64,000 nt of DNA from Sulfuriferula multivorans (GTDB lineage: Bacteria > Pseudomonadota > Gammaproteobacteria > Burkholderiales > Sulfuriferulaceae). Below the pieces are notes generated by a model that saw only the letters and a list, made by a program, of their open reading frames with translations, ran no database searches and was not told the origin of the DNA. Every line of letters begins with the position of its first letter. Within the stretch, counting starts at the first letter, position 1. The stretch spans positions 1 to 64,000 of the forward strand of contig NZ_BGOW01000003.1 in NCBI RefSeq assembly GCF_003851125.1. The letters run 5' to 3'. Made by a program: the position numbers and the translations under genes. This document shows, piece after piece, positions 1 through 64,000 of the stretch.

Positions 1-358
1 GGCTCATGGCTTGATTGCCACCCCGGGCGCCTGTGGCGTGCGGATGAACCTTGATATGGCTGGCATCAATCATCAGCCATTCGTAATCAGGATCGTCGAT
101 CAATTGCTCCAGCAATACCTCCCAGACGCCGTTGTCTCTCCATCGGCAGAACCTTCGGTGCGTGTTCTTCCAGTCCCCATACGAGGGCGGCAAATCCCGC
201 CATGGTGCACCCGTTCTCAAAATCCAGCATACCGCATTGATAAATCGTCGGTTGTCGTGTGCGATGCCGCCCCACACGCCTTTACGCCCCGGCAATCGCG
301 GCTCAAGTAGCGCCCACGCCGCATCGGAGATGTCATGTCGTTGATAGGCATCAGCCAT
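1..358 (-). CDS. IS5-family transposase, N-terminal part (runs off the left edge)
   Basis: Translating the minus strand from the ATG at 358 gives an open frame to the window edge. It begins MADAYQRHDISDAAW and contains a DUF4096-like N-terminal helical region (WALLEPRLPGR, WILRTGAPWRDLP, TTHRRF-like helix KNTHRRFCRW), then MIDASHIKVHPHATGA, the first Asp of the DDE catalytic core. This order is typical of IS5-family ORFs, in which the catalytic half is often reached by programmed frameshifting. Whether the gene is whole cannot be seen. No stop or frameshift appears in the visible 119 codons, so the copy may be intact. Confidence 0.85.
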   Translation of the reverse strand, partial: MADAYQRHDISDAAWALLEPRLPGRKGVWGGIAHDNRRFINAVCWILRTGAPWRDLPPSYGDWKNTHRRFCRWRDNGVWEVLLEQLIDDPDYEWLMIDASHIKVHPHATGARGGNQAMS

Positions 359-416
359 TCGCGTCCACCGCAGTTTATGTAAAAAACTATTTTAACATAT
401 CACGTGACGACACTGT
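1..416 (-). mobile_element. IS5-family insertion sequence, right end only (left end outside window)
   Basis: The segment contains the first 119 codons of an IS5-family (IS427-like) transposase and about 58 bp of non-coding DNA upstream of its start. Directly outside the presumed end is CTAG (417-420), which fits the YTAR target preference known for the IS427 group, so the IS end is placed at about 416. The inner terminal bases on the minus strand would read ACAGTGTCGTCACGTG. The other terminal repeat lies outside the window, so the exact boundary is inference. The IS abuts the inverted-repeat element that starts at 419. Confidence 0.6.
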
Positions 417-418
417 CT

Positions 419-686
419 AGGGCTCGTTAATGAATAACCTGGACAAACGTTGTTGCGTATTCGGGATGGATGCAAGGCGCGAGGCGCGGCGAATGGTTGT
501 TCCATTCGCAAGCCTCGCAACGCCGCAGACGCCCGAATACGCAACAACCCTTCGGGCTGGGGCCGCTTTTGGCGCATTCCGGTGTTGCTAGCCACTTGTT
601 GTGAATGACACAACTGCGCATCTTGCGCCTAGGTCTGCGCCAAAATCGACCCCAGCGTTTGTCCAGGTTATTCATTAACGAGCCCT
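419..686. repeat. 268-bp MITE-like element with 31-bp perfect terminal inverted repeats
   Basis: Bases 419-449 (starting agggctcgttaatgaat) are the exact reverse complement of 656-686. Inside lies a second perfect 17-bp inverted repeat (449-465 against 532-548, gttgttgcgtattcggg), and inside that a small hairpin (490-496 cgaatgg, loop ttgtt, ccattcg). The DNA has no credible ORF. The right end supplies the last base of the stop codon of the GST-like gene (686-688). Size, lack of coding capacity and perfect terminal repeats fit a non-autonomous transposable element. No clear target duplication was found. It directly adjoins the IS5-family end. Confidence 0.75.
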
Positions 687-1372
687 TAGTGTTGCATGAT
701 AAGACCGTCGCGCAGGCTTGCCCCGCAAGTCTTTTCGACGCGTTCGATGTAGTACATCAAATCCAGAGGCATGGTCACGCCGTCCAGCAATTGTAGCGGA
801 AACAGGTCGCACGCCAGCAGCAGGTCGCAGGCGCTGAACGCACCCCCGGCATAAAAGCGCTGGCGCCCCAAATGACGCGCCAGCTCAGCCAGCCGGGACT
901 GCGCGGCAAACTGGTTGAAGCCATCGTAGCGGTCATTGGACAAGGCTTCCACGCTCATGCCAAAACGATGCTCGATTTGCGCTTTATAGGCCGCCTGTAT
1001 CGCCGGGTCAGCGCCAATATCGGCAAACGCCGGTGCAACCGGTGCATACAGCCTGGCCAGCAGATGCTCGACCGATTGCCGCCAATCCAGCAGCGCTTGC
1101 CAGGCTGCCGCTTCAACCAGGCCGTCAAAAATCGGTTTGCCCCCAACCCAGTCATCCAGCTGGCGCAATATTGCCAGCGAATCCTTATGCAGGCTGCCGT
1201 CCGCCAGACACAGCACCAGATCGGCGTGGGCTATGCCCAGTTCAAAAAAAGTTGCATCATCGTCGTGGCTGAGCGCCACAAGTTCATGATCGACACATTT
1301 GTAGGCCAGCGCCAGCCGCACCCGCTGCGCGGGCATGGATGACCAGTAATGGAACAGTCGCGGCCTTGTCAT
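686..1372 (-). CDS. Glutathione S-transferase family protein
   Basis: The 228-aa product has the two-domain GST layout. A thioredoxin-like N-terminal domain occupies residues 1-75 (RPRLFHYWSSMPAQRVRLAL, with Ser residues at the usual activation position, and the SLAILRQLDDW region). An all-helical C-terminal domain follows, with FSACDLLLACDLFPLQLL near residue 185. GSTs conjugate glutathione to electrophiles or act as isomerases in the cytosol; the substrate is not evident. The stop codon shares a base with the terminal repeat of the adjacent mobile element, so the C-terminus may have been affected by that insertion, although the length is normal. An EVE-domain gene lies just upstream on the same strand. 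Confidence 0.8.
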   Translation of the reverse strand: MTRPRLFHYWSSMPAQRVRLALAYKCVDHELVALSHDDDATFFELGIAHADLVLCLADGSLHKDSLAILRQLDDWVGGKPIFDGLVEAAAWQALLDWRQSVEHLLARLYAPVAPAFADIGADPAIQAAYKAQIEHRFGMSVEALSNDRYDGFNQFAAQSRLAELARHLGRQRFYAGGAFSACDLLLACDLFPLQLLDGVTMPLDLMYYIERVEKTCGASLRDGLIMQH

Positions 1373-1392
1373 GATTCAAGGTATTCCCGGCA

Positions 1393-1848
1393 CTACAACT
1401 GGCTGACGATGAATTCGTATTCCCGAGGATCCACCGGCGTAATCGACAGGCGGTTACCTTTTTGCAGGATGCGCATGCTGGCAAGTACGGGGGCTGCACG
1501 GATTTCCTTGAGCGGCATCAGCCGGGTTTTTTTCACCAGCCTGACATCCACATTGAACCAGCGCGGCGTTTCGCGCGTCGCCTTGGGGTCAAAATATTTG
1601 TTGGCCTGGTCGAACTGCGTTTCATCCGGATAAGCCAGGCGACTGACTTCGGCCAGCCCGGCGATACCCGGTTCCGCACAGCTGGAATGGTAAAACAGTA
1701 CCTTGTCCCCCACCCGCATCTGGTCGCGCATGAAATTGCGCGCCTGATAATTGCGGATCCCATACCAGGCCACCGTCTGCGCGGGCAGCGCAGCGAGATC
1801 GTCGATACTCACATCCGATGGCTCGGATTTCATTAACCAGTAACGCAT
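1393..1848 (-). CDS. EVE domain-containing protein (thymocyte nuclear protein 1-like)
   Basis: The 151-aa product begins MRYWLMKSEPSDVSIDDL and carries AWYGIRNYQARNFMRDQM and VGDKVLFYHSSC, the hallmark segments of the EVE/PUA-like fold that covers nearly the whole protein. Members bind modified bases in RNA or DNA, and their biological role in bacteria is poorly defined. Length matches the single-domain family. It is 20 bp upstream of the GST-like gene on the same strand, so co-transcription is likely. The first ATG is used because the family normally begins M-x-Y/F-W-L-x-K-S-E-P. Confidence 0.9.
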   Translation of the reverse strand: MRYWLMKSEPSDVSIDDLAALPAQTVAWYGIRNYQARNFMRDQMRVGDKVLFYHSSCAEPGIAGLAEVSRLAYPDETQFDQANKYFDPKATRETPRWFNVDVRLVKKTRLMPLKEIRAAPVLASMRILQKGNRLSITPVDPREYEFIVSQL

Positions 1849-1905
1849 GGCTTCCTCGGCATATAATCGGTTCTTCGGAGTTTTCCGATTTTACTGGAAA
1901 TACAC

Positions 1906-2205
1906 ATGAGCCTGCTCGAAGAAAAACTCATCCGCTGGTATCAGGAACCCGCCGTACAAGCCCATAACTGGGAACCCCGCCTGTTCTGGAAAGAAATCGA
2001 CACACGCCATCCGTTCGGCACGCTGAAAGTGGAGCCGCGCGAACTGGAGGTGCTGTTTGCCACGCTGATCGGCGAACCCTCGGAGTGCATGGCTGAGCTC
2101 AATGCCGAATCGCAGGTGCGCGGCGATTACATGCTGCGCGGCGATTTTCTGGCTGCCAATGCGCGCCGTCACGAGTTGCCGCTGTTAACTCGCGTGTATG
2201 CCTGA
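1906..2205 (+). CDS. Unrecognised ~100-aa protein, first of a tandem paralogous pair
   Basis: I do not recognise the family. The 99-aa product (MSLLEEKLIRWYQEPAVQ...) is soluble with no signal peptide or membrane segment. It aligns along most of its length with the next gene: both have a short amphipathic start, W-x-P-x-LFWK, HDPFG/HPFG-x-L-x-V-x-P-x-ELEV-x-FA-x-LIG-x-x-SEC. The conserved SEC motif has the only shared Cys. The arrangement suggests a recent tandem duplication followed by divergence of the C-terminal third. It is divergent from the EVE gene and leads into the paralog and the WbuC-like gene. Confidence 0.7.
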   Translation: MSLLEEKLIRWYQEPAVQAHNWEPRLFWKEIDTRHPFGTLKVEPRELEVLFATLIGEPSECMAELNAESQVRGDYMLRGDFLAANARRHELPLLTRVYA

Positions 2206-2249
2206 CACGGTCTATATTGATAGTCCATCCTCGTTTCAAGGAGACTGTC

Positions 2250-2558
2250 ATGACTAGCCTGGAGATGAAACTCAAAGACTGGTTCCTGCACCCGGCAATC
2301 CAGTACCACGACTGGGATCCGGCGCTGTTCTGGAAACCGTACGACGAACATGATCCGTTTGGCGAGTTGCGCGTCGATCCGCAGGAGCTCGAAGTCTATT
2401 TCGCTGCGCTGATCGGTGCCGAGTCGGAGTGCTACGATGCGGTCAATCAAAATCATCAAGCCGCAAAATTTTCACCCTTGCCGCGTGCGGTGTTTCTCAC
2501 CGTAAGCGCCCACCGCAACGACGTCCCGCTGTTCAGTCCGGCCCATACCCTGCATTAG
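2250..2558 (+). CDS. Unrecognised ~100-aa protein, second of a tandem paralogous pair
   Basis: The 102-aa product (MTSLEMKLKDWFLHPAIQ...) is the paralog of the preceding gene, sharing W-D/E-P-x-LFWK, DPFGELRVDPQELEVYFAALIG and SEC. The start is placed at the ATG at 2250 because AAGGAG at 2238-2243 sits 6 bp upstream; the frame is open further upstream but without that support. No domain is recognised. The gene is followed after 10 bp by the WbuC-like gene, so the three probably form a small operon. Confidence 0.7.
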   Translation: MTSLEMKLKDWFLHPAIQYHDWDPALFWKPYDEHDPFGELRVDPQELEVYFAALIGAESECYDAVNQNHQAAKFSPLPRAVFLTVSAHRNDVPLFSPAHTLH

Positions 2559-2568
2559 GAAAACGCAT

Positions 2569-4292
<1,724 letters not shown>

Positions 4293-4616
4293 ATGGCCAG
4301 CAAAAAAAATATTCTGAACATTGCCCTGGGTAGCGCTTTTGTTGCCGCTTTCAGCACTGCCGCGGTGGTTAATGCCGCTCAAAACCCGTTTGCCATGCAA
4401 AGTATGGACAAGGGCTATATGACAGCCGACTCGCACATGGCCAAAGATAGCAAGGCAATGGATGGCAACTGCGGGAGCGCTCACATGAAAACCAAAGAAG
4501 GCGCGTGTTCCGGCAAGAAAAAAATGATGCAAGACAAGAAAGGCAGCCATAAAGAAATGGGAGGGAGCAAAAACGACGCCGATAAAAAAGCAGCTGACAT
4601 GCCCGCCGCCATGTAA
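4293..4616 (+). CDS. hvfA: HvfA/BufA1-like RiPP metallophore precursor peptide
   Basis: The 107-aa product has a Sec-type signal peptide (KKNILNIALGSAFVAAF...VVNAA, cleavage near residue 29) and a low-complexity mature part rich in Met, Lys, His, Gly and Ala. It has only two cysteines, C60 in DGNCG and C72 in EGACS, which resemble degenerate copies of the EGKCG motif whose Cys is modified in HvfA/bufferin peptides. Such peptides are modified by the neighbouring MNIO enzyme and bind copper or other metals in the periplasm. The ATG at 4293 is preferred because GGAG (4283-4286) lies 6 bp upstream; a TTG start at 4281 would place that site inside the gene. Confidence 0.8.
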   Translation: MASKKNILNIALGSAFVAAFSTAAVVNAAQNPFAMQSMDKGYMTADSHMAKDSKAMDGNCGSAHMKTKEGACSGKKKMMQDKKGSHKEMGGSKNDADKKAADMPAAM

Positions 4617-4634
4617 TTTCGACTTCGCGTCGAG

Positions 4635-5570
4635 ATGAGTCCGCTCAATCTGCAAGGCGCGGGGCTTGGGCTGCGCAGAGAATTACTCAGTGCTCTGGAA
4701 GCCCAGGTTCCTTCCGTGATTGATTTTTTCGAAATTTCCCCGGAAAACTGGATCGATCTGGGCGGGGCACTGGGCCGCCGCCTGCGTCCCTTTACCGAGC
4801 GCTACCCGTTCGTCTGCCATGGCTTGTCGCTATCCTTGGGCGGCCCGGCTGCGCTGAACGAAGTCCTGCTGCGCAAAACCAAGGCCTTCATGGATCTGCA
4901 CGATATTGCCTTGTTTACCGAACACCTGTCTTACTGCAGCGATGACGGGCATTTATATGACTTGTTGCCCATCCCGTTTACCTGTGAGGCGGTGACTTAC
5001 GTGGCAGCGCGCATCCGTCGCGCCCAGGACATCCTGGAACGCAAGATCGCCATTGAAAACGCCTCTTTTTATGTGATGGCAGACATCGCGGAAATGGACG
5101 AGGCCAGCTTTATCAATGCCGTTCTGGAAGAAGCCGATTGCCTGCTGCATCTTGACGTCAACAATGTCTATGTCAACAGCATCAACCACCAATTCGATGC
5201 GAGCGCCTTCATCCACGCCATGCCCGCGCAGCGCGTGGTGTATATGCATACGGCCGGGCATTATCAGGAAGCGCCCGACCTCCTGGTGGACACCCACGGC
5301 GCGGATGTCGTCGAGCCGGTATGGGCCCTGCTGGATCAGGCATACCGCCATGCCGGCACGCTGCCTACGCTGCTGGAACGCGATTTCAACATTCCCCCAT
5401 TGAGCCAACTGGTCGGCGAAGTCGAGCGTATCGCCGCCTTGCAACGCAGCCATCAATCTGAAAAATCAGTTAGCCACGGAGAACACAGAGTTCACAGAGA
5501 CAACGAGGTTCGCAGGGATGGGCGGCTTGTCGCCCAACGCGCAAAAACAATTGGTTGCCGTGAATATTGA
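4635..5570 (+). CDS. hvfB: HvfB/BufB-like MNIO family (DUF692) RiPP maturase
   Basis: The 311-aa product is a DUF692 TIM-barrel multinuclear non-haem iron oxidase. Likely metal-binding segments are [61 protein letters not shown] and [11 protein letters not shown]. Such enzymes oxidise Cys residues of the precursor to oxazolone/thioamide or thiooxazole groups. The gene lies 18 bp after hvfA. The last ~40 residues (after about residue 273, [18 protein letters not shown]...) are not family sequence: they are encoded by the inverted-repeat element starting at 5473, which has replaced or extended the natural C-terminus. The catalytic part appears complete. Confidence 0.88.
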
Positions 5571-5640
5571 CTTCACCCATCAGGTGAACCGGAAAATAGG
5601 TGGAAACCGCTTCATCTCTATGTCCTGTGTTCTCTGTGGC
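5473..5640. repeat. Short interspersed element with inverted ccacagagaacacagag ends (copy 1)
   Basis: Bases 5473-5490 read gccacggagaacacagag and the other end (5616-5640) contains the inverted form ctgtgttctctgtggc with a few changes. The pair brackets 168 bp containing the 3' end of hvfB and the hvfB-hvfC gap. A second element with near-identical ends is at 11740-11855. The interior sequences differ, so only the termini define the family. It looks like a small dispersed palindromic element; its mobility is unproven. Confidence 0.65.
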
Positions 5641-5671
5641 TTGAATTGCGGTTTTTAGGATCAACACTTTC

Positions 5672-6445
5672 ATGAGCGACGCCAAAGCGCCTGAATTGCC
5701 GGCATTCCAGCGCTATCAGCTTGCCTTCACCGCCCACCTTCGCGATCCCCGGGCGCATCCACGCCCGCGCAAAGTTGAAGCCCGGCGCATGGCGTTGTAT
5801 CGCGAACTGCTCTACAACAGTGTGGAAAGCGCGCTGCTGGCCTGCTTTCCGGTGCTGCGCCGGATACTGGGCCAGCGCAAATGGGGCAGGCTGGTGCGCA
5901 GCTTTTTGGCACAGCACCGTAGCCACACGACTTATTTCCGCCAGATACCCGACGAATTCATCCAGTTTTTGCAACATGAATGGACGCCAGCCGCCGATTA
6001 CCCGCCGTTTATGCTGGAACTGGCGCATTACGAATGGATGGAGCTGGTACTGTCGGTTTCCACGCGCGAAGCGGATCTGAGCGGACTCGATAGCCGCGCC
6101 GATCTGCTGGAAAGATGCCCCGTACTCAATCCGGTGATGGCTCTACTCAACTATGCCTATCCAGTCCATCGCCTCGGGCCGAAGTTCAAACCCATTGAGG
6201 CGCCTGCCCAAACCACCCACCTGCTGATGTTGCGCGACCTGGCCGACCGGATGCGTTTTATCGTACTGAATCCGGTCAGCGCACGTCTGCTCAGCCTGCT
6301 GGAAACGGGTGAACTCAGCGGACGGGCGGCTCTCCTCAAGCTCGCCGAAGAAATACATCACCCGGACCCGGAAATCATGCTGCGCTTTGGATTGGACATG
6401 CTGCAGAATTTGCACGCCGAACAGGCCATTCTCGGTACCCGCTGA
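5672..6445 (+). CDS. hvfC: HvfC/BufC-like RiPP maturation partner (DUF2063)
   Basis: The 257-aa product has the DUF2063 N-terminal domain: FQRYQLAFTAHLRDP, MALYRELLYNSVESALLACFPVLRRILG and FLAQHRSHTTYFRQIPDEF, typical of proteins always found beside DUF692 enzymes. A less conserved C-terminal domain (residues ~150-257) is related to winged-helix-like partner domains. In characterised systems the partner binds the precursor leader and delivers it to the MNIO enzyme. It follows hvfB by 101 bp, most of which is the inserted repeat element. No DoxX-like fourth gene (HvfX/BufD) follows; the next gene is mgtE. Confidence 0.85.
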   Translation: MSDAKAPELPAFQRYQLAFTAHLRDPRAHPRPRKVEARRMALYRELLYNSVESALLACFPVLRRILGQRKWGRLVRSFLAQHRSHTTYFRQIPDEFIQFLQHEWTPAADYPPFMLELAHYEWMELVLSVSTREADLSGLDSRADLLERCPVLNPVMALLNYAYPVHRLGPKFKPIEAPAQTTHLLMLRDLADRMRFIVLNPVSARLLSLLETGELSGRAALLKLAEEIHHPDPEIMLRFGLDMLQNLHAEQAILGTR

Positions 6446-6577
6446 GTCCGTTTCATCCCGTCTTTCTCCGCCTGCTCAATTCTGTCGCCTTTGACAATGA
6501 CAACGCGCTTTCAGGCGTCATGCAAGTTCCCGTACAATCACGGCTTTAGCCACACCCCCTAATTCGCGTCTAAGCCC

Positions 6578-8032
6578 ATGGACGATACTCCGGAAATCCG
6601 CAAAGCCCACGACAGCACCGAAGACAACCTGGATCAGGTGGTCTCGTTGCTGCGCAAGCATCATCTGGTGGCAAATCTGGTGCATAAACAGGATATGCCG
6701 CGCCATGAGCTGGTGGAAGGTCTGGTACACAAACAGCACCTGGCCGAGCTGCATGCGCTGCTGGACGACATGCATCCGGCGGACGTGGCACGCGTACTGG
6801 AAGCGCTGCCGCGCGATGACCGTTTGCTGGTATGGGATCTGGTCCGCGTAGAGCATGACGGCGAAATTCTGCTGGAAGTCTCCGACGCGGTGCGCGAATC
6901 GCTCATCAAGAGCATGGACAGCGACGAGCTGCTCGCCGCTGCCGAAACCCTGGACACCGACGAGATCGCCGACCTGGCGCCCGACCTGCCGCAGGACGTG
7001 ATCCAGGAACTGCTCGAGTCGCTCGATGCGCAAAAACGTGCGCGCCTGCAATCGACGCTGTCCTACCCGGAAGACAGCGTGGGCGCACTGATGGACTACG
7101 ACATGGTCACCATCCGCGCCGATGTGACGCTGGAAGTTGCGCTACGCTACCTGCGGCGGCTGAAGGAATTGCCGGATCACACCGACAAGCTGTTCGTGGT
7201 GGATCGCGATGGCGCCGTACGCGGCGTGATGCCGTTGCAACGCCTGTTGCTGCAGGATCCCGACGCCAACGTGGCCGACGTGATGGCGGAAGAAGTGGTG
7301 ACTTTCCGTCCCGAAGACGAAGCCACCGATGCCGCCCAGGCCTTCGAACGCTACGACCTCGTGTCGGCGCCCGTGATCGATGCGCGCAACCGGCTGGTCG
7401 GCCGTCTCACGGTGGATGCGGTGGTAGACTACATCCGCCAGGAGTCCGACAGCGACATGCTGTCCATCGCCGGTTTGCGCGAGGAGGAAGATATTTTTTC
7501 CAGCGTATGGAAGTCGGTGCAAAACCGCTGGGCTTGGCTCGCCATCAATCTGGTCACCGCCTTCATCGCGTCACGCGTCATCGGCATGTTCGACCACACG
7601 ATCGAAAAACTGGTGGCGCTGGCCGCGTTGATGCCCATCATTGCCGGGATCGGCGGCAACTCCGGCAACCAGACCATTACCATGATCGTGCGTGCGCTGG
7701 CTCTCGGACAAATCCACCCGGACAGCGCCAGAAAACTGTTTACCAAGGAAATCGGCGTGGCCGCACTGAACGGCCTGATCTGGGGCAGCGTGGTCGGCCT
7801 GTTTGCCTACATGCTGTACGGCAAACCGGCGCTCGGCCTGGTGATGATGGGTGCCATGACGCTCAATCTGTTGCTTGCAGCAGTGATGGGTGTCGCCATT
7901 CCAGTGCTGATGCACAAATTCGGCCGTGATCCGGCTGTCGGCTCCAGCGTATTGATTACCGCCGTCACCGACAGTGGCGGCTTTTTCATCTTTTTGGGTC
8001 TGGCGACCCTGTTTATGGCGTACTTGAAGTGA
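6578..8032 (+). CDS. mgtE: Magnesium transporter MgtE
   Basis: The 484-aa product is an inner-membrane Mg2+ channel/transporter. The N-terminal helical MgtE_N domain covers residues ~40-155 (LLDDMHPADVARVLEALP, YPEDSVGALMDYDMVTI). A pair of CBS domains follows to ~290, then five transmembrane segments in the last ~180 residues with GIGGNSGNQTITMIVRALALG, the conserved ion-pore region. The cytosolic domains sense intracellular Mg2+. The length is slightly longer than the usual ~450. It is preceded by 130 bp without a gene and appears to be a single-gene unit or the start of the plus-strand run. Confidence 0.95.
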   Translation: MDDTPEIRKAHDSTEDNLDQVVSLLRKHHLVANLVHKQDMPRHELVEGLVHKQHLAELHALLDDMHPADVARVLEALPRDDRLLVWDLVRVEHDGEILLEVSDAVRESLIKSMDSDELLAAAETLDTDEIADLAPDLPQDVIQELLESLDAQKRARLQSTLSYPEDSVGALMDYDMVTIRADVTLEVALRYLRRLKELPDHTDKLFVVDRDGAVRGVMPLQRLLLQDPDANVADVMAEEVVTFRPEDEATDAAQAFERYDLVSAPVIDARNRLVGRLTVDAVVDYIRQESDSDMLSIAGLREEEDIFSSVWKSVQNRWAWLAINLVTAFIASRVIGMFDHTIEKLVALAALMPIIAGIGGNSGNQTITMIVRALALGQIHPDSARKLFTKEIGVAALNGLIWGSVVGLFAYMLYGKPALGLVMMGAMTLNLLLAAVMGVAIPVLMHKFGRDPAVGSSVLITAVTDSGGFFIFLGLATLFMAYLK

Positions 8033-8099
8033 GTGCCGCGACAGCGGACTCGCGCAATGACGGCATGGCTATTTGCAATTCGATCGACAGGAATTAATC

Positions 8100-9491
8100 A
8101 TGCAGCAATTTGATCTCATCGTAATCGGCTCCGGTCCGGGCGGATACCGCGCTGCGGTACTCGCCACCCTGCGCGGCTTGTCCGTCGCCATCATTGAAAA
8201 GGCCGACTGGGGCGGCTGCTGCCTGAACCGCGGCTGCGTGCCCAAGAAGGACTGGCATCACACCGCACAACTGGTGGCGGCGAGCAAAGGTTTTGCCAAA
8301 CGCGGCATCAGCGGGACGTTGAGCGCAGAACTCGACGGCGCCTGGCAACACCAGAAAAAAGTCGTGGAAACCGTGCGCGACAGCTACACCGACTACATGA
8401 AGCGCCTCGGCATCAGCGCCTTCAATGGCGCAGCACGCTTCGTCGACGCCCACACTGTCGCCATCGGCGAAACCAGCATTAACGCCCAACACATCATCAT
8501 CGCCACCGGTTCCAGCCCGCTGGTTCCCGACGCCTATCCGCTCACCCCGGGCCGCGTGCTGACCACCGATGATCTATTCGACCATGTACCGCCCGCGGGC
8601 AAACGCGTGGCGCTGGTCGGCAGCGGCGTGATCGGTACTGAATTCGCGTTCATCCTCAGCCAACTCGGCCGTGACGTATTGTGGATCGCCAACAGCAAGC
8701 CGCTGGCCAGCAGCGCCTACTCGCAGCCGGCGTTGAAAATCCTGTACGAAGCGCTGGCCCGGCACGATATCAAGGTGCGTACCGGCTGCCGCGCGCAGTG
8801 CGTGGAAATACTGCCGGACGGCGTCAAACTCACCCTCGGCGACGGCAGCGTGGAAACCGTGGACTGGGTATTGCTCGGCACCGGGCGCCGTCCGCATACC
8901 GACAATCTGGGCGCCGATGCAGCCGGCGTGACGCTCGACGCCAAGGGCTTCGTCACAGTGAATGCCCATCTGCAAACCAGCGCACCGCACATCTACGCCA
9001 TCGGCGATGTCGCCAATCCGCGCATGACCGCCAACCAGGCGCTGGCCGATGCCGCTGTGGCCATCGCCAATATCCTCAGCCCCGGTTCGCGCCAGCGGGA
9101 TGCCGGCGCCGTGCCGGAGCTGGTTTACTCGGCCGTCGAACTGGGCCGCATCGGCATGAACGAGGACGATGCCGAAGACGCCGAACTGGAGCCCGCCGTC
9201 GGTTTTGCCGCGTTCGAAACCAACCCGCGTGCGCTCGGCCAGGACGACACCGACGGCTTCGTGCGCCTGATTGCCGACATGGACAGCGGCGCATTGCTGG
9301 GCGCGGAAGTGGTGGGGGCCGAAGCCGGCGAAATGCTCCACGTCATCGCCCAGCAGTTCGGCCACGACGACGCGCTGGCGCGCTTCGCAGGCATGTTCTA
9401 CAACCACCCGGCCAGAACCGAGGAAATCCAGAATGCCACCGAGACACTGGCGGCAAAATGGGGACTGGCGCAGCAGGTATTTGGGGAATAA
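8100..9491 (+). CDS. FAD-dependent pyridine nucleotide-disulfide oxidoreductase (dihydrolipoamide dehydrogenase-like)
   Basis: The 463-aa product has the class I disulfide reductase layout: FAD-binding DLIVIGSGPGGYRAAVLA at the N-terminus, the redox disulfide in GGCCLNRGCVPKK, a second Rossmann motif VALVGSGVIGTEFAFILS near residue 170, the FAD motif IYAIGDVANPRMTANQALADAA near 305, and a C-terminal dimerisation domain with FYNHPARTEE, which supplies the His-Glu pair. The substrate is unclear because no 2-oxoacid dehydrogenase or lipoyl protein is nearby; a mercuric-reductase-like or generic Lpd-like enzyme is possible. The start at 8100 has AGGA upstream; the longer TTG frame is less likely. 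Confidence 0.88.
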   Translation: MQQFDLIVIGSGPGGYRAAVLATLRGLSVAIIEKADWGGCCLNRGCVPKKDWHHTAQLVAASKGFAKRGISGTLSAELDGAWQHQKKVVETVRDSYTDYMKRLGISAFNGAARFVDAHTVAIGETSINAQHIIIATGSSPLVPDAYPLTPGRVLTTDDLFDHVPPAGKRVALVGSGVIGTEFAFILSQLGRDVLWIANSKPLASSAYSQPALKILYEALARHDIKVRTGCRAQCVEILPDGVKLTLGDGSVETVDWVLLGTGRRPHTDNLGADAAGVTLDAKGFVTVNAHLQTSAPHIYAIGDVANPRMTANQALADAAVAIANILSPGSRQRDAGAVPELVYSAVELGRIGMNEDDAEDAELEPAVGFAAFETNPRALGQDDTDGFVRLIADMDSGALLGAEVVGAEAGEMLHVIAQQFGHDDALARFAGMFYNHPARTEEIQNATETLAAKWGLAQQVFGE

Positions 9492-9496
9492 CCCGA

Positions 9497-9979
9497 ATGA
9501 AATCCTCCATCCGCATCGACCATGCCTGCCCTGCCGACGCGCCCGTCGTCGCTGAAATGGTGGGCGAGTTGCTGAATGAAATCATGCGTGCCACGGGCAA
9601 CCAGGCTTTCCATTTCAACCTGGAAGAAACCACGGCTCGACTCAGGACATTTCTCGAACAGGAGAAATACCATGTGCTAATCGCACGCGACGCAACGGCT
9701 GGCACGGAAGTCGGATTCCTTACCTTGTGCGAAAGCTTTGCGCTGTATGCCGAAGGCGCCTACGGAACCATCCCTGAACTGTATGTACGTCCGGAACTGC
9801 GTTCACAGCATGTCGGGCAACAGCTGATTCAGGCTGCCAGAACGTTCGGCCACGCCAGGCAATGGAAACGCCTGGAAGTGACCACGCCGCAACTGCCGCA
9901 ATTTGACCGCACGCTGGCATTCTACGAACGCGAAGGATTCAGCGTCGCCGGCGGACGAAAACTGAAAATGGCTTTATGA
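9497..9979 (+). CDS. GNAT family N-acetyltransferase
   Basis: The 160-aa product begins MKSSIRIDHACPADAPVVAEM and has the GNAT fold: the acetyl-CoA-binding region IPELYVRPELRSQHVGQQLIQAAR around residues 93-118 (usual pattern R/Q-x-x-G-x-G/A, here SQHVGQQ) and the C-terminal FYEREGFSVAGGRKLKM. Acceptor unknown. The ATG at 9497 lies 5 bp after the oxidoreductase stop and its own stop overlaps the msbA start by ATGA, so the three genes are translationally linked. Confidence 0.85.
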   Translation: MKSSIRIDHACPADAPVVAEMVGELLNEIMRATGNQAFHFNLEETTARLRTFLEQEKYHVLIARDATAGTEVGFLTLCESFALYAEGAYGTIPELYVRPELRSQHVGQQLIQAARTFGHARQWKRLEVTTPQLPQFDRTLAFYEREGFSVAGGRKLKMAL

Positions 9980-11730
9980 CTTCAATCCCTCATACCGGTG
10001 TGGCCCTCTATCTGCGCCTGCTGCGCCACGTCCGTCCGTACTGGAAAATGTTTGCCGGAGCGCTGCTGGCGATGGCAGTAACAGCGGCGGCCGAGCCGGC
10101 CATCCCGGCGCTGTTCAAACCGCTGCTGGATGGCAGCTTCGTCAAAAAAGACCCGGACATGATCCGGTTGATTCCGCTGGTGATGATTGCGCTGTTTGTG
10201 GTGCGCGGGCTGGCCGACTTTGCTGCGACGTATGGCATGAACTGGGTCGGCAGCCGGCTGGTGATGGACTTGCGCACGGCGATGTTTCGCAAGCTGGTGG
10301 CGATGCCGACGCGCTTTTACGACGACAGCTCCACCGGCACGCTGATCGCGCATATCGTGTTCAATGTCACCCAGGTCACCCAATCCGCCACCAGCGCAGT
10401 GACGCTGTTGGTGCGCGACACGCTCGCCATCGCCGGGCTGCTGGGCTGGCTGTTGTGGCTGAACTGGAAACTTACACTGATCATCATTGCCATCGCCCCG
10501 CTGGCCATTTTCATTATCCGCACGGTCAGCGGCCGTCTGCGCAATATCAATCGTCAGGCGCAGCAGAATCTGGGCGAGATTACCCACGTGGTGGAAGAGT
10601 CGGTCGGCGCGCACAAGGTGGTGAAAATATTCGGCGGGCAGGATTACGAATTGCAGCGCTTCGGAACAGCGGTAAACAACGCCCGGCGCTATTTCATGAA
10701 GGGCATTTCCGCCGCTGCCGCCAATGGCCCGGTGGTGCAACTGGTGGCTGCGCTGGGCGTGGCGCTGGTGGTGTATATCGCCACCCAGCAGGCGCAGCGC
10801 GGCGAACTCACCGTGGGCGGCTTCGTCTCCTACATGATTGCGATGCTGATGATTTTCGGGCCGGTCAAACGCCTCACCGGCGTGAACGAACAACTGCAGC
10901 GCGGTCTGGCCGCAGCGGAAGTGGTATTCGAGCTGATCGACCGCGACACCGAAACCGACACCGGCACACTGGTGATTGGCCGCGCCCGCGGCGCACTGGA
11001 ATTCCGCCACATTACCCTGGCCTACCCGGACAAACCCATCCCGGCGCTTAACGATATCAACCTCGCCATTCGCCCCGGCGAAACCGTGGCCCTGGTCGGC
11101 GCATCGGGCAGCGGCAAGACCAGCCTGGTCAACCTGATCCCGCGCTTTTATACAGCGGATGCCGGACAGATTCTGCTCGATGATCGCGTCATTACCGACA
11201 TCACGCTGGCCAGCCTGCGCGCCAATATCGCGCTGGTGTCGCAGGACGTGGTGCTGTTCAACGACAGCATTGCGGCCAATATCGCCTATGGCGCGCAAGC
11301 CGGTGCAAGCGAGGCCGACATCATCCGCGCCGCCGAAGCCGCGCACGCCATGGAGTTCATCCGCGAACAGCCGCACGGCCTGCAAACCATGGTCGGCGAG
11401 AACGGCGTCAAACTCTCCGGCGGCCAGCGCCAGCGTATCGCCATCGCGCGCGCACTGCTGAAAGATGCGCCGGTGCTGATCCTCGACGAGGCCACTTCGG
11501 CGCTCGACACCCAGTCCGAGCGCCACGTGCAAGCCGCGCTGGAAACCCTGATGCAGGGCCGCACCACACTGGTCATCGCACACCGCCTGTCCACCATCGA
11601 AAACGCCGACCGTATTGCGGTGATGCAGCAGGGCCGCATCATCGAAATCGGCAGCCACCGCGAACTGCTGGACAAAAACGGCGCCTATGCCCACCTGCAC
11701 CGCCTGCAATTTCACGAGACCAAGTCATGA
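9976..11730 (+). CDS. msbA: Lipid A export ABC transporter MsbA
   Basis: The 584-aa half-transporter flips lipid A-core across the inner membrane. Six transmembrane helices occupy residues ~20-310, starting YWKMFAGALLAMAVTAAAEPA. The nucleotide-binding domain follows with Walker A GASGSGKTSLVNL, the Q-loop VSQDVVLFNDS, signature LSGGQRQRIAIARALL, Walker B VLILDEATSALD and the switch His in VIAHRLSTIE. It overlaps the GNAT gene by 4 bp. No lpxK follows; the next DNA is a short interspersed repeat and ttcA. MsbA is favoured over other exporters by length and the EPAIPALFKPLLDGSF segment. Confidence 0.92.
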   Translation: MTSIPHTGVALYLRLLRHVRPYWKMFAGALLAMAVTAAAEPAIPALFKPLLDGSFVKKDPDMIRLIPLVMIALFVVRGLADFAATYGMNWVGSRLVMDLRTAMFRKLVAMPTRFYDDSSTGTLIAHIVFNVTQVTQSATSAVTLLVRDTLAIAGLLGWLLWLNWKLTLIIIAIAPLAIFIIRTVSGRLRNINRQAQQNLGEITHVVEESVGAHKVVKIFGGQDYELQRFGTAVNNARRYFMKGISAAAANGPVVQLVAALGVALVVYIATQQAQRGELTVGGFVSYMIAMLMIFGPVKRLTGVNEQLQRGLAAAEVVFELIDRDTETDTGTLVIGRARGALEFRHITLAYPDKPIPALNDINLAIRPGETVALVGASGSGKTSLVNLIPRFYTADAGQILLDDRVITDITLASLRANIALVSQDVVLFNDSIAANIAYGAQAGASEADIIRAAEAAHAMEFIREQPHGLQTMVGENGVKLSGGQRQRIAIARALLKDAPVLILDEATSALDTQSERHVQAALETLMQGRTTLVIAHRLSTIENADRIAVMQQGRIIEIGSHRELLDKNGAYAHLHRLQFHETKS

Positions 11731-11739
11731 AACCCATTT

Positions 11740-11855
11740 GCCACAGAGAACACAGAGAAAACCCTTCATTTGGGCAAGCGGCTCGTGTTCTGGATGACCG
11801 AAGCGGCTTGTCTGCAAGCGCCGATTCTCTCTGTGCCCTCTGTGTTCTCTGTGGC
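11740..11855. repeat. Short interspersed element with inverted ccacagagaacacagag ends (copy 2)
   Basis: Bases 11740-11757 read gccacagagaacacagag and 11838-11855 read ctctgtgttctctgtggc, a perfect 18-bp inverted pair bracketing 80 bp. The right arm is extended by a further degenerate copy (ctctctgtgccct). It lies between msbA and ttcA and contains no gene. It matches the ends of the element at 5473-5640. The two arms could form a long stem in RNA and might also act as a transcription barrier, which is inference. Confidence 0.75.
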
Positions 11856-11873
11856 TAAAAGATTTTCAAGAAA

Positions 11874-12620
11874 ATGACCGAACCTGCCATCCAGCCCGTC
11901 AAACCGCCGCGCTCCCTGCTCTCGGCAGCCGGCAAGGCCATCGGCGATTTCGCCATGATCCGCGACGGTGACCGCATCCTGCTGGGCATTTCCGGCGGCA
12001 AGGATTCGCTGTCGCTGCTGCATGTGCTGCTCGATCTGCAACGCCGCGCGCCGGTGAAATTCGAACTCGCCGCCTGTACTGTGGACCCGCAATCGCCGGA
12101 CTACGACCCCAGCGTGTTGAAACCCTACCTGGCGGAGCTGGGTGTGCCGTATTTTTTCGAGAGCCAGCCGGTACTGGAAGAAGCCAAGCGCAACATGGAC
12201 GGCGACTCGTTCTGCGCCTACTGTTCTAGAATGCGGCGTGGAATACTGTATCGCGTCGCGCGTGAAAACCATTACAACGTACTCGCGCTGGCGCAGCATC
12301 TGGACGATCTGGCCGAAACCTTTTTCATGTCCGCCTTCTTCGGCGGCAAGCTGCGCACCATGCAGGCGCATTACACCAACGATGCCGGCGATGTGCGCGT
12401 GATCCGGCCATTCGTGTATGTGCGTGAACGCCAGACCGCCGCCTTCGCCAAACAGGCTGCACTGCCCGTGGTGCCTGAAAATTGCCCGGCCTGCTTCGCC
12501 ATGCCGATGCAGCGCCAAAGCATGAAGCTGCTGCTGGCGGAGCAGGAAAAAGCCCATCCCAAGCTGTTTTCCAGCTTGTTGACGGCGATGCGCCCGCTCA
12601 TGCAAACACCGTCTGCCTGA
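11874..12620 (+). CDS. ttcA: tRNA 2-thiocytidine biosynthesis protein TtcA family
   Basis: The 248-aa product is an ATP pyrophosphatase of the TtcA type that thiolates C32 in certain tRNAs. It has the PP-loop LLGISGGKDSLSLLHVL, the Fe-S cysteine motif SFCAYCSRMRRGILY, and a further Cys in PENCPACF; the LAQHLDDLAETFFM helix is also characteristic. It is shorter than E. coli TtcA (311 aa), as in many betaproteobacterial versions. It is transcribed away from msbA after the interspersed repeat and converges on the GGCT-like gene with a 16-bp gap. Confidence 0.9.
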   Translation: MTEPAIQPVKPPRSLLSAAGKAIGDFAMIRDGDRILLGISGGKDSLSLLHVLLDLQRRAPVKFELAACTVDPQSPDYDPSVLKPYLAELGVPYFFESQPVLEEAKRNMDGDSFCAYCSRMRRGILYRVARENHYNVLALAQHLDDLAETFFMSAFFGGKLRTMQAHYTNDAGDVRVIRPFVYVRERQTAAFAKQAALPVVPENCPACFAMPMQRQSMKLLLAEQEKAHPKLFSSLLTAMRPLMQTPSA

Positions 12621-12636
12621 CTCTAGCGCCGCTTAT

Positions 12637-13395
12637 TCACTCGATCCGGATCGAGCGGAAACGGCGCGGCAGTTCACGCTTCAGCAACGCATCGATCGCG
12701 CCTGCATTGGGCTGGTAAATAAAAGGGCGGCGCGGATAAATTCGGTCGTTCACCCAATGGCTTGACCAGCCATGCGTGGTGGCGATGCATTCGTGCGCAA
12801 AATCACCCAGCTGGAACGCCCGCCCGACTTCCAGGCAGCCGGACAGAAACACATCCACATAGGACTGCACAATGGGGTAGCTTGTGGAGGGTGGCGCGAT
12901 ATTTTGCGGCTTGTTCACATAAATCCAGCGCTCGCCGTCCGGGAGCGGCGATAGATCCAGCGTGGTGATTTGCGCTGCACTGATTTTGACCCGGCAATAG
13001 CCATTCTCCCGGCTGTCCATGGCGGCGATTGCAGATTCATCCGGCAAGGAAAAAAGCACGGCATTCATCGGGGAGCGCGCATCCGCCGACACCCCTAAAA
13101 ACGTAGTGCTGAAACCCGTGGATGAACCGCGTGCAATCCAGGCGCGCCGGAACCCCTGCACGCGCACCGGCACGGCCTCGCCGGCGGCGGGCGCGGTGCG
13201 CTGGCGCGAGGCCCGTTCCAGCAAGCTGCCGTAGCCAACGATATACTGGTTTTTGCCATGTTCCGGATGCGGATGGCATATCTCTTCGGGCGTGCCGGCT
13301 TGTTCAACGCCCTCGATTCGGCTTGCATCTGCCCGCACAAAAGGGCTGGCGAACGCGCCCATAAACACCATGCAAACAATTGCAATTTTTCTCAT
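12637..13395 (-). CDS. Exported gamma-glutamylcyclotransferase-like protein
   Basis: The 252-aa product begins with a signal peptide (MRKIAIVCMVFMGAFASPFVRA). The mature part has the GGCT-fold entry motif YIVGYGSLLERASRQR and VRVQGFRRAWIAR, followed by DESAIAAMDSRENGYCRVKI, where the conserved acidic residue of the family is expected. GGCT-like enzymes release 5-oxoproline from gamma-glutamyl amines, but an exported form has no clear substrate and could have another function. The ATG at 13395 is chosen because it starts directly with the signal peptide; the longer frame adds ten residues. Confidence 0.75.
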   Translation of the reverse strand: MRKIAIVCMVFMGAFASPFVRADASRIEGVEQAGTPEEICHPHPEHGKNQYIVGYGSLLERASRQRTAPAAGEAVPVRVQGFRRAWIARGSSTGFSTTFLGVSADARSPMNAVLFSLPDESAIAAMDSRENGYCRVKISAAQITTLDLSPLPDGERWIYVNKPQNIAPPSTSYPIVQSYVDVFLSGCLEVGRAFQLGDFAHECIATTHGWSSHWVNDRIYPRRPFIYQPNAGAIDALLKRELPRRFRSIRIE

Positions 13396-13475
13396 TCTGT
13401 CAGCCCTGAAATGGGTTGCGGCCATTCGAGCCGCGCGCTCAATGTTACGGTGTCAAGTACGTCAAATTAACAACC

Positions 13476-13490
13476 CCATGTTTAACATGG
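13476..13490. promoter_or_regulatory. Perfect palindrome upstream of the aminotransferase gene
   Basis: CCATGTT-T-AACATGG is a perfect 7-bp inverted repeat with a 1-bp spacer in the gap between the divergent GGCT-like and aminotransferase genes. A TAGAAT at 13514-13519 could be the -10 box for the aminotransferase, which would place the palindrome over or next to the -35 region, as an operator would be. No regulator gene is adjacent. The role is inferred from position only. Confidence 0.4.
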
Positions 13491-13578
13491 TATTTGTAGC
13501 GTGTGAGTTAGGTTAGAATCAAACGTTGTGCTACCGCCACAGTGTTTTAATACACCAACGATAATCCACAGGTCAATC

Positions 13579-14703
13579 ATGCAAAAACCCGATATTCCTT
13601 CCTTTATCCCGCCGCGCCGCACGCTGATGGGGCCTGGTCCGTCCGATGTACCGCAGCGCATTCTCGATGCCATGGCTCGCCCCACCATCGGCCATCTCGA
13701 CCCCGCTTTCGTGGGTATGATGGAACAGATGAAGGAACTGCTGCGTTACGCGTTCCAGACTGAAAACGCGCTCACCATGCCGGTGTCCGCGCCCGGTTCG
13801 GCGGGGATGGAGATGTGCTTTGTAAATCTGGTGGAGCCGGACGACAAAGTCATCGTATGCAAGAACGGCGTATTCGGCGGGCGCATGCTGGAAAACGTGA
13901 AACGCATCGGCGGCGTGCCGGTGGTGGTGGACGATGCCTGGGGCGCGCCAGTGGATACCGCCAAGGTGGAAGAAGCCTTTGCCGCCAACCCGGACGCCAA
14001 GGTGCTGGCATTTGTCCATGCCGAGACCTCGACCGGCGCGCGTTCCGATGCGCATGCATTGGCTGCCATTGCGCACAAATACGGCGCCCTGGTCATTGTC
14101 GATGCCGTCACATCGCTGGCCGGCATCCCGCTGATGGTGGATGAATGGGAGCTTGACGCGGTGTATTCCGGCAGCCAAAAGTGTCTGTCCTGCACCCCCG
14201 GCCTGTCACCTGTGACGTTCAACGAACGCGCCATCGCCAAACTCAAGGCCCGCAAAACCCCGGTGCAAAGCTGGTTCCTCGATCTCAACCTGGTACTGGG
14301 TTACTGGGGCAGCGAGGGCAAGCGTACTTATCACCATACCGCACCGATCAACCCACTCTATGGCCTGCACGAAGCTCTGGTCATGCTGGCCGAGGAGGGC
14401 ATCGAAAACAGCTGGACGCGTCATGCCCACAATCATGCAATGCTGCGCGACGGTTTCGAGATCATGGGCTTGAGATTTGTGGTGGAGGAAGACTACCGCC
14501 TGCCGCAACTGAATACCGTGTATATCCCCGAAGGCGTGGACGACGCCGTTGCACGTACCCGCCTGCTGAACGAGTTCAATCTGGAAATCGGTGCGGGTCT
14601 GGGCGACCTGGCGGGCAAGGTGTGGCGCTTCGGCCTGATGGGGCATACCAGCCGTGCGGAAAATATTGATTACTGCCTGTCGTCGCTGAAACAAGTATTA
14701 TAG
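13579..14703 (+). CDS. Alanine/serine--glyoxylate aminotransferase family protein (class V)
   Basis: The 374-aa product is a PLP-dependent class V aminotransferase. It begins with the family motif [26 protein letters not shown] and has [10 protein letters not shown] (cofactor phosphate binding), [14 protein letters not shown] (Asp contacting the PLP ring) and the PLP lysine K201 in [12 protein letters not shown]. The C-terminal domain has [19 protein letters not shown]. Likely reactions are alanine- or serine-glyoxylate transamination; the donor cannot be told from sequence. The start at 13579 matches the family length. A strong terminator follows, so it is a monocistronic unit. Confidence 0.9.
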
Positions 14704-14724
14704 GCGTCATCTGCGCACTAAATT

Positions 14725-14747
14725 ACGGGGCATCTGCCCCGTTTTTT
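14725..14747 (+). terminator. Rho-independent terminator after the aminotransferase gene
   Basis: An 8-bp GC-rich stem (ACGGGGCA / TGCCCCGT, loop TC) is followed directly by a run of six T. It lies 22 bp after the aminotransferase stop and before the ABC-F gene. Confidence 0.88.
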
Positions 14748-14785
14748 ATTGCTGCACTCTTCAAACAGGCTGGTATACCGTACGC

Positions 14786-16468
<1,683 letters not shown>

Positions 16469-16511
16469 TGCGTGAACTGAAAAACCATGCTGCGTTTTAA
16501 GCGCACCGTAA

Positions 16512-17552
16512 TCAGCCCAAACTTACGCCCATCAACCTGCCGATGAAGTAGGTCGCCGCTCCTGCCGTGGCACCGATGGCCAGCATGCGCAAGCCGCCCA
16601 GTATGGCGTGGCGGCCGGTGAACAGGCTCAGCGTGGCGCCCACTGCAAACAGCGACGCCGCAGTCAGCACCACCGCCGCCAGCAGCGCCGGGTTGCCGCT
16701 GGTAACGAGAAAGGGGGCCAGCGGGATGGCCGCGCCGGCGCAAAACGAAATGAACGAGGAAATCGCCGCGCCCCATGGCGAACCCAGCTCATCCGGGTTG
16801 AGCCCGAGTTCCTCGCGCGCCAGCGTGTCCAGGGCACGAGTCGGGTCGGCGATTAAAGTATCCGCGAGTTTCCTGGCCTCGACCTCGGGAATGCCCTTGG
16901 CGGCATAAATCAGCGCCAGTTCGGCGGCTTCTTCCTGCGGGTACTGGTCGAGTTCTTCGCGCTCCAGACCGATCTGGTATTCGAACATTTCGCGCTGCGA
17001 GCGCATCGAGATGTATTCCCCCGCCGCCATCGAAAACGCGCCCGCCAGCAAGCCGGCCACGCCGGTCAGCACGAGGGTCTGGCTGCTGACCGCTGCGCCA
17101 GCTACGCCGAGAATCAGGCTGGCGTTGGACACCAGGCCATCGTTGATGCCGAACACCGCTGCGCGCAGGTTGCCGTTGCCGCCGTGTCCCTGATGGCGTG
17201 TGCCGACCTCGGCCAGCGAGGTCGGCATGCCGTGGGTGGCAGTGGGCTTGAAATACAGCGACATGCCGCGCACTTTCATCGCTGCCAGAACATGGCGCAT
17301 GGCGCGCGTACCGAGCCGGGGTAACAGCCAGGCAACCAATCGTGTGCGCATATCGGGATGAAAAGCGGTGGGAGGAATGCCGCCTTCCTTGCGGATTTCC
17401 GTAGCCCACAGGTTTGCCTGCCCTTCTGCCGCCTCAGCCAGCTCGCTGAATAAAGCCTGTCGCGGTGTGCCGGATTCGGCTGCAGCTACGGCACGGTACA
17501 GATATACGGAACGTTTTTCTTCCAGCCAGCCTTCAAATGCGTGTGATGTCAT
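16512..17552 (-). CDS. Erythrin-VIT1/CCC1 family iron/manganese transporter
   Basis: The 346-aa product fuses an N-terminal ferritin-like (erythrin) domain, residues ~1-95 (EGWLEEKRSVYLYRAVAAAE and ELAEAAEGQANLW), to a VIT1/CCC1 membrane domain with five hydrophobic segments (GNLRAAVFGINDGLVSNASL, SMAAGEYISMRSQ, and three C-terminal helices). Relatives move Fe2+ or Mn2+ out of the cytosol, with the ferritin-like domain sensing or loading metal. The ATG at 17552 overlaps the patatin gene stop by ATGA, so it is translationally coupled as the last gene of the long minus-strand operon. Why a metal exporter belongs there is unknown. Confidence 0.88.
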   Translation of the reverse strand: MTSHAFEGWLEEKRSVYLYRAVAAAESGTPRQALFSELAEAAEGQANLWATEIRKEGGIPPTAFHPDMRTRLVAWLLPRLGTRAMRHVLAAMKVRGMSLYFKPTATHGMPTSLAEVGTRHQGHGGNGNLRAAVFGINDGLVSNASLILGVAGAAVSSQTLVLTGVAGLLAGAFSMAAGEYISMRSQREMFEYQIGLEREELDQYPQEEAAELALIYAAKGIPEVEARKLADTLIADPTRALDTLAREELGLNPDELGSPWGAAISSFISFCAGAAIPLAPFLVTSGNPALLAAVVLTAASLFAVGATLSLFTGRHAILGGLRMLAIGATAGAATYFIGRLMGVSLG

Positions 17553-20281
17553 GTAGTGATCTTGGCCTGTTTGCGAAAGTCTGCGTCTGCGTGGGCGCGC
17601 AGGATACGGAATAATCCCGCCCACTCATGGTTGGGCAGATCCTGTCCGGCATTGTAATGGTTGCCGAGCAGTTCGCGATAGGCGTCGTCAAACACGTGCG
17701 CCGCAAGGTGGTGGCCGAGCTTGCGGTAGCTCTCGAACTGCGCTTCGTCAAAGTCCTGGTCACTGGTGCGCTGGTGCGGAAAGCCGGGGTTGCTGACCGC
17801 GTAGTTGAACACGTCAGAGGGAATATCGCATGCCAGCGTGGGCTTGAGGTACAGCAGCTGGGCGTCCGGCGCATCGGGATAATGAATGCGGCCGACCGCC
17901 GCCGACCACAGGCTCAAACCCGTGGCGGAGTCCGGGCGCAGCGCGTTGACGTCGATGTCGATGCGCACGCCGAAATCGGTGTAGCACTTGCGAATGGCGT
18001 TGCCGAGATCGTCGAAGTTGAATTTTTCGTCCTGTCCGGCGTCGATGGCGACGATGTAGTTGCAGCGCCGCCGCACCAGTTCGTAAATGCCGAGGTTCTC
18101 GAAATGACCGCCGTCGGACAGATAGACGAACGGCGTATCGCTGTCGGTGAGACCGAACAGTTCGCTCAGCAGGTAGCGCCCGCCCAGTTTCGGGCCATAG
18201 GCGCGCCAGGCGCTGGGGTGGCACGGATTGCCGCTCCAGTGGCCGAGGCGCAGGTTGAACACCGTCATCAGCAAACACAGCGCGGGCGAGCTGTGATAGC
18301 CCATGTTGGGGCTGGCCGCCGCGCCGGAAATCGCCATCGCCGTGCCGAGAAAAGCCCCGTGCGGGCCGAGGTATCCGGCGCTCGGGCGGTAGCCGCCGCG
18401 GCACTTTGCGGTGTTGCTGGCAGTGGTCGCCAGGCTGAAGCCGCAATGGCTGGGGGTGAAGCTGAACGCCGCTGCCTTGCGCTGTTGCCAGGCCAGATCG
18501 CTGCCTTTGACCAGATTGATGGCGGTATTGAAAATCGGATACGGGCGCTGCACCAGATCGGCCAGTGCCAGGTCGTCAGCCGGGTCGAAGCCGGTAAACA
18601 GCTGCGGCGCACGCTCAGGCTGGCGCGAGGCGCCCAGATAGCAGCGCACCAGCCGGTCGCGGTAAAAGTAATACAGTGCAAACAGATTGATATCGACGCG
18701 CCAAGACAGCAGCGCAGCGGCGGCCACACACGCCAGCGCCACCCCCAGCAGCAGCCAGCCGGACACCTGGTTCATGGCGGCAAGGCAATGGTAGGCATAG
18801 TCCTGGACGCTGCTGCCAGGCGCCAGTGCGCGTCCATCCACGTCGCTCAGCGCATATTGCAGCAGCGCGCTGAGCAGGATCAGCAGGCCGCTGATGAACA
18901 CCCACGGCGCGCTTTTCGCCAGCCATTCCTTCCACCACACACTGCCGGGTTTGGCAGTGGCCGGCCCCGAGCCCAGCAGCAGCCCGGTCACGGTGGACGC
19001 CAGCCAGGCGGCGCCGCCGCCATATGCCCAGTGGCTGGCCCACAGCAACAACGGCAGCGCGTAAATGGCGACCACAAACAAAGCCAGCCAGGCCAGCCCG
19101 ATGATCAGTATCCAGCCGCCGAGCCGGCTCCACCATTCGCGCATGGCGTTGGAAAAATCGCGCCCCATGAAGCCGATGTGCGCCACCACCACCAGCGAAA
19201 AAATCTTCAAAATCAGCGGCGTGCCCAGCCCTACCGCCCACCACACGGCCGTCTCGGCGGGCAGATAGCGCAAGCCGTGCACCGCTGCATAAAACAGCAG
19301 TCCGCCCAGTGCGCCCGCCGCCAGCGTGCTGAGCAGCGTCACCAGACTGCTGCGCAGCGGCCGCAGCAGCAGCTCGCGCCGTTCTGCCTGGCCGAATACC
19401 AGACTCAGCAAGCGGCCGTACAGCCACGGCAGCGCGTACAGCAGTGCGGCGGTTTTCATCCATTCCAGCGGCGGCGCGGTGAGCTTTGCGCCGAGCAGAA
19501 AAAAGCCGTAACTGAACAAGGCTGCGGCCAACAGCGTCGGCAACACGATCAGCCTCAGCACCCAGCCTTGCTGACAGTACCAGCGCGGCGTCCCGGTACT
19601 CACCAGATTGAATGAGGTCATCACCACCGCCACCAGCAGACTCAGCCCACCCAGCCCGAAGTAGATCGGGTGCAGCGCATTGAGGGAATGAAACCCGCTC
19701 CACTCCAGCAGCGTACCCAGCCCCGGCAGCTGCAGACCGGCCAGCTGCGGCAGTGCCGCAATCAGCAGCCTGGGCAGCAATAGCAGCGCCGCCACGCTCA
19801 GGATCAGCACGCTCAGATTGAGATACAGATTGCGCAGATAGGTCGCCACCGCGCCCAGCGTATCGGCCGACAGCAGGCCGCTGTGCGGCGTCAGATAATT
19901 GCTGTAGCTGCGCAGAAAGCGCACCGCCGTCAGCTCGTCGCCGCCGCACGCCAGCAGCGGTTCGAGTGCCGCCACGCTGCCGTTGCCCTTGCGCCGGATC
20001 AGCGCCGCCAGCCAGCCGCCGATATAGCCGCCGCCCGACACCGTGGACAGGTAATCGAAGCCGCGCAGCAGCTTGCGTTCAGCCAACGCCTGGATCACGC
20101 CGAGGTTGAAGGTGGCGCTGCGGATGCCGCCGCCGGAGAAGGCCAGGCCGACACGCGGCGCGTTGGCGGGCGTGCCGTCCTGCACGCGCAACGCATCCAG
20201 TACCGCGCGCTCGTGTTGCAGCATCGCCGCCAGCGTGAGGGGGGCATCCGGGTCGGCTGGGTCGGGCTGGGGGGCGGGCAT
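17549..20281 (-). CDS. Membrane-spanning patatin-like phospholipase
   Basis: The 910-aa product starts with a patatin domain: LAFSGGGIRSATFNLGVIQAL (oxyanion hole) and YLSTVSGGGYIGGW with nucleophile Ser82. The catalytic Asp motif SDGGHFENLGIYELVRRR lies far downstream, near residue 735. The two halves of the catalytic dyad are separated by a large insertion (residues ~145-530) with about ten hydrophobic segments, an arrangement seen in some large bacterial patatin-like proteins. It probably cleaves acyl chains from membrane lipids. It is coupled to the VIT gene and follows the amidase gene by 39 bp. Confidence 0.85.
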   Translation of the reverse strand: MPAPQPDPADPDAPLTLAAMLQHERAVLDALRVQDGTPANAPRVGLAFSGGGIRSATFNLGVIQALAERKLLRGFDYLSTVSGGGYIGGWLAALIRRKGNGSVAALEPLLACGGDELTAVRFLRSYSNYLTPHSGLLSADTLGAVATYLRNLYLNLSVLILSVAALLLLPRLLIAALPQLAGLQLPGLGTLLEWSGFHSLNALHPIYFGLGGLSLLVAVVMTSFNLVSTGTPRWYCQQGWVLRLIVLPTLLAAALFSYGFFLLGAKLTAPPLEWMKTAALLYALPWLYGRLLSLVFGQAERRELLLRPLRSSLVTLLSTLAAGALGGLLFYAAVHGLRYLPAETAVWWAVGLGTPLILKIFSLVVVAHIGFMGRDFSNAMREWWSRLGGWILIIGLAWLALFVVAIYALPLLLWASHWAYGGGAAWLASTVTGLLLGSGPATAKPGSVWWKEWLAKSAPWVFISGLLILLSALLQYALSDVDGRALAPGSSVQDYAYHCLAAMNQVSGWLLLGVALACVAAAALLSWRVDINLFALYYFYRDRLVRCYLGASRQPERAPQLFTGFDPADDLALADLVQRPYPIFNTAINLVKGSDLAWQQRKAAAFSFTPSHCGFSLATTASNTAKCRGGYRPSAGYLGPHGAFLGTAMAISGAAASPNMGYHSSPALCLLMTVFNLRLGHWSGNPCHPSAWRAYGPKLGGRYLLSELFGLTDSDTPFVYLSDGGHFENLGIYELVRRRCNYIVAIDAGQDEKFNFDDLGNAIRKCYTDFGVRIDIDVNALRPDSATGLSLWSAAVGRIHYPDAPDAQLLYLKPTLACDIPSDVFNYAVSNPGFPHQRTSDQDFDEAQFESYRKLGHHLAAHVFDDAYRELLGNHYNAGQDLPNHEWAGLFRILRAHADADFRKQAKITT

Positions 20282-20320
20282 GAGCGGTGGCCTTTTTGAT
20301 GTACAGGTTAAAAAACGACG

Positions 20321-21154
20321 TCAGGTCGCTGCGCGCAGAAAACGGCTGTTGACCCAGCCTTCCACGTCCATATCGCCCGCTACTGTGTCGAGCACCGCCA
20401 CGCGCCACCAGTTGCCCTGTTTCTGCAGCGCTTCGACGCGCGTGCCGAGCGGCAGCGGGCTGACCGGCAAGGCGGCGAAACCTGCGCCTGCGCCGACGCG
20501 GATATGCAGTGCAGTGGTGGTCGTCAGCACCTCTTCGGTATCCTGGGCGCGACCAAACAGGCGCGCGCGAAAGCTCGTCATCGGAAAGTCCGGACCGGGA
20601 TCGACTTTTCGGCCCGGTGCGATGTCCTCGTGGCCCAGCACATCGCGCAGCGCGTACTTGCCCACCAGCAGCGTCGCCACTTCCAGCGCGGCGGCAATCT
20701 GCACCTCGGTATAGGTATGCCAGCCGCACGGCGGCGTGCCCGGCGCATCGTTTTTGTGATTCGCCACCAGCACCTCGTCATCCGGGTAACTCGCCTTGAA
20801 CCACGCCTGCCAGCGGCTGCCGACCCGGTCGAGCCGCCCGGCGTTGTCGAGCTCGATGCCGAGCGCGTAGCGGTTCATGCCTTCCAGCCCCTGCCAGCGC
20901 GACACCCCGGCGTGCCAGGCGACGCGGTTGAACGGCACCAGCTGGGTTACGCCGCCGTCGCGGCCGATCACCACATGCGCCGACGCCTTGCTGGCTTTGT
21001 TGCACAGCGAGGCGATGCTGCTGGCGGCGTCGCGCCCGGCGGTAAAGTGCATCACCAGATATTGCGCCGCCAGCACCCCGCCGACGCTGGGGCTGGGCTG
21101 GTAGCGACACGCGGTACCGTCGTCGTTTAGCAGGCGGTGGTTGATGATTTTCAT
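20321..21154 (-). CDS. N-acetylmuramoyl-L-alanine amidase (Amidase_2) with C-terminal SH3-like domain
   Basis: The 277-aa product has an Amidase_2 domain (residues ~25-195): AQYLVMHFTAGRDAASSI with the first zinc His, VAWHAGVSRW, YALGIELDNAG, and GHEDIAPGRKVDPGPDF with the second zinc His and Asp ligand. Residues ~205-277 form a bacterial SH3-like repeat (LHIRVGAGAGFAALPVSPLP, WWRVAVLD, EGWVNSRFL). It should cleave the MurNAc-L-Ala bond of peptidoglycan. No signal peptide is seen, so a host target would require another export route; an anti-bacterial or cell-exit role is possible. It sits in the protease/lipase part of the operon. Confidence 0.88.
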   Translation of the reverse strand: MKIINHRLLNDDGTACRYQPSPSVGGVLAAQYLVMHFTAGRDAASSIASLCNKASKASAHVVIGRDGGVTQLVPFNRVAWHAGVSRWQGLEGMNRYALGIELDNAGRLDRVGSRWQAWFKASYPDDEVLVANHKNDAPGTPPCGWHTYTEVQIAAALEVATLLVGKYALRDVLGHEDIAPGRKVDPGPDFPMTSFRARLFGRAQDTEEVLTTTTALHIRVGAGAGFAALPVSPLPLGTRVEALQKQGNWWRVAVLDTVAGDMDVEGWVNSRFLRAAT

Positions 21155-21196
21155 GGGGTGGCCTCCCGTGGCAAGGTTGATGCGGGCAACAGACGT

Positions 21197-21979
21197 TCAA
21201 GCTTTTGGGTACATGCGCCGGATGAAGCGCTTGTCGCCGGTGGACAGCTTGGTGTTACTGGCGGTGCCGACGCCGCTTTGCAGCAGTTCGGGCGGAAAGC
21301 TGTAGAGCATGATGGACTTGGGATCGAACTTGCTGGCGTTGAGTTGATCGAGCGAATATTTCTGCACGATGTTGTGGTCGATGTCCGCCTTGCTCCAGTT
21401 ATTCGGCGGCCCGCTGAAATAATCGTACACCGCCTGCAGGTTCCACTTGATGCCGCCTTTGGGGTTCTGGTGTTCGTGGATGGCACCCAGCGCGTGGCCG
21501 AATTCATGCACCACCACGCGCCGCCATTCCTCGTCGTCGGTGCTGTCGCGCAGCCAGCCGAAATTCATCGTGGGTTCGCTTTTTTTGAAATACGTGGTGT
21601 GCAGACTATCGGTGCCGACCGCCGACCAGGAACCGTCGTCGGCCTCGAACGATACGCGAATCTCGGCGCTGCTCTGGCGGGCGTTGAAATTGAAGCGGAT
21701 GTTGGCGTAAGCCTCCCACAGCGTGGCGAACTGACGCACCTTGGCCTTTTGCGTGGCACTGCCGTCCATGAAATACACGCCGAGTTCGCGCCCGTTCTGC
21801 CACTTCTTGCCGGCCAGCAGCGCCATCTTGGCCGGGTGCATGGAAGCCCCAGCCAGCGCGCGCGGCATCCGGGGCTGGTTGCCGGGATTTTCGGTGATTG
21901 CCAGACTGGCGGCGACGATTTTGTGCTCAATCGGAATGATGCGGTCGATGCACATGTGCAGCTTAAGTTTCTTGTTCAT
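21197..21979 (-). CDS. Metzincin-type zinc metalloprotease (astacin/matrixin-like)
   Basis: The 260-aa product has the extended zinc signature VVVHEFGHALGAIHEHQNP (HExxHxxGxxHE type) and a downstream Met-turn KSIMLYSFPPELL, both diagnostic of metzincin peptidases. The N-terminal ~90 residues contain GRELGVYFMDGSATQKAKV and a strand pattern expected of the upper subdomain. There is no clear signal peptide (start MNKKLKLHMCIDRIIPIEHK), which is unusual because relatives are normally secreted. It lies between the amidase and the Hcp-like gene, with gaps of 42 and 21 bp, in the same transcript. Confidence 0.87.
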   Translation of the reverse strand: MNKKLKLHMCIDRIIPIEHKIVAASLAITENPGNQPRMPRALAGASMHPAKMALLAGKKWQNGRELGVYFMDGSATQKAKVRQFATLWEAYANIRFNFNARQSSAEIRVSFEADDGSWSAVGTDSLHTTYFKKSEPTMNFGWLRDSTDDEEWRRVVVHEFGHALGAIHEHQNPKGGIKWNLQAVYDYFSGPPNNWSKADIDHNIVQKYSLDQLNASKFDPKSIMLYSFPPELLQSGVGTASNTKLSTGDKRFIRRMYPKA

Positions 21980-22000
21980 GATGTTCTCCTCGTGGTGGCC

Positions 22001-22483
22001 TCAAATGGCCTGGTTTTTGGTGACGTCCCAGCCTGCCGTGATCGCGGCACCCAAGCTGCCATCCGCCTGTTGCGGCCGGTATTCCAGCGTGATGTTGTTG
22101 AAATGCAGGCTCACCTGATCGGTGGGTGGCAACCCGCTGCCTTGCTCGGCGGCGGTCTGGTAGGCGCTCACGGCCACATCGCCCAGCGTCCACTGCAAGA
22201 AATCCAGTGGCGTTTTGCCGGCTCGCCGCACGGTCAGAATGGCGCGCTTGATGCGTTTGCCCGTGGCCACTGCCAGCAGCAGCCTGGGCGAGGCGGTGCA
22301 ACTGTGCAGGCTGCAGTACAGATCCTGCACCTGCACTTTGCCGGCACCGCCGCCGCCCCCACTGTGGATGAGCTGCTGCGATTCGCTCCAGTTGCACGAC
22401 AGCAACTCGATTTCATTGCGGTGGCGGTCGTCGGTGGATTCGCCGTCGATGCCGTCTAGCTTCAAAAACAGTTCGATTTTCAT
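22001..22483 (-). CDS. Hcp-like (type VI tube/effector family) protein
   Basis: The 160-aa product starts MKIELFLKLDGIDGESTDD and has KVQVQDLYCSLHSCTASP, KRIKRAILTVRRAG, and VSLHFNNITLEYRPQQ, the beta-strand pattern of the Hcp fold. Typical Hcp proteins form hexameric tubes in type VI secretion, and stand-alone relatives can be secreted effector-type proteins. No other T6SS gene (TssB, TssC, ClpV, VgrG, TssJLM) is present in the window, so this is an orphan. The start at 22483 is preceded by a GGAG site; a longer open frame exists but lacks support. It is located between a FecR lipoprotein and a metalloprotease gene. Confidence 0.7.
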   Translation of the reverse strand: MKIELFLKLDGIDGESTDDRHRNEIELLSCNWSESQQLIHSGGGGGAGKVQVQDLYCSLHSCTASPRLLLAVATGKRIKRAILTVRRAGKTPLDFLQWTLGDVAVSAYQTAAEQGSGLPPTDQVSLHFNNITLEYRPQQADGSLGAAITAGWDVTKNQAI

Positions 22484-22517
22484 GCACGTCTCCTGCGTCG
22501 AAGCGGCGTGCGGGCAA

Positions 22518-23330
22518 TTACCGCATGTAGTTGGGTTGCTTTGTGGGTGGTGCAGCCGGCTTGGGACGCGAATGCATTGGCAGGCCGAAGCCGAAATCGA
22601 ATTGGGGTGGGTCACGCGGCCTGCATTGCGTTTCCAGCAGCGCGCGGTCGAAGGAAAACTGCCCGGTACCGCATTGTTCGCGGTCGCTGGGGGTGACCTG
22701 CTGCGCCTTGCAGCACCAGCCAGAAAAGGTGTAATTGTTGCGCCAGCGTACCGTTTCCAGAAGCTCGGCTGGATCCAGCTGGCGCATGCGCGCGACCCCG
22801 CGCAAGTTCATCACGTATTGCTGGCCGGCCAGGATGCGTGCCGCTTGCGGGCGCACTACGTTGACGTTGCCCTGCAGTACTGTGATACCGGTCTGCTGCG
22901 CGGTGGCGCGGATATTGATGCGGCTGTTGTTGATGGCGTCGAGCGCCGGGCTGTCGATGCAGAACTGCTGTTTGTCGACGAACACCTGACCGCGCAATAT
23001 TCTGGACAGAATGCAGAAACCCGATTGCAGGCGCTTGACGAGAAAAATCGGGTCGGTGTCCTGATCCAGCTGGAACAGGCCGCCGTCGGCAAATTCAATC
23101 AGCCCGCTGCTGGCGTTGCCGGTGGTGACAGTATCGCCGACGCGTATCGCCTCGCCGCCGAAGGCGCGGTTGCCGTTGAGGAACACCTGACTGCCGGCCA
23201 CGCCGAGCGTGCCGATGCGGTCGCCCAGAGCGGGCTCTTTGTTATATATGCCGCCTGCGCAGCCGGTCAGGGCGAGGAGCAGCCCCAGTAGCAATACGGT
23301 GAACGGTGATATTACGGACTCTGATCTCAT
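22518..23330 (-). CDS. FecR-domain lipoprotein
   Basis: The 270-aa product has a lipoprotein signal (TVLLLGLLLALTGCAGG; lipobox LTGC). A FecR-type domain (residues ~40-160) contains GSQVFLNGNRAFGGEAIRVG, SSGLIEFADGGLFQLDQ and INIRATAQQTGITVLQGNV. The C-terminal 90 residues are Cys-rich (SGWCCKAQQVTPSDREQCG) and Pro-rich. FecR domains bind signals or carbohydrate-like ligands in the periplasm; here there is no sigma factor beside it. The ATG at 23330 overlaps the upstream membrane protein stop by ATGA, indicating coupling. Confidence 0.85.
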   Translation of the reverse strand: MRSESVISPFTVLLLGLLLALTGCAGGIYNKEPALGDRIGTLGVAGSQVFLNGNRAFGGEAIRVGDTVTTGNASSGLIEFADGGLFQLDQDTDPIFLVKRLQSGFCILSRILRGQVFVDKQQFCIDSPALDAINNSRINIRATAQQTGITVLQGNVNVVRPQAARILAGQQYVMNLRGVARMRQLDPAELLETVRWRNNYTFSGWCCKAQQVTPSDREQCGTGQFSFDRALLETQCRPRDPPQFDFGFGLPMHSRPKPAAPPTKQPNYMR

Positions 23331-24256
23331 GGCGTTCTCCTCGTTGGCATGGCGGCGCGGCCTGCGAACAGCGTTTCGATCTGGCGGATCTGTGCGCTGC
23401 GCACCGCGCCGACGGGCAGCCACAACACGCGTCTGGCGTGCGCATCCCACAGCACGAAATCGCGCTCGGTCCGGTTCAGCAGGAACAGTTTTTCAGCACC
23501 GCTGCCGGGCCAGGTCGTGGTCGTATCGAGGCTGATGACCGGCAGGCGGATCTGGCGCTGCAACACGCCGTAGAGCATCGGCAGCAATACCGTGTAGAGC
23601 AGTACAATCAGCACAAACGGCGCGCTCAACAGCAGCCGCCAACGCCACGGCGCGGCCACCCGCCAGGCCAGCAGCAGCAGTACCGCAGCCTTGAGCAGCA
23701 TCAGCAAACTGTTGGCAAAAATGGCCTTGAGACGAACGCTGTCGCCATTTAGCAGCAGAGCGCTCAGACTCCCCGCCGCGGGCTGCTGTTGCACAAACAG
23801 CAGGTTGGAGATTTGCAGCGGCGCATTCAGGCTTTGCGGGTCTTCGCTGCCCACCAGCAGCAGCACCAGCAACGCGGCGAATACCAGCGCCCGTGCCGGC
23901 CCGGATTGGCGTATCTGTGCCAGACGCGCGTGCCAGCGCGCCCGCGCCGCCCCCAGACGGTGGCGCATGAAATACCCCAGCGGTGCCAGTACCAGCAGCA
24001 CCAGCAGCGCCACAAAACCGGCACTGATGAGCAGATTGAGCAGGATTTCGCCGAGCAGACCGAGTACGTCGACGAGAAAGCGCCCGCCCTCCTCGACGTA
24101 ACGCTCCTGGCCGTAATTCACCAGCCCGGACAGCCCGAGCAGGTGCAGTTGCGCGGTGCTCAGCAGGTAGCCGCAGGCATACAGAATCGCGCCGATGCCG
24201 GCCAGTGCGCCGGACAGCCAGCCAACGAACAGTGCGATGCCTTTGCTTAATTCCAT
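23327..24256 (-). CDS. Multi-pass membrane protein of unknown family
   Basis: The 309-aa product has about five hydrophobic segments: residues ~5-33, ~60-95, ~120-140, ~185-205 and ~208-235. A ~70-residue C-terminal part follows (LDTTTTWPGSGAEKLFLLNRTERDFVLWDAHARRVLWLP) that looks like a small soluble beta domain. I do not recognise the family. It shares an ATGA overlap with the FecR lipoprotein gene, so the two products may form a membrane pair. It probably contributes the inner-membrane anchor or channel of this gene set, which is inference. Confidence 0.75.
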   Translation of the reverse strand: MELSKGIALFVGWLSGALAGIGAILYACGYLLSTAQLHLLGLSGLVNYGQERYVEEGGRFLVDVLGLLGEILLNLLISAGFVALLVLLVLAPLGYFMRHRLGAARARWHARLAQIRQSGPARALVFAALLVLLLVGSEDPQSLNAPLQISNLLFVQQQPAAGSLSALLLNGDSVRLKAIFANSLLMLLKAAVLLLLAWRVAAPWRWRLLLSAPFVLIVLLYTVLLPMLYGVLQRQIRLPVISLDTTTTWPGSGAEKLFLLNRTERDFVLWDAHARRVLWLPVGAVRSAQIRQIETLFAGRAAMPTRRTP

Positions 24257-24283
24257 GCGAGTGTCCTGCTTTTATTGCACCGT

Positions 24284-25453
24284 TCAAGCCCCCATGCTGT
24301 CGTCCATCTGCGCCAGCGGACGGGCCGCCTCGCGCAGCGCGTCGAACGCCTGATCCAGCGGCACCGGCTGGTTCACAGTCAATTTGCCGACCGCGTGCAG
24401 CGGCACCAGCAGATCCTGGGTGTCGTCCGCAGAATGGATCCACAACGCCTCGAAATTGAGCGCAGGCACGCGCAACAGGCGCAGTTCGCTGTCTTCGCCG
24501 TGCTGTTCCGCCGCCTTGAGGGCGACCGCCAGGCCGCGTGTGAATGGCTCCAGGTGAAACTTCGATGCGGACATTTGCAGCACGCGCGGTTGCGTGTCTT
24601 CACTCACGTCGAAAAACGCCTGCGCCGTGTCGCCACGCATTTCGTACACGCGCAACCCCACAGACTGTTGTGGTGGCGCGGGTTCCGACAGCAACGCATC
24701 CAGTCCTATGCTGTAGACGCGCTGCGCCATGCCGAGCGCGGCGTGCGCCTGCTGGTCGAGGATGTGTTGCTCGCTGGCGGCTGCCCGATCCTGTTTCAGG
24801 CTCAGCAGCGGACGCGCTTCGCGGATGCGCTGCAGGATGGCTTCGTCGGCAATCAGGTATTTGATCGGCATTTTGAAAAAGCTCTTGGTAAAGTAGGTGT
24901 GGGTCCAGCTGCCGCTGCCCTGGTAGTTGCTGGAAAAATCGGCGACCGTGAGATGGCTCTTGCCGTAAATCGGGTCGTCGATATCGAAGTATTCAAGACC
25001 GATAACCAGACTGTAACCATAGATCATCACGAAATGTCCGCCACCGCCGCTCCAGCCGATGCGTGCGCCGACCGGCCGACCGGCGTCGATTTCGGCGCGC
25101 ACCTGGGCAAACCCGGCCTGCGTGGCGCTCATGCTGACGAAGTTGTTGGTGCGGGTCAGCGCGCAGTCGAGGTACCACGGCACGTTGCACGCCGCAGGCA
25201 CGCTGCTGTTGCAGCAGTCGTTGTGCGCCAGCTCGGCGTTGGCGACGCGGCACTGGGTCCAGCTGTTCCGGAACCACCAGTAGAAATGCGACACGCTGGT
25301 GGCGTTGGCCGCCCAGCACCAGTTGGTCTGGGTCTGCGCCTGCATGGTGAACGCCAGCTGGCGCGATGCAAACCACCTTCCAAACAGCCTGATTTCCTGT
25401 AACAGCGCGCTGTAGGGGCGGCTGCTGACGGCGACGTATTCGGCAATGTTCAT
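24284..25453 (-). CDS. Papain-like cysteine protease (C70/AvrRpt2-like N-terminal domain)
   Basis: The 389-aa product has an N-terminal papain-fold domain: TQTNWCWAAN with Cys46 and an upstream Gln region (Gln40/42) for the oxyanion hole, GWSGGGGHFVMIYGYS with His140, and EYFDIDDPIYG with Asp159/160 completing the triad. This pattern is that of peptidase C70/C39-like families that include secreted effectors. The C-terminal ~200 residues have no recognised domain (SEPAPPQQSVGLRVYEMRG and other mixed alpha/beta sequence). There is no signal peptide. It is one of three putative proteases encoded in the operon. Confidence 0.82.
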   Translation of the reverse strand: MNIAEYVAVSSRPYSALLQEIRLFGRWFASRQLAFTMQAQTQTNWCWAANATSVSHFYWWFRNSWTQCRVANAELAHNDCCNSSVPAACNVPWYLDCALTRTNNFVSMSATQAGFAQVRAEIDAGRPVGARIGWSGGGGHFVMIYGYSLVIGLEYFDIDDPIYGKSHLTVADFSSNYQGSGSWTHTYFTKSFFKMPIKYLIADEAILQRIREARPLLSLKQDRAAASEQHILDQQAHAALGMAQRVYSIGLDALLSEPAPPQQSVGLRVYEMRGDTAQAFFDVSEDTQPRVLQMSASKFHLEPFTRGLAVALKAAEQHGEDSELRLLRVPALNFEALWIHSADDTQDLLVPLHAVGKLTVNQPVPLDQAFDALREAARPLAQMDDSMGA

Positions 25454-25486
25454 GGTTCGTTTCCTCCTGTGACTGTACGGCAGACA

Positions 25487-27295
25487 TCAGCTGTTGCCGG
25501 ATCCGGTACTGGTTTTGCGCTTGCCACGCTTGGCGGGCGCGGGCTGGGTGCTCCACGGGATCGGCATTTTCAAAATGCTTTTCGGCCCCAACAGACACGG
25601 CGTCTGCTCGTATTTGAGGCGTTTCAGGCGTGCACTCACGCTTTTGATCAGCGTGACGAAGTCGGGATTACCGCGCTGGCTGCGGCTGGCGCGCAGGGTT
25701 TCTGCCAGGCTGTAGGTAAACGCGCCGAACGACTGCACGCCGTGACGGTATTCGTACGACAGCTGGTTTTCCTGACAGGCTTCGATGATGACCGGCAGGT
25801 AGGGGCCGTGGTGGCCGAGTGCCTTGCGCGTGCTGTTGTAATCCTGTTGCGTCAGCCCGCGCAGGCCGATGGCGCGGCCGAGCCGGTAGCTCGCGCCGCT
25901 GCTGCCCAGATACGCCGCGCCCTTGTTCTGTTCCAGCGAGCGGTTGGTGGTGGTGAGCGAGCGTTCCTCCCACATCTGCAACGCGGCGTTCCACTTCAGC
26001 GCGCGGTGGCGAATGTCGTCGGGCGGGGTGATGCCGCGCACGCGGCGGCTGCCTTCGCGCGCCATGCCGCCGGAGTGGCAGCAGTCGAAAATGGCGGCGA
26101 AGTAGCTGTCGTAGGGCAGCTGGCTGTAGAGGCCGAGAAACTGTTTGTCGGTGATGGCGCGCGCAGGCGTCCAGTCGAAATCGTAGGGCACCAGGCATTC
26201 GTTCAGATGATCAACTTCGTCGCTGGCGCCGTAGGCCGGTATCTGCGCGCCATGGCCGGAGTAGAACAACACACGCTCGTCGCCTGACTGCACGCCGTCA
26301 AGCAGCCAGTGCAGGCGCTCAAGAATGCCGTCGGCGGTGGCGCGCTGGTCCAGCACCACGCGGATGTCCTCGGCGGCAAAGCCGCATTCCTGCAACACCG
26401 AACTCATCAGGAACACATCGTTGACGCAGCCTTCCAGCCGGTTGGCCGGATCCGGGTAGTCATTGATGCCGACCAGCAGCGCACGCCGCGTTGGCTTGGC
26501 GCTGGCTTTCTGGAATGCCGCCAGGCCGCGCGTCATGACGCGTTCGGTTCTGGCGCCCGACAGCACGCGCCATACTGCGCTGCGCGTGTTGGGATGGCTG
26601 AGGTAGTGCGTAGCGTCGTGGTTGAGCGGGTCGTTGGGGATGTCGAACTGGGTGCCGATTTCCTCGAAATTTCCCGCGTTCAGGCGGATCCCGGCGGTCA
26701 TCACGTGGTCGTCCGGGTTGTACAGGTGAAACCACTGCTTGGCGCTGTTCAGGCATTCCAGCCGACCAGCAAAAGCGTCGCGCACGCAGGGATTGCCGAT
26801 CTGCGCGCCGAGTGAAACGAAGGTCTTGCCCTTCAGCGCCGCCGGGTTGCGCAGGAAGGTGTCATAGCAGATCAGCGAGCCTAGGCTGTGCCCTAACACC
26901 GCATCGTAAGCACCCGTCTGCATTTTTTGCAGCACTGCGTCACGCGCCGTCGCACGCAGTTTTTCGTCGCTCACCCACTGCGCCACCATGCCTGCGCTCC
27001 AGCGCAACTGCTCCGGCATCTCGAACAGCCCGCGCTCGCGCGTGAACAGGTCGCCCACGCCGTGCACGATGCCGCTCGCCAGCACATTGGCAAATGCGGC
27101 GGCATAGGTCAGCGGGTTGTGCGGCGCCTGGTCGAACAGCGCGTCGTACTGAAGGAAATCGCACATCACCTCCAGTTCGGGACTCCACGCCTGCAGGCCG
27201 TCGCGGATGGCCTGCGTCCACGACGCCTGCAGATTCGGGTCGACATCGCCGTGGCCGACGCCGTGTACGCACAGGATGGAAAGTGACTTGGCCAT
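25487..27295 (-). CDS. Alpha/beta hydrolase fused to a caspase-family (C14) peptidase
   Basis: The 602-aa product combines two enzymes. Residues 1-~265 are an alpha/beta hydrolase: SILCVHGVGHGD (oxyanion loop) and AVLGHSLGSLICYD with nucleophile Ser137; a candidate catalytic His is in the 229-233 region. Residues ~270-600 are a metacaspase-like domain: RRALLVGINDYPDPANRLEG, VLFYSGHGAQIP with His348, and AIFDCCHSGGMAR with Cys406. Fusions of lipase-like and caspase-like domains are unusual. The C-terminus is basic (AKRGKRKTSTGSGNS). It could be a regulated protease/lipase toxin or an internal processing enzyme for the large proteins encoded upstream. Confidence 0.88.
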   Translation of the reverse strand: MAKSLSILCVHGVGHGDVDPNLQASWTQAIRDGLQAWSPELEVMCDFLQYDALFDQAPHNPLTYAAAFANVLASGIVHGVGDLFTRERGLFEMPEQLRWSAGMVAQWVSDEKLRATARDAVLQKMQTGAYDAVLGHSLGSLICYDTFLRNPAALKGKTFVSLGAQIGNPCVRDAFAGRLECLNSAKQWFHLYNPDDHVMTAGIRLNAGNFEEIGTQFDIPNDPLNHDATHYLSHPNTRSAVWRVLSGARTERVMTRGLAAFQKASAKPTRRALLVGINDYPDPANRLEGCVNDVFLMSSVLQECGFAAEDIRVVLDQRATADGILERLHWLLDGVQSGDERVLFYSGHGAQIPAYGASDEVDHLNECLVPYDFDWTPARAITDKQFLGLYSQLPYDSYFAAIFDCCHSGGMAREGSRRVRGITPPDDIRHRALKWNAALQMWEERSLTTTNRSLEQNKGAAYLGSSGASYRLGRAIGLRGLTQQDYNSTRKALGHHGPYLPVIIEACQENQLSYEYRHGVQSFGAFTYSLAETLRASRSQRGNPDFVTLIKSVSARLKRLKYEQTPCLLGPKSILKMPIPWSTQPAPAKRGKRKTSTGSGNS

Positions 27296-27316
27296 ACGGG
27301 TTCTCCTTGGGCAGAT

Positions 27317-29221
27317 TTACGGTTTACGTTTCTCGGCTACGTCAAAACGCAGCCCGCTGGCGGCCTCGCCGCGTCCGGCCAGTTTGCTGCGGCCGATCCA
27401 CAGCCAGCTGCGACCGTCGCTGCTGCGCGCGTACTGGAATTTGCGTTTCAGGCTGGCGCCGATGCGCGGCACTTCTTCCTCTTCCAGCAGTAGCGTGTCG
27501 TGGATGTCCATTGGCTGGTTCGGGTCGCGCCGCAGCAGCCAGCCGCGCGGGTAGAAGATATAGGCCTTGATATGCGCGTCTTCGGCAATCGCCAGCGGCG
27601 TGATGAAGTCGGTCTGCGCGTCGAGATTGGCAAGAAATTTGTCGTAGTCCGGGTCGTCTGCGACCAGCGTCACCGGGTCGGGATAGAAGCGCTTCATGCC
27701 CGCGCGCGCCAGCTGAATGTCGAGCGGCGCGGCGAAATCCAGTCCTTTGCGCGTTGGCAACAGCGGCGTCCAGTTGGCGGGTACTGGCGTCGCCAGCCGG
27801 TAAATCAGTTGCGGTGCGACGGCCTGTGCGTCGGCTGCTGTCGGGAATTCGATCTGCTGGCTGAACGCCAGCCCCTTGGCCTCCAGGTCGCGGTCGAGCG
27901 GCTCGCCGGATACGCCCTGCACGGTTTTTTCGATGGCCCAGGCCAGGTTCGCCATTTCGTCGCGCACCAGCAGCGTGTGTTCGAGTACCGCGCCTTCCTG
28001 CACGCCGTCCAGGCTGTCGGGCAGGAACAGCGTGCCAGTCAACTGGTTCCCCAGATTCGGCGAGGCGCGCAGCGCGTACATCTGCCACGGCGTCTGTCCG
28101 AGCGGCTGGATCGGTCGCACCGTGGCGGGAATGCCGAAGCTGTCGACGACTTCGAACGCGTCGTTCTCCAGCCGGTACAGCGCGCCCACCGGCAGGCGCA
28201 CCGGCGCCATGAACCAGTCGTTGCCGAAGCTCAGCGCAAACTCGGTGACGCACATGCGCGCCAAGTCGGTGGCGCCCGCCTCGGCGCCGGCAAAGTTGAC
28301 CTGGCCGTCCTCGAATTCCCAGTAGCGTTCGGCCGGCATGCCGGGGTAACGCACCGGCGTCGGGATGCGCTGCGCCACGCTGAAGGTGTGTACCTGCGCT
28401 GCATCTCCGGGGGCGGTGGTGGCGATAAAATCATCCCAGTCGAGATGGCCGTCGGTGTATTCGGCGGCGTCCAGCGCAATGTTGCCGCTTTTCAGCGCAA
28501 ACGCGTATTCCATGCGTTCGCGCTGCCACGCCGGGTTGTTCGCGGCGCCCTCGTACACCAGCGCGTCGTACCAGTCGAGCCAGGTCTGCAACAGCGCCTG
28601 CGTGGCGGCGTCGTTACCCAGCACGGCAGGCACACCGGTCAGCACGCCATCGAGCAACAGTGGCTGCAAATCCGCGCGCAGGGCGCTGGCATCGACTGTG
28701 CGCCGGTCGAACAGCTGCGACCACAGCAGCCCGGCCTGGTCAGCGGCGGCCTCAGTAGCGGTCGGCGCCGACAGGCTCAATGGATAATTTTGCAGCAGGG
28801 CGGTGCGCAACGCAGGCGGGCTCATGCGCAGCAACTGCAGCCCGGCCTCGCCGCGCAGGCGCGGGTGGGTGGCCCACACCGGCTCGGCCTCGACGCGGGT
28901 TTCCAGCGGCACGCCATCGAGCGCTTGCCACGGCTGCGGCTGAACATCGGTACCGGAACGGAATGCGTCAATCGGCGCGCCCTGCACGGCAAAGCGCAGC
29001 TTCAGCGGCGTGCCCGCGTCCTCGCCCTGGAATTCGTTGAACTGCCATTGTCGCGCCAGCAGCCAGAGCGGGTCGGCCAGCGGCGCCTGCAGCCCGGTTT
29101 TCATGCTGACGGCGGTGGGCAGGGTTTCGAGCCGGGTGTAACCGGTGATCGACGGCTGTTTCTGCGCCAGTGTGAATACGTCCTTGTTGACTGCGAACGC
29201 CTTGTCGAGGATGTAAGCCAT
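27317..29221 (-). CDS. Unrecognised 634-aa protein, part of the giant-protein set
   Basis: I do not recognise the family. The 634-aa product starts MAYILDKAFAVNKDVFTLAQ and has no signal peptide, membrane helix or catalytic motif that I can identify. Notable segments are PLWLLARQWQFNEFQGEDAG (Trp-rich, early) and the acidic stretch DTLLLEEEEVPRIGASLKRK near the C-terminus. It is separated by only 9 bp from the 1649-aa gene and 21 bp from the caspase-fusion gene, so the products are made together. Cytosolic or assembled-complex location is inferred. Confidence 0.75.
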   Translation of the reverse strand: MAYILDKAFAVNKDVFTLAQKQPSITGYTRLETLPTAVSMKTGLQAPLADPLWLLARQWQFNEFQGEDAGTPLKLRFAVQGAPIDAFRSGTDVQPQPWQALDGVPLETRVEAEPVWATHPRLRGEAGLQLLRMSPPALRTALLQNYPLSLSAPTATEAAADQAGLLWSQLFDRRTVDASALRADLQPLLLDGVLTGVPAVLGNDAATQALLQTWLDWYDALVYEGAANNPAWQRERMEYAFALKSGNIALDAAEYTDGHLDWDDFIATTAPGDAAQVHTFSVAQRIPTPVRYPGMPAERYWEFEDGQVNFAGAEAGATDLARMCVTEFALSFGNDWFMAPVRLPVGALYRLENDAFEVVDSFGIPATVRPIQPLGQTPWQMYALRASPNLGNQLTGTLFLPDSLDGVQEGAVLEHTLLVRDEMANLAWAIEKTVQGVSGEPLDRDLEAKGLAFSQQIEFPTAADAQAVAPQLIYRLATPVPANWTPLLPTRKGLDFAAPLDIQLARAGMKRFYPDPVTLVADDPDYDKFLANLDAQTDFITPLAIAEDAHIKAYIFYPRGWLLRRDPNQPMDIHDTLLLEEEEVPRIGASLKRKFQYARSSDGRSWLWIGRSKLAGRGEAASGLRFDVAEKRKP

Positions 29222-29230
29222 GGCCGTCTC

Positions 29231-32200
29231 CTATTTGCCCAGCGGAATAACTTTGAGCGTGGCGTCGGCGCTTACCAGGCTGCGCCACTTGCGCCGTTGC
29301 ATTTCCAGAAAACGCACGCTCGGCAGTTCGTTGGCGTAGCTTTGCGGCAGGTAATTGCCCGGCAACAGGGTGCCGAGGCCGCTGCCCAGATCGCCGGGGC
29401 GCACCGCGCGCAGCCGCGCCAGATCCCAGGCTTCGTGTAGCACGTCGAGTACGTCGTCGAACGCCCAGTTTTCCTGTTGCTGAGTCGGCGGCAGCGCCAG
29501 CAGGATGGCCTGCGGCGGGCGCGCGCCCGGCGCGTCGTAGTGAAAGCTGATGGCCGCAGTCTGGTATGGGTCGGGGATGAATTCCGGCCAGTCGTCGCAC
29601 ACCAGACCGCACAGCGTGCGGTCGGGCGTTTGCGCCTCGAGGCCGCCGGGCGTGTGCAGCGCCAGCGCCAGATCGGGCGCTGCGCGGTTGATGTCGTGAT
29701 ACGGCGCGCCCGCCTGCTGCGCCACGTAATCGCGCAGCTCTTCCGGAATCTTGTCGAGGCCGGGTGGCGTGCCCTCGGGCGCGCGCCAGGCCTCGGGCAG
29801 TGCCGCCCAGACTTGTCCGGGGCGATACGGGTACTGCACCAGCCTGAAATCCTGCGCGGCGCTGACCTCGACCAGCGCCTCGTGCGCGCTCAGCGTCGCC
29901 GCGAACCGATCCAGCCCCGGCCGCACCCGCGCCAGCCCGGCGATCCAGCCCGGCACGCGCCATTCGTCGTGGTGGTTGAGTGCGTCCTGCTCGGCCAGCG
30001 AGGCGTTGAAGCCGCCCACATACGCCCCCAGACTGAAGCGTGGCAACAGCGGGAAATCCTTGCCCAGCAGCGTTTTTACCTGATTGATAGACTGTTGTAC
30101 CAACTGGCCGTGGGTCGCTACGGGCTGGTCCTTTGCCAGAGCGATGGGCGCATTGATCTGTTCGAGTTTGGCGTCGAGCAGGCTGTTCAGCGCAGTTTTT
30201 GCGACCCCGGCGCGGGCGTCGCGCTGCGCCGTGTCGGCGCCGGGCGCGTCGATGGCGATCACCTGCTGAGGCCAAGCCTGCGGCGGCAAAAAATCGTCCA
30301 GCGCGGCCAGATTAGCCAGTAGCGCAGAGGCGTCGGCGCTGGCGGCGAGCGCGGTTTTCAGCGCGACAAATTCATTGACCAGCGCTGTCGCGCGCGTCGC
30401 CAGTTCGGCCTGATCGACGCCGGGGTATTCGCCTTCGCTGGTCGCGGGTTCGAGCTTGTCATCTGGCACCACGACATCCTTGCGCGTGATCGGGCGGGCG
30501 TTGTCGAGCAGCGCACGCAGCGTGGTGGCGAGCGCCTCCAGATGTCCGAGTCCGAGCTGGCCTAGCGCAGCCCCCTGCTGCTGGATATCCATGCCGGTGA
30601 CGCTGGCCGGGTCGTTGACCTTGCCCGACAGCACGGCGACCAGTCGCCCGCGCAGCCCGGTATCGGCACTGCCGCTCAGGCCGGACGGCGTCAGCGTGGT
30701 GGCGGCCAGCACCAGCGACAGCGGCGCATAGCCGAGTTCGACCAGATCAGCGGTGACCGGCTGCGCGTCGATAATCTGCTTGCCGGTTTCATCCAGGCCA
30801 CGGTATACCTGCGCCGAAAATGAATAGCGCGCCGGGTCGCCGAGCATGAACGCCAGCCAGGCATTGAGGCCGGGCTCTACCGTCGCGTGCCGGTCCTGCG
30901 GCCAGTTGCTTTGCATGGGCGGCGGGCACAGCAGCGCGACGCGCTGGGTGTAGCTGGCGCCGCCGCGCGGCGTGCGCGTCACCTGCGGTTCGACCGGCAG
31001 CGCCTGCTTGTCGGCCACCGCCATGCTGGCGGCAGCACGTTCGAAATTGCCCAGCACGATCTGGTGTACGCCTTCGGCCAGCAGCAGGTCGGCGACGCTG
31101 TCGGCCAAGTCGATGGCGTCCTGCATGACGGCAGCCACTTTGTTGTTCCATTCATCGGGTGTCGGTTGGGTGCCCGCCGGGTTCTGGACGAACTTGTCGA
31201 TGGTCTGTTGCAGGTGGCGCAGCACCGCCTGCCGGTCAAGCTGCCACGCTGCCAGCAGCGCCACACCGTCAACCACATCGCGCGCGCCAATCGCTTCCGC
31301 CGGTTCTCTGATGGGTTGATCACCGCGCCACGGATACGCCAGCCGCAGCGGCCAGATCAGCTTGCCGAGCTGCGCATCGCGCAGGCCGCGCTCGATGCGG
31401 TAACCGTACAGCGCGGCCAGCGGCTGGTCGCGCGTCAGCCCTTGCAGGATGCCTTGGGCGCGCTGGGTACGCAGCGAATCGAGCTGGATATTGAATGCGC
31501 CCTGCTCGTGGTTGGCGGCAAAGCCGCTGCGCAGCAATGCGGCACTGGCGGCTTGCGCCAGCGACGGCGCCAGCAGGTAGCCGTCGCTGTCCGGACGGCG
31601 GTCGGCCTTGAGCCCCTCCACCCAGGCATAGCCGCCGACATACGTGCCCTCGGCCTGTGTGTCGCGCAACTGTTTCAGCCGGTAATTGGCGCGCGCGCTG
31701 TACCAGGCGTCGAGCCGATAGGAGAACGCGTCGAGCGTGGTGCGGAACGCGGTATTGAGCTCGCCGATGCTGCGCCCGGCCAGATAGTCAAGGCTGAGCT
31801 TGACGCCGCCGAGGTCGCGCTGCGGTTCGAACAGCGCTTTGAGCGCGTCGTGAAAATGGTCGGCGGCTTTCACCGCGTTGCCCGGTGTCAGGGTCAGCGG
31901 CTGCATCGCCAGCGTTTGCAGCACATGTTCGCCCAGCGTGGCCTGGCCGGTGAGCGCGGGGATGGCGACATGGGCGAGCTGTTTCGGCGTGCTGACGCTG
32001 AAACTGGCGTGCGTATCCAGCGGCGCTTCGATGTTCACCTGAATGGACAGGCTATTTGTCGACTGGATAAATGCCCGGCTGCGTTTGCCGTTTGCAACCA
32101 CTGCGTCGCCATGCTCCAGATCCACTGAACACGCCAGCAGCGCCTGCAGCAGCGCCGGGCCGGACTGGTTTTTTCCGATCACGTCCTTGTAGGTGGATTG

Positions 32201-34180
32201 CGGCGGCTTGAGCGCGTCCGCCATCTGTGCCAGATAGTTCTGCTCTGGTTTGAAATCCCTGAAATAGCTGGCGGCAGGCGCTTCCTTGCGTTCATCCTGC
32301 GCGTCGGCCAGCACCCAAGGCACCCCGGCCAGGTCGCCCGGCGTATACGGCGGATCGGGCAGGAAGTTGCTGCAATTGATGGGCAGGCTGTAGCGGGCGC
32401 TGGCCTGGATGCCGAGCGCGGCCAGCAGGCTCTGGATCAGCTGTTGCTTGGGCGTCTGCGCATCGACAAAAGGGCTGGGGCTCAAGCACATCTGAACCGG
32501 ATTTTCGTCGCGGTAATACGCGGTCTGCGACCACGGCGCGGTTTGCAGGATGGCCTGCGCCACCTCGACATCGCCGTCGCGCAGCAGCGGCACCTTGTCG
32601 CGCACGGCGACGTCCCACAGCGGGCGCAGCACGCCCAGTACCTTGTTGATGCCTTGATGCAAGGCCGGGTCGCTCCGGTCGGTGTAACGCTTGCCCAGCA
32701 CCGGCAGCACGCCGTAGGGCTGTTTGCCGACACGCAGCACCGGGAGTGCGCCGCCCGGGCGCAGGTAGGTTTCGGCGTAGTCGCGCAGCGCATACAGCGT
32801 CGGGGTTTTGAGCAGGCGGTCGGCGTCCTTTTCCACATACGCCGGATTCCACAATTCCATCAGGTAGTGGCCGAAGGTGCCGCGCCACAGCGCGTTCATC
32901 ATGTGCAGCGCGGTGCGTTGTTCGGCCAGGTGGGCGTTGACTATGTTGTCGGCAGGCAGGCGGTCGGCGGGAAGGCCGAGCGCGTGGGTCAGCAGTTGCA
33001 GCGCGTCCTGTTCGGCGGGCGGCGCGGCGGTATCGGGCGCGGCGGTTTCTTCCGCCACGCTGTAGCCGGACGGCGCGGCCTCGGTGTTGTTGGTCGGCGT
33101 GCCCGACGGCATGAACGCCAGCCCGCTCGAATCGCGCTGCGCCGCCAGCAGTTCGGCCAGCTCGGCGGCGCTGGTGGCGGCGTCCTTGCTCCACTCCAGC
33201 CCGACGATCAATAAGCGTTCAAGCGTATCGCTGGCGAGGCTGAAGCCGCGTGCGTCGTGGTGCTGGCGCAGGAACACATCGACCGCCTGCTGGCTGACTT
33301 CGAGCGCCATGCCGTTGGCCACCGCGGCGTCGAAATCCGCCAGCCAGGCGCGTTCGCCGCTGGTGTCGAGTATTGCCTCGGGCTGGTCGAGCGCGAGCAA
33401 GTCCGGCGACAGGCGCAGCTCGTCCGGGATGCGCGATCCCCACACGCGGAACACCTCGCGCCGCCCGGCAGCGTAGCCGATGGCGCACCAGCGGTCCGGC
33501 AGCAGCAGCGCGCGCGCCTGCCGGGCACGCGCGTCGATGCCCGGCGGGTCGGGAAACTGCGGCGCGACGTTTTCTTCGCCTTGCGGCACGGCGTTGTCCG
33601 GCGTCAGCAGGCGTAGTATCCAGGCGCAGCGGTTGCGCCCGGCGAGCTGCGCCAGATCGCGCTTGAGCCGCTCGGCGCCGGCGCTGTCGTGGGCAAACAG
33701 CGTCTGCCAGTACGCCATGCCGGCCGCGCGCTCGGCGTCGGTCAGCGCGGCGGTGTGCTGGACGATGTTGATGTCGTCCGGGTAGACGCGGATGCGCAGA
33801 CTGTCGGGGATCTGCGGAAAGGCCGGGACATAGCGCGTTTCCAGCCGCATCGGCAGCAGCGCGATGGGGTGCGCCGCGTCCAGCGCCTCGACCAGCAGCG
33901 CCGGGTCACGCTCGCCCAGCAGGCCGTCGGCGAGGCGGTCGATGCCGGATTGCGCCTCGCGCTGACGCGCTACCAATGCGCGCCGGGTGGCCTGCGCCTC
34001 GGTCAGCTGGACGCGCAGCGGTTCGGTGAGATTGGGCGACGCGCCGTCGCGCAGCGCAGCGTCGAGCGCCGCCTGTTGCGCCGCGAGTTGCGCGTCGAGC
34101 GCGCGCTGTTGGGCTTGCAACCTCGATAAATTCAGACGTTGTTCGGTGAGGGCGGTGAGGTCGAGTTGCAGGCGCGGCAT
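29231..34180 (-). CDS. Giant unrecognised 1649-aa protein with N-terminal coiled coil
   Basis: No known family is recognised. Residues ~1-90 are strongly heptad-like (LSRLQAQQRALDAQLAAQQA, then LTEAQATRRALVARQREAQS) and should form a coiled coil. The rest is a long alpha/beta region without signal peptide or membrane helix, with Trp- and Pro-rich patches such as VLRVGKQPYGVLPVLGKRYT and GVPWVLADAQDERKEA. Codon use is normal for a translated GC-rich gene and no stop interrupts it. Overlapping long reading frames on the other strand are GC artefacts. The neighbours on both sides are also very large unknown proteins, suggesting one structure or particle built from all of them. Confidence 0.8.
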   Translation of the reverse strand: MPRLQLDLTALTEQRLNLSRLQAQQRALDAQLAAQQAALDAALRDGASPNLTEPLRVQLTEAQATRRALVARQREAQSGIDRLADGLLGERDPALLVEALDAAHPIALLPMRLETRYVPAFPQIPDSLRIRVYPDDINIVQHTAALTDAERAAGMAYWQTLFAHDSAGAERLKRDLAQLAGRNRCAWILRLLTPDNAVPQGEENVAPQFPDPPGIDARARQARALLLPDRWCAIGYAAGRREVFRVWGSRIPDELRLSPDLLALDQPEAILDTSGERAWLADFDAAVANGMALEVSQQAVDVFLRQHHDARGFSLASDTLERLLIVGLEWSKDAATSAAELAELLAAQRDSSGLAFMPSGTPTNNTEAAPSGYSVAEETAAPDTAAPPAEQDALQLLTHALGLPADRLPADNIVNAHLAEQRTALHMMNALWRGTFGHYLMELWNPAYVEKDADRLLKTPTLYALRDYAETYLRPGGALPVLRVGKQPYGVLPVLGKRYTDRSDPALHQGINKVLGVLRPLWDVAVRDKVPLLRDGDVEVAQAILQTAPWSQTAYYRDENPVQMCLSPSPFVDAQTPKQQLIQSLLAALGIQASARYSLPINCSNFLPDPPYTPGDLAGVPWVLADAQDERKEAPAASYFRDFKPEQNYLAQMADALKPPQSTYKDVIGKNQSGPALLQALLACSVDLEHGDAVVANGKRSRAFIQSTNSLSIQVNIEAPLDTHASFSVSTPKQLAHVAIPALTGQATLGEHVLQTLAMQPLTLTPGNAVKAADHFHDALKALFEPQRDLGGVKLSLDYLAGRSIGELNTAFRTTLDAFSYRLDAWYSARANYRLKQLRDTQAEGTYVGGYAWVEGLKADRRPDSDGYLLAPSLAQAASAALLRSGFAANHEQGAFNIQLDSLRTQRAQGILQGLTRDQPLAALYGYRIERGLRDAQLGKLIWPLRLAYPWRGDQPIREPAEAIGARDVVDGVALLAAWQLDRQAVLRHLQQTIDKFVQNPAGTQPTPDEWNNKVAAVMQDAIDLADSVADLLLAEGVHQIVLGNFERAAASMAVADKQALPVEPQVTRTPRGGASYTQRVALLCPPPMQSNWPQDRHATVEPGLNAWLAFMLGDPARYSFSAQVYRGLDETGKQIIDAQPVTADLVELGYAPLSLVLAATTLTPSGLSGSADTGLRGRLVAVLSGKVNDPASVTGMDIQQQGAALGQLGLGHLEALATTLRALLDNARPITRKDVVVPDDKLEPATSEGEYPGVDQAELATRATALVNEFVALKTALAASADASALLANLAALDDFLPPQAWPQQVIAIDAPGADTAQRDARAGVAKTALNSLLDAKLEQINAPIALAKDQPVATHGQLVQQSINQVKTLLGKDFPLLPRFSLGAYVGGFNASLAEQDALNHHDEWRVPGWIAGLARVRPGLDRFAATLSAHEALVEVSAAQDFRLVQYPYRPGQVWAALPEAWRAPEGTPPGLDKIPEELRDYVAQQAGAPYHDINRAAPDLALALHTPGGLEAQTPDRTLCGLVCDDWPEFIPDPYQTAAISFHYDAPGARPPQAILLALPPTQQQENWAFDDVLDVLHEAWDLARLRAVRPGDLGSGLGTLLPGNYLPQSYANELPSVRFLEMQRRKWRSLVSADATLKVIPLGK

Positions 34181-34190
34181 GGCGGGCTCC

Positions 34191-37100
34191 TCAGGGCTTG
34201 GGCATTTTCAGCGCCGTCCCGGCGTAATAGCCGCGGAACGGACGTTGCAGCAGGGCGTTGGCGACGGTGGCGGCATGCGGCGGCTCGATCCAGTCGCCGG
34301 GTCGATTCGGCGTCAGCGGCAGCGCCTGGCGCAGATTGGCGCTGCCGAAATACTGCCCGCCCGCGACGCCGACTTCGTTCCAGTCGATGCTGAGCCAGCC
34401 CTGCCCGGCCTGGCCTTTGTTGTCGGGCTCGTCGAAGCCGAAGCGCGGTTCGGTCATCTGCTCTTCCAGCACGAAGTAGAAGTTTTCCATGTAGCGCAGG
34501 TCGTCTTTGGGATTGGCAATGGCCGGATCCCGATCCGGGCTGATATCGAAGCCAAGGTAAGTGATGTCCTTGCCCAGATGGCCTTTCAGCACCGGCATTT
34601 CCATCCTGTCCGGCGCCATTTCTGTGTCTGGCTGGCCAGGTGGCGTGGGCGGCACGCTGCCGCTGGGACGCGCCTGCCCGGCCAGTTTCGGATAGGCGTA
34701 AATCGACAGCGTGGGAAAGCGCTCCAGCAGCTGGCCACGGATCAGCAACACCAGCATGGCCTTGCTGCCGGGCTGCTCGCCCAGCTGTGCTGCCGTCAGC
34801 CAGTGGTGGATCGGCTCGATGTCGGCGTTGCCGTCGAGGCGCTGCCAGAAATTGCGGAATGGCGTGCCGCGCTGGTCGGTGGGAAAGCCCTGCCACAGCA
34901 GCTCGCGCCCCATTTCGTGGTTGGCGCCGAGCAGCAGCGCCTCGACGAAACGCGGGTTGGTTTGCACCGCCATGATGAAGTCGTCAGGCAGCGCGCCGAC
35001 GCCGGGCAGGAAGGTCTCCGGTGCCAGCGTTTCGAGTTTTTTCGACAGCGGAAACGGCAGCTGCGGATACGCCATGATGCGGTCGAAACGCGGCGGTATG
35101 ACGTAGCGCAACAGATCGGCAAACGCCAGGTCGAAGCGCTCGGCGATGTAGCTGTTACTCAAGCCGCTGCCGCGCGCCCAGGCGACGCTTTGCTCGCCCA
35201 GCGCCAGCATGCTGGCGAGCCGCGCCGGTACGGTGAGCGCCGGGTCGATGCGCGCGCGCGTCTGCTGCGCCGCTTGCGTGAGCGCAAAGTTCACCGGCTG
35301 GATGCCGATCTGCGCCAGCTCGTTGGGTGTGCGCCAGAGTTTCTGATAGTCCTTGAACGCCTCGGAATAACGGTGCAGCACGGCGCGCTCCTTGACCGCA
35401 GGCGGCAGGGTGATGCTGGGTACCGCGCCGACACTGGCTGCGCCGAACTGCCCGGGCGCGTCGAGATGGATGGGCACCGGCGCGTCGCCCTGCCCCAGCG
35501 TGCCGGGCGGCAGGCTGGTGAACACGGCGTTGTTGCCGTACAGCCGCAGCGCCTGGACCGGCACCGCCGCCACGCTGCCGGGCGCGATGCGTACGCTGCG
35601 CAGTTTTCTACCCGCACCGGGGCTGAACGCGCTGCCTGTGGTTTTCAGATTGCCGTTGCGGCCATCAATCTTGAGCGCCTGCGCCTGCACTGCGCCGCCC
35701 GCCTGCACCGTCATCAGCAGACCTTCGGCACCGTTTTTGCTGGCCTGGCGGATGAGCTGGGCGAAATCGCCGCGCAGCGGTTCCGCGCTCGTCTGTTGCA
35801 GTTGCGCCAGGCGTTGGTGATGGGTTTCGGTGAGGATGCCCTGGTGCCACACGTCGCCCATCAGCGGCGCGCGCGGCTTGAGGCCGACGGCCTGGCGCCG
35901 CAGCGCGACATTGGCCTGCTGGATGCGGGCCAGCTCGGCACCGCTGAGGCTGCCAGGCAGACCGGTGTAGGGCGCCAGATCGACCAGGCTGTTCAGGTCG
36001 GCAGGCAGCGGGATGGCGTCGTAGGAACGGCTGCCCATGATGCCGTCGGGCACGAAGCGGTTGGGGTCGAGGCGGGCGAGATTGTTGCTGATATTGGCAA
36101 AGCGCGTGACCAGACCGGCGACTTGCTGCGGGATGGGAGTGAGCGCCAGATCGCGCTCGCGCCATTGCGCCATGCGCAGCGTCGCGCGGCGCGTGCTGGT
36201 GAGGCGGCGCATCGCGCCATCGAATAATTCATCGGGTAGGCTGGTGCTGTCGATCCGGCCATACAGGCTGTTGCCGACATCGAGCTTGAGCCGTGCGCGC
36301 GCCGGTGCCAGCACTGCCAGCAGGCGCGTGTCGGCGAGTTTATCCAGGTGGCGGGTTTGCAGCGCCTTGAGCACGTCGTGCGAAAACCGGCTGAGCGACA
36401 GCGCGCGCTGGGTGGCCAGCACTTCGCCCACCTGCGCCCACGCCGCCTGCATGAATTCGTCCTGGTTCTGGCGCACGATCTCCGCGCCCCAACCCGCCGC
36501 CAGCCGGTAGCGCGGTTGCAGGTTGAGCTGGTCGAACCAGTGCTGGCTCAAAAAGTCCGGCGCGACGCGGTGGCGCCTGGCCGGATATTCGCCGTACAGC
36601 GGCGGCGACAGCGTCGGCACGCTCTCGGGCTTGAGTGTGCCGTCGGCGGCCAGCGCGTCGCCGCTGTTGAGCATGCCCGCAAGCTTGTCGGCGAAGATGC
36701 CGTCGGCCGGGTCCGGCGTGAAGTCGAGCGACACCATCGCGCCCTCGAATACCGTTTGCCCCGGCGTGCCGCCCTCGAACAGCAGGCGCTCGGCGTCTAC
36801 TGCCACCGGCTGCTCGCCGATGTGGCGCAATTGCGCCAGCAGCGGCAGGTCGTTTTGATACTGCGCCGGGGTTTTCAGGCGCCGCGCCAGGGTTTCGATG
36901 TCGCCGAGCGGGCCGGTGGAAAATTCCCAGTGGGTGTATACCGGCAGCTCGGTGTCGATGGGATTGGCGTGGTTCCACGCCGGTTCCAGCGTGTCGCCCA
37001 GCAACGGCTGGCCGAGGCCGCGCCGCCGCCCGGCGTCAAACGCCGGCACCACGCAGGCCAGATAGTTCTTGCGCGGCTCCAGCCGACGCGGGCACACCAG

Positions 37101-37679
37101 CCGCGAGATGTTTTGCGCGGGCTGGGCCGGCAATTCGGCGGCCAGATCGGCTGCGGCGTGGGTTTGCGACACCGCCTGCGCGTGCGCCCACAGCCAGGAT
37201 TCATCGAGATTGGGCAGTTGCGTCGCCACCTGTGCGGCAGTCAGGGTGATCGACGGCAGCGGCGCGCCCGGCTTCAGGCCGGGCAGCGCGACCTGGCTGC
37301 GCTCGACCACCACCAGCACCAGCCACGGGCGCAACTGGTGGTTGACGTTGGCATGCGCCGGGGTCAGCAGCCAGGGGAAATCGGGCGGGTCGAAGTCGAT
37401 GATGGCGAGGTAATTGGGCTCGAAGTTGGTGCTGTTGGGCTTGGGATCGGTGCGCACCACCAGACGCGGGTCGATGCCGATGATGTCGCCCGGCCCGTAC
37501 AGCGCCAGATTGATGCTGCCCGCGACGGCGGCGGCAGGATTGCCGTCCTGTTTGGCTTGCAGGGTGAGCCCGACCTTGACCATGGGACGCGCGGCGAGCG
37601 CAGCGTTGCTGTCGGCATTGCCATGCGAACGTGCCAGGCCGCTGCGCGCCCAGGGCATGAAACGGTAGGGGATACTCAT
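34191..37679 (-). CDS. Giant unrecognised 1162-aa protein
   Basis: No family recognised. The 1162-aa product begins MSIPYRFMPWARSGLARSHG, with no signal peptide or transmembrane segment. It contains IIDFDPPDFPWLLTPAHANV and WLVLVVVERSQVALPGLKPG early, and a C-terminal block with GWLSIDWNEVGVAGGQYFGS. The ATG at 37679 overlaps the stop of the 1083-aa gene by ATGA, so these two giants are translationally coupled, and the 1649-aa gene follows after 10 bp. The stoichiometric synthesis this implies fits subunits of one complex. Function unknown. Confidence 0.78.
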   Translation of the reverse strand: MSIPYRFMPWARSGLARSHGNADSNAALAARPMVKVGLTLQAKQDGNPAAAVAGSINLALYGPGDIIGIDPRLVVRTDPKPNSTNFEPNYLAIIDFDPPDFPWLLTPAHANVNHQLRPWLVLVVVERSQVALPGLKPGAPLPSITLTAAQVATQLPNLDESWLWAHAQAVSQTHAAADLAAELPAQPAQNISRLVCPRRLEPRKNYLACVVPAFDAGRRRGLGQPLLGDTLEPAWNHANPIDTELPVYTHWEFSTGPLGDIETLARRLKTPAQYQNDLPLLAQLRHIGEQPVAVDAERLLFEGGTPGQTVFEGAMVSLDFTPDPADGIFADKLAGMLNSGDALAADGTLKPESVPTLSPPLYGEYPARRHRVAPDFLSQHWFDQLNLQPRYRLAAGWGAEIVRQNQDEFMQAAWAQVGEVLATQRALSLSRFSHDVLKALQTRHLDKLADTRLLAVLAPARARLKLDVGNSLYGRIDSTSLPDELFDGAMRRLTSTRRATLRMAQWRERDLALTPIPQQVAGLVTRFANISNNLARLDPNRFVPDGIMGSRSYDAIPLPADLNSLVDLAPYTGLPGSLSGAELARIQQANVALRRQAVGLKPRAPLMGDVWHQGILTETHHQRLAQLQQTSAEPLRGDFAQLIRQASKNGAEGLLMTVQAGGAVQAQALKIDGRNGNLKTTGSAFSPGAGRKLRSVRIAPGSVAAVPVQALRLYGNNAVFTSLPPGTLGQGDAPVPIHLDAPGQFGAASVGAVPSITLPPAVKERAVLHRYSEAFKDYQKLWRTPNELAQIGIQPVNFALTQAAQQTRARIDPALTVPARLASMLALGEQSVAWARGSGLSNSYIAERFDLAFADLLRYVIPPRFDRIMAYPQLPFPLSKKLETLAPETFLPGVGALPDDFIMAVQTNPRFVEALLLGANHEMGRELLWQGFPTDQRGTPFRNFWQRLDGNADIEPIHHWLTAAQLGEQPGSKAMLVLLIRGQLLERFPTLSIYAYPKLAGQARPSGSVPPTPPGQPDTEMAPDRMEMPVLKGHLGKDITYLGFDISPDRDPAIANPKDDLRYMENFYFVLEEQMTEPRFGFDEPDNKGQAGQGWLSIDWNEVGVAGGQYFGSANLRQALPLTPNRPGDWIEPPHAATVANALLQRPFRGYYAGTALKMPKP

Positions 37680-40600
37680 ACTGTCAACTCCGCTAATTCT
37701 GCTATTTGGATGCGCGCCGCATTGACGTCGGGGGTGTAGCGGCGCAGCTGTTCGGCCTGCCACACGCTGGTTTGCAGCGCCACGGCGGGCGCAGCGCTGA
37801 GGCTGTCCTTGCTTGCCAGCACTTGCGGCACCGGGTTGACCTTGAGCGCGGTGCTTTGCGCCGGTTGCAGGCGCGCGGTGTCGCGCAGGCCGGACAGCCC
37901 GGCCGAGCCGAACTGCATCAATGCACCGTGCTTCGATTGCAGAAACGCCACCTCGCTCAACAGGCGCCGGTTGCGTGGCACCGGTTCAGGCTCACCCAGA
38001 TCGGCCTCTTCGTAGCCCAGTTCCACTTCGATCAGGGTATCGAGCTCAAAGCCGTCTTCGCGTAGCTGGTAACCGGCCGGGTAGGCTTCGAACGAAGGTT
38101 TGGACAGGCGCTCGTCCTGCGACAGGTCGAGAAATTGCGCAGCGGCGAAGTAGTCGCTGCGCACTGTGGACGCCTTGCTGGCCGGGGCGGCTGCGCCCTG
38201 CACCAGTTGCAGCACCGGGTCGCGGAATTCGTTGGCACCGTCGATCAGGCTGCCGCTGGCCTTGCTCATGCGCAGCTCCAGCGGCACCAGTTTTTGCTGG
38301 AATGCCAGGCTGCCGAGCGGATGCGCGAGCAGCGCACCGTCTGTTTTCACATCGGCCAGCGTGAGGAAGGCCTCGCCACTGGCCGGCAGTTGCGCGCTCC
38401 AGTTGGCGATGCTGCTGATTTCCTTGCCCAGCAGGTCGGCGACCTTCACCGTCACCACCGGGGTATCGCGGTCGGTGCCCCAGGCCTGGTCGATGTTGAT
38501 GGAAAAATCCGGCAGCGGCCACGGCGTTTCGACTTCGGCGCGCCCGGCAATGTGCCAGCGCCCCGGCCCGGCGAGCTGGCCGCTGAGGCGGATCGAGGCG
38601 AAATCCAGACCGAACACCTGCACCGCCAGATAGGCGTACAGGTCAATCTGGAAATAGAACTTCGGCTGCAGATAGCAGATGGCGTCAAAGCCGAAGCCGC
38701 CTTCGATGCTGGCGATGCCGATGTCGGCCCAGGCGCGCACTTCGGAACCGGCCTGTACGGTGGCCGAGGTGATCGCGAAATAGCCCTTGTACGAGATGCC
38801 GACGAAGCCGATGTCGAAGCTGGCACCGACGCGGTCGAACGGCATCGGAATGTCGGACGGGATTTCCTTGAACGCCGGGTGGAAGCCGCCCGCGCTGATG
38901 AGGAAAGTCGGGTGGCTGCCGAACTCGGCGCGGAACGCGAACTGGCCGGTGATCGAGATGAAGGCCACGCGCGAATTCACCAGCTTGGCGTCGAACGCGA
39001 TGCGCAGCGGGTCGAATACCACCGAGCCGACGAAATCCAGCCGCAGATAGAGCAGCGCCAGATCGGCGCTGACCAGCGGCGGCAGCTGCACAATGGCCTG
39101 GCCGAGAATGACGAACTGGTTGGCTTCGATCAGCAGGCCGAGCCGCACCGTCACCAGACTGGGCGTGCCCCAGCCGAGCTCCAGCATCGGGCCGATGACG
39201 AAGCCGCCGGCCTTGACCGGAAACAGCGTGCGCAGGGTGTTGATGATTTTCGGCGCATCGCCGACCGGGTTGGCCGGGAACAGCACTGCGTCGAGCGCGC
39301 CATTCGATATGCCCTGCGACAGCGCGGTCGGGCTGGCGGTGTGCTGCACGCCGATCAGGCCGCCTATTCCAGTGAGGGTAAAACCGAATGACAGCTGGAT
39401 CGCCGGAAACTGGCCGTAGATCAGTAGCAGCAGAGAATACCCGGCGGGCGTTTTGGTGCTGATCAGCGCGATGGCCTTGACGCCGATGGCCATCAGTTTC
39501 AGTTCCAGCGCGCCGCCGTAATCGCCGCTGGCGGGGTCGATGAACAAATAACCGCCGCCCTTGACGATGCCCGCGTCGAGGGAGAGACCGACGCCGTTGG
39601 GCGGCTTGAATTCGAATCCCAGACTGGGGGCGCTGGCGTCCACATCGAGCAGCACGCCGAGCCGGTCAATCGACGCCTGGAACGGACCGAGCGCTACGCC
39701 GAACGACGCCGACAGCTCGATTTGCAGCTTGAGGAAACTGCCGTTGTCGGGCGCAATGCCGAAATTGATGAGCTGCAACTGGAACGGCCCGGTCGGCAAC
39801 GTCGGCACCGGCAGGCTGGCTTTCAGGCCGCTGCCGTTTTTCAGCCGCAGCGTGCCGAATTTGTCGGCCTCGGCTTCGACTGCGAAATCCAGCGCGATGC
39901 CTTCGCCCAGGATCAATTTGAGGAAACCGTCCCTGGGCTTCAGCGTTGCCTTGCCCTGGCGCGCGAACACGCTGATGGCGGGCGCGGCGTTGCTCAGGGT
40001 GAGCGCCATGCCGAGTTCGCCGATGCTGAGTTTGGCGCCCAATTCATCGCTGCCGATCACCAGCGCGCCGTTGGGATCGACGTGGCTCAGGCTGAGGGTG
40101 AACCCGAAATCGCCGCTGACCTGTACCTGGCCGGGCGGCAGTACCGGTACGAACACGCTGACGCCGGCGCTTGACGTCAGGCTCATTTTGAAACCGCCGA
40201 CGCTGGCTGCCGGATTGACGGCCAGGTTGAGCGCTGCCCTGATGCCGGGAGGGGCGCTGCTGAATTCCAGCGTGCCGCCAAGGCCGGGCGCGTTGAGATT
40301 GAGTTTGGGCAGATTGGGCGCCAGCGCAGGCAGACCCGGCAGCGGAAAACCGGGGTTGGGTGCGGCAAACGAGCGGTCGAGCAGGCTGCCGCCAAGCAGG
40401 GTGACGAGACCCAATGCGGCCTGAGTATCGGTGCTCTGCGCTGCGCTCGCACCCAGTAGCGTTGCGAGCTTTTGCGCGCGCTGTCCGGCGGACGCGCCCG
40501 TCTGCGCATCGCCGGACAGCGTGAGCAGTATCTTGCCGAGGCTGAACGCGCTCGGATAGCGTCCGCCTGCCACGCTGCGCAACTGTTCCAGCTGGCGCAG

Positions 40601-40927
40601 GATCGGCGCGATGACGCCGAGCGCGGCCGCCGGATTGCCGCCCTGTAGTGCGTCCACTGCCTGTTTGATGTTATCCAGCGCCGCCAGCGACTCGGCGACG
40701 ATCTGCGCTGCCAGCGCCAGCGATTCGGCAGTCGCGCCGGTGTCCCTGAAATCGTTGATATCCGGGTTGGCGGGCAGCGGCACGTTGGCGTTGGTCAGCC
40801 CCAGCATCTGCCAGATGCGCTGTTCGGCAGCCGCCTGATCGGCGGCGGGCAGCGCCGATACCGCCTGACTGACGCTATCCCGAAACCAGCTATAACACTT
40901 CTGGAAAACCGCATCTGGCTGTGCCAT
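37676..40927 (-). CDS. Giant 1083-aa beta-rich protein resembling DUF6603-type proteins
   Basis: Residues 1-~190 are helical. From ~200 to ~860 the sequence is a succession of short amphipathic and hydrophobic beta strands (QLQLINFGIAPDNGSFLKLQ, GGALELKLMAIGVKAIALIS, FGFTLTGIGGLIGVQH) typical of a very large beta sheet or solenoid. I associate this pattern with the DUF6603 family, from memory only. The C-terminal ~200 residues are acidic and mixed. No signal peptide is visible. It is the first gene of the distal operon, behind the promoter block at ~41.0 kb, and a remnant of its 5' end is found at 55.5 kb. Confidence 0.78.
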   Translation of the reverse strand: MAQPDAVFQKCYSWFRDSVSQAVSALPAADQAAAEQRIWQMLGLTNANVPLPANPDINDFRDTGATAESLALAAQIVAESLAALDNIKQAVDALQGGNPAAALGVIAPILRQLEQLRSVAGGRYPSAFSLGKILLTLSGDAQTGASAGQRAQKLATLLGASAAQSTDTQAALGLVTLLGGSLLDRSFAAPNPGFPLPGLPALAPNLPKLNLNAPGLGGTLEFSSAPPGIRAALNLAVNPAASVGGFKMSLTSSAGVSVFVPVLPPGQVQVSGDFGFTLSLSHVDPNGALVIGSDELGAKLSIGELGMALTLSNAAPAISVFARQGKATLKPRDGFLKLILGEGIALDFAVEAEADKFGTLRLKNGSGLKASLPVPTLPTGPFQLQLINFGIAPDNGSFLKLQIELSASFGVALGPFQASIDRLGVLLDVDASAPSLGFEFKPPNGVGLSLDAGIVKGGGYLFIDPASGDYGGALELKLMAIGVKAIALISTKTPAGYSLLLLIYGQFPAIQLSFGFTLTGIGGLIGVQHTASPTALSQGISNGALDAVLFPANPVGDAPKIINTLRTLFPVKAGGFVIGPMLELGWGTPSLVTVRLGLLIEANQFVILGQAIVQLPPLVSADLALLYLRLDFVGSVVFDPLRIAFDAKLVNSRVAFISITGQFAFRAEFGSHPTFLISAGGFHPAFKEIPSDIPMPFDRVGASFDIGFVGISYKGYFAITSATVQAGSEVRAWADIGIASIEGGFGFDAICYLQPKFYFQIDLYAYLAVQVFGLDFASIRLSGQLAGPGRWHIAGRAEVETPWPLPDFSINIDQAWGTDRDTPVVTVKVADLLGKEISSIANWSAQLPASGEAFLTLADVKTDGALLAHPLGSLAFQQKLVPLELRMSKASGSLIDGANEFRDPVLQLVQGAAAPASKASTVRSDYFAAAQFLDLSQDERLSKPSFEAYPAGYQLREDGFELDTLIEVELGYEEADLGEPEPVPRNRRLLSEVAFLQSKHGALMQFGSAGLSGLRDTARLQPAQSTALKVNPVPQVLASKDSLSAAPAVALQTSVWQAEQLRRYTPDVNAARIQIAELAELTV

Positions 40928-40940
40928 GCACGCTACCTCC

Positions 40941-41064
40941 CTCGCTGGCTGTCACGGCGGCTGATACAGCAGATGCCCGTGCAGCGTTTATGGATGTGTC
41001 TGCGTTTTATAGGCGACGCAGCCAAATTGGCTATGCATCCTATGGCCTAGACCATTTGGCCTAA
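40941..41064 (-). promoter_or_regulatory. Conserved promoter/operator block A driving the giant-protein operon
   Basis: Read on the minus strand, this block contains TAGGCCAAATGGTCTA (an imperfect palindrome, 41048-41063), a TATAAA box about 40 bp downstream (41011-41006), then a leader with GCTGCACGGGCATC and GTGACAGCCAGCGAGG just before the ribosome binding site and the ATG at 40927. Nearly the same succession, with the same spacing to within 1 bp, occurs at 55527-55653. Conservation in non-coding DNA between two distant sites in the same cluster indicates a shared promoter and regulator site. The palindrome position upstream of the TATAAA box suits an activator. Confidence 0.65.
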
Positions 41065-41087
41065 CGACAGAAACGCGACCCCTGGCT

Positions 41088-42599
41088 TCATTGATCGCCT
41101 GCGCGGGCGATGTAGCGCAACGCACGCAGGCTGGGCAGGAAGAAATACGCCCCGCCGCGCACCATGACAAACTGCGGCAGCCCGGTCACGCGCTGACGCA
41201 GGGCATTGTCGCGCTGCACGGTAAACACGCTGGTCACCGGGCAGCCGGGAACGGGCTGGTGATTGCCGAGCAGCGGGTCGGTTTCGCCGGTCAGGCCGGA
41301 AAACTTGCTGCTCGCCATCCATGCGTTCTGGATGAATTCAAACTGGCGCGCGATATTGGCGTTGAGGCAGATGAAATGCAGGCCGCGCCTGGGGTCATCT
41401 GGCGGCGCGGGCGCCAGTGCATCCTCCGGTTTCAGTTCGCAGCCATATTCGCGGCCGCGCCGCAGGATACGGTGAAAGCGCACCGACGACATCAGGTCGT
41501 CGCGGAAACCCTGCGGGCCGAACCCCAGCACGGTGATGAGTTTTTTCAGCAGGCTTGTTGGGCGACCGGGGAAATCGGTATTGCGCGGATTGGCGCGTCG
41601 CACATGCGCACCGAACGGGCAGCGCGCGCCAGACGGATCGTGATCGAACGTGAACTGGTTTTGCCGAATCTGCTCCGGGTTCGTGCCTGTCCCGGGAATC
41701 GGCTGTTGCTGAACCGGCACCAGCGCATCGCCCGCGCGCGTCCGCCCCACCATCGCCGCCGCCAGCATTTGCGCTTCGGCTTCATTGCCGCCTGCCTGCC
41801 GATGGACGAATTGCCAGAATGCGCGCACATCCTGTTCCAGTTGCCGCATCACCAGATAGGTCCCGTTGCGGCCGAGGTCTTTTTTAGCCGGCGCATCCAG
41901 CGCCGGCAGCAGGTCGGTGTTTGCAGCATCAGGATCGAGCAACGGTCGGTCGGTGAGCTTGCCGTATTCATTGCAGTAGCCCAGCAGGAATTCGCCGAGC
42001 GCAACCACGTTGCTGTAGTCATACCGGATATGGGCAGCTTGCTGCTGCGATTCCCAATCGAGTTGCGGCTGGCTGATGCCGTCGGCGAAGCCGAAGGGTT
42101 CGACGCCGTCGAGATTTTCGGTGTGGAGCCACTGCGCTTCGGCGAATGCCTCGTTCCAGACGTCGCCGGTACTGGCTTGCACAAACGCATCGAAGGCTTG
42201 CGGATCGGCAAAAAACATCACCACCAGATGCACCTCGTTTGCGGGGCCGCCCCAGTGCCAGTATTCGGGTGCGTTATCTGCTACATCGCCCAGCTCGCGT
42301 GCGCGGTTTTCCTGCGTCATGCCGCCGCGAAATGCGTGCGAAAAACCGGCGATCACCGACTCGGCCACGCCAAGCGCGCGCAAGCCCGGCGCGGTGAACG
42401 CGACTTGCAGCGCGGTGGTCGGCGGCGGGTTCATCAGCATTGCGTTGCTGACCGGTGCCGTGCGCAACCAGGCGCGCGCGGCGGCGGCGTTTTTTATCCG
42501 CAGCAGCGCATAGCGCGCCTGCGTCATGTGCTTGTAGCCAAAGCGCAGCAGGCCTTGCACGTCGGCGTAATCGACCTGGTTCATAGCAGGGCGAGCCAT
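41088..42599 (-). CDS. DyP-type haem peroxidase
   Basis: The 503-aa product carries the DyP signature EPFGFADGISQPQLD (GxxDG motif) near residue 175 and the proximal haem His in CPFGAHVRRANPRNTDF, with NRARELGDVADNAPEYWHWG before them. It is longer than the ~310-aa minimal enzymes, as in DyP class C/D-type proteins. It should oxidise large substrates such as dyes, aromatics or lipids with H2O2. No Tat or Sec signal is visible, so a cytosolic or cargo location is likely. AGGAG lies 8 bp before the ATG at 42599. The start overlaps the upstream gene by 19 bp. It is the last gene of the proximal operon. Confidence 0.88.
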   Translation of the reverse strand: MARPAMNQVDYADVQGLLRFGYKHMTQARYALLRIKNAAAARAWLRTAPVSNAMLMNPPPTTALQVAFTAPGLRALGVAESVIAGFSHAFRGGMTQENRARELGDVADNAPEYWHWGGPANEVHLVVMFFADPQAFDAFVQASTGDVWNEAFAEAQWLHTENLDGVEPFGFADGISQPQLDWESQQQAAHIRYDYSNVVALGEFLLGYCNEYGKLTDRPLLDPDAANTDLLPALDAPAKKDLGRNGTYLVMRQLEQDVRAFWQFVHRQAGGNEAEAQMLAAAMVGRTRAGDALVPVQQQPIPGTGTNPEQIRQNQFTFDHDPSGARCPFGAHVRRANPRNTDFPGRPTSLLKKLITVLGFGPQGFRDDLMSSVRFHRILRRGREYGCELKPEDALAPAPPDDPRRGLHFICLNANIARQFEFIQNAWMASSKFSGLTGETDPLLGNHQPVPGCPVTSVFTVQRDNALRQRVTGLPQFVMVRGGAYFFLPSLRALRYIARAGDQ

Positions 42600-43909
42600 G
42601 CGCTAATCTCCTCGTTGCTCATCGACGCGGATTCCAGGCCACAGCGGATACGCGTGTTGCGTTCCAGATCGATTGCGGTCAGACCGGGGTAAGCCTTGTA
42701 CCAGACCTGCGTCGGCAGCGTATGGCGGCGCAGGTATTCCTTGTATTTGCATTCGTCGGCGCAGCCGTCCAGCACCAGCCAGTTGGTTCTGGGATAGCCG
42801 ATAGCGTTGCTGAACGAGGCATTCAGGCCGAAACCGGCCTTGTTGATGAAATCGTCCATGTAACTCTCGACGCTGCCGTCGTAGTTGCTGAAAAACGCCG
42901 CGCGGCGCGCTGTTTTCACGAGCGCCCAGGGCTTGGCGCCGCCGATAAACACCCAGCGCGCGAAGTGGATCGAACGGATGCGTCCCAGGCGGCCGGGGCG
43001 GACCAGGTGCCGTGCAGCATAGTTGACGGTGAGGAGTACGCCGAGGGTGGTCAGCAGTCGCAGCAGGCCGGGCTTCAGGCTGCCCATCGCGCTGAACTGG
43101 TTGGTGACATCGTGATCTTCGCCGAGCGCCAGCGCGTCGGACCAGGCCTGATCGACGCTGGGGTAGAGCGCCGGATCGGTTTTTTCCAGCTGGCGCAGGC
43201 GGAGGAGATAGAACGGCGCGGCCACGATGAGCAGCGGCAAGGCCAGTAACAGCAGCACGGGCAGGCCGATCAGGTGCAGGGTGTCTTTTATCCACCACCC
43301 CAGCGGCGTTGGCTCCTCGGCGGACAGCATGAGGCGGCTAATGGCGGTCTCTTCCTTGATAAAAGCGGCGAGCTGCGCGTGTATTTCCCGCGGCGGCATT
43401 TTTTCGAGCGCAGATGCATGGCGCGTGAGGTAGTTTTCCAGCGCGTCGCGCAGCGCCGCTTCTTCGCGCACCTGCCACAGCGTGCGTCCGCGACAGTTCA
43501 CGTAATTGGCGATGGCGGGGCTGCGGTGCCGTTTCATCCAGGCCACCAGGTCGGCGGTGGAGGTGAAGCCTTCGCAGCAGGAAAACAGCATGCTCAAGCC
43601 GACCGCTGCGCGCCGTGCCAGCTCTTGCAGGAAGGCGTTTTCATTGCCGTCGATGTCGCCGAGCAAGGCGAAATAGAGCGGATAGGCGGGTACCGGCAGC
43701 CCATGGACGCCTACATCTGCGGTCGTCTGATCGTCGAGGATCAGCAGGCGTGCGACATGCAGCGTGTCGAACTGCGCGAACGGGATCAGCGTGTTGTCCG
43801 GGTTGACGCGCCCGGGTGCGTGGTTCATCGAAGCGAGCAACTGGCGCAGCTCAGCCTCGCGTGCCGGCATGATCGGCGCCAGGATCATGAATTGGGTCTG
43901 CGGTGTCAT
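42581..43909 (-). CDS. Membrane-anchored unknown protein linked to peroxidase genes
   Basis: The 442-aa product is not assigned to a named family. A hydrophobic hairpin lies near residues 210-245 (LIGLPVLLLLALPLLIVAAP). The C-terminal region has the strongly patterned segment RAAFFSNYDGSVESYMDDFI followed by GYPRTNWLVLDGCADECKYK, which looks like a conserved alpha/beta (possibly ferredoxin-like) domain. It overlaps the DyP gene by 19 bp and the catalase-like gene by ATGA, placing it firmly in a three-gene haem-oxidation module. It might anchor or serve the two haem enzymes; this is inference. Confidence 0.72.
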   Translation of the reverse strand: MTPQTQFMILAPIMPAREAELRQLLASMNHAPGRVNPDNTLIPFAQFDTLHVARLLILDDQTTADVGVHGLPVPAYPLYFALLGDIDGNENAFLQELARRAAVGLSMLFSCCEGFTSTADLVAWMKRHRSPAIANYVNCRGRTLWQVREEAALRDALENYLTRHASALEKMPPREIHAQLAAFIKEETAISRLMLSAEEPTPLGWWIKDTLHLIGLPVLLLLALPLLIVAAPFYLLRLRQLEKTDPALYPSVDQAWSDALALGEDHDVTNQFSAMGSLKPGLLRLLTTLGVLLTVNYAARHLVRPGRLGRIRSIHFARWVFIGGAKPWALVKTARRAAFFSNYDGSVESYMDDFINKAGFGLNASFSNAIGYPRTNWLVLDGCADECKYKEYLRRHTLPTQVWYKAYPGLTAIDLERNTRIRCGLESASMSNEEISAWLALL

Positions 43910-45150
43910 GGCGGCTGCTCGAACGTCTCATCGCCAGTGGGCTCATAGTGCGGCACTGCGTTCAGCGTATGCCGCAGCCTGGACAACTCGAAATACATGC
44001 GCTGGCGGGCACGGCTCTGGTTTCCCAGCGGGCGGTGTTCGGCGATGGTGTGCCACGGGTTATAGGAAAGCTTTTTGGCGAATGCCAGTTGCGCCGGGGA
44101 ATCGAATGTCTGTTTGTAGAGACGCAGCGTGGCCACCGAAACGCGCGGCGAAAGCTTCTCCGGCCACAACACCGCGTTGTTCTCGATCGGCATCCGGAAT
44201 GGGTCGATTTGTCTTTGCAGGCGGATGTCGAATTCGACGTCGCCCTGGTTCAGCGCCGTGACCATCGCGTCGCGCAGATAGTCGTCGGGCGGGCGCAACG
44301 GCAGACGCGGAATCGGCGTGCGCTGCCTCGATTTAGGCCACACCGAATATTGCATCGCCTGGCCTTCGCCCAGCAGATACGGCACGCAACTGAAGTAGGG
44401 TGCCTCGAACGGACTGCTCTGCGTCTTGATGAACAGCGCCTGCATGATGAGGTCGAGCATGTGCGGGCGTTTGAAATTAAGGAAATGGAATAGCGACGCG
44501 TTCTTCAGGCTCCAGCGCTGCAAGTGTGCGTTGGCTCGGGTATCCGGCGTGACGAAGGTCGGCGTGGAGACGCCGAACAGGTCCAGCGTGTGCTGTTCTT
44601 CGTCCATCAGCTTTGCACCCGGCACGCCCATCAGCTTGATGCTGATGCTCATGAAACCGACGTCGTCGATGTCCGGCGTGATGTAGGGGCCGGGGCCGGA
44701 AAACCGTACCCAGGCAGCAAAACTGTACGGCCTGGCGTAAATGCCGTGGCGGAACGCCGGCGGAATATTGTCGTGCACGATGAACTCGCCCCGCACGATG
44801 CCGTGTGTCTTGGTGTTGCCGCCGCGCTCCATGCCGCCGGGTTTCCACAACCCGCGCATCTGCTGCTCGAAAGTGGTGATGATCGAATCGAGATATTCCG
44901 TTTCACCCGGCAGCGGTTTTTCCTCGGCGAGCTGCAGGCCTTCATCGCGACGCTGCCAGTTAATCAAGGCCGTGACCAGGCGCGCCAGCGGATCGCGCAG
45001 CAACGCGTCGAACGGTGGACGCAGCCAGGGGTCGATGCGCCGCTCCATCTGCAACAGGAAGGTGGACGTATCGGCGAGCCAGTTCAGCACTGCAGAGCCG
45101 GTATTGGCGCGCGGCACCGGGCGGCTGGTATGGGTGATTTCGCTGGGCAT
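43906..45150 (-). CDS. Catalase-related haem protein
   Basis: The 414-aa product shows elements of the catalase core: TKTHGIVRGEFIVHDNIP with the distal His region, AAWVRFSGPGPYITPDIDD, and the haem-end segment SYNPWHTIAEHRPLGNQSRA followed by RQRMYFELSRLRH, which contains the proximal R-x-x-x-Y. It lacks the length and some motifs of true catalases. This resembles the catalase-like hydroperoxide lyases and allene oxide synthases, so an oxidised-lipid substrate is possible. No signal peptide. It overlaps the 442-aa gene by 4 bp and follows a 52-aa gene by 2 bp. Confidence 0.82.
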   Translation of the reverse strand: MPSEITHTSRPVPRANTGSAVLNWLADTSTFLLQMERRIDPWLRPPFDALLRDPLARLVTALINWQRRDEGLQLAEEKPLPGETEYLDSIITTFEQQMRGLWKPGGMERGGNTKTHGIVRGEFIVHDNIPPAFRHGIYARPYSFAAWVRFSGPGPYITPDIDDVGFMSISIKLMGVPGAKLMDEEQHTLDLFGVSTPTFVTPDTRANAHLQRWSLKNASLFHFLNFKRPHMLDLIMQALFIKTQSSPFEAPYFSCVPYLLGEGQAMQYSVWPKSRQRTPIPRLPLRPPDDYLRDAMVTALNQGDVEFDIRLQRQIDPFRMPIENNAVLWPEKLSPRVSVATLRLYKQTFDSPAQLAFAKKLSYNPWHTIAEHRPLGNQSRARQRMYFELSRLRHTLNAVPHYEPTGDETFEQPP

Positions 45151-45152
45151 GG

Positions 45153-45311
45153 TCAGAGGCGCTTATCGTGTTGGAAAACGAGGGGCAACGCGGCGTCGTT
45201 TTCCGTGCCGTAGTTGCGTATGAAAAGGGTGTGGCCGAAGGCGGCAACGAGTGCGCCGGGAATGAGCACAAAGATTTTCAATCGGCGCGAACAGGGAAGG
45301 CGTTTATTCAT
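45153..45311 (-). CDS. Small predicted membrane protein (52 aa)
   Basis: The ATG at 45311 overlaps the TPR gene stop by ATGA and the frame runs 52 codons (MNKRLPCSRRLKIFVLIPGA...) to a TGA just 2 bp before the catalase-like start. It has a basic N-terminus and one hydrophobic segment (LKIFVLIPGALVAAFGHTLF), so it should be a single-pass inner-membrane or signal-anchored protein. It fills what would otherwise be the only gap in the operon, which is the main reason to believe it. No family is recognised. Confidence 0.6.
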   Translation of the reverse strand: MNKRLPCSRRLKIFVLIPGALVAAFGHTLFIRNYGTENDAALPLVFQHDKRL

Positions 45312-47617
45312 GGCGCACTCGCTTTTTTCTCATTCATTCTGGTTTGGATTTTCTCCATATTTCTAGCGGTCGTCCTGGTCGATGGGTTATCCGGGCCGTA
45401 GATTCGGGTGAGAATTTTGAGCGCCCGCTGGGCATAGGCGAACGCGTCGCTGAGGTCACCCTTGTCCAGGAGAATCTGCCCGATGTTGTTGGCGCGGATG
45501 GCGACGTTGGGATGCTCAGGACCGAACACCTGTTCGTCAATTTTCAGTGCCTGCTGGGAATAGGCGAGCGCCCCGTCGAGGTCGCCCTTGGCCTTGAGAA
45601 TCAGTCCGATGTTGTTGGCGTCAATGGCGACGCTAGGATGTTCGGGGCCGAACACGGTCTCGTCGATCTTCAGTGCCCGCCGGGTGTAGGCGAGCGCCCC
45701 GTCGAGGTCGCCTTTGGCCTGGAGAATTTGCCCGATGTTGTTGACATCTCTGGCGACACTGAGATGTTCGGGGCCGAACAATTTTTCGTCGATCTTCAGC
45801 GCTCGCTGGGCATAGGCCAATGCCCCGTCAAGGTCGCCCTTGGCCTGGAGAATTTGCCCAATGTTATTGGTAATGGTGGCGACACTGAAATGCTCCGGGC
45901 CGAACGCCTTCTCGACAATCTTCAGCGCCCGGTGGCTATAGGCAAGTGCCCCGTCAAGGTCGCCCTTGGCCTGGAGAATCTGTCCGATACTGGCGGCAAT
46001 GGCTGCGACGCTAAAATGCTCCAGGCCGAACACGGTCTCGTCGATCTTCAGTGCCCGCTGGGAGTAGGCAAGCGCCCCATCGAGGTCGCCCTTGGCCATG
46101 AGAATCTGCCCGATGTTGTTGGCATCAGTAGCGACGCTAAAGTGCGAGGGTCCGTACACCTGCTCATCGATTTTCAGTGCCCGCTGGCTATAGGCGAGTG
46201 CCCCATCCAAGTCGCCCTTGGCCATGAGAATCTGTCCGATGCTATTGGCGACAGTGGCAACACTCGCATGCTCGGGGCCGTACACTTGCTCGTCGATCTT
46301 CAGCGCCCGCTGGGAATAGGCGAGCGCTCCGTCGAGGTCGCCCTTGGCCTTGAGAATTTGACCGATGCTGTTGGCGACAGCAGCAACGTTTGCATGCTCG
46401 GGCCCAAACACTTGCTCGTCGATCTTCAGCGCCCGCTGGGAATAGGCGAGCGCCCCGTCGAGGTCGCCCTTGGCCATGAGAATCTGCCCGATGTAACCGG
46501 CATCATTAGCGACGCTAAAATGCTCGGGTCCGAACACTTTCTCGTCGATCTTCAGCGCCCGCCTGAAATGGACGAGCGCCCCTTCCAGGTCGCCCTTTAT
46601 TCCGATAACCACCACCCCCATGACTGTACTCAACTGCGCCACAGCCAAGGGGGCAGTGGCTTCGTCAAACTGCGCCAAGCCTTCACGCACGATGTGCTCT
46701 GCTTTCGCGAAGTCGGATAACTGGGCATAGGCGGTAGCGAGGGCCAGGTAGAAATCTGGCAGCTTAACCAGGTCCAGTGCCTTTTTCAGGTGCGGGATAG
46801 CCTCGGCAAAGCGGTAGCGTTCCAGTAATGCATACCCCTGATTGTAGGCCGCCTCCGCCTCGTCGAACTTCGCCAGAAGCCGCTGTTTGTGAGCAGCCGC
46901 CTCTTCGTCAGCCTTTTCCAGCAGTTGCTGTTTGACGGCGCTGATTTCAGTCTTGACCTTTTGCGGCGTGGGCGGCGGCGGTAGCTTCATGCCATGTTCC
47001 AACTGATCCAGGCGGGCGAGGATCGCGTCTTGGCTCGTCTTCTGGCCTTGCAGAATGCTTTCGGTATGTTTACCCAATTGCTCGTCCACGATGGCCCCAA
47101 TGCGCTCGTAGTCGATGCTCTTGCCGCTGATCCTGGCCAGGCGTTCCAGTTTGTTGTTGTAGTCAGCCAGTGTTCTTTCCAGTTGTGCCGCATCGACTTT
47201 CCGGTCGGCGAGGAGACCCTGCCGCAGGAATTCCAGCGTCTTGCCGTCCGACTGCATGGCCGGGAGCAAACCTTTGATGCCTTCCTCATAGGCTTTCTTG
47301 CTGATGGCGCAACTGTTGAAGCCGGTTGCCAGCGCCTTGACGAACTCGTTGAGTTTTTGGGTGGCGGCAGCGGCCTGTTGCAAGGTCTTGGGCGCAACGG
47401 CCACCCGCCCGCCGAGTACGCTCAGGCCGCTGAGCGTGGCTTCCAGGCCGGTTGCCGAGTACTGGATAGACAGTTGCCTGACGTCAATCTCGTAGCGGAT
47501 GTCGTCGCTGCTGCAGGTGATTTTCCTGGCGGCCTGGGCGGGCGCTACCCACACTGCAGTGATCAGGCACAGGCAAAGGGAAGCCGCCGTGGCAGCAGGT
47601 AAGTGCCGACTTGTCAT
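45308..47617 (-). CDS. Exported TPR-repeat protein with nine 42-aa tandem repeats
   Basis: The 769-aa product has a signal peptide (MTSRHLPAATAASLCLCLIT, cleavage after AQA). Next comes a ~90-residue domain with CSSDDIRYEID and ATGFNSCAISKKAY that is related to the small protein encoded upstream, then a helical region and several divergent TPRs (residues ~240-365). Nine near-identical 42-aa kinesin-light-chain-type repeats follow (unit like PEHFSVATDANNIGQILMAK-GDLDGALAYSQRALKIDE). TPR arrays bind peptides or assemble complexes, here presumably in the periplasm. Start at 47617 overlaps the previous stop by ATGA. Confidence 0.88.
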   Translation of the reverse strand: MTSRHLPAATAASLCLCLITAVWVAPAQAARKITCSSDDIRYEIDVRQLSIQYSATGLEATLSGLSVLGGRVAVAPKTLQQAAAATQKLNEFVKALATGFNSCAISKKAYEEGIKGLLPAMQSDGKTLEFLRQGLLADRKVDAAQLERTLADYNNKLERLARISGKSIDYERIGAIVDEQLGKHTESILQGQKTSQDAILARLDQLEHGMKLPPPPTPQKVKTEISAVKQQLLEKADEEAAAHKQRLLAKFDEAEAAYNQGYALLERYRFAEAIPHLKKALDLVKLPDFYLALATAYAQLSDFAKAEHIVREGLAQFDEATAPLAVAQLSTVMGVVVIGIKGDLEGALVHFRRALKIDEKVFGPEHFSVANDAGYIGQILMAKGDLDGALAYSQRALKIDEQVFGPEHANVAAVANSIGQILKAKGDLDGALAYSQRALKIDEQVYGPEHASVATVANSIGQILMAKGDLDGALAYSQRALKIDEQVYGPSHFSVATDANNIGQILMAKGDLDGALAYSQRALKIDETVFGLEHFSVAAIAASIGQILQAKGDLDGALAYSHRALKIVEKAFGPEHFSVATITNNIGQILQAKGDLDGALAYAQRALKIDEKLFGPEHLSVARDVNNIGQILQAKGDLDGALAYTRRALKIDETVFGPEHPSVAIDANNIGLILKAKGDLDGALAYSQQALKIDEQVFGPEHPNVAIRANNIGQILLDKGDLSDAFAYAQRALKILTRIYGPDNPSTRTTARNMEKIQTRMNEKKASAP
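45395..46528 (-). repeat. Nine tandem 126-bp units encoding TPR repeats
   Basis: This DNA consists of nine head-to-tail 126-bp units, each encoding 42 residues. Core segments such as the codons for AKGDLDGALAYSQRALKID are almost invariant while the GPEHxSVAxxAN segment varies. Such arrays expand and contract by recombination, so strains should differ in repeat number. Unit boundaries were set from the protein (GPEH start). Confidence 0.85.
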
Positions 47618-48102
47618 GGACTTGTACCCCCGAGCGACTGGGACATGGCGATGTACTGGCGCACCAGTTCCGCCAGGCGTGCCGGGTCTTGCGCTGGCTG
47701 CCCGGCAAAGGAATCGATCTGTCTGGCCAGGCTGTCCAGCGCCTGAAACCGGGCGCCGTATTCGGCGTATTGCATCTTGCCAATGGCGCAACTGTTGTAG
47801 CCTGCCACTACAAACTTGCGGAATTCCTTGCCTTGTTGCATGCCTTCGGATAATGCCTGCAACTGTTTGGGGTCTAGCCTGGCCGCGAGCTTGCCCTTAT
47901 CCGCGAGGCTTAGCTCGAACGCCGCCGCATAGGCCCAGTAATCGGTGGTGAAATCGCGCAGATCGATCTGATGGCGGAGGTCTCCATTACCGCAATCGAC
48001 TTCCTGTCCTCGTTTGAGAAAGACGTCGTAAGCCAGCCACGTCCCGACAATGAGCAGCGCGGCAGCAACTACCACGATGAGCTTATTCCTGTTCATTGGC
48101 AT
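47614..48102 (-). CDS. Small membrane-anchored protein sharing the TPR-protein N-terminal domain
   Basis: The 162-aa product has an N-terminal signal anchor (NKLIVVVAAALLIVGTWLAY) and a ~100-residue outer domain. It aligns with the N-terminal domain of the downstream TPR protein: C-x-x-x-D-L/I-R-H/Y-Q/E-IDLR-x-F..., then VAGYNSCAIGKMQYAEYGA against ATGFNSCAISKKAYEEGIK. The shared pair of Cys suggests a disulfide. The family is not recognised. Its stop overlaps the TPR gene start by ATGA, so the two paralogous domains are made together and may interact. Either M1 or M3 may be the start. Confidence 0.75.
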   Translation of the reverse strand: MPMNRNKLIVVVAAALLIVGTWLAYDVFLKRGQEVDCGNGDLRHQIDLRDFTTDYWAYAAAFELSLADKGKLAARLDPKQLQALSEGMQQGKEFRKFVVAGYNSCAIGKMQYAEYGARFQALDSLARQIDSFAGQPAQDPARLAELVRQYIAMSQSLGGTSP

Positions 48103-48196
48103 TGCTGTAAGCCAGGCGCGCGGCGCCTATCAGTGTGTGCCCGCCTGAAACAAGCGCAGTGGCGGCTTGAAAACGAAAAACAGGCTGGTCATTCAT
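48083..48196 (-). CDS. Possible 37-aa peptide gene
   Basis: An ATG at 48196 overlaps the end of the di-haem protein gene by 8 bp, and the frame encodes MNDQPVFRFQAATALVSGGH... for 37 codons to a TAA that overlaps the start of the 162-aa gene by 20 bp. It bridges the two genes in the same manner as other coupled genes here. No clear ribosome binding site or family is seen; it could be a coupling leader rather than a functional peptide. Confidence 0.35.
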   Translation of the reverse strand: MNDQPVFRFQAATALVSGGHTLIGAARLAYSNANEQE

Positions 48197-49811
48197 GCGG
48201 CATCCTTTGTGGTTGGGACAGGGTGGGGGGCAGGCAGGCACGCAGTTGTCCGAACGGCCGTGCAAGCAGGGTTTCGGGTTGGCCGCCCTGGGCGCGGATG
48301 CGTAGGCGCACGTCTTCCAGCAGCGTCGCCAGGGCAGGTGAGCGTGCCCAGGTTGCTACGTCGATGCCGCGCGTGGCCAGGATGCTGGGCGGCGGCATGG
48401 GCGATTTGCTGCGCCGCGCGGCGGTGACATGCCACAGGCTCAGGCGATAAAAAATCCGCTCAGCACAGTGATCGAGACGGGCGCTGACGGCAGCGTCGTC
48501 GCCGTGCAAAAAATTCGGCGGAAAATTCGCCGTGCTGTCATGGCACAGGCCGCACTGGGTGCGAAACAGGGCGTGAGCGCCAGTGAAGCGCACGCCGGCT
48601 TCGATGCGTGCAGGCGGCAATCGGGTCAGCGACGGCTTGTGCGGCATGTCGAACTCGGCCAGCACGGCATGCAGCAGCGATGGGTTGAACGGACCTGCGG
48701 CCAGTTCGCCGCGTGCGCGCAGGCGTTCGAGCGCGGCGCTTAAATCGCGCTGTCCCAATCGTTTGACCGCCGATTGTTTAACGACGGCAGCGTCGAGCAT
48801 GCCGGCCAGCCCGACGATGAAGGCGGTTTTGTCCGGTGCGTGCCATATTTCTAGCGGCAGGCGCGGTAGCAGGGGGTCGTTCGCTGCATCCGGCAAGGCG
48901 GCCAGCGGGTCGCGGTTGGGCAGGTCGGGATTGGGAATGGGCAGCCCGTGCGGCCAACGGATTTTCCAGTTGCGCGCCAGCGTCGGCAACGCGCTGGCGG
49001 CGGGCAGGCGGCCATTGCGGGCGTAATCCAGCGCAGCGGAAAACGCTTCCATGCGGCAGCGATCGCCGGTTTCGCCTGCGCCGCAGCCCTGTTGCCACAG
49101 CGTCTGCCAGACCGAGAATAAATTGGCGCGCTCGGTCGCCGCGTCGATGAAATAGGCGATGTCGGTGCCGGAGAGCTTGATGCCGTAAAAATCCTTGCGT
49201 GCGTCACGCAGACGACGGGCGATTGCCGGATTGGCGGAGGTTTCGTCCCACAACGGGCGTGCGAAGATGGGCGCGGCGTTCTGGTGGCAGGCCAGGCACA
49301 GGCTGCGCCGCGCGTAGAAAACCTGCGGTATTTTGCCCGGTGCGTAATCGCGCACGATCTGGAATTCGAAGCGCGCAGCGTCGTCGTTGTAGCTGATGAC
49401 TTCGACCACCTCGCCCTTTTCGTGAAAGCCGAGGAACAGCCGGTCTTGCAGCGGGTCGACCCCCGCTTTGTTGAGGCCGTCGGCGGCAGCGACCACACGC
49501 GGGAAGCGGAAAAAATCCGGTGCGCCGGCGTTCTTTTGCAGCGATCGGCCGAGCGGGATCAACGTGGTCTTGAGCGCTGGCAGGCCGCCCGGGTCGGCCT
49601 GCATCTGTGACTGGATTTTCTGCGCCAGGCGGGCATAAGGAAACGGCACCGGCGCGTTGCCGATGAGCAGGTCGAATCGCGAGCGCCCAAGCGGCGGCAG
49701 GTCGGGCTGCGTGGGTACCAGCGGTTGCGCCGACGTACCCCAAGCGGGGCTCAATGTCAGGCACATGGCAATAATGAACAGATAGGGGCAGAGGCAGCGC
49801 GCATTGGGCAT
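48189..49811 (-). CDS. Exported di-haem cytochrome c-like protein
   Basis: The 540-aa product has a signal sequence (ARCLCPYLFIIAMCLTLSPA) and two c-type haem motifs: SLCLACHQN around residue 180 and TQCGLCHDS around residue 420. The region after the first has PIFARPLWDETSANPAIARR. The pattern resembles haem-binding oxidoreductases of the periplasm; the exact family is uncertain. The start at 49811 forms a TGATG junction with the amylase gene stop, so the genes are coupled. It may pass electrons with the 858-aa di-haem protein encoded at the head of the operon. Confidence 0.8.
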   Translation of the reverse strand: MPNARCLCPYLFIIAMCLTLSPAWGTSAQPLVPTQPDLPPLGRSRFDLLIGNAPVPFPYARLAQKIQSQMQADPGGLPALKTTLIPLGRSLQKNAGAPDFFRFPRVVAAADGLNKAGVDPLQDRLFLGFHEKGEVVEVISYNDDAARFEFQIVRDYAPGKIPQVFYARRSLCLACHQNAAPIFARPLWDETSANPAIARRLRDARKDFYGIKLSGTDIAYFIDAATERANLFSVWQTLWQQGCGAGETGDRCRMEAFSAALDYARNGRLPAASALPTLARNWKIRWPHGLPIPNPDLPNRDPLAALPDAANDPLLPRLPLEIWHAPDKTAFIVGLAGMLDAAVVKQSAVKRLGQRDLSAALERLRARGELAAGPFNPSLLHAVLAEFDMPHKPSLTRLPPARIEAGVRFTGAHALFRTQCGLCHDSTANFPPNFLHGDDAAVSARLDHCAERIFYRLSLWHVTAARRSKSPMPPPSILATRGIDVATWARSPALATLLEDVRLRIRAQGGQPETLLARPFGQLRACLPPTLSQPQRMPHE

Positions 49812-51655
49812 CAGGCCGTCGGCCCGTACACCGCGCAGCTGGCGGCGGGCAGCTCGAGCCACACCGCACGCCAGTCGGGGCGCGGCGCGGCGACCACCAA
49901 TTCGCTGCCGATTTGCGCCGGGTCAGACGAATACAGACAGACCAGGCGACTGCCCAGCGGGCTGATCGTGAAATCCAGCCCCACCCATGCGGCGCGCTTG
50001 CCGTCGGCGTCGGTGTTGATCGCGCACAGCCATTCGCGTTCGGTGAATAACCGCGACCACGCCACCACCGAGCGCAGCACGCCGCCGAACATCTGCGGCT
50101 CGCCGAAATCCTGGCCGTTGCCGGAAATCGCCCGCAGGTATTGGCGACCGCGCCGCAACGCCAGATGTTGCCCGTGCACCGCAATCAGCCGTGCGAGTTC
50201 GCGGTAGAGCGGCTGGGTTTCGTCAAAACAGTGGCGGTCGCGCGAGCGGAACGCGCCGAAGTCGCCGCCGAACATTGCCTCGCGGATGTAGCGGTCGTTG
50301 TCGCCCGCGCCGTCCAGTCCCTGTTCCGAACCGTAGTAGATGCACGGAATGCCGAGCGTGAGTACATTCAATGCCAGCGCATTGAGCGCGAGCGGTGTGC
50401 CACCGTCGGCGCAGAAGCGTGCCTTGTTATTACCTTTGCGTACCTGGTCGTGGTCGTCGTAAAGCGTGACAACCTTGTCGCGGAACCAGGTGTGGCTGTC
50501 CTTGCCGAGCTCGAACGAGTTGCGGAACAGGTCGAAGTAGTCCGCCGGATTGCGCCGCCCCTTGACCAGGTATTCGATCTTGTCGGGGATGTCGTCGATG
50601 CCTAGCGCAGCGTCGAGACCAGTCGCTTCGCGCAGGGCGAAGGCGTTGCTGCGGCCACCGGTGATTTCGCCGATCAGGGTGAAGTTTTCCTTGCCGATCG
50701 ATTGCGCGAATTCGTGAATGCAGGCGGTGAAATAGCGTGTTGCGCCGGGCTCCATGTGCTTGACTGTATCGACCCGGAAGCCATCGAGGTCGGCGTAGGC
50801 GATCCAGTATTGATAGGCGCGGGTGAGGGTGCGCAGCGCCAGCGACGGCCGGAAACTGTCGATCTCGCCCGCGCCGAGATGGATGTCTTTCAGATCGAAG
50901 AAATCGCCGTCCAGATATTCCGGGTACCAGTCCCAGCTATTGATGCGGCCGAGTCGGGTGAAACTCTCGGGCGCTTGCAGTTCGCGTGGCCAGACGGCGG
51001 CGTCCGGGTCGGCGACCGGCGCACCATATGCCAGCGTGGGCATACCGCTGGCGTCGTTCCAGCCCCGGACGCTATAGGCGTTGCCGTCCCAGCGCGGGTC
51101 CATGCCGTGCTCGGTCGGATAGCGGTCTGGGGCATAGGAAAACACCGGCCCGGCGTGGTTGAGGATGACATCCAGAATGACGTAGATGCCATGCGCGTGC
51201 GCCGTATCAACCAGTTCGCGCAGGTCTTCGCGGCTGCCGAAACGAGGTTCGATGGCCAGAAAATCCTGCACGCCGTAGCCGTGGTAGGCGTCGCTCCACG
51301 GCGGCTGCTTGAACACCGGGCTCACCCATAGCGCGGACACGCCGAGCCGCTTCAGATAACCGATTTTGCTTGCCGCTCCTTTCAGGGTGCCGCCGACAAA
51401 GCGCGCGCCGGCATTGCGCCAGGCTGCTGCGGCAGGCTCGGTGCCAACCGCATTGCCGTGCTCGGCGGGGCTAAGCAGGGGGGTGACGCCGCCCGCCACC
51501 GGATTACCCGCGAGGTCGTGATAGCCCGCCTCTTTGCCGTCGGAAAACCGGTCGACCAGAAAAAAGTAGAACACCTGGTCTTCCCACGCGCTGGGCGAAG
51601 GGTGGAAGCTGTTTTGCGTCAGCGCGGCGAAGTCGATGTCGGCAAGCGTTTGCAT
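49811..51655 (-). CDS. GH13-family alpha-amylase
   Basis: The 614-aa product has the GH13 (beta/alpha)8 barrel: FYFFLVDRFSDGKEAGYHDL, region I VILDVILNHAG, region II DGFRVDTVKHME with the nucleophile Asp, region III TLIGEITGG with the acid/base Glu, and region IV LYDDHDQVRKG with the third Asp. It should hydrolyse or rearrange alpha-1,4-glucans such as glycogen or starch. No signal peptide is visible. An open frame runs 66 codons upstream, but the ATG at 51655 with GAGGACA upstream gives the normal start and a 10-bp gap from the lipoprotein gene. Confidence 0.92.
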   Translation of the reverse strand: MQTLADIDFAALTQNSFHPSPSAWEDQVFYFFLVDRFSDGKEAGYHDLAGNPVAGGVTPLLSPAEHGNAVGTEPAAAAWRNAGARFVGGTLKGAASKIGYLKRLGVSALWVSPVFKQPPWSDAYHGYGVQDFLAIEPRFGSREDLRELVDTAHAHGIYVILDVILNHAGPVFSYAPDRYPTEHGMDPRWDGNAYSVRGWNDASGMPTLAYGAPVADPDAAVWPRELQAPESFTRLGRINSWDWYPEYLDGDFFDLKDIHLGAGEIDSFRPSLALRTLTRAYQYWIAYADLDGFRVDTVKHMEPGATRYFTACIHEFAQSIGKENFTLIGEITGGRSNAFALREATGLDAALGIDDIPDKIEYLVKGRRNPADYFDLFRNSFELGKDSHTWFRDKVVTLYDDHDQVRKGNNKARFCADGGTPLALNALALNVLTLGIPCIYYGSEQGLDGAGDNDRYIREAMFGGDFGAFRSRDRHCFDETQPLYRELARLIAVHGQHLALRRGRQYLRAISGNGQDFGEPQMFGGVLRSVVAWSRLFTEREWLCAINTDADGKRAAWVGLDFTISPLGSRLVCLYSSDPAQIGSELVVAAPRPDWRAVWLELPAASCAVYGPTA

Positions 51656-51665
51656 GGCGGTGTCC

Positions 51666-52538
51666 TCAGCGGGTCGCAACGATGCGTTTCTGCGTGCCGC
51701 CCCAGCACGTGTCTCTGACCTGGCCGGCCTCGAATTCGGCGCGCCCGGCGCGGTCCAGATCCTTGTTGTAGAGCACGAAGTTGAGAATGAAGGCGTGATC
51801 CATGTAGGCGCGCCCGAGATACAGGCCGGGCCGCACCATGCGGATTTCATCACGCACCTTGAGGCCGCGCCGCCCGGCCAGGAAATCCGGTCGTTCGCGG
51901 TAGCCGGGGATGTCGTCGGTGAAGGCGTAGTCGATGATGATGGATTCGCGGCGCGAGTCGATCAGGCTTTGCCCGCAGTAGAGCTTGGCGGGGAACAGCA
52001 GCCAGGCATCCTTGCCGTCAACGGCGATTTTCGGGATGTCGCCGGGGCCGATGACGGGGCGCAGCACGGCGAGGTCTTCGATACGGTTGCGCAGCACTTT
52101 TTCGTCGCGGTAGAACACCTTGCCTTTCCACAATGTTTCGCCCGCGGTTTCCAGCAGCTTACCCTTGACGTTCAGCCCCAGGCCGGCGAGCCCGCCGACG
52201 ATTTCGGCGGCGCGCAGCTTGCCCGTGCCGCCGCGCGTGAATACGATTTCGCCGTCGAACGGACCATTCGGAATTGGCCCCGAGCCCAGACGCGCGTAAA
52301 GCTGGTCGAGTTGTTCCTGATTCAGCCCGGCCAGATATTTTGGGGTGACCTTGATGAGTTCTTTCAATGGAATCGGGTGTTCGTACTCGACCTGCGCCAG
52401 ATCAGGCTTGCTCGCATAATCCTTGCCATAAGGCGCGTAGACGATGTCGGGCTTGCCTGCGAACCAGCTTTTGATCTGGTCGCACCCCCCCAGCGTGGCG
52501 CTCAACACCAGTGCGAAAAAAACAGCGCGGACAGGCAT
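51666..52538 (-). CDS. Unrecognised lipoprotein (290 aa)
   Basis: The product has a lipoprotein signal sequence (MPVRAVFFALVLSATLGGCD; lipobox LGGC), placing the lipid-modified Cys at residue 19. The mature region (HPIPLKELIKVTPKYLAGLN, GLGLNVKGKLLETAGETLWK, GLYLGRAYMDHAFILNFVLY) is not matched to any family I know, though the last segment resembles conserved C-terminal parts of bacterial lipoproteins that accompany cytochromes. It is 10 bp downstream of the 858-aa cytochrome gene and 10 bp upstream of the amylase gene. Confidence 0.75.
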   Translation of the reverse strand: MPVRAVFFALVLSATLGGCDQIKSWFAGKPDIVYAPYGKDYASKPDLAQVEYEHPIPLKELIKVTPKYLAGLNQEQLDQLYARLGSGPIPNGPFDGEIVFTRGGTGKLRAAEIVGGLAGLGLNVKGKLLETAGETLWKGKVFYRDEKVLRNRIEDLAVLRPVIGPGDIPKIAVDGKDAWLLFPAKLYCGQSLIDSRRESIIIDYAFTDDIPGYRERPDFLAGRRGLKVRDEIRMVRPGLYLGRAYMDHAFILNFVLYNKDLDRAGRAEFEAGQVRDTCWGGTQKRIVATR

Positions 52539-52548
52539 GGTTTCCTCC

Positions 52549-55125
52549 TCAAAACGTCGCGAGAAAGGCTATCAGGGCGTTCTTGTCGGCCTCTGACAGG
52601 TCTTCGCCAAAACGGTGGCCGTCGTTTTCGATTTCGACGTTGCACGACGAATATACTTGCCACAGCGCGGGCGTACGGGCGCGCGCTGCCTTCACCAGTT
52701 CGACCAGCCGATTCGGGTCGGAGACGATGGCTTTGCCGATGTTGCGCATTTCGGATGCGACCTGTTTCGCATCATGCGCGGGCAATATTTTGGCCAGGCG
52801 CGCGTCGAGTTCGGCGGGCTCAAGTTTTGCGCGCACCAGATCGCCGATGAATTCCTTGTGGCGGAAATTGCCAACATTGCCTGCGCTGGCGCCCGCCGGT
52901 ACGCGTACGGTGAAGCCGGTTACGCGCTTTTCTTCCTTACCGTCGAAGATGCGCGGGCCGATGTCGAGCACGATGTCCTGGTCGAGCTTGAGCGCCTTGG
53001 GGATGCGTTTGGAGGGGCTGAGCAGGTCGTTCATCGACGCGACATAGAGCTTGAAGCGACCTTCGACCGAGGTGTCGTATTGCCAGCACGCGGGCTGTTT
53101 GTCCCTGGCCAGCGGCGGGTTGCCGGGCCTGGACGTATCGACGTAACTGGAACGGTACTGCTCGTAGGGATTGGCCTTGTCGCCGCCCCAACCGCAGAGT
53201 TCCGGTCCGACCGAATTGTTGTGCAGGAACGGCGCGTGCGCCCACAGGTTCAGCAGCGAAATGTTGCGGTAATAGCCGCGTCCGCCGTCGTGCGGTTCGA
53301 GAATGCCGGAGACGGTCTTGCGGGCGAAGTAATTTTCGTCGGCGAACTGTTCCCAGACATGGCCGCGCAGGTGATTGGAATGCAGCGCGCGGCAGCGGTC
53401 AGTACCGATTTCGGTGACCGGCGTCGGCACGTCGTTGCCGAGCCAGTCGGCGCGCAGGCCTGTTTTGCTGTCGAGGGCGCGAAAATTTACCGCCTCGAAC
53501 GGCGGCTTGCCGCTGGAATGACAGCGCGCGCAGTTGGTGGCGAATACCTGCTGGCCGCGCGACACCGCGTTTTTGCCGAAACGGTGGTCGAGGTCGCGCT
53601 CCAGATCAGCCTCGGCGTAAGGTGTCTGGCGCTGGTTTGCGCGCGCTTCGCGCAAGTCCCTGGCATGGCCTTCAGGCGCGGTCAGGAAGAAATCGAGGAT
53701 ATTCTGTAGCCGGTCTTCGACCGCGCGGAAGTTGGGGCAGTCGCGCCGGCACTGGCCGATGTCGAACGGCGTCTGACCGAAATTGCGCGCCTGCGGATCG
53801 AGCTGGCGCAGGTCGGTAAGGTGATTGACCCAGCACTGCTCGGAACACGAACCGATGTTGAAATACACGCGCTGGATCGCACCCAGCGCGCCGATCGAGT
53901 CTTCACCGCCTTTGAGGATGTGGTGTACGGTTTCGGCTTGCAGGCTGTTTTCCCAGCATTTGCCAGGCTTGCCGGGTTCGCACCAGCAGCTGGATGCTTT
54001 TGTGCCCGTTGGGCACGCAGCCGTCTTGCGCCAGCGCTTGACCTGTTCGCCCGCAAAGGTGGGACGCTGCGCGATATTGATGAGCGCATTGATGGTGCCG
54101 GCGTTGTTGACCTGATCGTTGGGGATCGCCGAAGTATCGGAGGTGCCGGGACGCGCGTGGGCAAAAGTCTGCCACAGCAGATCGTCGTGCGGCATGCCCG
54201 AAATGAGCAATTCGGAGATGCGGATGTATTGGTTGCCGACCAGCCCGGAGATATTTTCCCATTTCGGGTGTGCCGGGTTGAGCGGGGGTTTGGCCGGGTC
54301 GAAGGCGACATGGCAGGAAGCGCAGGAGGTGCCGATCAGGAACGGCGGTTCGATTGAAGCATCGGCGAGTTTGCGCAGCTTGAAGTCGGCGCGGGCGGGG
54401 TCGCTGGACAGCTTGCGGTCGTAGCCCTGCCAGGTACCGAGGCTGCCGTTGAGTTTTTTCCAGGCGACCGGATCGAAGCGCGGGTTGGGAAATTTGCGGA
54501 AGCCGAGCGCGCCGGTGGAGGTGCCGAAGGCGAGGTTGCAGCTGTCCTCGCGACCGTCGCGGTGGCCTGCGGGGTCGCTGGACGTGGCCGCGGCATCCTT
54601 GAAGTCGCACGCCGGGTCACGGTAGCCGGCTTTGCCGACGAACTTCAGCAGAGTCTGGTCGCCGGGACACCAGTCGAAGCCGTAGGTTTCCTCATAACTT
54701 TTGGCCGGGCAGCCAGCCGAACCCGGCGTACAGCAGCCCGGATCATTGATCAGTCCCCAGGTTTTGAAGCGGGTGTCGCGCTGGTCGCCGCGCAGCACGC
54801 CGTACCAGTCGATCAGCGCGGTGATGCGCTGCTGGAAGGTGTAGGTATGGAAACGCGCATTGCCTGCGGTCGCCTTGAACCAGATTTCGCGCCCGGCGCG
54901 GGCGGACGGCGACAGCCTGGTTCCGGCGGCGTGGAAAGCGGCGTCGTTGTATGACGCAGCAACCTCCGGCAGGGCAGTGGCTTCAGGCGGGACGGCGGCG
55001 CTTGGAGTGGGCTGGTTCGGCAGCGTGGCGCGTGCCTCGTGGGCAGGTTGAGAAAACCAGAGTGCCACCGCGAACCCTGCAATGACACAGACGGCAATCC
55101 AGCGGACTGGTTTGGATGAATTCAT
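52549..55125 (-). CDS. Large di-haem cytochrome c-type protein (RoxA-like layout)
   Basis: The 858-aa product has an N-terminal signal anchor (WIAVCVIAGFAVALWF) and two CxxCH haem motifs, C268-C271-H272 (GTSCASCHVAFDPAKPP) and C532-C535-H536 (ATNCARCHSSGKPP), about 260 residues apart. This spacing and the DPAHP-like surroundings recall the di-haem oxygenases RoxA/RoxB and related peroxidases; extra Cys pairs (CSEQCW, CRRDCP) suggest disulfides. It should be periplasmic or outer-surface. A GAGGGAC site precedes the ATG. It is the first intact gene of the proximal operon, downstream of the remnant and promoter block B. The substrate is unknown. Confidence 0.82.
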   Translation of the reverse strand: MNSSKPVRWIAVCVIAGFAVALWFSQPAHEARATLPNQPTPSAAVPPEATALPEVAASYNDAAFHAAGTRLSPSARAGREIWFKATAGNARFHTYTFQQRITALIDWYGVLRGDQRDTRFKTWGLINDPGCCTPGSAGCPAKSYEETYGFDWCPGDQTLLKFVGKAGYRDPACDFKDAAATSSDPAGHRDGREDSCNLAFGTSTGALGFRKFPNPRFDPVAWKKLNGSLGTWQGYDRKLSSDPARADFKLRKLADASIEPPFLIGTSCASCHVAFDPAKPPLNPAHPKWENISGLVGNQYIRISELLISGMPHDDLLWQTFAHARPGTSDTSAIPNDQVNNAGTINALINIAQRPTFAGEQVKRWRKTAACPTGTKASSCWCEPGKPGKCWENSLQAETVHHILKGGEDSIGALGAIQRVYFNIGSCSEQCWVNHLTDLRQLDPQARNFGQTPFDIGQCRRDCPNFRAVEDRLQNILDFFLTAPEGHARDLREARANQRQTPYAEADLERDLDHRFGKNAVSRGQQVFATNCARCHSSGKPPFEAVNFRALDSKTGLRADWLGNDVPTPVTEIGTDRCRALHSNHLRGHVWEQFADENYFARKTVSGILEPHDGGRGYYRNISLLNLWAHAPFLHNNSVGPELCGWGGDKANPYEQYRSSYVDTSRPGNPPLARDKQPACWQYDTSVEGRFKLYVASMNDLLSPSKRIPKALKLDQDIVLDIGPRIFDGKEEKRVTGFTVRVPAGASAGNVGNFRHKEFIGDLVRAKLEPAELDARLAKILPAHDAKQVASEMRNIGKAIVSDPNRLVELVKAARARTPALWQVYSSCNVEIENDGHRFGEDLSEADKNALIAFLATF

Positions 55126-55262
55126 CTAGCTGTCCCTCAAAGCAAAAAAGCAGCAAAGCAGGAGCGCGTTCGATTGTTTGCATCTTTCGCCCGGTAGCAA
55201 GCTGGTTTCACGGCGGTTTCGGCTTGAATGAATTGCCAGGCCGGTTGCCGGTGCCTGCCCGC

Positions 55263-55513
55263 TTAGCCGGCCATCCTGTTCAACATGTGGTCGATGACCT
55301 TGCTGTGCTCGTCCTGCGGGCTGAACAGGATGACCTCGGCATCTTTGCCGACTTTAACCGTGTGTCCGGGTGGCCTGGGCGTGGATCTAATGCGCAAAGC
55401 ATGTCGAACGCCTGGCGCAGCGCAATTGCCGCCTTGCACGGCAACCGCCATCTGACCGGCGGCATCGCGCAGCCCGCTAACCCTTTTCCGGAAAACCAAT
55501 CTGGCCGTGTCAT
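55263..55513 (-). pseudogene. Frameshifted remnant of the 5' end of the 1083-aa gene
   Basis: The ATG at 55513 and its ribosome binding site align with the start of the 1083-aa gene at 40927 (ATGACACGGCCAGATT-GGTTTTCC against ATGGCACAGCCAGATGCGG), but one base is missing after codon 5. In the shifted frame, residues such as VFRKRVSGLRDAAGQM match VFQKCYSWFRDSVSQAV of the intact protein for about 20 positions. After that the sequence is unrelated (VKVGKDAEVILFSPQ...VIDHMLNRMAG) to a TAA. It could alternatively be a small 92-aa gene from a GTG at 55541. A recombined leftover of a duplication is favoured. Confidence 0.6.
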
Positions 55514-55526
55514 GCGCCCTACTCCC

Positions 55527-55653
55527 CTCGCTGGCTGTCACCGGGCCCGGTACTGTGGATGCCCGTGCAGCATTTATGGTATGTCAGGGTTTTATAGGTG
55601 ATGCTGCCGAGTACGGCTATGCGTCATTTGCCATAGGCCATTTGGCCTATGGC
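55527..55653 (-). promoter_or_regulatory. Conserved promoter/operator block B driving the cytochrome/peroxidase operon
   Basis: This block has a perfect palindrome at 55630-55653 (GCCATAGGCC, spacer ATTT, GGCCTATGGC on the plus strand) and a TATAAA box at 55596-55591 on the minus strand. It continues into the same leader segments (GCTGCACGGGCATC, GGTGACAGCCAGCGAGG) found ahead of the 1083-aa gene at 41 kb. The two blocks share order, sequence and spacing across ~125 bp. The likely transcript runs through the remnant into the 858-aa gene. A dedicated regulator is not seen nearby. Confidence 0.68.
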
Positions 55654-55675
55654 ATTGAATTTCCGAGTAGCGCGT

Positions 55676-56377
55676 CTATTTCAGCGTGCCGAATAGCTGG
55701 AATTCATAGGCAGTGGCGTAGCCGCCCTTGCCGGATAACAGCTTGACTTTGAAATATCTGGCGGTGACGGCCGGGAAGGCGAATGCCTGGTAGGGTGCGT
55801 TGAACAGCTTCAGATTTTGCGGCTTGAAGCGGCCGATGGTTTCGAATGCGCCGGTCGGTGACTCATTACCATAGGACAGCTCGATTTCACTGACATTGTA
55901 GATATCGGTCGCAGGAATCAGCACGGTAAACGTGTCGAAACGGGCGCTGCGCCCATTCTTGAAACCGTACACACCCGTCTGATTTACCTCGAGCGAGATA
56001 GACGCTTCCTTGCCGTCGATGGTACGGTTCCATTCGTCGTTTGAGGCGGCTTCAAGGTGGCCGCCCTTGTCTGGGTCCAGCAGATTGATGCGTGCAGCGG
56101 ATGTCTGGGGGGTGTGAGTGTCAGGCGCACGGGGCACGGATGCCAATGCGTCTGGCGATGGATTGACGGATGGGTCGGCCGGTGTGGCATCTGGCGCAGA
56201 TGATGTGACGCTGGCTGCAGTACCGTGCGCGCTTTCTGGCTTGACATCGGGTTTGAACAGCGGCGATTGATACAGCACGACCAGCAGGCCGCTGACGGCG
56301 GTGATGATGCCTGCGGTGGCGGTCAGGATGCCGGGCAGGGTTTGCCACCAGCTCGACGATTTTGGTGTTTCGTCCAT
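55676..56377 (-). CDS. Membrane-anchored protein with C-terminal discoidin (F5/8 C)-like domain
   Basis: The 233-aa product has one hydrophobic anchor (GILTATAGIITAVSGLLVVL), a Pro/Ala/Ser-rich linker (residues ~45-95), and a C-terminal domain. That domain has INLLDPDKGGHLEAASNDEW, FDTFTVLIPATDIYNVSEIE and AVTARYFKVKLLSGKGGYAT, the jelly-roll pattern of F5/8-type-C domains that bind sugars or lipids. The orientation should be periplasmic or exterior. It lies between comM and promoter block B on the same strand, with its 5' end toward comM; membership of the large cluster is uncertain. Confidence 0.78.
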   Translation of the reverse strand: MDETPKSSSWWQTLPGILTATAGIITAVSGLLVVLYQSPLFKPDVKPESAHGTAASVTSSAPDATPADPSVNPSPDALASVPRAPDTHTPQTSAARINLLDPDKGGHLEAASNDEWNRTIDGKEASISLEVNQTGVYGFKNGRSARFDTFTVLIPATDIYNVSEIELSYGNESPTGAFETIGRFKPQNLKLFNAPYQAFAFPAVTARYFKVKLLSGKGGYATAYEFQLFGTLK

Positions 56378-56438
56378 ATTTTACTCCCCGTGCTTTTCGT
56401 TATAGCCCGAAAAATCGGGTGTGTTGCTGCACGCAGGC

Positions 56439-57935
56439 TCAGCCGCCGGTAAAGCGCCGGTACTGGATGGTTTCGGCAATATGGCGCGGGGCGATGCGCT
56501 CGTCACCCGCCAGGTCAGCCACCGTACGCGCGACTTTGAGAACGCGGTGGTAGGCACGTGCCGACAGGTTGAGGCGGCTGATGGCTTGTTTCAGCAGCGC
56601 TTCGCCAGCCGCATCCGGTGCGCAGTGGGTATCGATTTCCTTGGTGCCGAGCTCGGCGTTGGGCTTGCCCTGGCGCGCAATCTGGCGGGCGCGTGCGGCC
56701 TCCACCCTGGCCTGAATCGCGACGCTGGTTTCGCCATCGGGCTGACGCAACAAATCGTCGTGCGACAGTGCGGGGACTTCGATCTGGATGTCGATGCGGT
56801 CGAGCAGCGGGCCGGAGATGCGCCCGCGATAGCGCGCAATCTGGTCCGGCGTGCAGCGGCACTTGCCTGCCGGATGGCCGAGGTAGCCGCACGGGCACGG
56901 GTTCATCGCCGCGATCAATTGAAAGCGCGCCGGGAAGTCGGCCTGGCGCGCGGCACGCGAGATGGTGATGCGACCGGATTCGAGCGGCTCGCGCAGCACT
57001 TCAAGCACGTTGCGCGGGAATTCGGGCAGCTCGTCCAGGAACAGCACGCCGTGGTGCGCCAGTGAAATCTCGCCCGGCCGCGGGTTGCCGCCGCCACCCA
57101 CCAACGCCACGGCAGACGCGGTATGGTGCGGACTGCGGTAGGGGCGGCGTTTCCAGTGCTCGATACGAAAGCCGCCGTTCAAGGAAAGCAATGCCGCGGA
57201 TTCGATGGCCTCCTGTTCGCTCATGCCAGGCAGAATGCCGGGAAAGCGCGCCGCCAGCATCGACTTGCCGGTGCCCGGCGGTCCCGCCATCAGCACCGAG
57301 TGGCCGCCGGCCGCGGCGACTTCGAGTGCGCGCTTGACGCCGAGTTGGCCTTTGACTTCGTTGAAATCCGGGTAATGTACTTGTACGGATGCCACTGGCA
57401 GCAGCGCTTGCAATGGCAGCAAGGCCTGTCCGGCAAGGTGGGCGCAGACTGCCAGCAGCGAGTCGGCGGGGTGGACGACGGCACCCTCCACCAGAGCGGC
57501 TTCCAGTGCGCTGGCGCTGGGCAGGATAAACGCCCGCCCGCTGGAAACCGCGCCCAGAGTCATCGCCAGCGCTCCGCGGATCGGGCGCAGTTCACCAGTC
57601 AGGGCCAGCTCGCCGGCGAATTCGTAGTCTTTCAGCTTATTGGCGGGGATCTGCCCGGAGGCGGCGAGGATACCGAGCGCGATGGGCAGATCAAAACGCC
57701 CGGATTCCTTGGGCAAGTCTGCAGGGGCGAGATTGACAGTGATGCGCCGCGCCGGGAATTCGAAGCGTGCGTTCTGGATCGCGGCCCGCACCCGGTCGCG
57801 GGCTTCTTTCACCTCGGCCTCGGGCAAACCAACGATGGTAAAACTGGGCAGGCCGTTGGCGAGATGCGCTTCCACCACCACTTCGGGTGCGTCCATGCCG
57901 GACAGCGCCCGGCTGTGGAGGACGGCGATGCCCAT
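56439..57935 (-). CDS. comM: YifB/ComM family Mg-chelatase-like AAA+ ATPase
   Basis: The 498-aa product starts with MGIAVLHSRALSGMDAPEV (ChlI-like N-terminal domain to ~170) and has Walker A AGPPGTGKSMLAARF, the Walker B segment GVLFLDELPEF, and the Cys-containing MNPCPCGYLGHPAGKCRC zinc-like motif. The C-terminal helical lid ends in RAYHRVLKVARTVADL. ComM is a branch-migration helicase that promotes integration of transformed DNA. It is 9 bp downstream of ubiK, an arrangement common in beta- and gammaproteobacteria. Confidence 0.95.
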   Translation of the reverse strand: MGIAVLHSRALSGMDAPEVVVEAHLANGLPSFTIVGLPEAEVKEARDRVRAAIQNARFEFPARRITVNLAPADLPKESGRFDLPIALGILAASGQIPANKLKDYEFAGELALTGELRPIRGALAMTLGAVSSGRAFILPSASALEAALVEGAVVHPADSLLAVCAHLAGQALLPLQALLPVASVQVHYPDFNEVKGQLGVKRALEVAAAGGHSVLMAGPPGTGKSMLAARFPGILPGMSEQEAIESAALLSLNGGFRIEHWKRRPYRSPHHTASAVALVGGGGNPRPGEISLAHHGVLFLDELPEFPRNVLEVLREPLESGRITISRAARQADFPARFQLIAAMNPCPCGYLGHPAGKCRCTPDQIARYRGRISGPLLDRIDIQIEVPALSHDDLLRQPDGETSVAIQARVEAARARQIARQGKPNAELGTKEIDTHCAPDAAGEALLKQAISRLNLSARAYHRVLKVARTVADLAGDERIAPRHIAETIQYRRFTGG

Positions 57936-57944
57936 TCGCAGCGG

Positions 57945-58214
57945 TCAGGGTTCCAGCTGTTGCGGGTGATCCGGGGCGGGCGCCAGGGCTTCCAGTTGCG
58001 CCAGCCGGGTTTCCAGTTCGGTGAGCTTTTCGCGCGTGCGCAGCAGCACTTCCTGTTGCACGTCGAATTCCTCGCGCGTCACCAGATCAAGCTTTTGCAG
58101 CGCACTCTGCATCATCGCGCGGATATTTTTCTCTATGTCCCTGGCCGGGCTATTGCTGATTGCCTGGCTGATTTTCCCGCCGATTTCGTCGAGCAGTTTC
58201 TGATTGGGCAGCAT
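57945..58214 (-). CDS. ubiK: Ubiquinone biosynthesis accessory factor UbiK (BMFP domain)
   Basis: The 89-aa product begins MLPNQKLLDEIGGKISQAIS and continues with DIEKNIRAMMQSALQKLDLV and a C-terminal coiled coil (LLRTREKLTELETRLAQLEA), exactly the BMFP/UbiK layout. UbiK binds UbiJ and supports aerobic ubiquinone synthesis at the membrane. It is followed directly by comM and preceded by the shared ~300-bp regulatory gap with the divergent torF-glnK-amtB genes. Confidence 0.93.
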   Translation of the reverse strand: MLPNQKLLDEIGGKISQAISNSPARDIEKNIRAMMQSALQKLDLVTREEFDVQQEVLLRTREKLTELETRLAQLEALAPAPDHPQQLEP

Positions 58215-58360
58215 CCGATGTTCTCCTTACATTGACATCGGTCAGTGTACCAAATAAGCAGGCGTTGAATTCCAAACCTTGATGCAGGACTGCCCGATGA
58301 TTTCTTCATCCAAATGGCCTAATCCATCATGCTCCGGTGCAGTGCATCAAGGAATATTAA

Positions 58361-58377
58361 TGCACATTTTTAGTGCG
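58361..58377. promoter_or_regulatory. Probable NtrC-binding site
   Basis: TGCACATTTTTAGTGCG is a 17-bp imperfect palindrome close to the NtrC consensus (TGCACC-N5-GGTGCA type). It lies about 95 bp upstream of the expected start from the sigma54-like promoter at 58439-58454, a normal distance for an NtrC enhancer. A second, weaker TGCA-containing half site is present just upstream (58340-58352). Confidence 0.6.
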
Positions 58378-58438
58378 AACAAAAATACGGATTACCGTAA
58401 AAAAACAATAACTATATGTTTTATATAAATAATAAATA

Positions 58439-58454
58439 TGGCACGAAGCATGCT
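58439..58454 (+). promoter_or_regulatory. Sigma54-type promoter upstream of the porin-glnK-amtB genes
   Basis: TGGCACGAAGCATGCT has the invariant GG (58440-58441) and GC (58452-58453) with the required 10 bp between them, matching consensus TGGCACG-N4-TTGC except for one T-to-A. The expected transcription start is near 58465, 50 bp before the porin ATG. With the upstream NtrC-like site this fits nitrogen-limitation control. Confidence 0.75.
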
Positions 58455-58514
58455 ATAGGATTGTCGCAATTTTGCAATGTTGCGATTTTGAAGCCTTTTA
58501 AGGAGAAAAGACTC

Positions 58515-59318
58515 ATGCACAAATTCACTCAAACCGCTCTGGCCGTCGCCCTGGCCTGTGCTGCGATTCCTGCGTTCGCCGCCGATGCTGCCCCCGCCCC
58601 CACGCCTGCCTATACCCTGACCGCGAACGTTGGCCTGACCAGTGAGTATGTTTATCGCGGCATTACGCAAACTGCACGGGATCCGGCCATTCAGGGCGGC
58701 GCTGATTTTACGCACTCAAGCGGCTTGTATCTGGGTACCTGGGGTTCCAACATCAGCTGGTACTCGGATGCAGTTCCGGGCAGCTCGGTCAGCATGGAAT
58801 GGGATCTCTATGGCGGCTACCGCAACACCATTGGTGACATTGGTTATGACGTAGGCGTGTTGCAATATTACTACCCAGGTCGTTATCCCACGCTGGCTGC
58901 TGGCGCGGTTAAGCCTAATACCACAGAAGTTTATGGCGCTCTGTCTTATAAGTGGCTGACCGGCAAAGTGTCGTATGTCGTGTCTCCGGGATTGTTCGGG
59001 GTGGATAACGCGGACGGTTCCTACTATCTGGATTTGTCCGCCAACGTGCCTATTGTCGACACCTGGACTCTTAATGCCCACGTCGGTGAGCAGAAATACA
59101 CGGGGACTGCTACGACTGGCGCCGTTTCAAACGACAGCTTGTACTCCTACACCGACTGGAAACTGGGTGTGACTAAAGACCTTGGTTCAGGCTGGAGCGC
59201 GACCGCCTATTACACAGATACCAATGCCAAGGATGCCGGCTACAAAATTACCGGCGTAAATGGCAACAAGAACCTGGGTGACAGCCATTTCGTAGCTGCT
59301 ATATCAAAGACTTTCTAA
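58515..59318 (+). CDS. TorF family putative outer-membrane porin
   Basis: The 267-aa product has a signal peptide (HKFTQTALAVALACAAIPAF, cleavage after FA) followed by beta-barrel strands with alternating hydrophobicity, beginning ANVGLTSEYVYRGITQTARDP, the start typical of the TorF/TIGR02001 family. It ends with a terminal aromatic (FVAAISKTF), as outer-membrane proteins do. In betaproteobacteria this gene often precedes glnK-amtB, suggesting passage of ammonium or small nitrogen compounds. AAGGAG lies 10 bp upstream of the ATG at 58515. Transcribed from the sigma54-type promoter. Confidence 0.9.
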   Translation: MHKFTQTALAVALACAAIPAFAADAAPAPTPAYTLTANVGLTSEYVYRGITQTARDPAIQGGADFTHSSGLYLGTWGSNISWYSDAVPGSSVSMEWDLYGGYRNTIGDIGYDVGVLQYYYPGRYPTLAAGAVKPNTTEVYGALSYKWLTGKVSYVVSPGLFGVDNADGSYYLDLSANVPIVDTWTLNAHVGEQKYTGTATTGAVSNDSLYSYTDWKLGVTKDLGSGWSATAYYTDTNAKDAGYKITGVNGNKNLGDSHFVAAISKTF

Positions 59319-59322
59319 TTGA

Positions 59323-59721
<399 letters not shown>

Positions 59722-59732
59722 GGGAGAGCAAC

Positions 59733-61154
59733 ATGAAGAAATGGCTCATTGCAATCAGTATGCTGTGCACGCTGGGCTTGTCCGGCATGGCCAGCGCAGA
59801 CGACGCGGCGGCCCCACCGTCCGCTGCTGCCCCGGCAGCGGCTCCGGCACCTGATGCCGCGGCCGCACCGGCGGCGGCACCTCCGACCACTGCCGCCCCC
59901 GCCGCTGCCGCTCCGGCTGCTGCGCCCAACCCGGCAGCGTTCATCAACTCCGGCGACAATGCCTGGATGCTGACCTCCACCGCATTGGTGCTCATGATGA
60001 CCATCCCGGGTCTGGCCTTGTTCTACGGCGGCATGGTGCGCAAGAAGAATGTGCTGGCCACGGTGATGCAGAGCTTCGCAATCACCTGCCTGGTCACGGT
60101 GCTGTGGATGATCATCGGCTACAGTCTGGCATTTACCCCAGGCAGCGGGTTCATGGGAGGGTTGAGCCGGGTATTCCTGTCAGGTCTGGGTTTGGATAGC
60201 GTGAACGCCTTGGCGCCGACCATTCCTGAAACGACTTACATGACCTTCCAGATGACGTTTGCAATCATCACCCCGGCGCTGATTGTCGGAGCGTTCGCAG
60301 AGCGCATGAAGTTTTCCGCGCTGCTATGGTTTATAACCGCCTGGTTGATTGCTGTGTACGCACCGATTGCACACATGGTATGGGGTCCGGGAGGCTGGCT
60401 GGGTGCCGATGGCGTGCTGGATTATGCCGGCGGAACAGTAGTGCATATCAACGCGGGTGTGGCAGGCTTGGTAGCCGCACTGGTGATTGGTAAACGCGTG
60501 GGATATGGCAAAGAACCTATGCCTCCGCACAACCTGGTGCTGACAGTGATTGGCGCAGCATTGTTGTGGGTGGGCTGGTTCGGTTTCAACGCCGGTTCAG
60601 CCGTTGCCGCCAGCGACCGTGCCGGTATGGCGATGGCCGCGACGCAGATCGCCACTGCCGCTGCAGCGTTGAGCTGGATGTTTGTTGAATGGATGGCCAA
60701 GGGCAAACCAAGCGTTCTGGGTATCTGCTCAGGTGCGGTCGCCGGTCTGGTTGCCATCACCCCGGCCTCGGGTTTTGTCGGTCCGTCCGGCGCGTTGTTT
60801 ATCGGAATCGCTGCGGGCATAGTGTGCTTCTGGGCTGCGGTATACCTGAAAAACATGATGGGTTATGACGACTCGCTCGACGCCTTCGGCGTACATGCCA
60901 TCGGCGGTATTGTGGGCGCGATGCTGACTGGTGTGTTCGCTGTTAAAGCCATCGGCGGTACCGCCGGCATGCTTGAAGGCAATGTGGCGCAACTCATGAT
61001 TCAGGCCAAGGGCGTGGGGGTTACCATCGTTTATGACGCAGTCGTGACCTTCGTCATCCTGAAGATAATAGACATGGTCATTGGCCTGCGTGTCACTGAA
61101 GACCAGGAACGTGAAGGTCTGGATATCAGCCTGCACGGTGAGAAACTGGAGTAA
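59733..61154 (+). CDS. amtB: Ammonium transporter AmtB
   Basis: The 473-aa product has an N-terminal signal sequence (MKKWLIAISMLCTLGLSGMA), a ~50-residue Ala/Pro-rich linker (DDAAAPPSAAAPAAAPA...), and the 11-helix Amt domain starting NSGDNAWMLTSTALVL. It includes GLALFYGGMVRKKNVLATVM and the conserved pore His segments (FEATURES such as GGTVVHINAGVAGLV and DAFGVHAIGGIVG). It conducts ammonium into the cell and is gated by GlnK. The long Ala/Pro linker is common in betaproteobacterial AmtB. A terminator follows. Confidence 0.96.
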   Translation: MKKWLIAISMLCTLGLSGMASADDAAAPPSAAAPAAAPAPDAAAAPAAAPPTTAAPAAAAPAAAPNPAAFINSGDNAWMLTSTALVLMMTIPGLALFYGGMVRKKNVLATVMQSFAITCLVTVLWMIIGYSLAFTPGSGFMGGLSRVFLSGLGLDSVNALAPTIPETTYMTFQMTFAIITPALIVGAFAERMKFSALLWFITAWLIAVYAPIAHMVWGPGGWLGADGVLDYAGGTVVHINAGVAGLVAALVIGKRVGYGKEPMPPHNLVLTVIGAALLWVGWFGFNAGSAVAASDRAGMAMAATQIATAAAALSWMFVEWMAKGKPSVLGICSGAVAGLVAITPASGFVGPSGALFIGIAAGIVCFWAAVYLKNMMGYDDSLDAFGVHAIGGIVGAMLTGVFAVKAIGGTAGMLEGNVAQLMIQAKGVGVTIVYDAVVTFVILKIIDMVIGLRVTEDQEREGLDISLHGEKLE

Positions 61155-61220
61155 ACAATCCGGCAGCCGTATGGTCCCGAAGGCTTGCCCCGGTGTTCAT
61201 CGGACTGCCGGTAATACCAA

Positions 61221-61242
61221 ACGCCCCGCAAGGGGCGTTTTT
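61221..61242. terminator. Bidirectional terminator between amtB and the DUF2189 gene
   Basis: A 7-bp GC stem (ACGCCCC / GGGGCGT, loop GCAA) is followed by TTTTT on the plus strand; the minus strand has a matching short T run (aa before the stem). It lies between convergent amtB and the DUF2189 gene and could stop transcription from both sides. Confidence 0.85.
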
Positions 61243-61246
61243 CATT

Positions 61247-62026
61247 TCAGCGTTCCACCAGATCGCGGTAGACATGCCAGGTAGCGTGGCCGATCAGCGG
61301 GAATACCACCACCATGGCAACAAACGACGTGGCATAACCCAACACGCTCAGCGCAACAATGATGAGCGCCCATTCCAGCATCAATAACGGATTGGTCCGT
61401 ACCACCCATAAACTGGTCATCAGCGCCGTGACCAGATCAGCCTTGCGGTGCAACATCATGGGTAGCGATACGACGCTCAACGCAAATACCAGAACTGCAA
61501 GCAAGACCCCCACTGCCGCATAGGGCAGCAGTATGCCAAGCTGTCCGGAACCTGCCAGCAGCGCGCGGAAACCTGCAAAGCTCACCTGATCGCCAGATAC
61601 GGATAAGCCTACCACTATGGCTGAGAGCCGCTCCCACACGCTAAAAATGAATGCCAGCAGCAGCGCATAGAACCCGATTGACGCACCATTGGCGCGCAAC
61701 GGTTTGAGAATATGCGCAATACGCGGCGCATGGTGGTGTTCCGCCTGGCGGCTGAGATCATAGAACACTACCGCCAGGAACGGCGCAACCAGCAGGAATC
61801 CGCTGGTCAGCGTCATCCCGGTCTGCACCCCGCCCCAGGCAAAGCGCACCAGCGCGTAGCCCAGCGCCGCGAACAAGGCGCCAAACCCGAGACTCAGTAA
61901 CGGGGTACGCTGCATATCGCGCCAGCCCTGGCGCAACCACAACAGCGGACGGCTATAGTCGGCAACGCGATCGATAGCGGGCAGCGCTATTCCATGTAGA
62001 CCAGGCTGAATGACGATTTTGTCCAT
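61247..62026 (-). CDS. DUF2189 domain-containing integral membrane protein
   Basis: The 259-aa product has about six transmembrane helices and the DUF2189 features GWRDMQRTPLLSLGFGALFA and the C-terminal ATSFVAMVVVFPLIGHATWH followed by YRDLVER. The family is widespread in proteobacteria with no known function; it is often found in respiratory or cytochrome-related regions, but here it lies between amtB and metX. The first ATG at 62026 with CTCTCC-rich (GGAGAG on the minus strand) upstream is well supported. Confidence 0.88.
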   Translation of the reverse strand: MDKIVIQPGLHGIALPAIDRVADYSRPLLWLRQGWRDMQRTPLLSLGFGALFAALGYALVRFAWGGVQTGMTLTSGFLLVAPFLAVVFYDLSRQAEHHHAPRIAHILKPLRANGASIGFYALLLAFIFSVWERLSAIVVGLSVSGDQVSFAGFRALLAGSGQLGILLPYAAVGVLLAVLVFALSVVSLPMMLHRKADLVTALMTSLWVVRTNPLLMLEWALIIVALSVLGYATSFVAMVVVFPLIGHATWHVYRDLVER

Positions 62027-62102
62027 GACTCTCTCCTTGGTAAAGGGAAGACCCCTATTGCCAGTCTAGAACATCATGGCGATTTTGGATGAGCAGGTTA
62101 AT

Positions 62103-62594
62103 TTACTCGGGCTCGGTGAAGGCAACATCAAAGTCCACCGCATTATCTGATACCGGTATCCCGCGCGTGACGGCAAAGCCCTTGCCTCCGACGGTCAGAA
62201 CCAGGTGAGCGCGTTCGGGAAACTCACCCAGCATCCAGTAGATTTCGGAAGGGTGAACCGGCGCATGGTTGCGGGTAAGATGGCGAATCAATAGCTGATC
62301 GGTACTCACCTTGACCAATAAGGGCAGCGGCAACCTATGCGGCAGAATGTGCTGGTGCACCACCCATTCAATCGGGGTGGGTTTACGGTCTGGCACATTG
62401 CGTGCATCGATGCGAAAATGCGCGCCGCCGCCGGCTTCTTTATTCAACTCGCTCACCCAACCGATGCTGAGGCCGTCGTGGACAATAATGGTCTTGCCTG
62501 CAAAACGCTGTAAAAAGCGTGCGCGCAAGGCTGTGGGATCGGGGCGGAATGCGGCTATAATCTTCGCTAACATCGCTAAATTATAACCAGACAT
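62103..62594 (-). CDS. Unrecognised protein, divergent from and overlapping the metX start
   Basis: The 163-aa product ([20 protein letters not shown]...) has no signal peptide and no domain that I recognise. It contains [20 protein letters not shown] and [20 protein letters not shown]. Its ATG at 62594 overlaps the divergent metX ATG (62593) by 2 bp, so if that start is right the metX promoter lies inside this gene (TATAAT at 62556-62561). A start at 62573 ([11 protein letters not shown]) would leave a short gap and is equally possible. Confidence 0.65.
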
Positions 62595-63720
62595 GCAGCC
62601 TGCTTCATCTGTTGGCATTGTCGTACCCCAGACCGCCCATTTCACCACCCCGCTCACCCTTAAAAGCGGCGCGGTGCTGCCCAGCTACGACCTGGTATAT
62701 GAAACCTACGGCATGCTGAATGCGGATAAAAGCAACGCCATCCTGGTGTGCCATGCTTTGTCCGGCAACCATCACGTGGCGGGCGTGTATGCCGAACAAG
62801 ACAAAAAACCGGGCTGGTGGGACAACATGGTGGGGCCAGGCAAACCCATCGACACCGACCGCTTTTTTGTGATCGGGCTGAATAATCTGGGGGGGTGCCA
62901 CGGCTCTACCGGCCCGGCTTCAATTGACCCGATCACGGGCCAGCCGTTCGGCTCGCATTTTCCGTTGGTGACCGTGGAGGATTGGGTGGAAAGCCAGGCC
63001 CGGCTGGCGGACAGTCTGGGTATACGACAGTTTGCCGTGATCATGGGCGGATCGCTGGGCGGCATGCAAGCGTTGCACTGGAGCATCAAGCACCCCGAAC
63101 GCGTACGCCATTGCCTGGTGATCGCCTCGGCACCCAAACTCACCGCGCAGAACATTGCTTTTAATGATGTGGCGCGCCAGGCGATACTGACCGACCCGGA
63201 TTTTCACGGCGGCGATTTTTACGCGCACGATACCCGCCCCCGGCGCGGCCTGCGGCTGGCGCGCATGCTCGGGCACATCACCTATCTTTCCGACGATGTG
63301 ATGGGCAGCAAGTTTGGCCGCGTGTTGCGCTCCGGCGCATTCAACTATGGCTACGACGTGGAATTCGAGATTGAATCCTATCTGCGCTACCAGGGCGACA
63401 AGTTCGCCGAAAGTTTCGACGCCAATACCTATTTGCTGATGACCAAGGCGCTGGATTATTTCGATCCCACCCACCACAGCGGCGGCAAATTGTCGGATGC
63501 CCTCAAACCCGCGCAGGCGGATTTTCTGGTGCTGTCATTCACCAGCGACTGGCGCTTTGCGCCGGAACGTTCGCGCGAAATCGTCAAGGCGCTGCTGGAT
63601 AACGAATGCCGCGTGAGTTACGCCGAGATCACCTCCGGCCATGGCCACGATGCCTTTCTGATGCCCGATGCGCATTATCACAGCCTGGTACGCGCCTATA
63701 TGGAAAGGGTCGCGTCATGA
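62593..63720 (+). CDS. metX: Homoserine O-acyltransferase (MetX)
   Basis: The 375-aa product is an alpha/beta hydrolase-fold acyltransferase that activates homoserine for methionine synthesis. It has [36 protein letters not shown], the nucleophile elbow [14 protein letters not shown], and the C-terminal catalytic His in [10 protein letters not shown]. In many proteobacteria MetX followed by metW uses succinyl-CoA rather than acetyl-CoA; the choice is not visible from these motifs. The stop overlaps the metW start by ATGA. Confidence 0.96.
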
Positions 63721-64000
63721 CACGCCATGATTTCCAGACCATTGCCAGCTGGGTCAAACCGGGTTCCAAGGTGCTCGACCTCGGTTGCGGCGACGGCAGC
63801 CTGCTCAAATTTTTGCAGGACACGCGTCAGGCGCGCGGCTATGGGGTGGAGCTGACCGATGCCAATATCCTGGCCGGGGTGAAGAACGGCATCAACATCA
63901 TCCAGAACGACCTGGAATCCGGGCTGTCGGTGTTTGAATCCGGCTCCTTCGATCACGTCATCCTGTCGCAAACGCTGCAGGCCATGCGCCATACCGAGGC
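63717..64000 (+). CDS. metW: Methionine biosynthesis protein MetW (5' part)
   Basis: The visible 94 codons begin [20 protein letters not shown] and include the SAM-binding motif [17 protein letters not shown] and [20 protein letters not shown], as in MetW, a class I methyltransferase-like protein required with MetX for homoserine acylation. It overlaps metX by 4 bp (ATGA) and runs off the right edge. Confidence 0.93.

Follow-up and report, generated by a model that had tools for sequence, protein, structure and literature searches.

A Mobile Core of Four Genes for Giant Proteins, Found in Many Bacteria and Some Archaea, Appears To Be Undescribed

Does a 39-kb run of genes for giant proteins and diverse enzymes in Sulfuriferula multivorans encode a single system? 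The run (positions 16512 to 55653) lies in contig NZ_BGOW01000003.1, positions 1 to 64,000 of the forward strand; this whole stretch of 64,000 nucleotides is termed the window here. A sequence-only reading had proposed the entire run as a candidate undescribed system; our analysis upheld the giants as such a candidate but gave no support to a single conserved system spanning all 39 kb. That reading described the layout correctly: from 55125 down to 16512 every gene is on the minus strand, as are all features given below, and the genes mostly overlap or are closely spaced, with some larger gaps. The giants are likewise real open frames, of 1083, 1162, 1649, and 634 amino acids (aa). The first encodes a DUF6603 protein (1083 aa; 37676..40927), an assignment based on PF20248; it overlaps by 4 nt the gene for a family-less 1162-aa protein (34191..37679; start at 37679, with the longest frame running from 37763), whose position in the gene order is conserved. 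After gaps of 10 and 9 nt follow the genes for a family-less 1649-aa protein (29231..34180) and a 634-aa protein with neither a family nor a significant match to a solved fold (27317..29221). These four genes make up a core of ~13.6 kb coding for ~4,500 amino acids. A search of the window for structured RNAs gave 0 matches against 4,227 families.

Downstream of the core, 21 nt beyond the 634-aa gene, lies a gene for a 602-aa fusion (25487..27295) of an N terminus that looks hydrolase-like by eye and a caspase domain (PF00656; E = 5.6e-29). The remaining genes are separated by gaps of 33, 27, 21, 42, and 39 nt or overlap. They encode a 389-aa papain-like protease of the C70/AvrRpt2 fold family (24284..25453; E = 8.4e-9), a 309-aa membrane protein with five hydrophobic stretches (23327..24256), a FecR-like putative lipoprotein with a hydrophobic N terminus (22518..23330; PF04773, below the cut-off), a 160-aa orphan Hcp protein that is the sole Hcp in the genome (22001..22483; PF05638, E = 3.2e-30), a metzincin with the motif HEFGHALGAIHEH picked out by eye (21197..21979; astacin, E = 7.5e-6), an endolysin-like Amidase_2 protein (20321..21154; E = 6.2e-28), a patatin-like phospholipase in which about eight stretches look membrane-like (17549..20281; E = 2.4e-6), and, as the final gene of the run, a VIT1-family protein (16512..17552; E = 3.2e-69). 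The papain-like protease, metzincin, and amidase have no hydrophobic N terminus. Family searches thus confirmed the caspase, papain-like, metzincin, amidase, patatin, and Hcp calls of the sequence-only reading, and also its amylase in the upstream operon.

That second operon begins with an 858-aa c-type heme protein (52549..55125; cytochrome c match, E = 1.4e-6) and continues with a 290-aa protein that is a putative lipoprotein by eye (51666..52538), an alpha-amylase family protein (49811..51655; E = 1.8e-38), a protein in which two CXXCH motifs are visible by eye (48189..49811), a TPR protein with 126-nt repeat units (45308..47617), a 414-aa protein (43906..45150), a 442-aa protein (42581..43909), and, as the partner of the latter, a DyP-type peroxidase (41088..42599). 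Wider gaps precede the DUF6603 gene (160 nt), the 414-aa gene (157 nt), and the TPR gene (at least 397 nt). The peroxidase matches the DyP superfamily (TIGR01413; E = 1.4e-22) at 80 bits, short of the curated cut-off of 100.5 bits. The description of the 414-aa protein as catalase-like was not confirmed, with no match in Pfam at 0.1 or in NCBIfam at 0.01. By hydropathy, the 858-aa heme protein and the TPR protein appear to be exported, which fits poorly with a single cytoplasmic particle. A sequence search of the PDB with two of the accessory proteins yielded no credible relative.

The two operons are linked by a promoter block, whose duplication had been noticed from the letters and was borne out by alignment: 40908..41075, before the core operon, and 55499..55649, before the upstream operon, share 79% identity across 151 nt (E = 5.7e-29). 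The 3.62-Mb genome contains only these two copies. Each includes a palindrome (TAGGCCAAATGGTCTA at 41048 to 41063 in the first copy; 55634 to 55649 in the second), and the palindrome pattern TAGGCCAAATGGYCTA, with up to one mismatch, is matched only at these two sites. Since the alignment extends beyond the DUF6603 start codon, of which the upstream copy includes a remnant, that copy represents a duplicated DUF6603 promoter with its first codons. A scan for the sigma-70 consensus found a promoter in neither block. Judging from the duplication, a private promoter probably places both halves under common regulation.

A comparison across genomes separates the core from its enzymes. In a single scan of GTDB species genomes, 444 stretches encode relatives of the 634-aa protein, and the best 80 of these loci show a single core gene order wherever the DNA extends far enough, with DUF6603 undetectable in one. 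The giants are widespread without the enzyme genes, an outcome that the sequence-only reading had itself named beforehand as counting against one system: tblastn with 17 accessory proteins (E ≤ 1e-4) gave matches in 3 of the 80 loci and none in the other 77. The three are a same-genus relative (L010; L010 and L122 are a single contig, counted once), an Arthrobacter locus with the amylase only (L053; 51% identity, ~2 kb past the core), and one with a weak, partial match to the amylase only (L069). This search covered mainly downstream DNA, reaching at least 2 kb in 63 and at least 5 kb in 53 of the 80 loci, the upstream DNA being mostly core. In 20 longer upstream contexts, where simple ORF calling missed some genes, the TPR protein alone was matched, in 1 of the 20. 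The pair of the 442-aa protein and the peroxidase, or a fusion of the two, also occurs on Rhizobiales plasmids with no core match nearby. On this comparative evidence, the real unit is DUF6603, 1162, 1649, and 634, and the enzymes beside it are local additions outside the shared set.

All four core genes are present in 54 of 86 loci (L004 to L089). Thirty of the other 32 stop, at the end of the contig or of the flank, before the missing gene, a verdict made by hand from the positions. The two exceptions are an S. anthocyanicus plasmid, which has only 634 and a match to the 1649 profile, and Nitrospira UBC2 (L046), which lacks DUF6603 beside the core and has a partial DUF6603 elsewhere in the genome. 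Seven loci flagged as not ordered are artefacts, either of open frames that begin right at the edge of the locus or, in L031, of a fusion. PF20248 is present in all 29 genomes behind 30 chosen loci. Counting against the reading, a scan of 274 genomes of the class detected DUF6603 in 6 genomes and the 634 profile in 2; of the four extra DUF6603 genomes, three have a different gene set and one ends its contig with 1162 and the start of 1649. Thirteen plasmid records share DUF6603, 1162, and 634, and a 14th has 634 without the other two; the plasmids extend the core to Gemmatimonadota and haloarchaea. The core order is kept in at least nine bacterial phyla and in haloarchaea, with relatives also in Gram-positive bacteria, and among the 80 kept loci, 17 have Nitrospira or Nitrospiraceae in their titles.

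Pairwise identities of the core proteins correlate at r = 0.84 to 0.91 (0.73 to 0.87 below 60% identity), versus at most 0.22 in 500 permutations. The 1649 and 634 proteins are fused in L031, and in Rhizobium and Halobellus the giants are split, with several genes encoding the pieces; these gene fusions and splits suggest parts of one complex, for which they would be expected. Taken together, the sequence comparisons show that DUF6603, 1162, 1649, and 634 are inherited together, as a unit that moves between distant lineages and phyla. A literature search with DUF6603/PF20248, wider terms, and Nitrospira, in which subscription journals and preprints were thinly covered, found no paper, and the core appears to be an undescribed mobile gene set of many bacteria and some archaea. 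A conserved, horizontally moving unit of this size, in which three of the four proteins lack any assigned function, fold, or family, marks a wide gap in the knowledge of microbes; several of its carriers can be cultured, so its role is directly testable.

The DUF6603 protein is a clear member of PF20248 (E = 1.6e-117; 393.6 bits against a curated cut-off of 27), a Pfam family that itself has no assigned function; its constant partners here match no Pfam family, nor do 1162, 1649, and 634 match NCBIfam, PHROGs, or PADLOC. PDB sequence searches with the DUF6603, 1162, and 634 family profiles gave nothing at E ≤ 1, and the 1649 profile gave two matches at E = 0.24 and 0.3, neither credible. Homology between 634 and 1162 was rejected (profile comparison probability, 0.1). 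The DUF6603 model (pLDDT 70.5) has N-terminal helices followed by ~27 predicted strands (270 to 820), which strand analysis predicts to be amphipathic with one greasy face; amphipathic strands are found in any beta-sandwich. Foldseek matched it to ApoB100 (the top PDB match), LptD, and ushers at E = 1e-4 to 1e-3, with TM-scores of 0.04 to 0.20 for the ten best and up to 0.30, by target length, for lower-ranked ones. Such low scores show a strand pattern rather than kinship. A viral structure library, queried with DUF6603, gave 5 matches at E ≤ 0.001, led by a putative tail fiber (TM ≤ 0.13). The single-chain model of 634 (pLDDT 80.1) has 0 fold matches in the PDB at E ≤ 0.001. Segment 51 to 60 of 634 is the most conserved of those scored (4.0 bits), and it and 301 to 310 are unstructured in that model, which suggests partner-binding parts. 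Hydropathy revealed no export or membrane stretch in any core protein; the absence of a DUF6603 export signal was judged in this way, from its lack of a hydrophobic N terminus.

Although the run has one Hcp (matching PF05638 but below the NCBIfam TssD cut-off), a contractile sheath gene of the VipB/TssC type (PF05943) has 0 matches in the genome, with an E. coli control positive, and the four core proteins match no PHROG family, so we rejected membership of the core in type VI secretion or contractile injection. A known defense system was rejected too, as PADLOC matched none of the four. A phage origin was likewise rejected: the one match in a phage collection is an unannotated fecal contig marked "UNVERIFIED," and a scan of viral contigs gave 18 pattern matches and no relative. 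An outer-membrane barrel is disfavored by the lack of an export signal and by relatives in Gram-positive bacteria and haloarchaea; the long strand runs resemble those of ApoB100, LptD, and usher barrels without sequence relation or a signal peptide. A second DUF6603 gene set (L090 to L092) has the domain inside proteins of 3.1 to 3.4 thousand aa, with a distant 1162 relative in two of the three and no 1649 or 634 relative at E = 10.

Cores elsewhere differ in added domains and neighbors. Four 1162 relatives have ~700-aa inserts at one shared place, in which no phage families were found. Among 22 core-relative rows scanned, we found FG-GAP, laminin-G, Kelch, and lamin-tail domains, 13 PHROG families, each matched in just one or two rows (virion structural, tail, and tail fiber are among their names), and, in one row, the Pfam baseplate-plug gp18 family at E = 0.004. 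Alignment A9 holds 21 valid core relatives, row L009:6862-8121 (in A3 and A9) being in the wrong frame and matching no core profile. On rescanning of 7 relatives, a phage-type match was seen in one only, a 634 relative with phage-structural-type repeats in a C-terminal extension (734 to 1014), its 634 homology spanning 1 to 556; where located, families of this type thus lie outside the core homology. One core has an H-lectin gene with a weak tail-fiber match after 634. The commonest neighbor seen is a PhoD-like phosphatase (PF09423) gene immediately upstream of DUF6603, in 8 of 20 contexts; two of three scanned members are near or below the Pfam cut-off, and since 5 of the 7 members behind the profile come from these contexts, the independent finds are L108, L115, and L120, plus L127 outside them. 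It is absent from six betaproteobacterial contexts (L102 to L107) and from the window's genome. Other neighbors include PLD, M23, and a subthreshold SLT; of 122 downstream genes, 44 were selected by eye, and no single Pfam family was shared by more than two of these.

We tentatively favor, as one possibility, a reading of the core as an envelope-directed assembly with exchangeable recognition domains and local envelope-degrading enzymes. The four proteins would form a single obligate complex of large size, produced in the cytoplasm, in which DUF6603 would provide a long strand run with one greasy face to hold lipid or lie on a membrane, and 1162, 1649, and 634 would build the body. Recognition would come from variable domains inserted in or added to the giants or encoded just downstream, and lineage-specific companion enzymes would act on phospholipids, phosphodiesters, peptidoglycan, and protein. 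Release would be by lysis, because no core protein has a recognizable secretion signal, and the likeliest use would be in envelope-directed conflict between microbes; in this genome, the duplicated promoter would bring the oxidative operon under the same control. Against the pairing of assembly and enzymes count the lack of an enzyme family common to all loci and a Streptomyces plasmid whose core, lying between integrase genes, has no enzyme annotated beside it. The fuller version, a new self-contained machine of bacteria and archaea that spreads among them as a set core of four genes, often with PhoD as a fifth, whose core is not recognizably derived from phage tails and whose giant lipid- or membrane-binding assembly displays the recognition domains and delivers or releases such enzymes, we regard as doubtful.

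The same mobile, patchy core with exchangeable enzymes, the integrase-flanked plasmid copy, and the PADLOC match of the caspase protein (E = 3e-20) would also suit defense or programmed death, in which the giants would detect an infection or damage, and the cell would then be killed by effectors (caspase, patatin, PhoD, PLD, or amidase). We consider this rather unlikely: PADLOC matched none of the four core proteins, its generic caspase and TPR models hitting two accessory proteins only among ten scanned; three core proteins have no known domain, and many enzymes at once together with heme proteins are unusual for defense. An intracellular scaffold for lipid or hydrophobic cargo, with DUF6603 wrapping lipid like an apolipoprotein while the heme, DyP, and patatin enzymes oxidize or cleave it, would draw on the amphipathic strands, the ApoB100 match, the patatin, PhoD, and PLD neighbors, and the promoter block that in this genome also precedes the oxidative operon; it is improbable given the very low TM-scores, the absence of that operon from the other cores examined, and lectin-type and propeller domains that have no obvious role in storage. 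The run could instead be a genomic island of unrelated cassettes in which only the core is a unit, with an enzyme-free role. The unconserved enzymes, the independent 442-aa/DyP pair, and a G+C content of 67 to 68% across the giants (28 to 38 kb) versus 54 to 58% at 1 to 6 kb and 58 to 64 kb are in its favor, yet we give it a fairly low probability, since a promoter block found before both operons and nowhere else argues for shared control, and the same-genus relative holds 634, the caspase fusion, the papain-like protease, and the membrane protein gene together at 89 to 100% identity, with the fusion, beside 634, 95% identical.

We found a core of four giant proteins that is real and widespread and has apparently not been described before. 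It consists of the DUF6603 protein (1,083 aa; PF20248) and three proteins named here by their lengths in the window, 1162, 1649, and 634. A profile scan of genome contigs recovered 455 pattern stretches, 444 of which encode 634 relatives, and the best 80 of these 444 were analyzed. In loci from the scan, tblastn and profiles placed the four genes in a constant order (DUF6603, 1162, 1649, 634) on one strand, with median intergenic gaps of 12, 13.5, and 3 nt (46, 62, and 77 loci). All four are present in 54 of 86 loci; 30 loci end before the missing gene, and the two exceptions are a plasmid of S. anthocyanicus, with only 634 and a match to the 1649 profile, and Nitrospira UBC2, with no DUF6603 beside the core. 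In several Nitrospira cores, an additional gene separates 1162 from 1649. Every one of the 29 genomes from which 30 loci were chosen holds DUF6603, and 14 of 72,556 plasmid records carry 634, the same 13 of which have both 1162 and DUF6603; carriers include Streptomyces, Rhizobium, Gemmatirosa, and four haloarchaea. Rhizobacter sp. Root404, Nitrosospira sp. NpAV, and Neobacillus rhizophilus are examples of culturable environmental carriers of the core. Within the genus of the window, 634 is found in 2 of 18 genomes, the window's own counted. At one locus (L031), 1649 and 634 form a single reading frame of 2,168 aa, and the giants of Rhizobium and Halobellus are divided over several genes, as is expected for parts of one complex.

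In a tree built from 55 members of the 634 family, obtained by a quick method and including bins that may contain foreign contigs, the strongly supported branches require at least five label changes for Pseudomonadota and at least four for Actinomycetota. Rubellimicrobium and Planotetraspora, isolates of different phyla, are sisters (support, 100), as are a Rhodobacteraceae bin and Microbacterium (support, 99). Pairwise identities of the four families correlate at 0.84 to 0.91 (27 to 40 loci) and at 0.73 to 0.87 when limited to pairs with <60% identity, whereas 500 permutations of the labels gave no value above 0.22. The core thus travels as a unit.

In the window, which lies on contig C3 of a genome of 3.62 Mb (87 contigs; completeness score, 100%), the main genes between 55125 and 16512 are all on the minus strand, and the gene sizes in the sequence-only reading were correct. 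DUF6603 and 1162 overlap by 4 nt, gaps of 10 and 9 nt follow, and past the giants the genes either overlap or are spaced by 21 to 42 nt; the spacing is operon-like over long stretches. The run is interrupted by a gap of 160 nt before DUF6603 and by two around the TPR gene, one of 157 nt and one of at least 397 nt. The TPR gene comprises nine 126-nt units (45288-46595), 61 to 80% identical to a reference copy. No terminator-like site was detected at 40800-41200. Separately, the plus strand at 4635-6445 encodes an MbnB/TglH/ChrH-type RiPP-modifying enzyme and then a DUF2063/NGO1945 protein, a typical peptide-modification pair.

The window shows an unusual local enrichment with enzymes behind a copied private promoter. 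The block before DUF6603 (40908-41075) has a copy before the gene for an 858-aa heme protein (55499-55649; 79% identity over 151 nt), and the whole genome holds only these two, making it likely that the operons led by DUF6603 (from 40927) and by the heme gene (from 55125) are under shared regulation. Both contain the 16-nt palindrome TAGGCCAAATGGYCTA, which with one mismatch or fewer occurs nowhere else in the genome; at two mismatches, 8 matches are listed versus 14 for a reversed control, so the looser matches are noise. The alignment of the blocks extends across the DUF6603 start codon and some further codons, so the one before the heme gene arose through duplication of the promoter and the DUF6603 gene start. 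A sigma-70 scan found no promoter in either block. The block is absent from the 17 other genomes of the genus, save for a 22-nt match in one; neither it nor the heme gene was found in G005, a genome with a 90% identical 634 protein, where their absence may reflect incompleteness (80% complete). Between the copied promoter and the heme gene, about 370 nt (55126-55498) hold short open frames only and are perhaps debris of the duplication.

Relatives of the 17 accessory proteins in the run were recovered at 3 of the best 80 of the 444 loci, and the window's enzymes are thus lineage specific. The adjacent genes for a 442-aa protein (42581-43909) and a DyP-type peroxidase (41088-42599) recur, linked or fused, on plasmids of Rhizobiales (L123, L124, and L131) with no core nearby; the part joined to DyP is the C-terminal part of the 442-aa protein, once inside an annotated cytochrome P450. 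On the Rhizobium ruizarguesonis plasmid (L131:670-25737), the annotated genes encode an amidase, GH25, an S8 peptidase, 442/DyP, a matrixin, a metallophosphoesterase, and a patatin. This enzyme mix is similar to that of the window, with only a weak patatin match besides 442/DyP and no core match, and is possibly an independent hydrolase arsenal. The genome has no sheath gene, and the window's Hcp is an orphan.

Elsewhere, the gene directly upstream of DUF6603 encodes a PhoD-like protein (about 860 aa) in 8 of the 20 contexts fetched from 33 DUF6603 places. It is also found in G282, Salinigranum, and S. longwoodensis (there part of a 1,514-aa protein); PF09423 had no match in the window's genome. 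In Nitrospira defluvii, DUF6603 is preceded by a gene with a PLD domain; one Mycobacterium has an M23 peptidase gene before the core and a subthreshold SLT match after it; and in Nitrospira LK70, 634 is followed by an H-lectin gene whose tail-fiber match is weak. A set of 44 genes downstream of cores matched 110 families, none in more than two members, and the S. europaeiscabiei core has no annotated enzyme adjoining it; both count against a strong enzyme theme. The downstream set also includes WD40 repeats and, about 2.3 kb after a Nitrospira core, a protein (L072:14036-16945) with a TIR-like start as judged by eye.

Our favored reading, held only tentatively, is that the core may be a large envelope-directed assembly in microbial conflict; its serious rivals are that it is a defense system or a lipid scaffold, or that the gene run in the window is a plain island. 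In the DUF6603 model (pLDDT, 70.5; pTM, 0.54), long strands occupy the region from about 270 to 820. Of 21 proteins tested, DUF6603 scores highest for beta-amphipathicity (z = 6.4). Over 27 strands, the more hydrophobic face averages 2.38 versus -0.84 for the other, a gap inflated by picking the higher face per strand, with several strands not amphipathic. Its ten PDB fold matches at an E value of ≤0.001 (ApoB100, S-layer and outer-membrane proteins, LptD, and pilus ushers) have TM-scores of 0.04 to 0.20, a likeness in pattern and not proof of kinship. Hydropathy gave no export signal or membrane stretch in the four core proteins, and none has a credible sequence relative in PDB; searches of Pfam, NCBIfam, PADLOC, and PHROGs gave nothing for 1162, 1649, or 634. 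The 634 model (pLDDT, 80.1) matched no PDB fold at an E value of ≤0.001. Its residues 51 to 60 are the most conserved scored ten yet are among the least confidently modeled, like 301 to 310, which suggests that both segments fold only with a partner; mean conservation differs little between low- and high-confidence blocks (2.41 versus 2.20 bits).

In 22 rows of core relatives, picked mostly for length and including one in the wrong frame, Pfam recovered FG-GAP (4), laminin-G-like lectin (2), and Kelch, lamin tail, and decapeptide repeats (1 each), and PHROGs recovered 13 families, none in more than two members, with virion structural and tail among their names. Four 1162 relatives (L032, L053, L058, and L067) have about 700 extra aa at one place between two halves of core homology, with no PHROG match in these inserts, and a Polyangium 634 relative (L058:9998-13072) has a C-terminal extension with phage-structural-type families outside the core homology. 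Two Nitrospira contigs (G300 C51 and G301 C1) each have a pair of DUF6603 matches separated by about 6 kb, as tandem DUF6603 genes. A second DUF6603 gene set, on the minus strand at L090 (7970-17302), L091 (5607-15602), and L092 (~6843-17015), has DUF6603 inside proteins of 3.1 to 3.4 thousand aa, followed by a 500- to 720-aa protein, a distant 1162 relative in two of the three loci, and then a third large protein.
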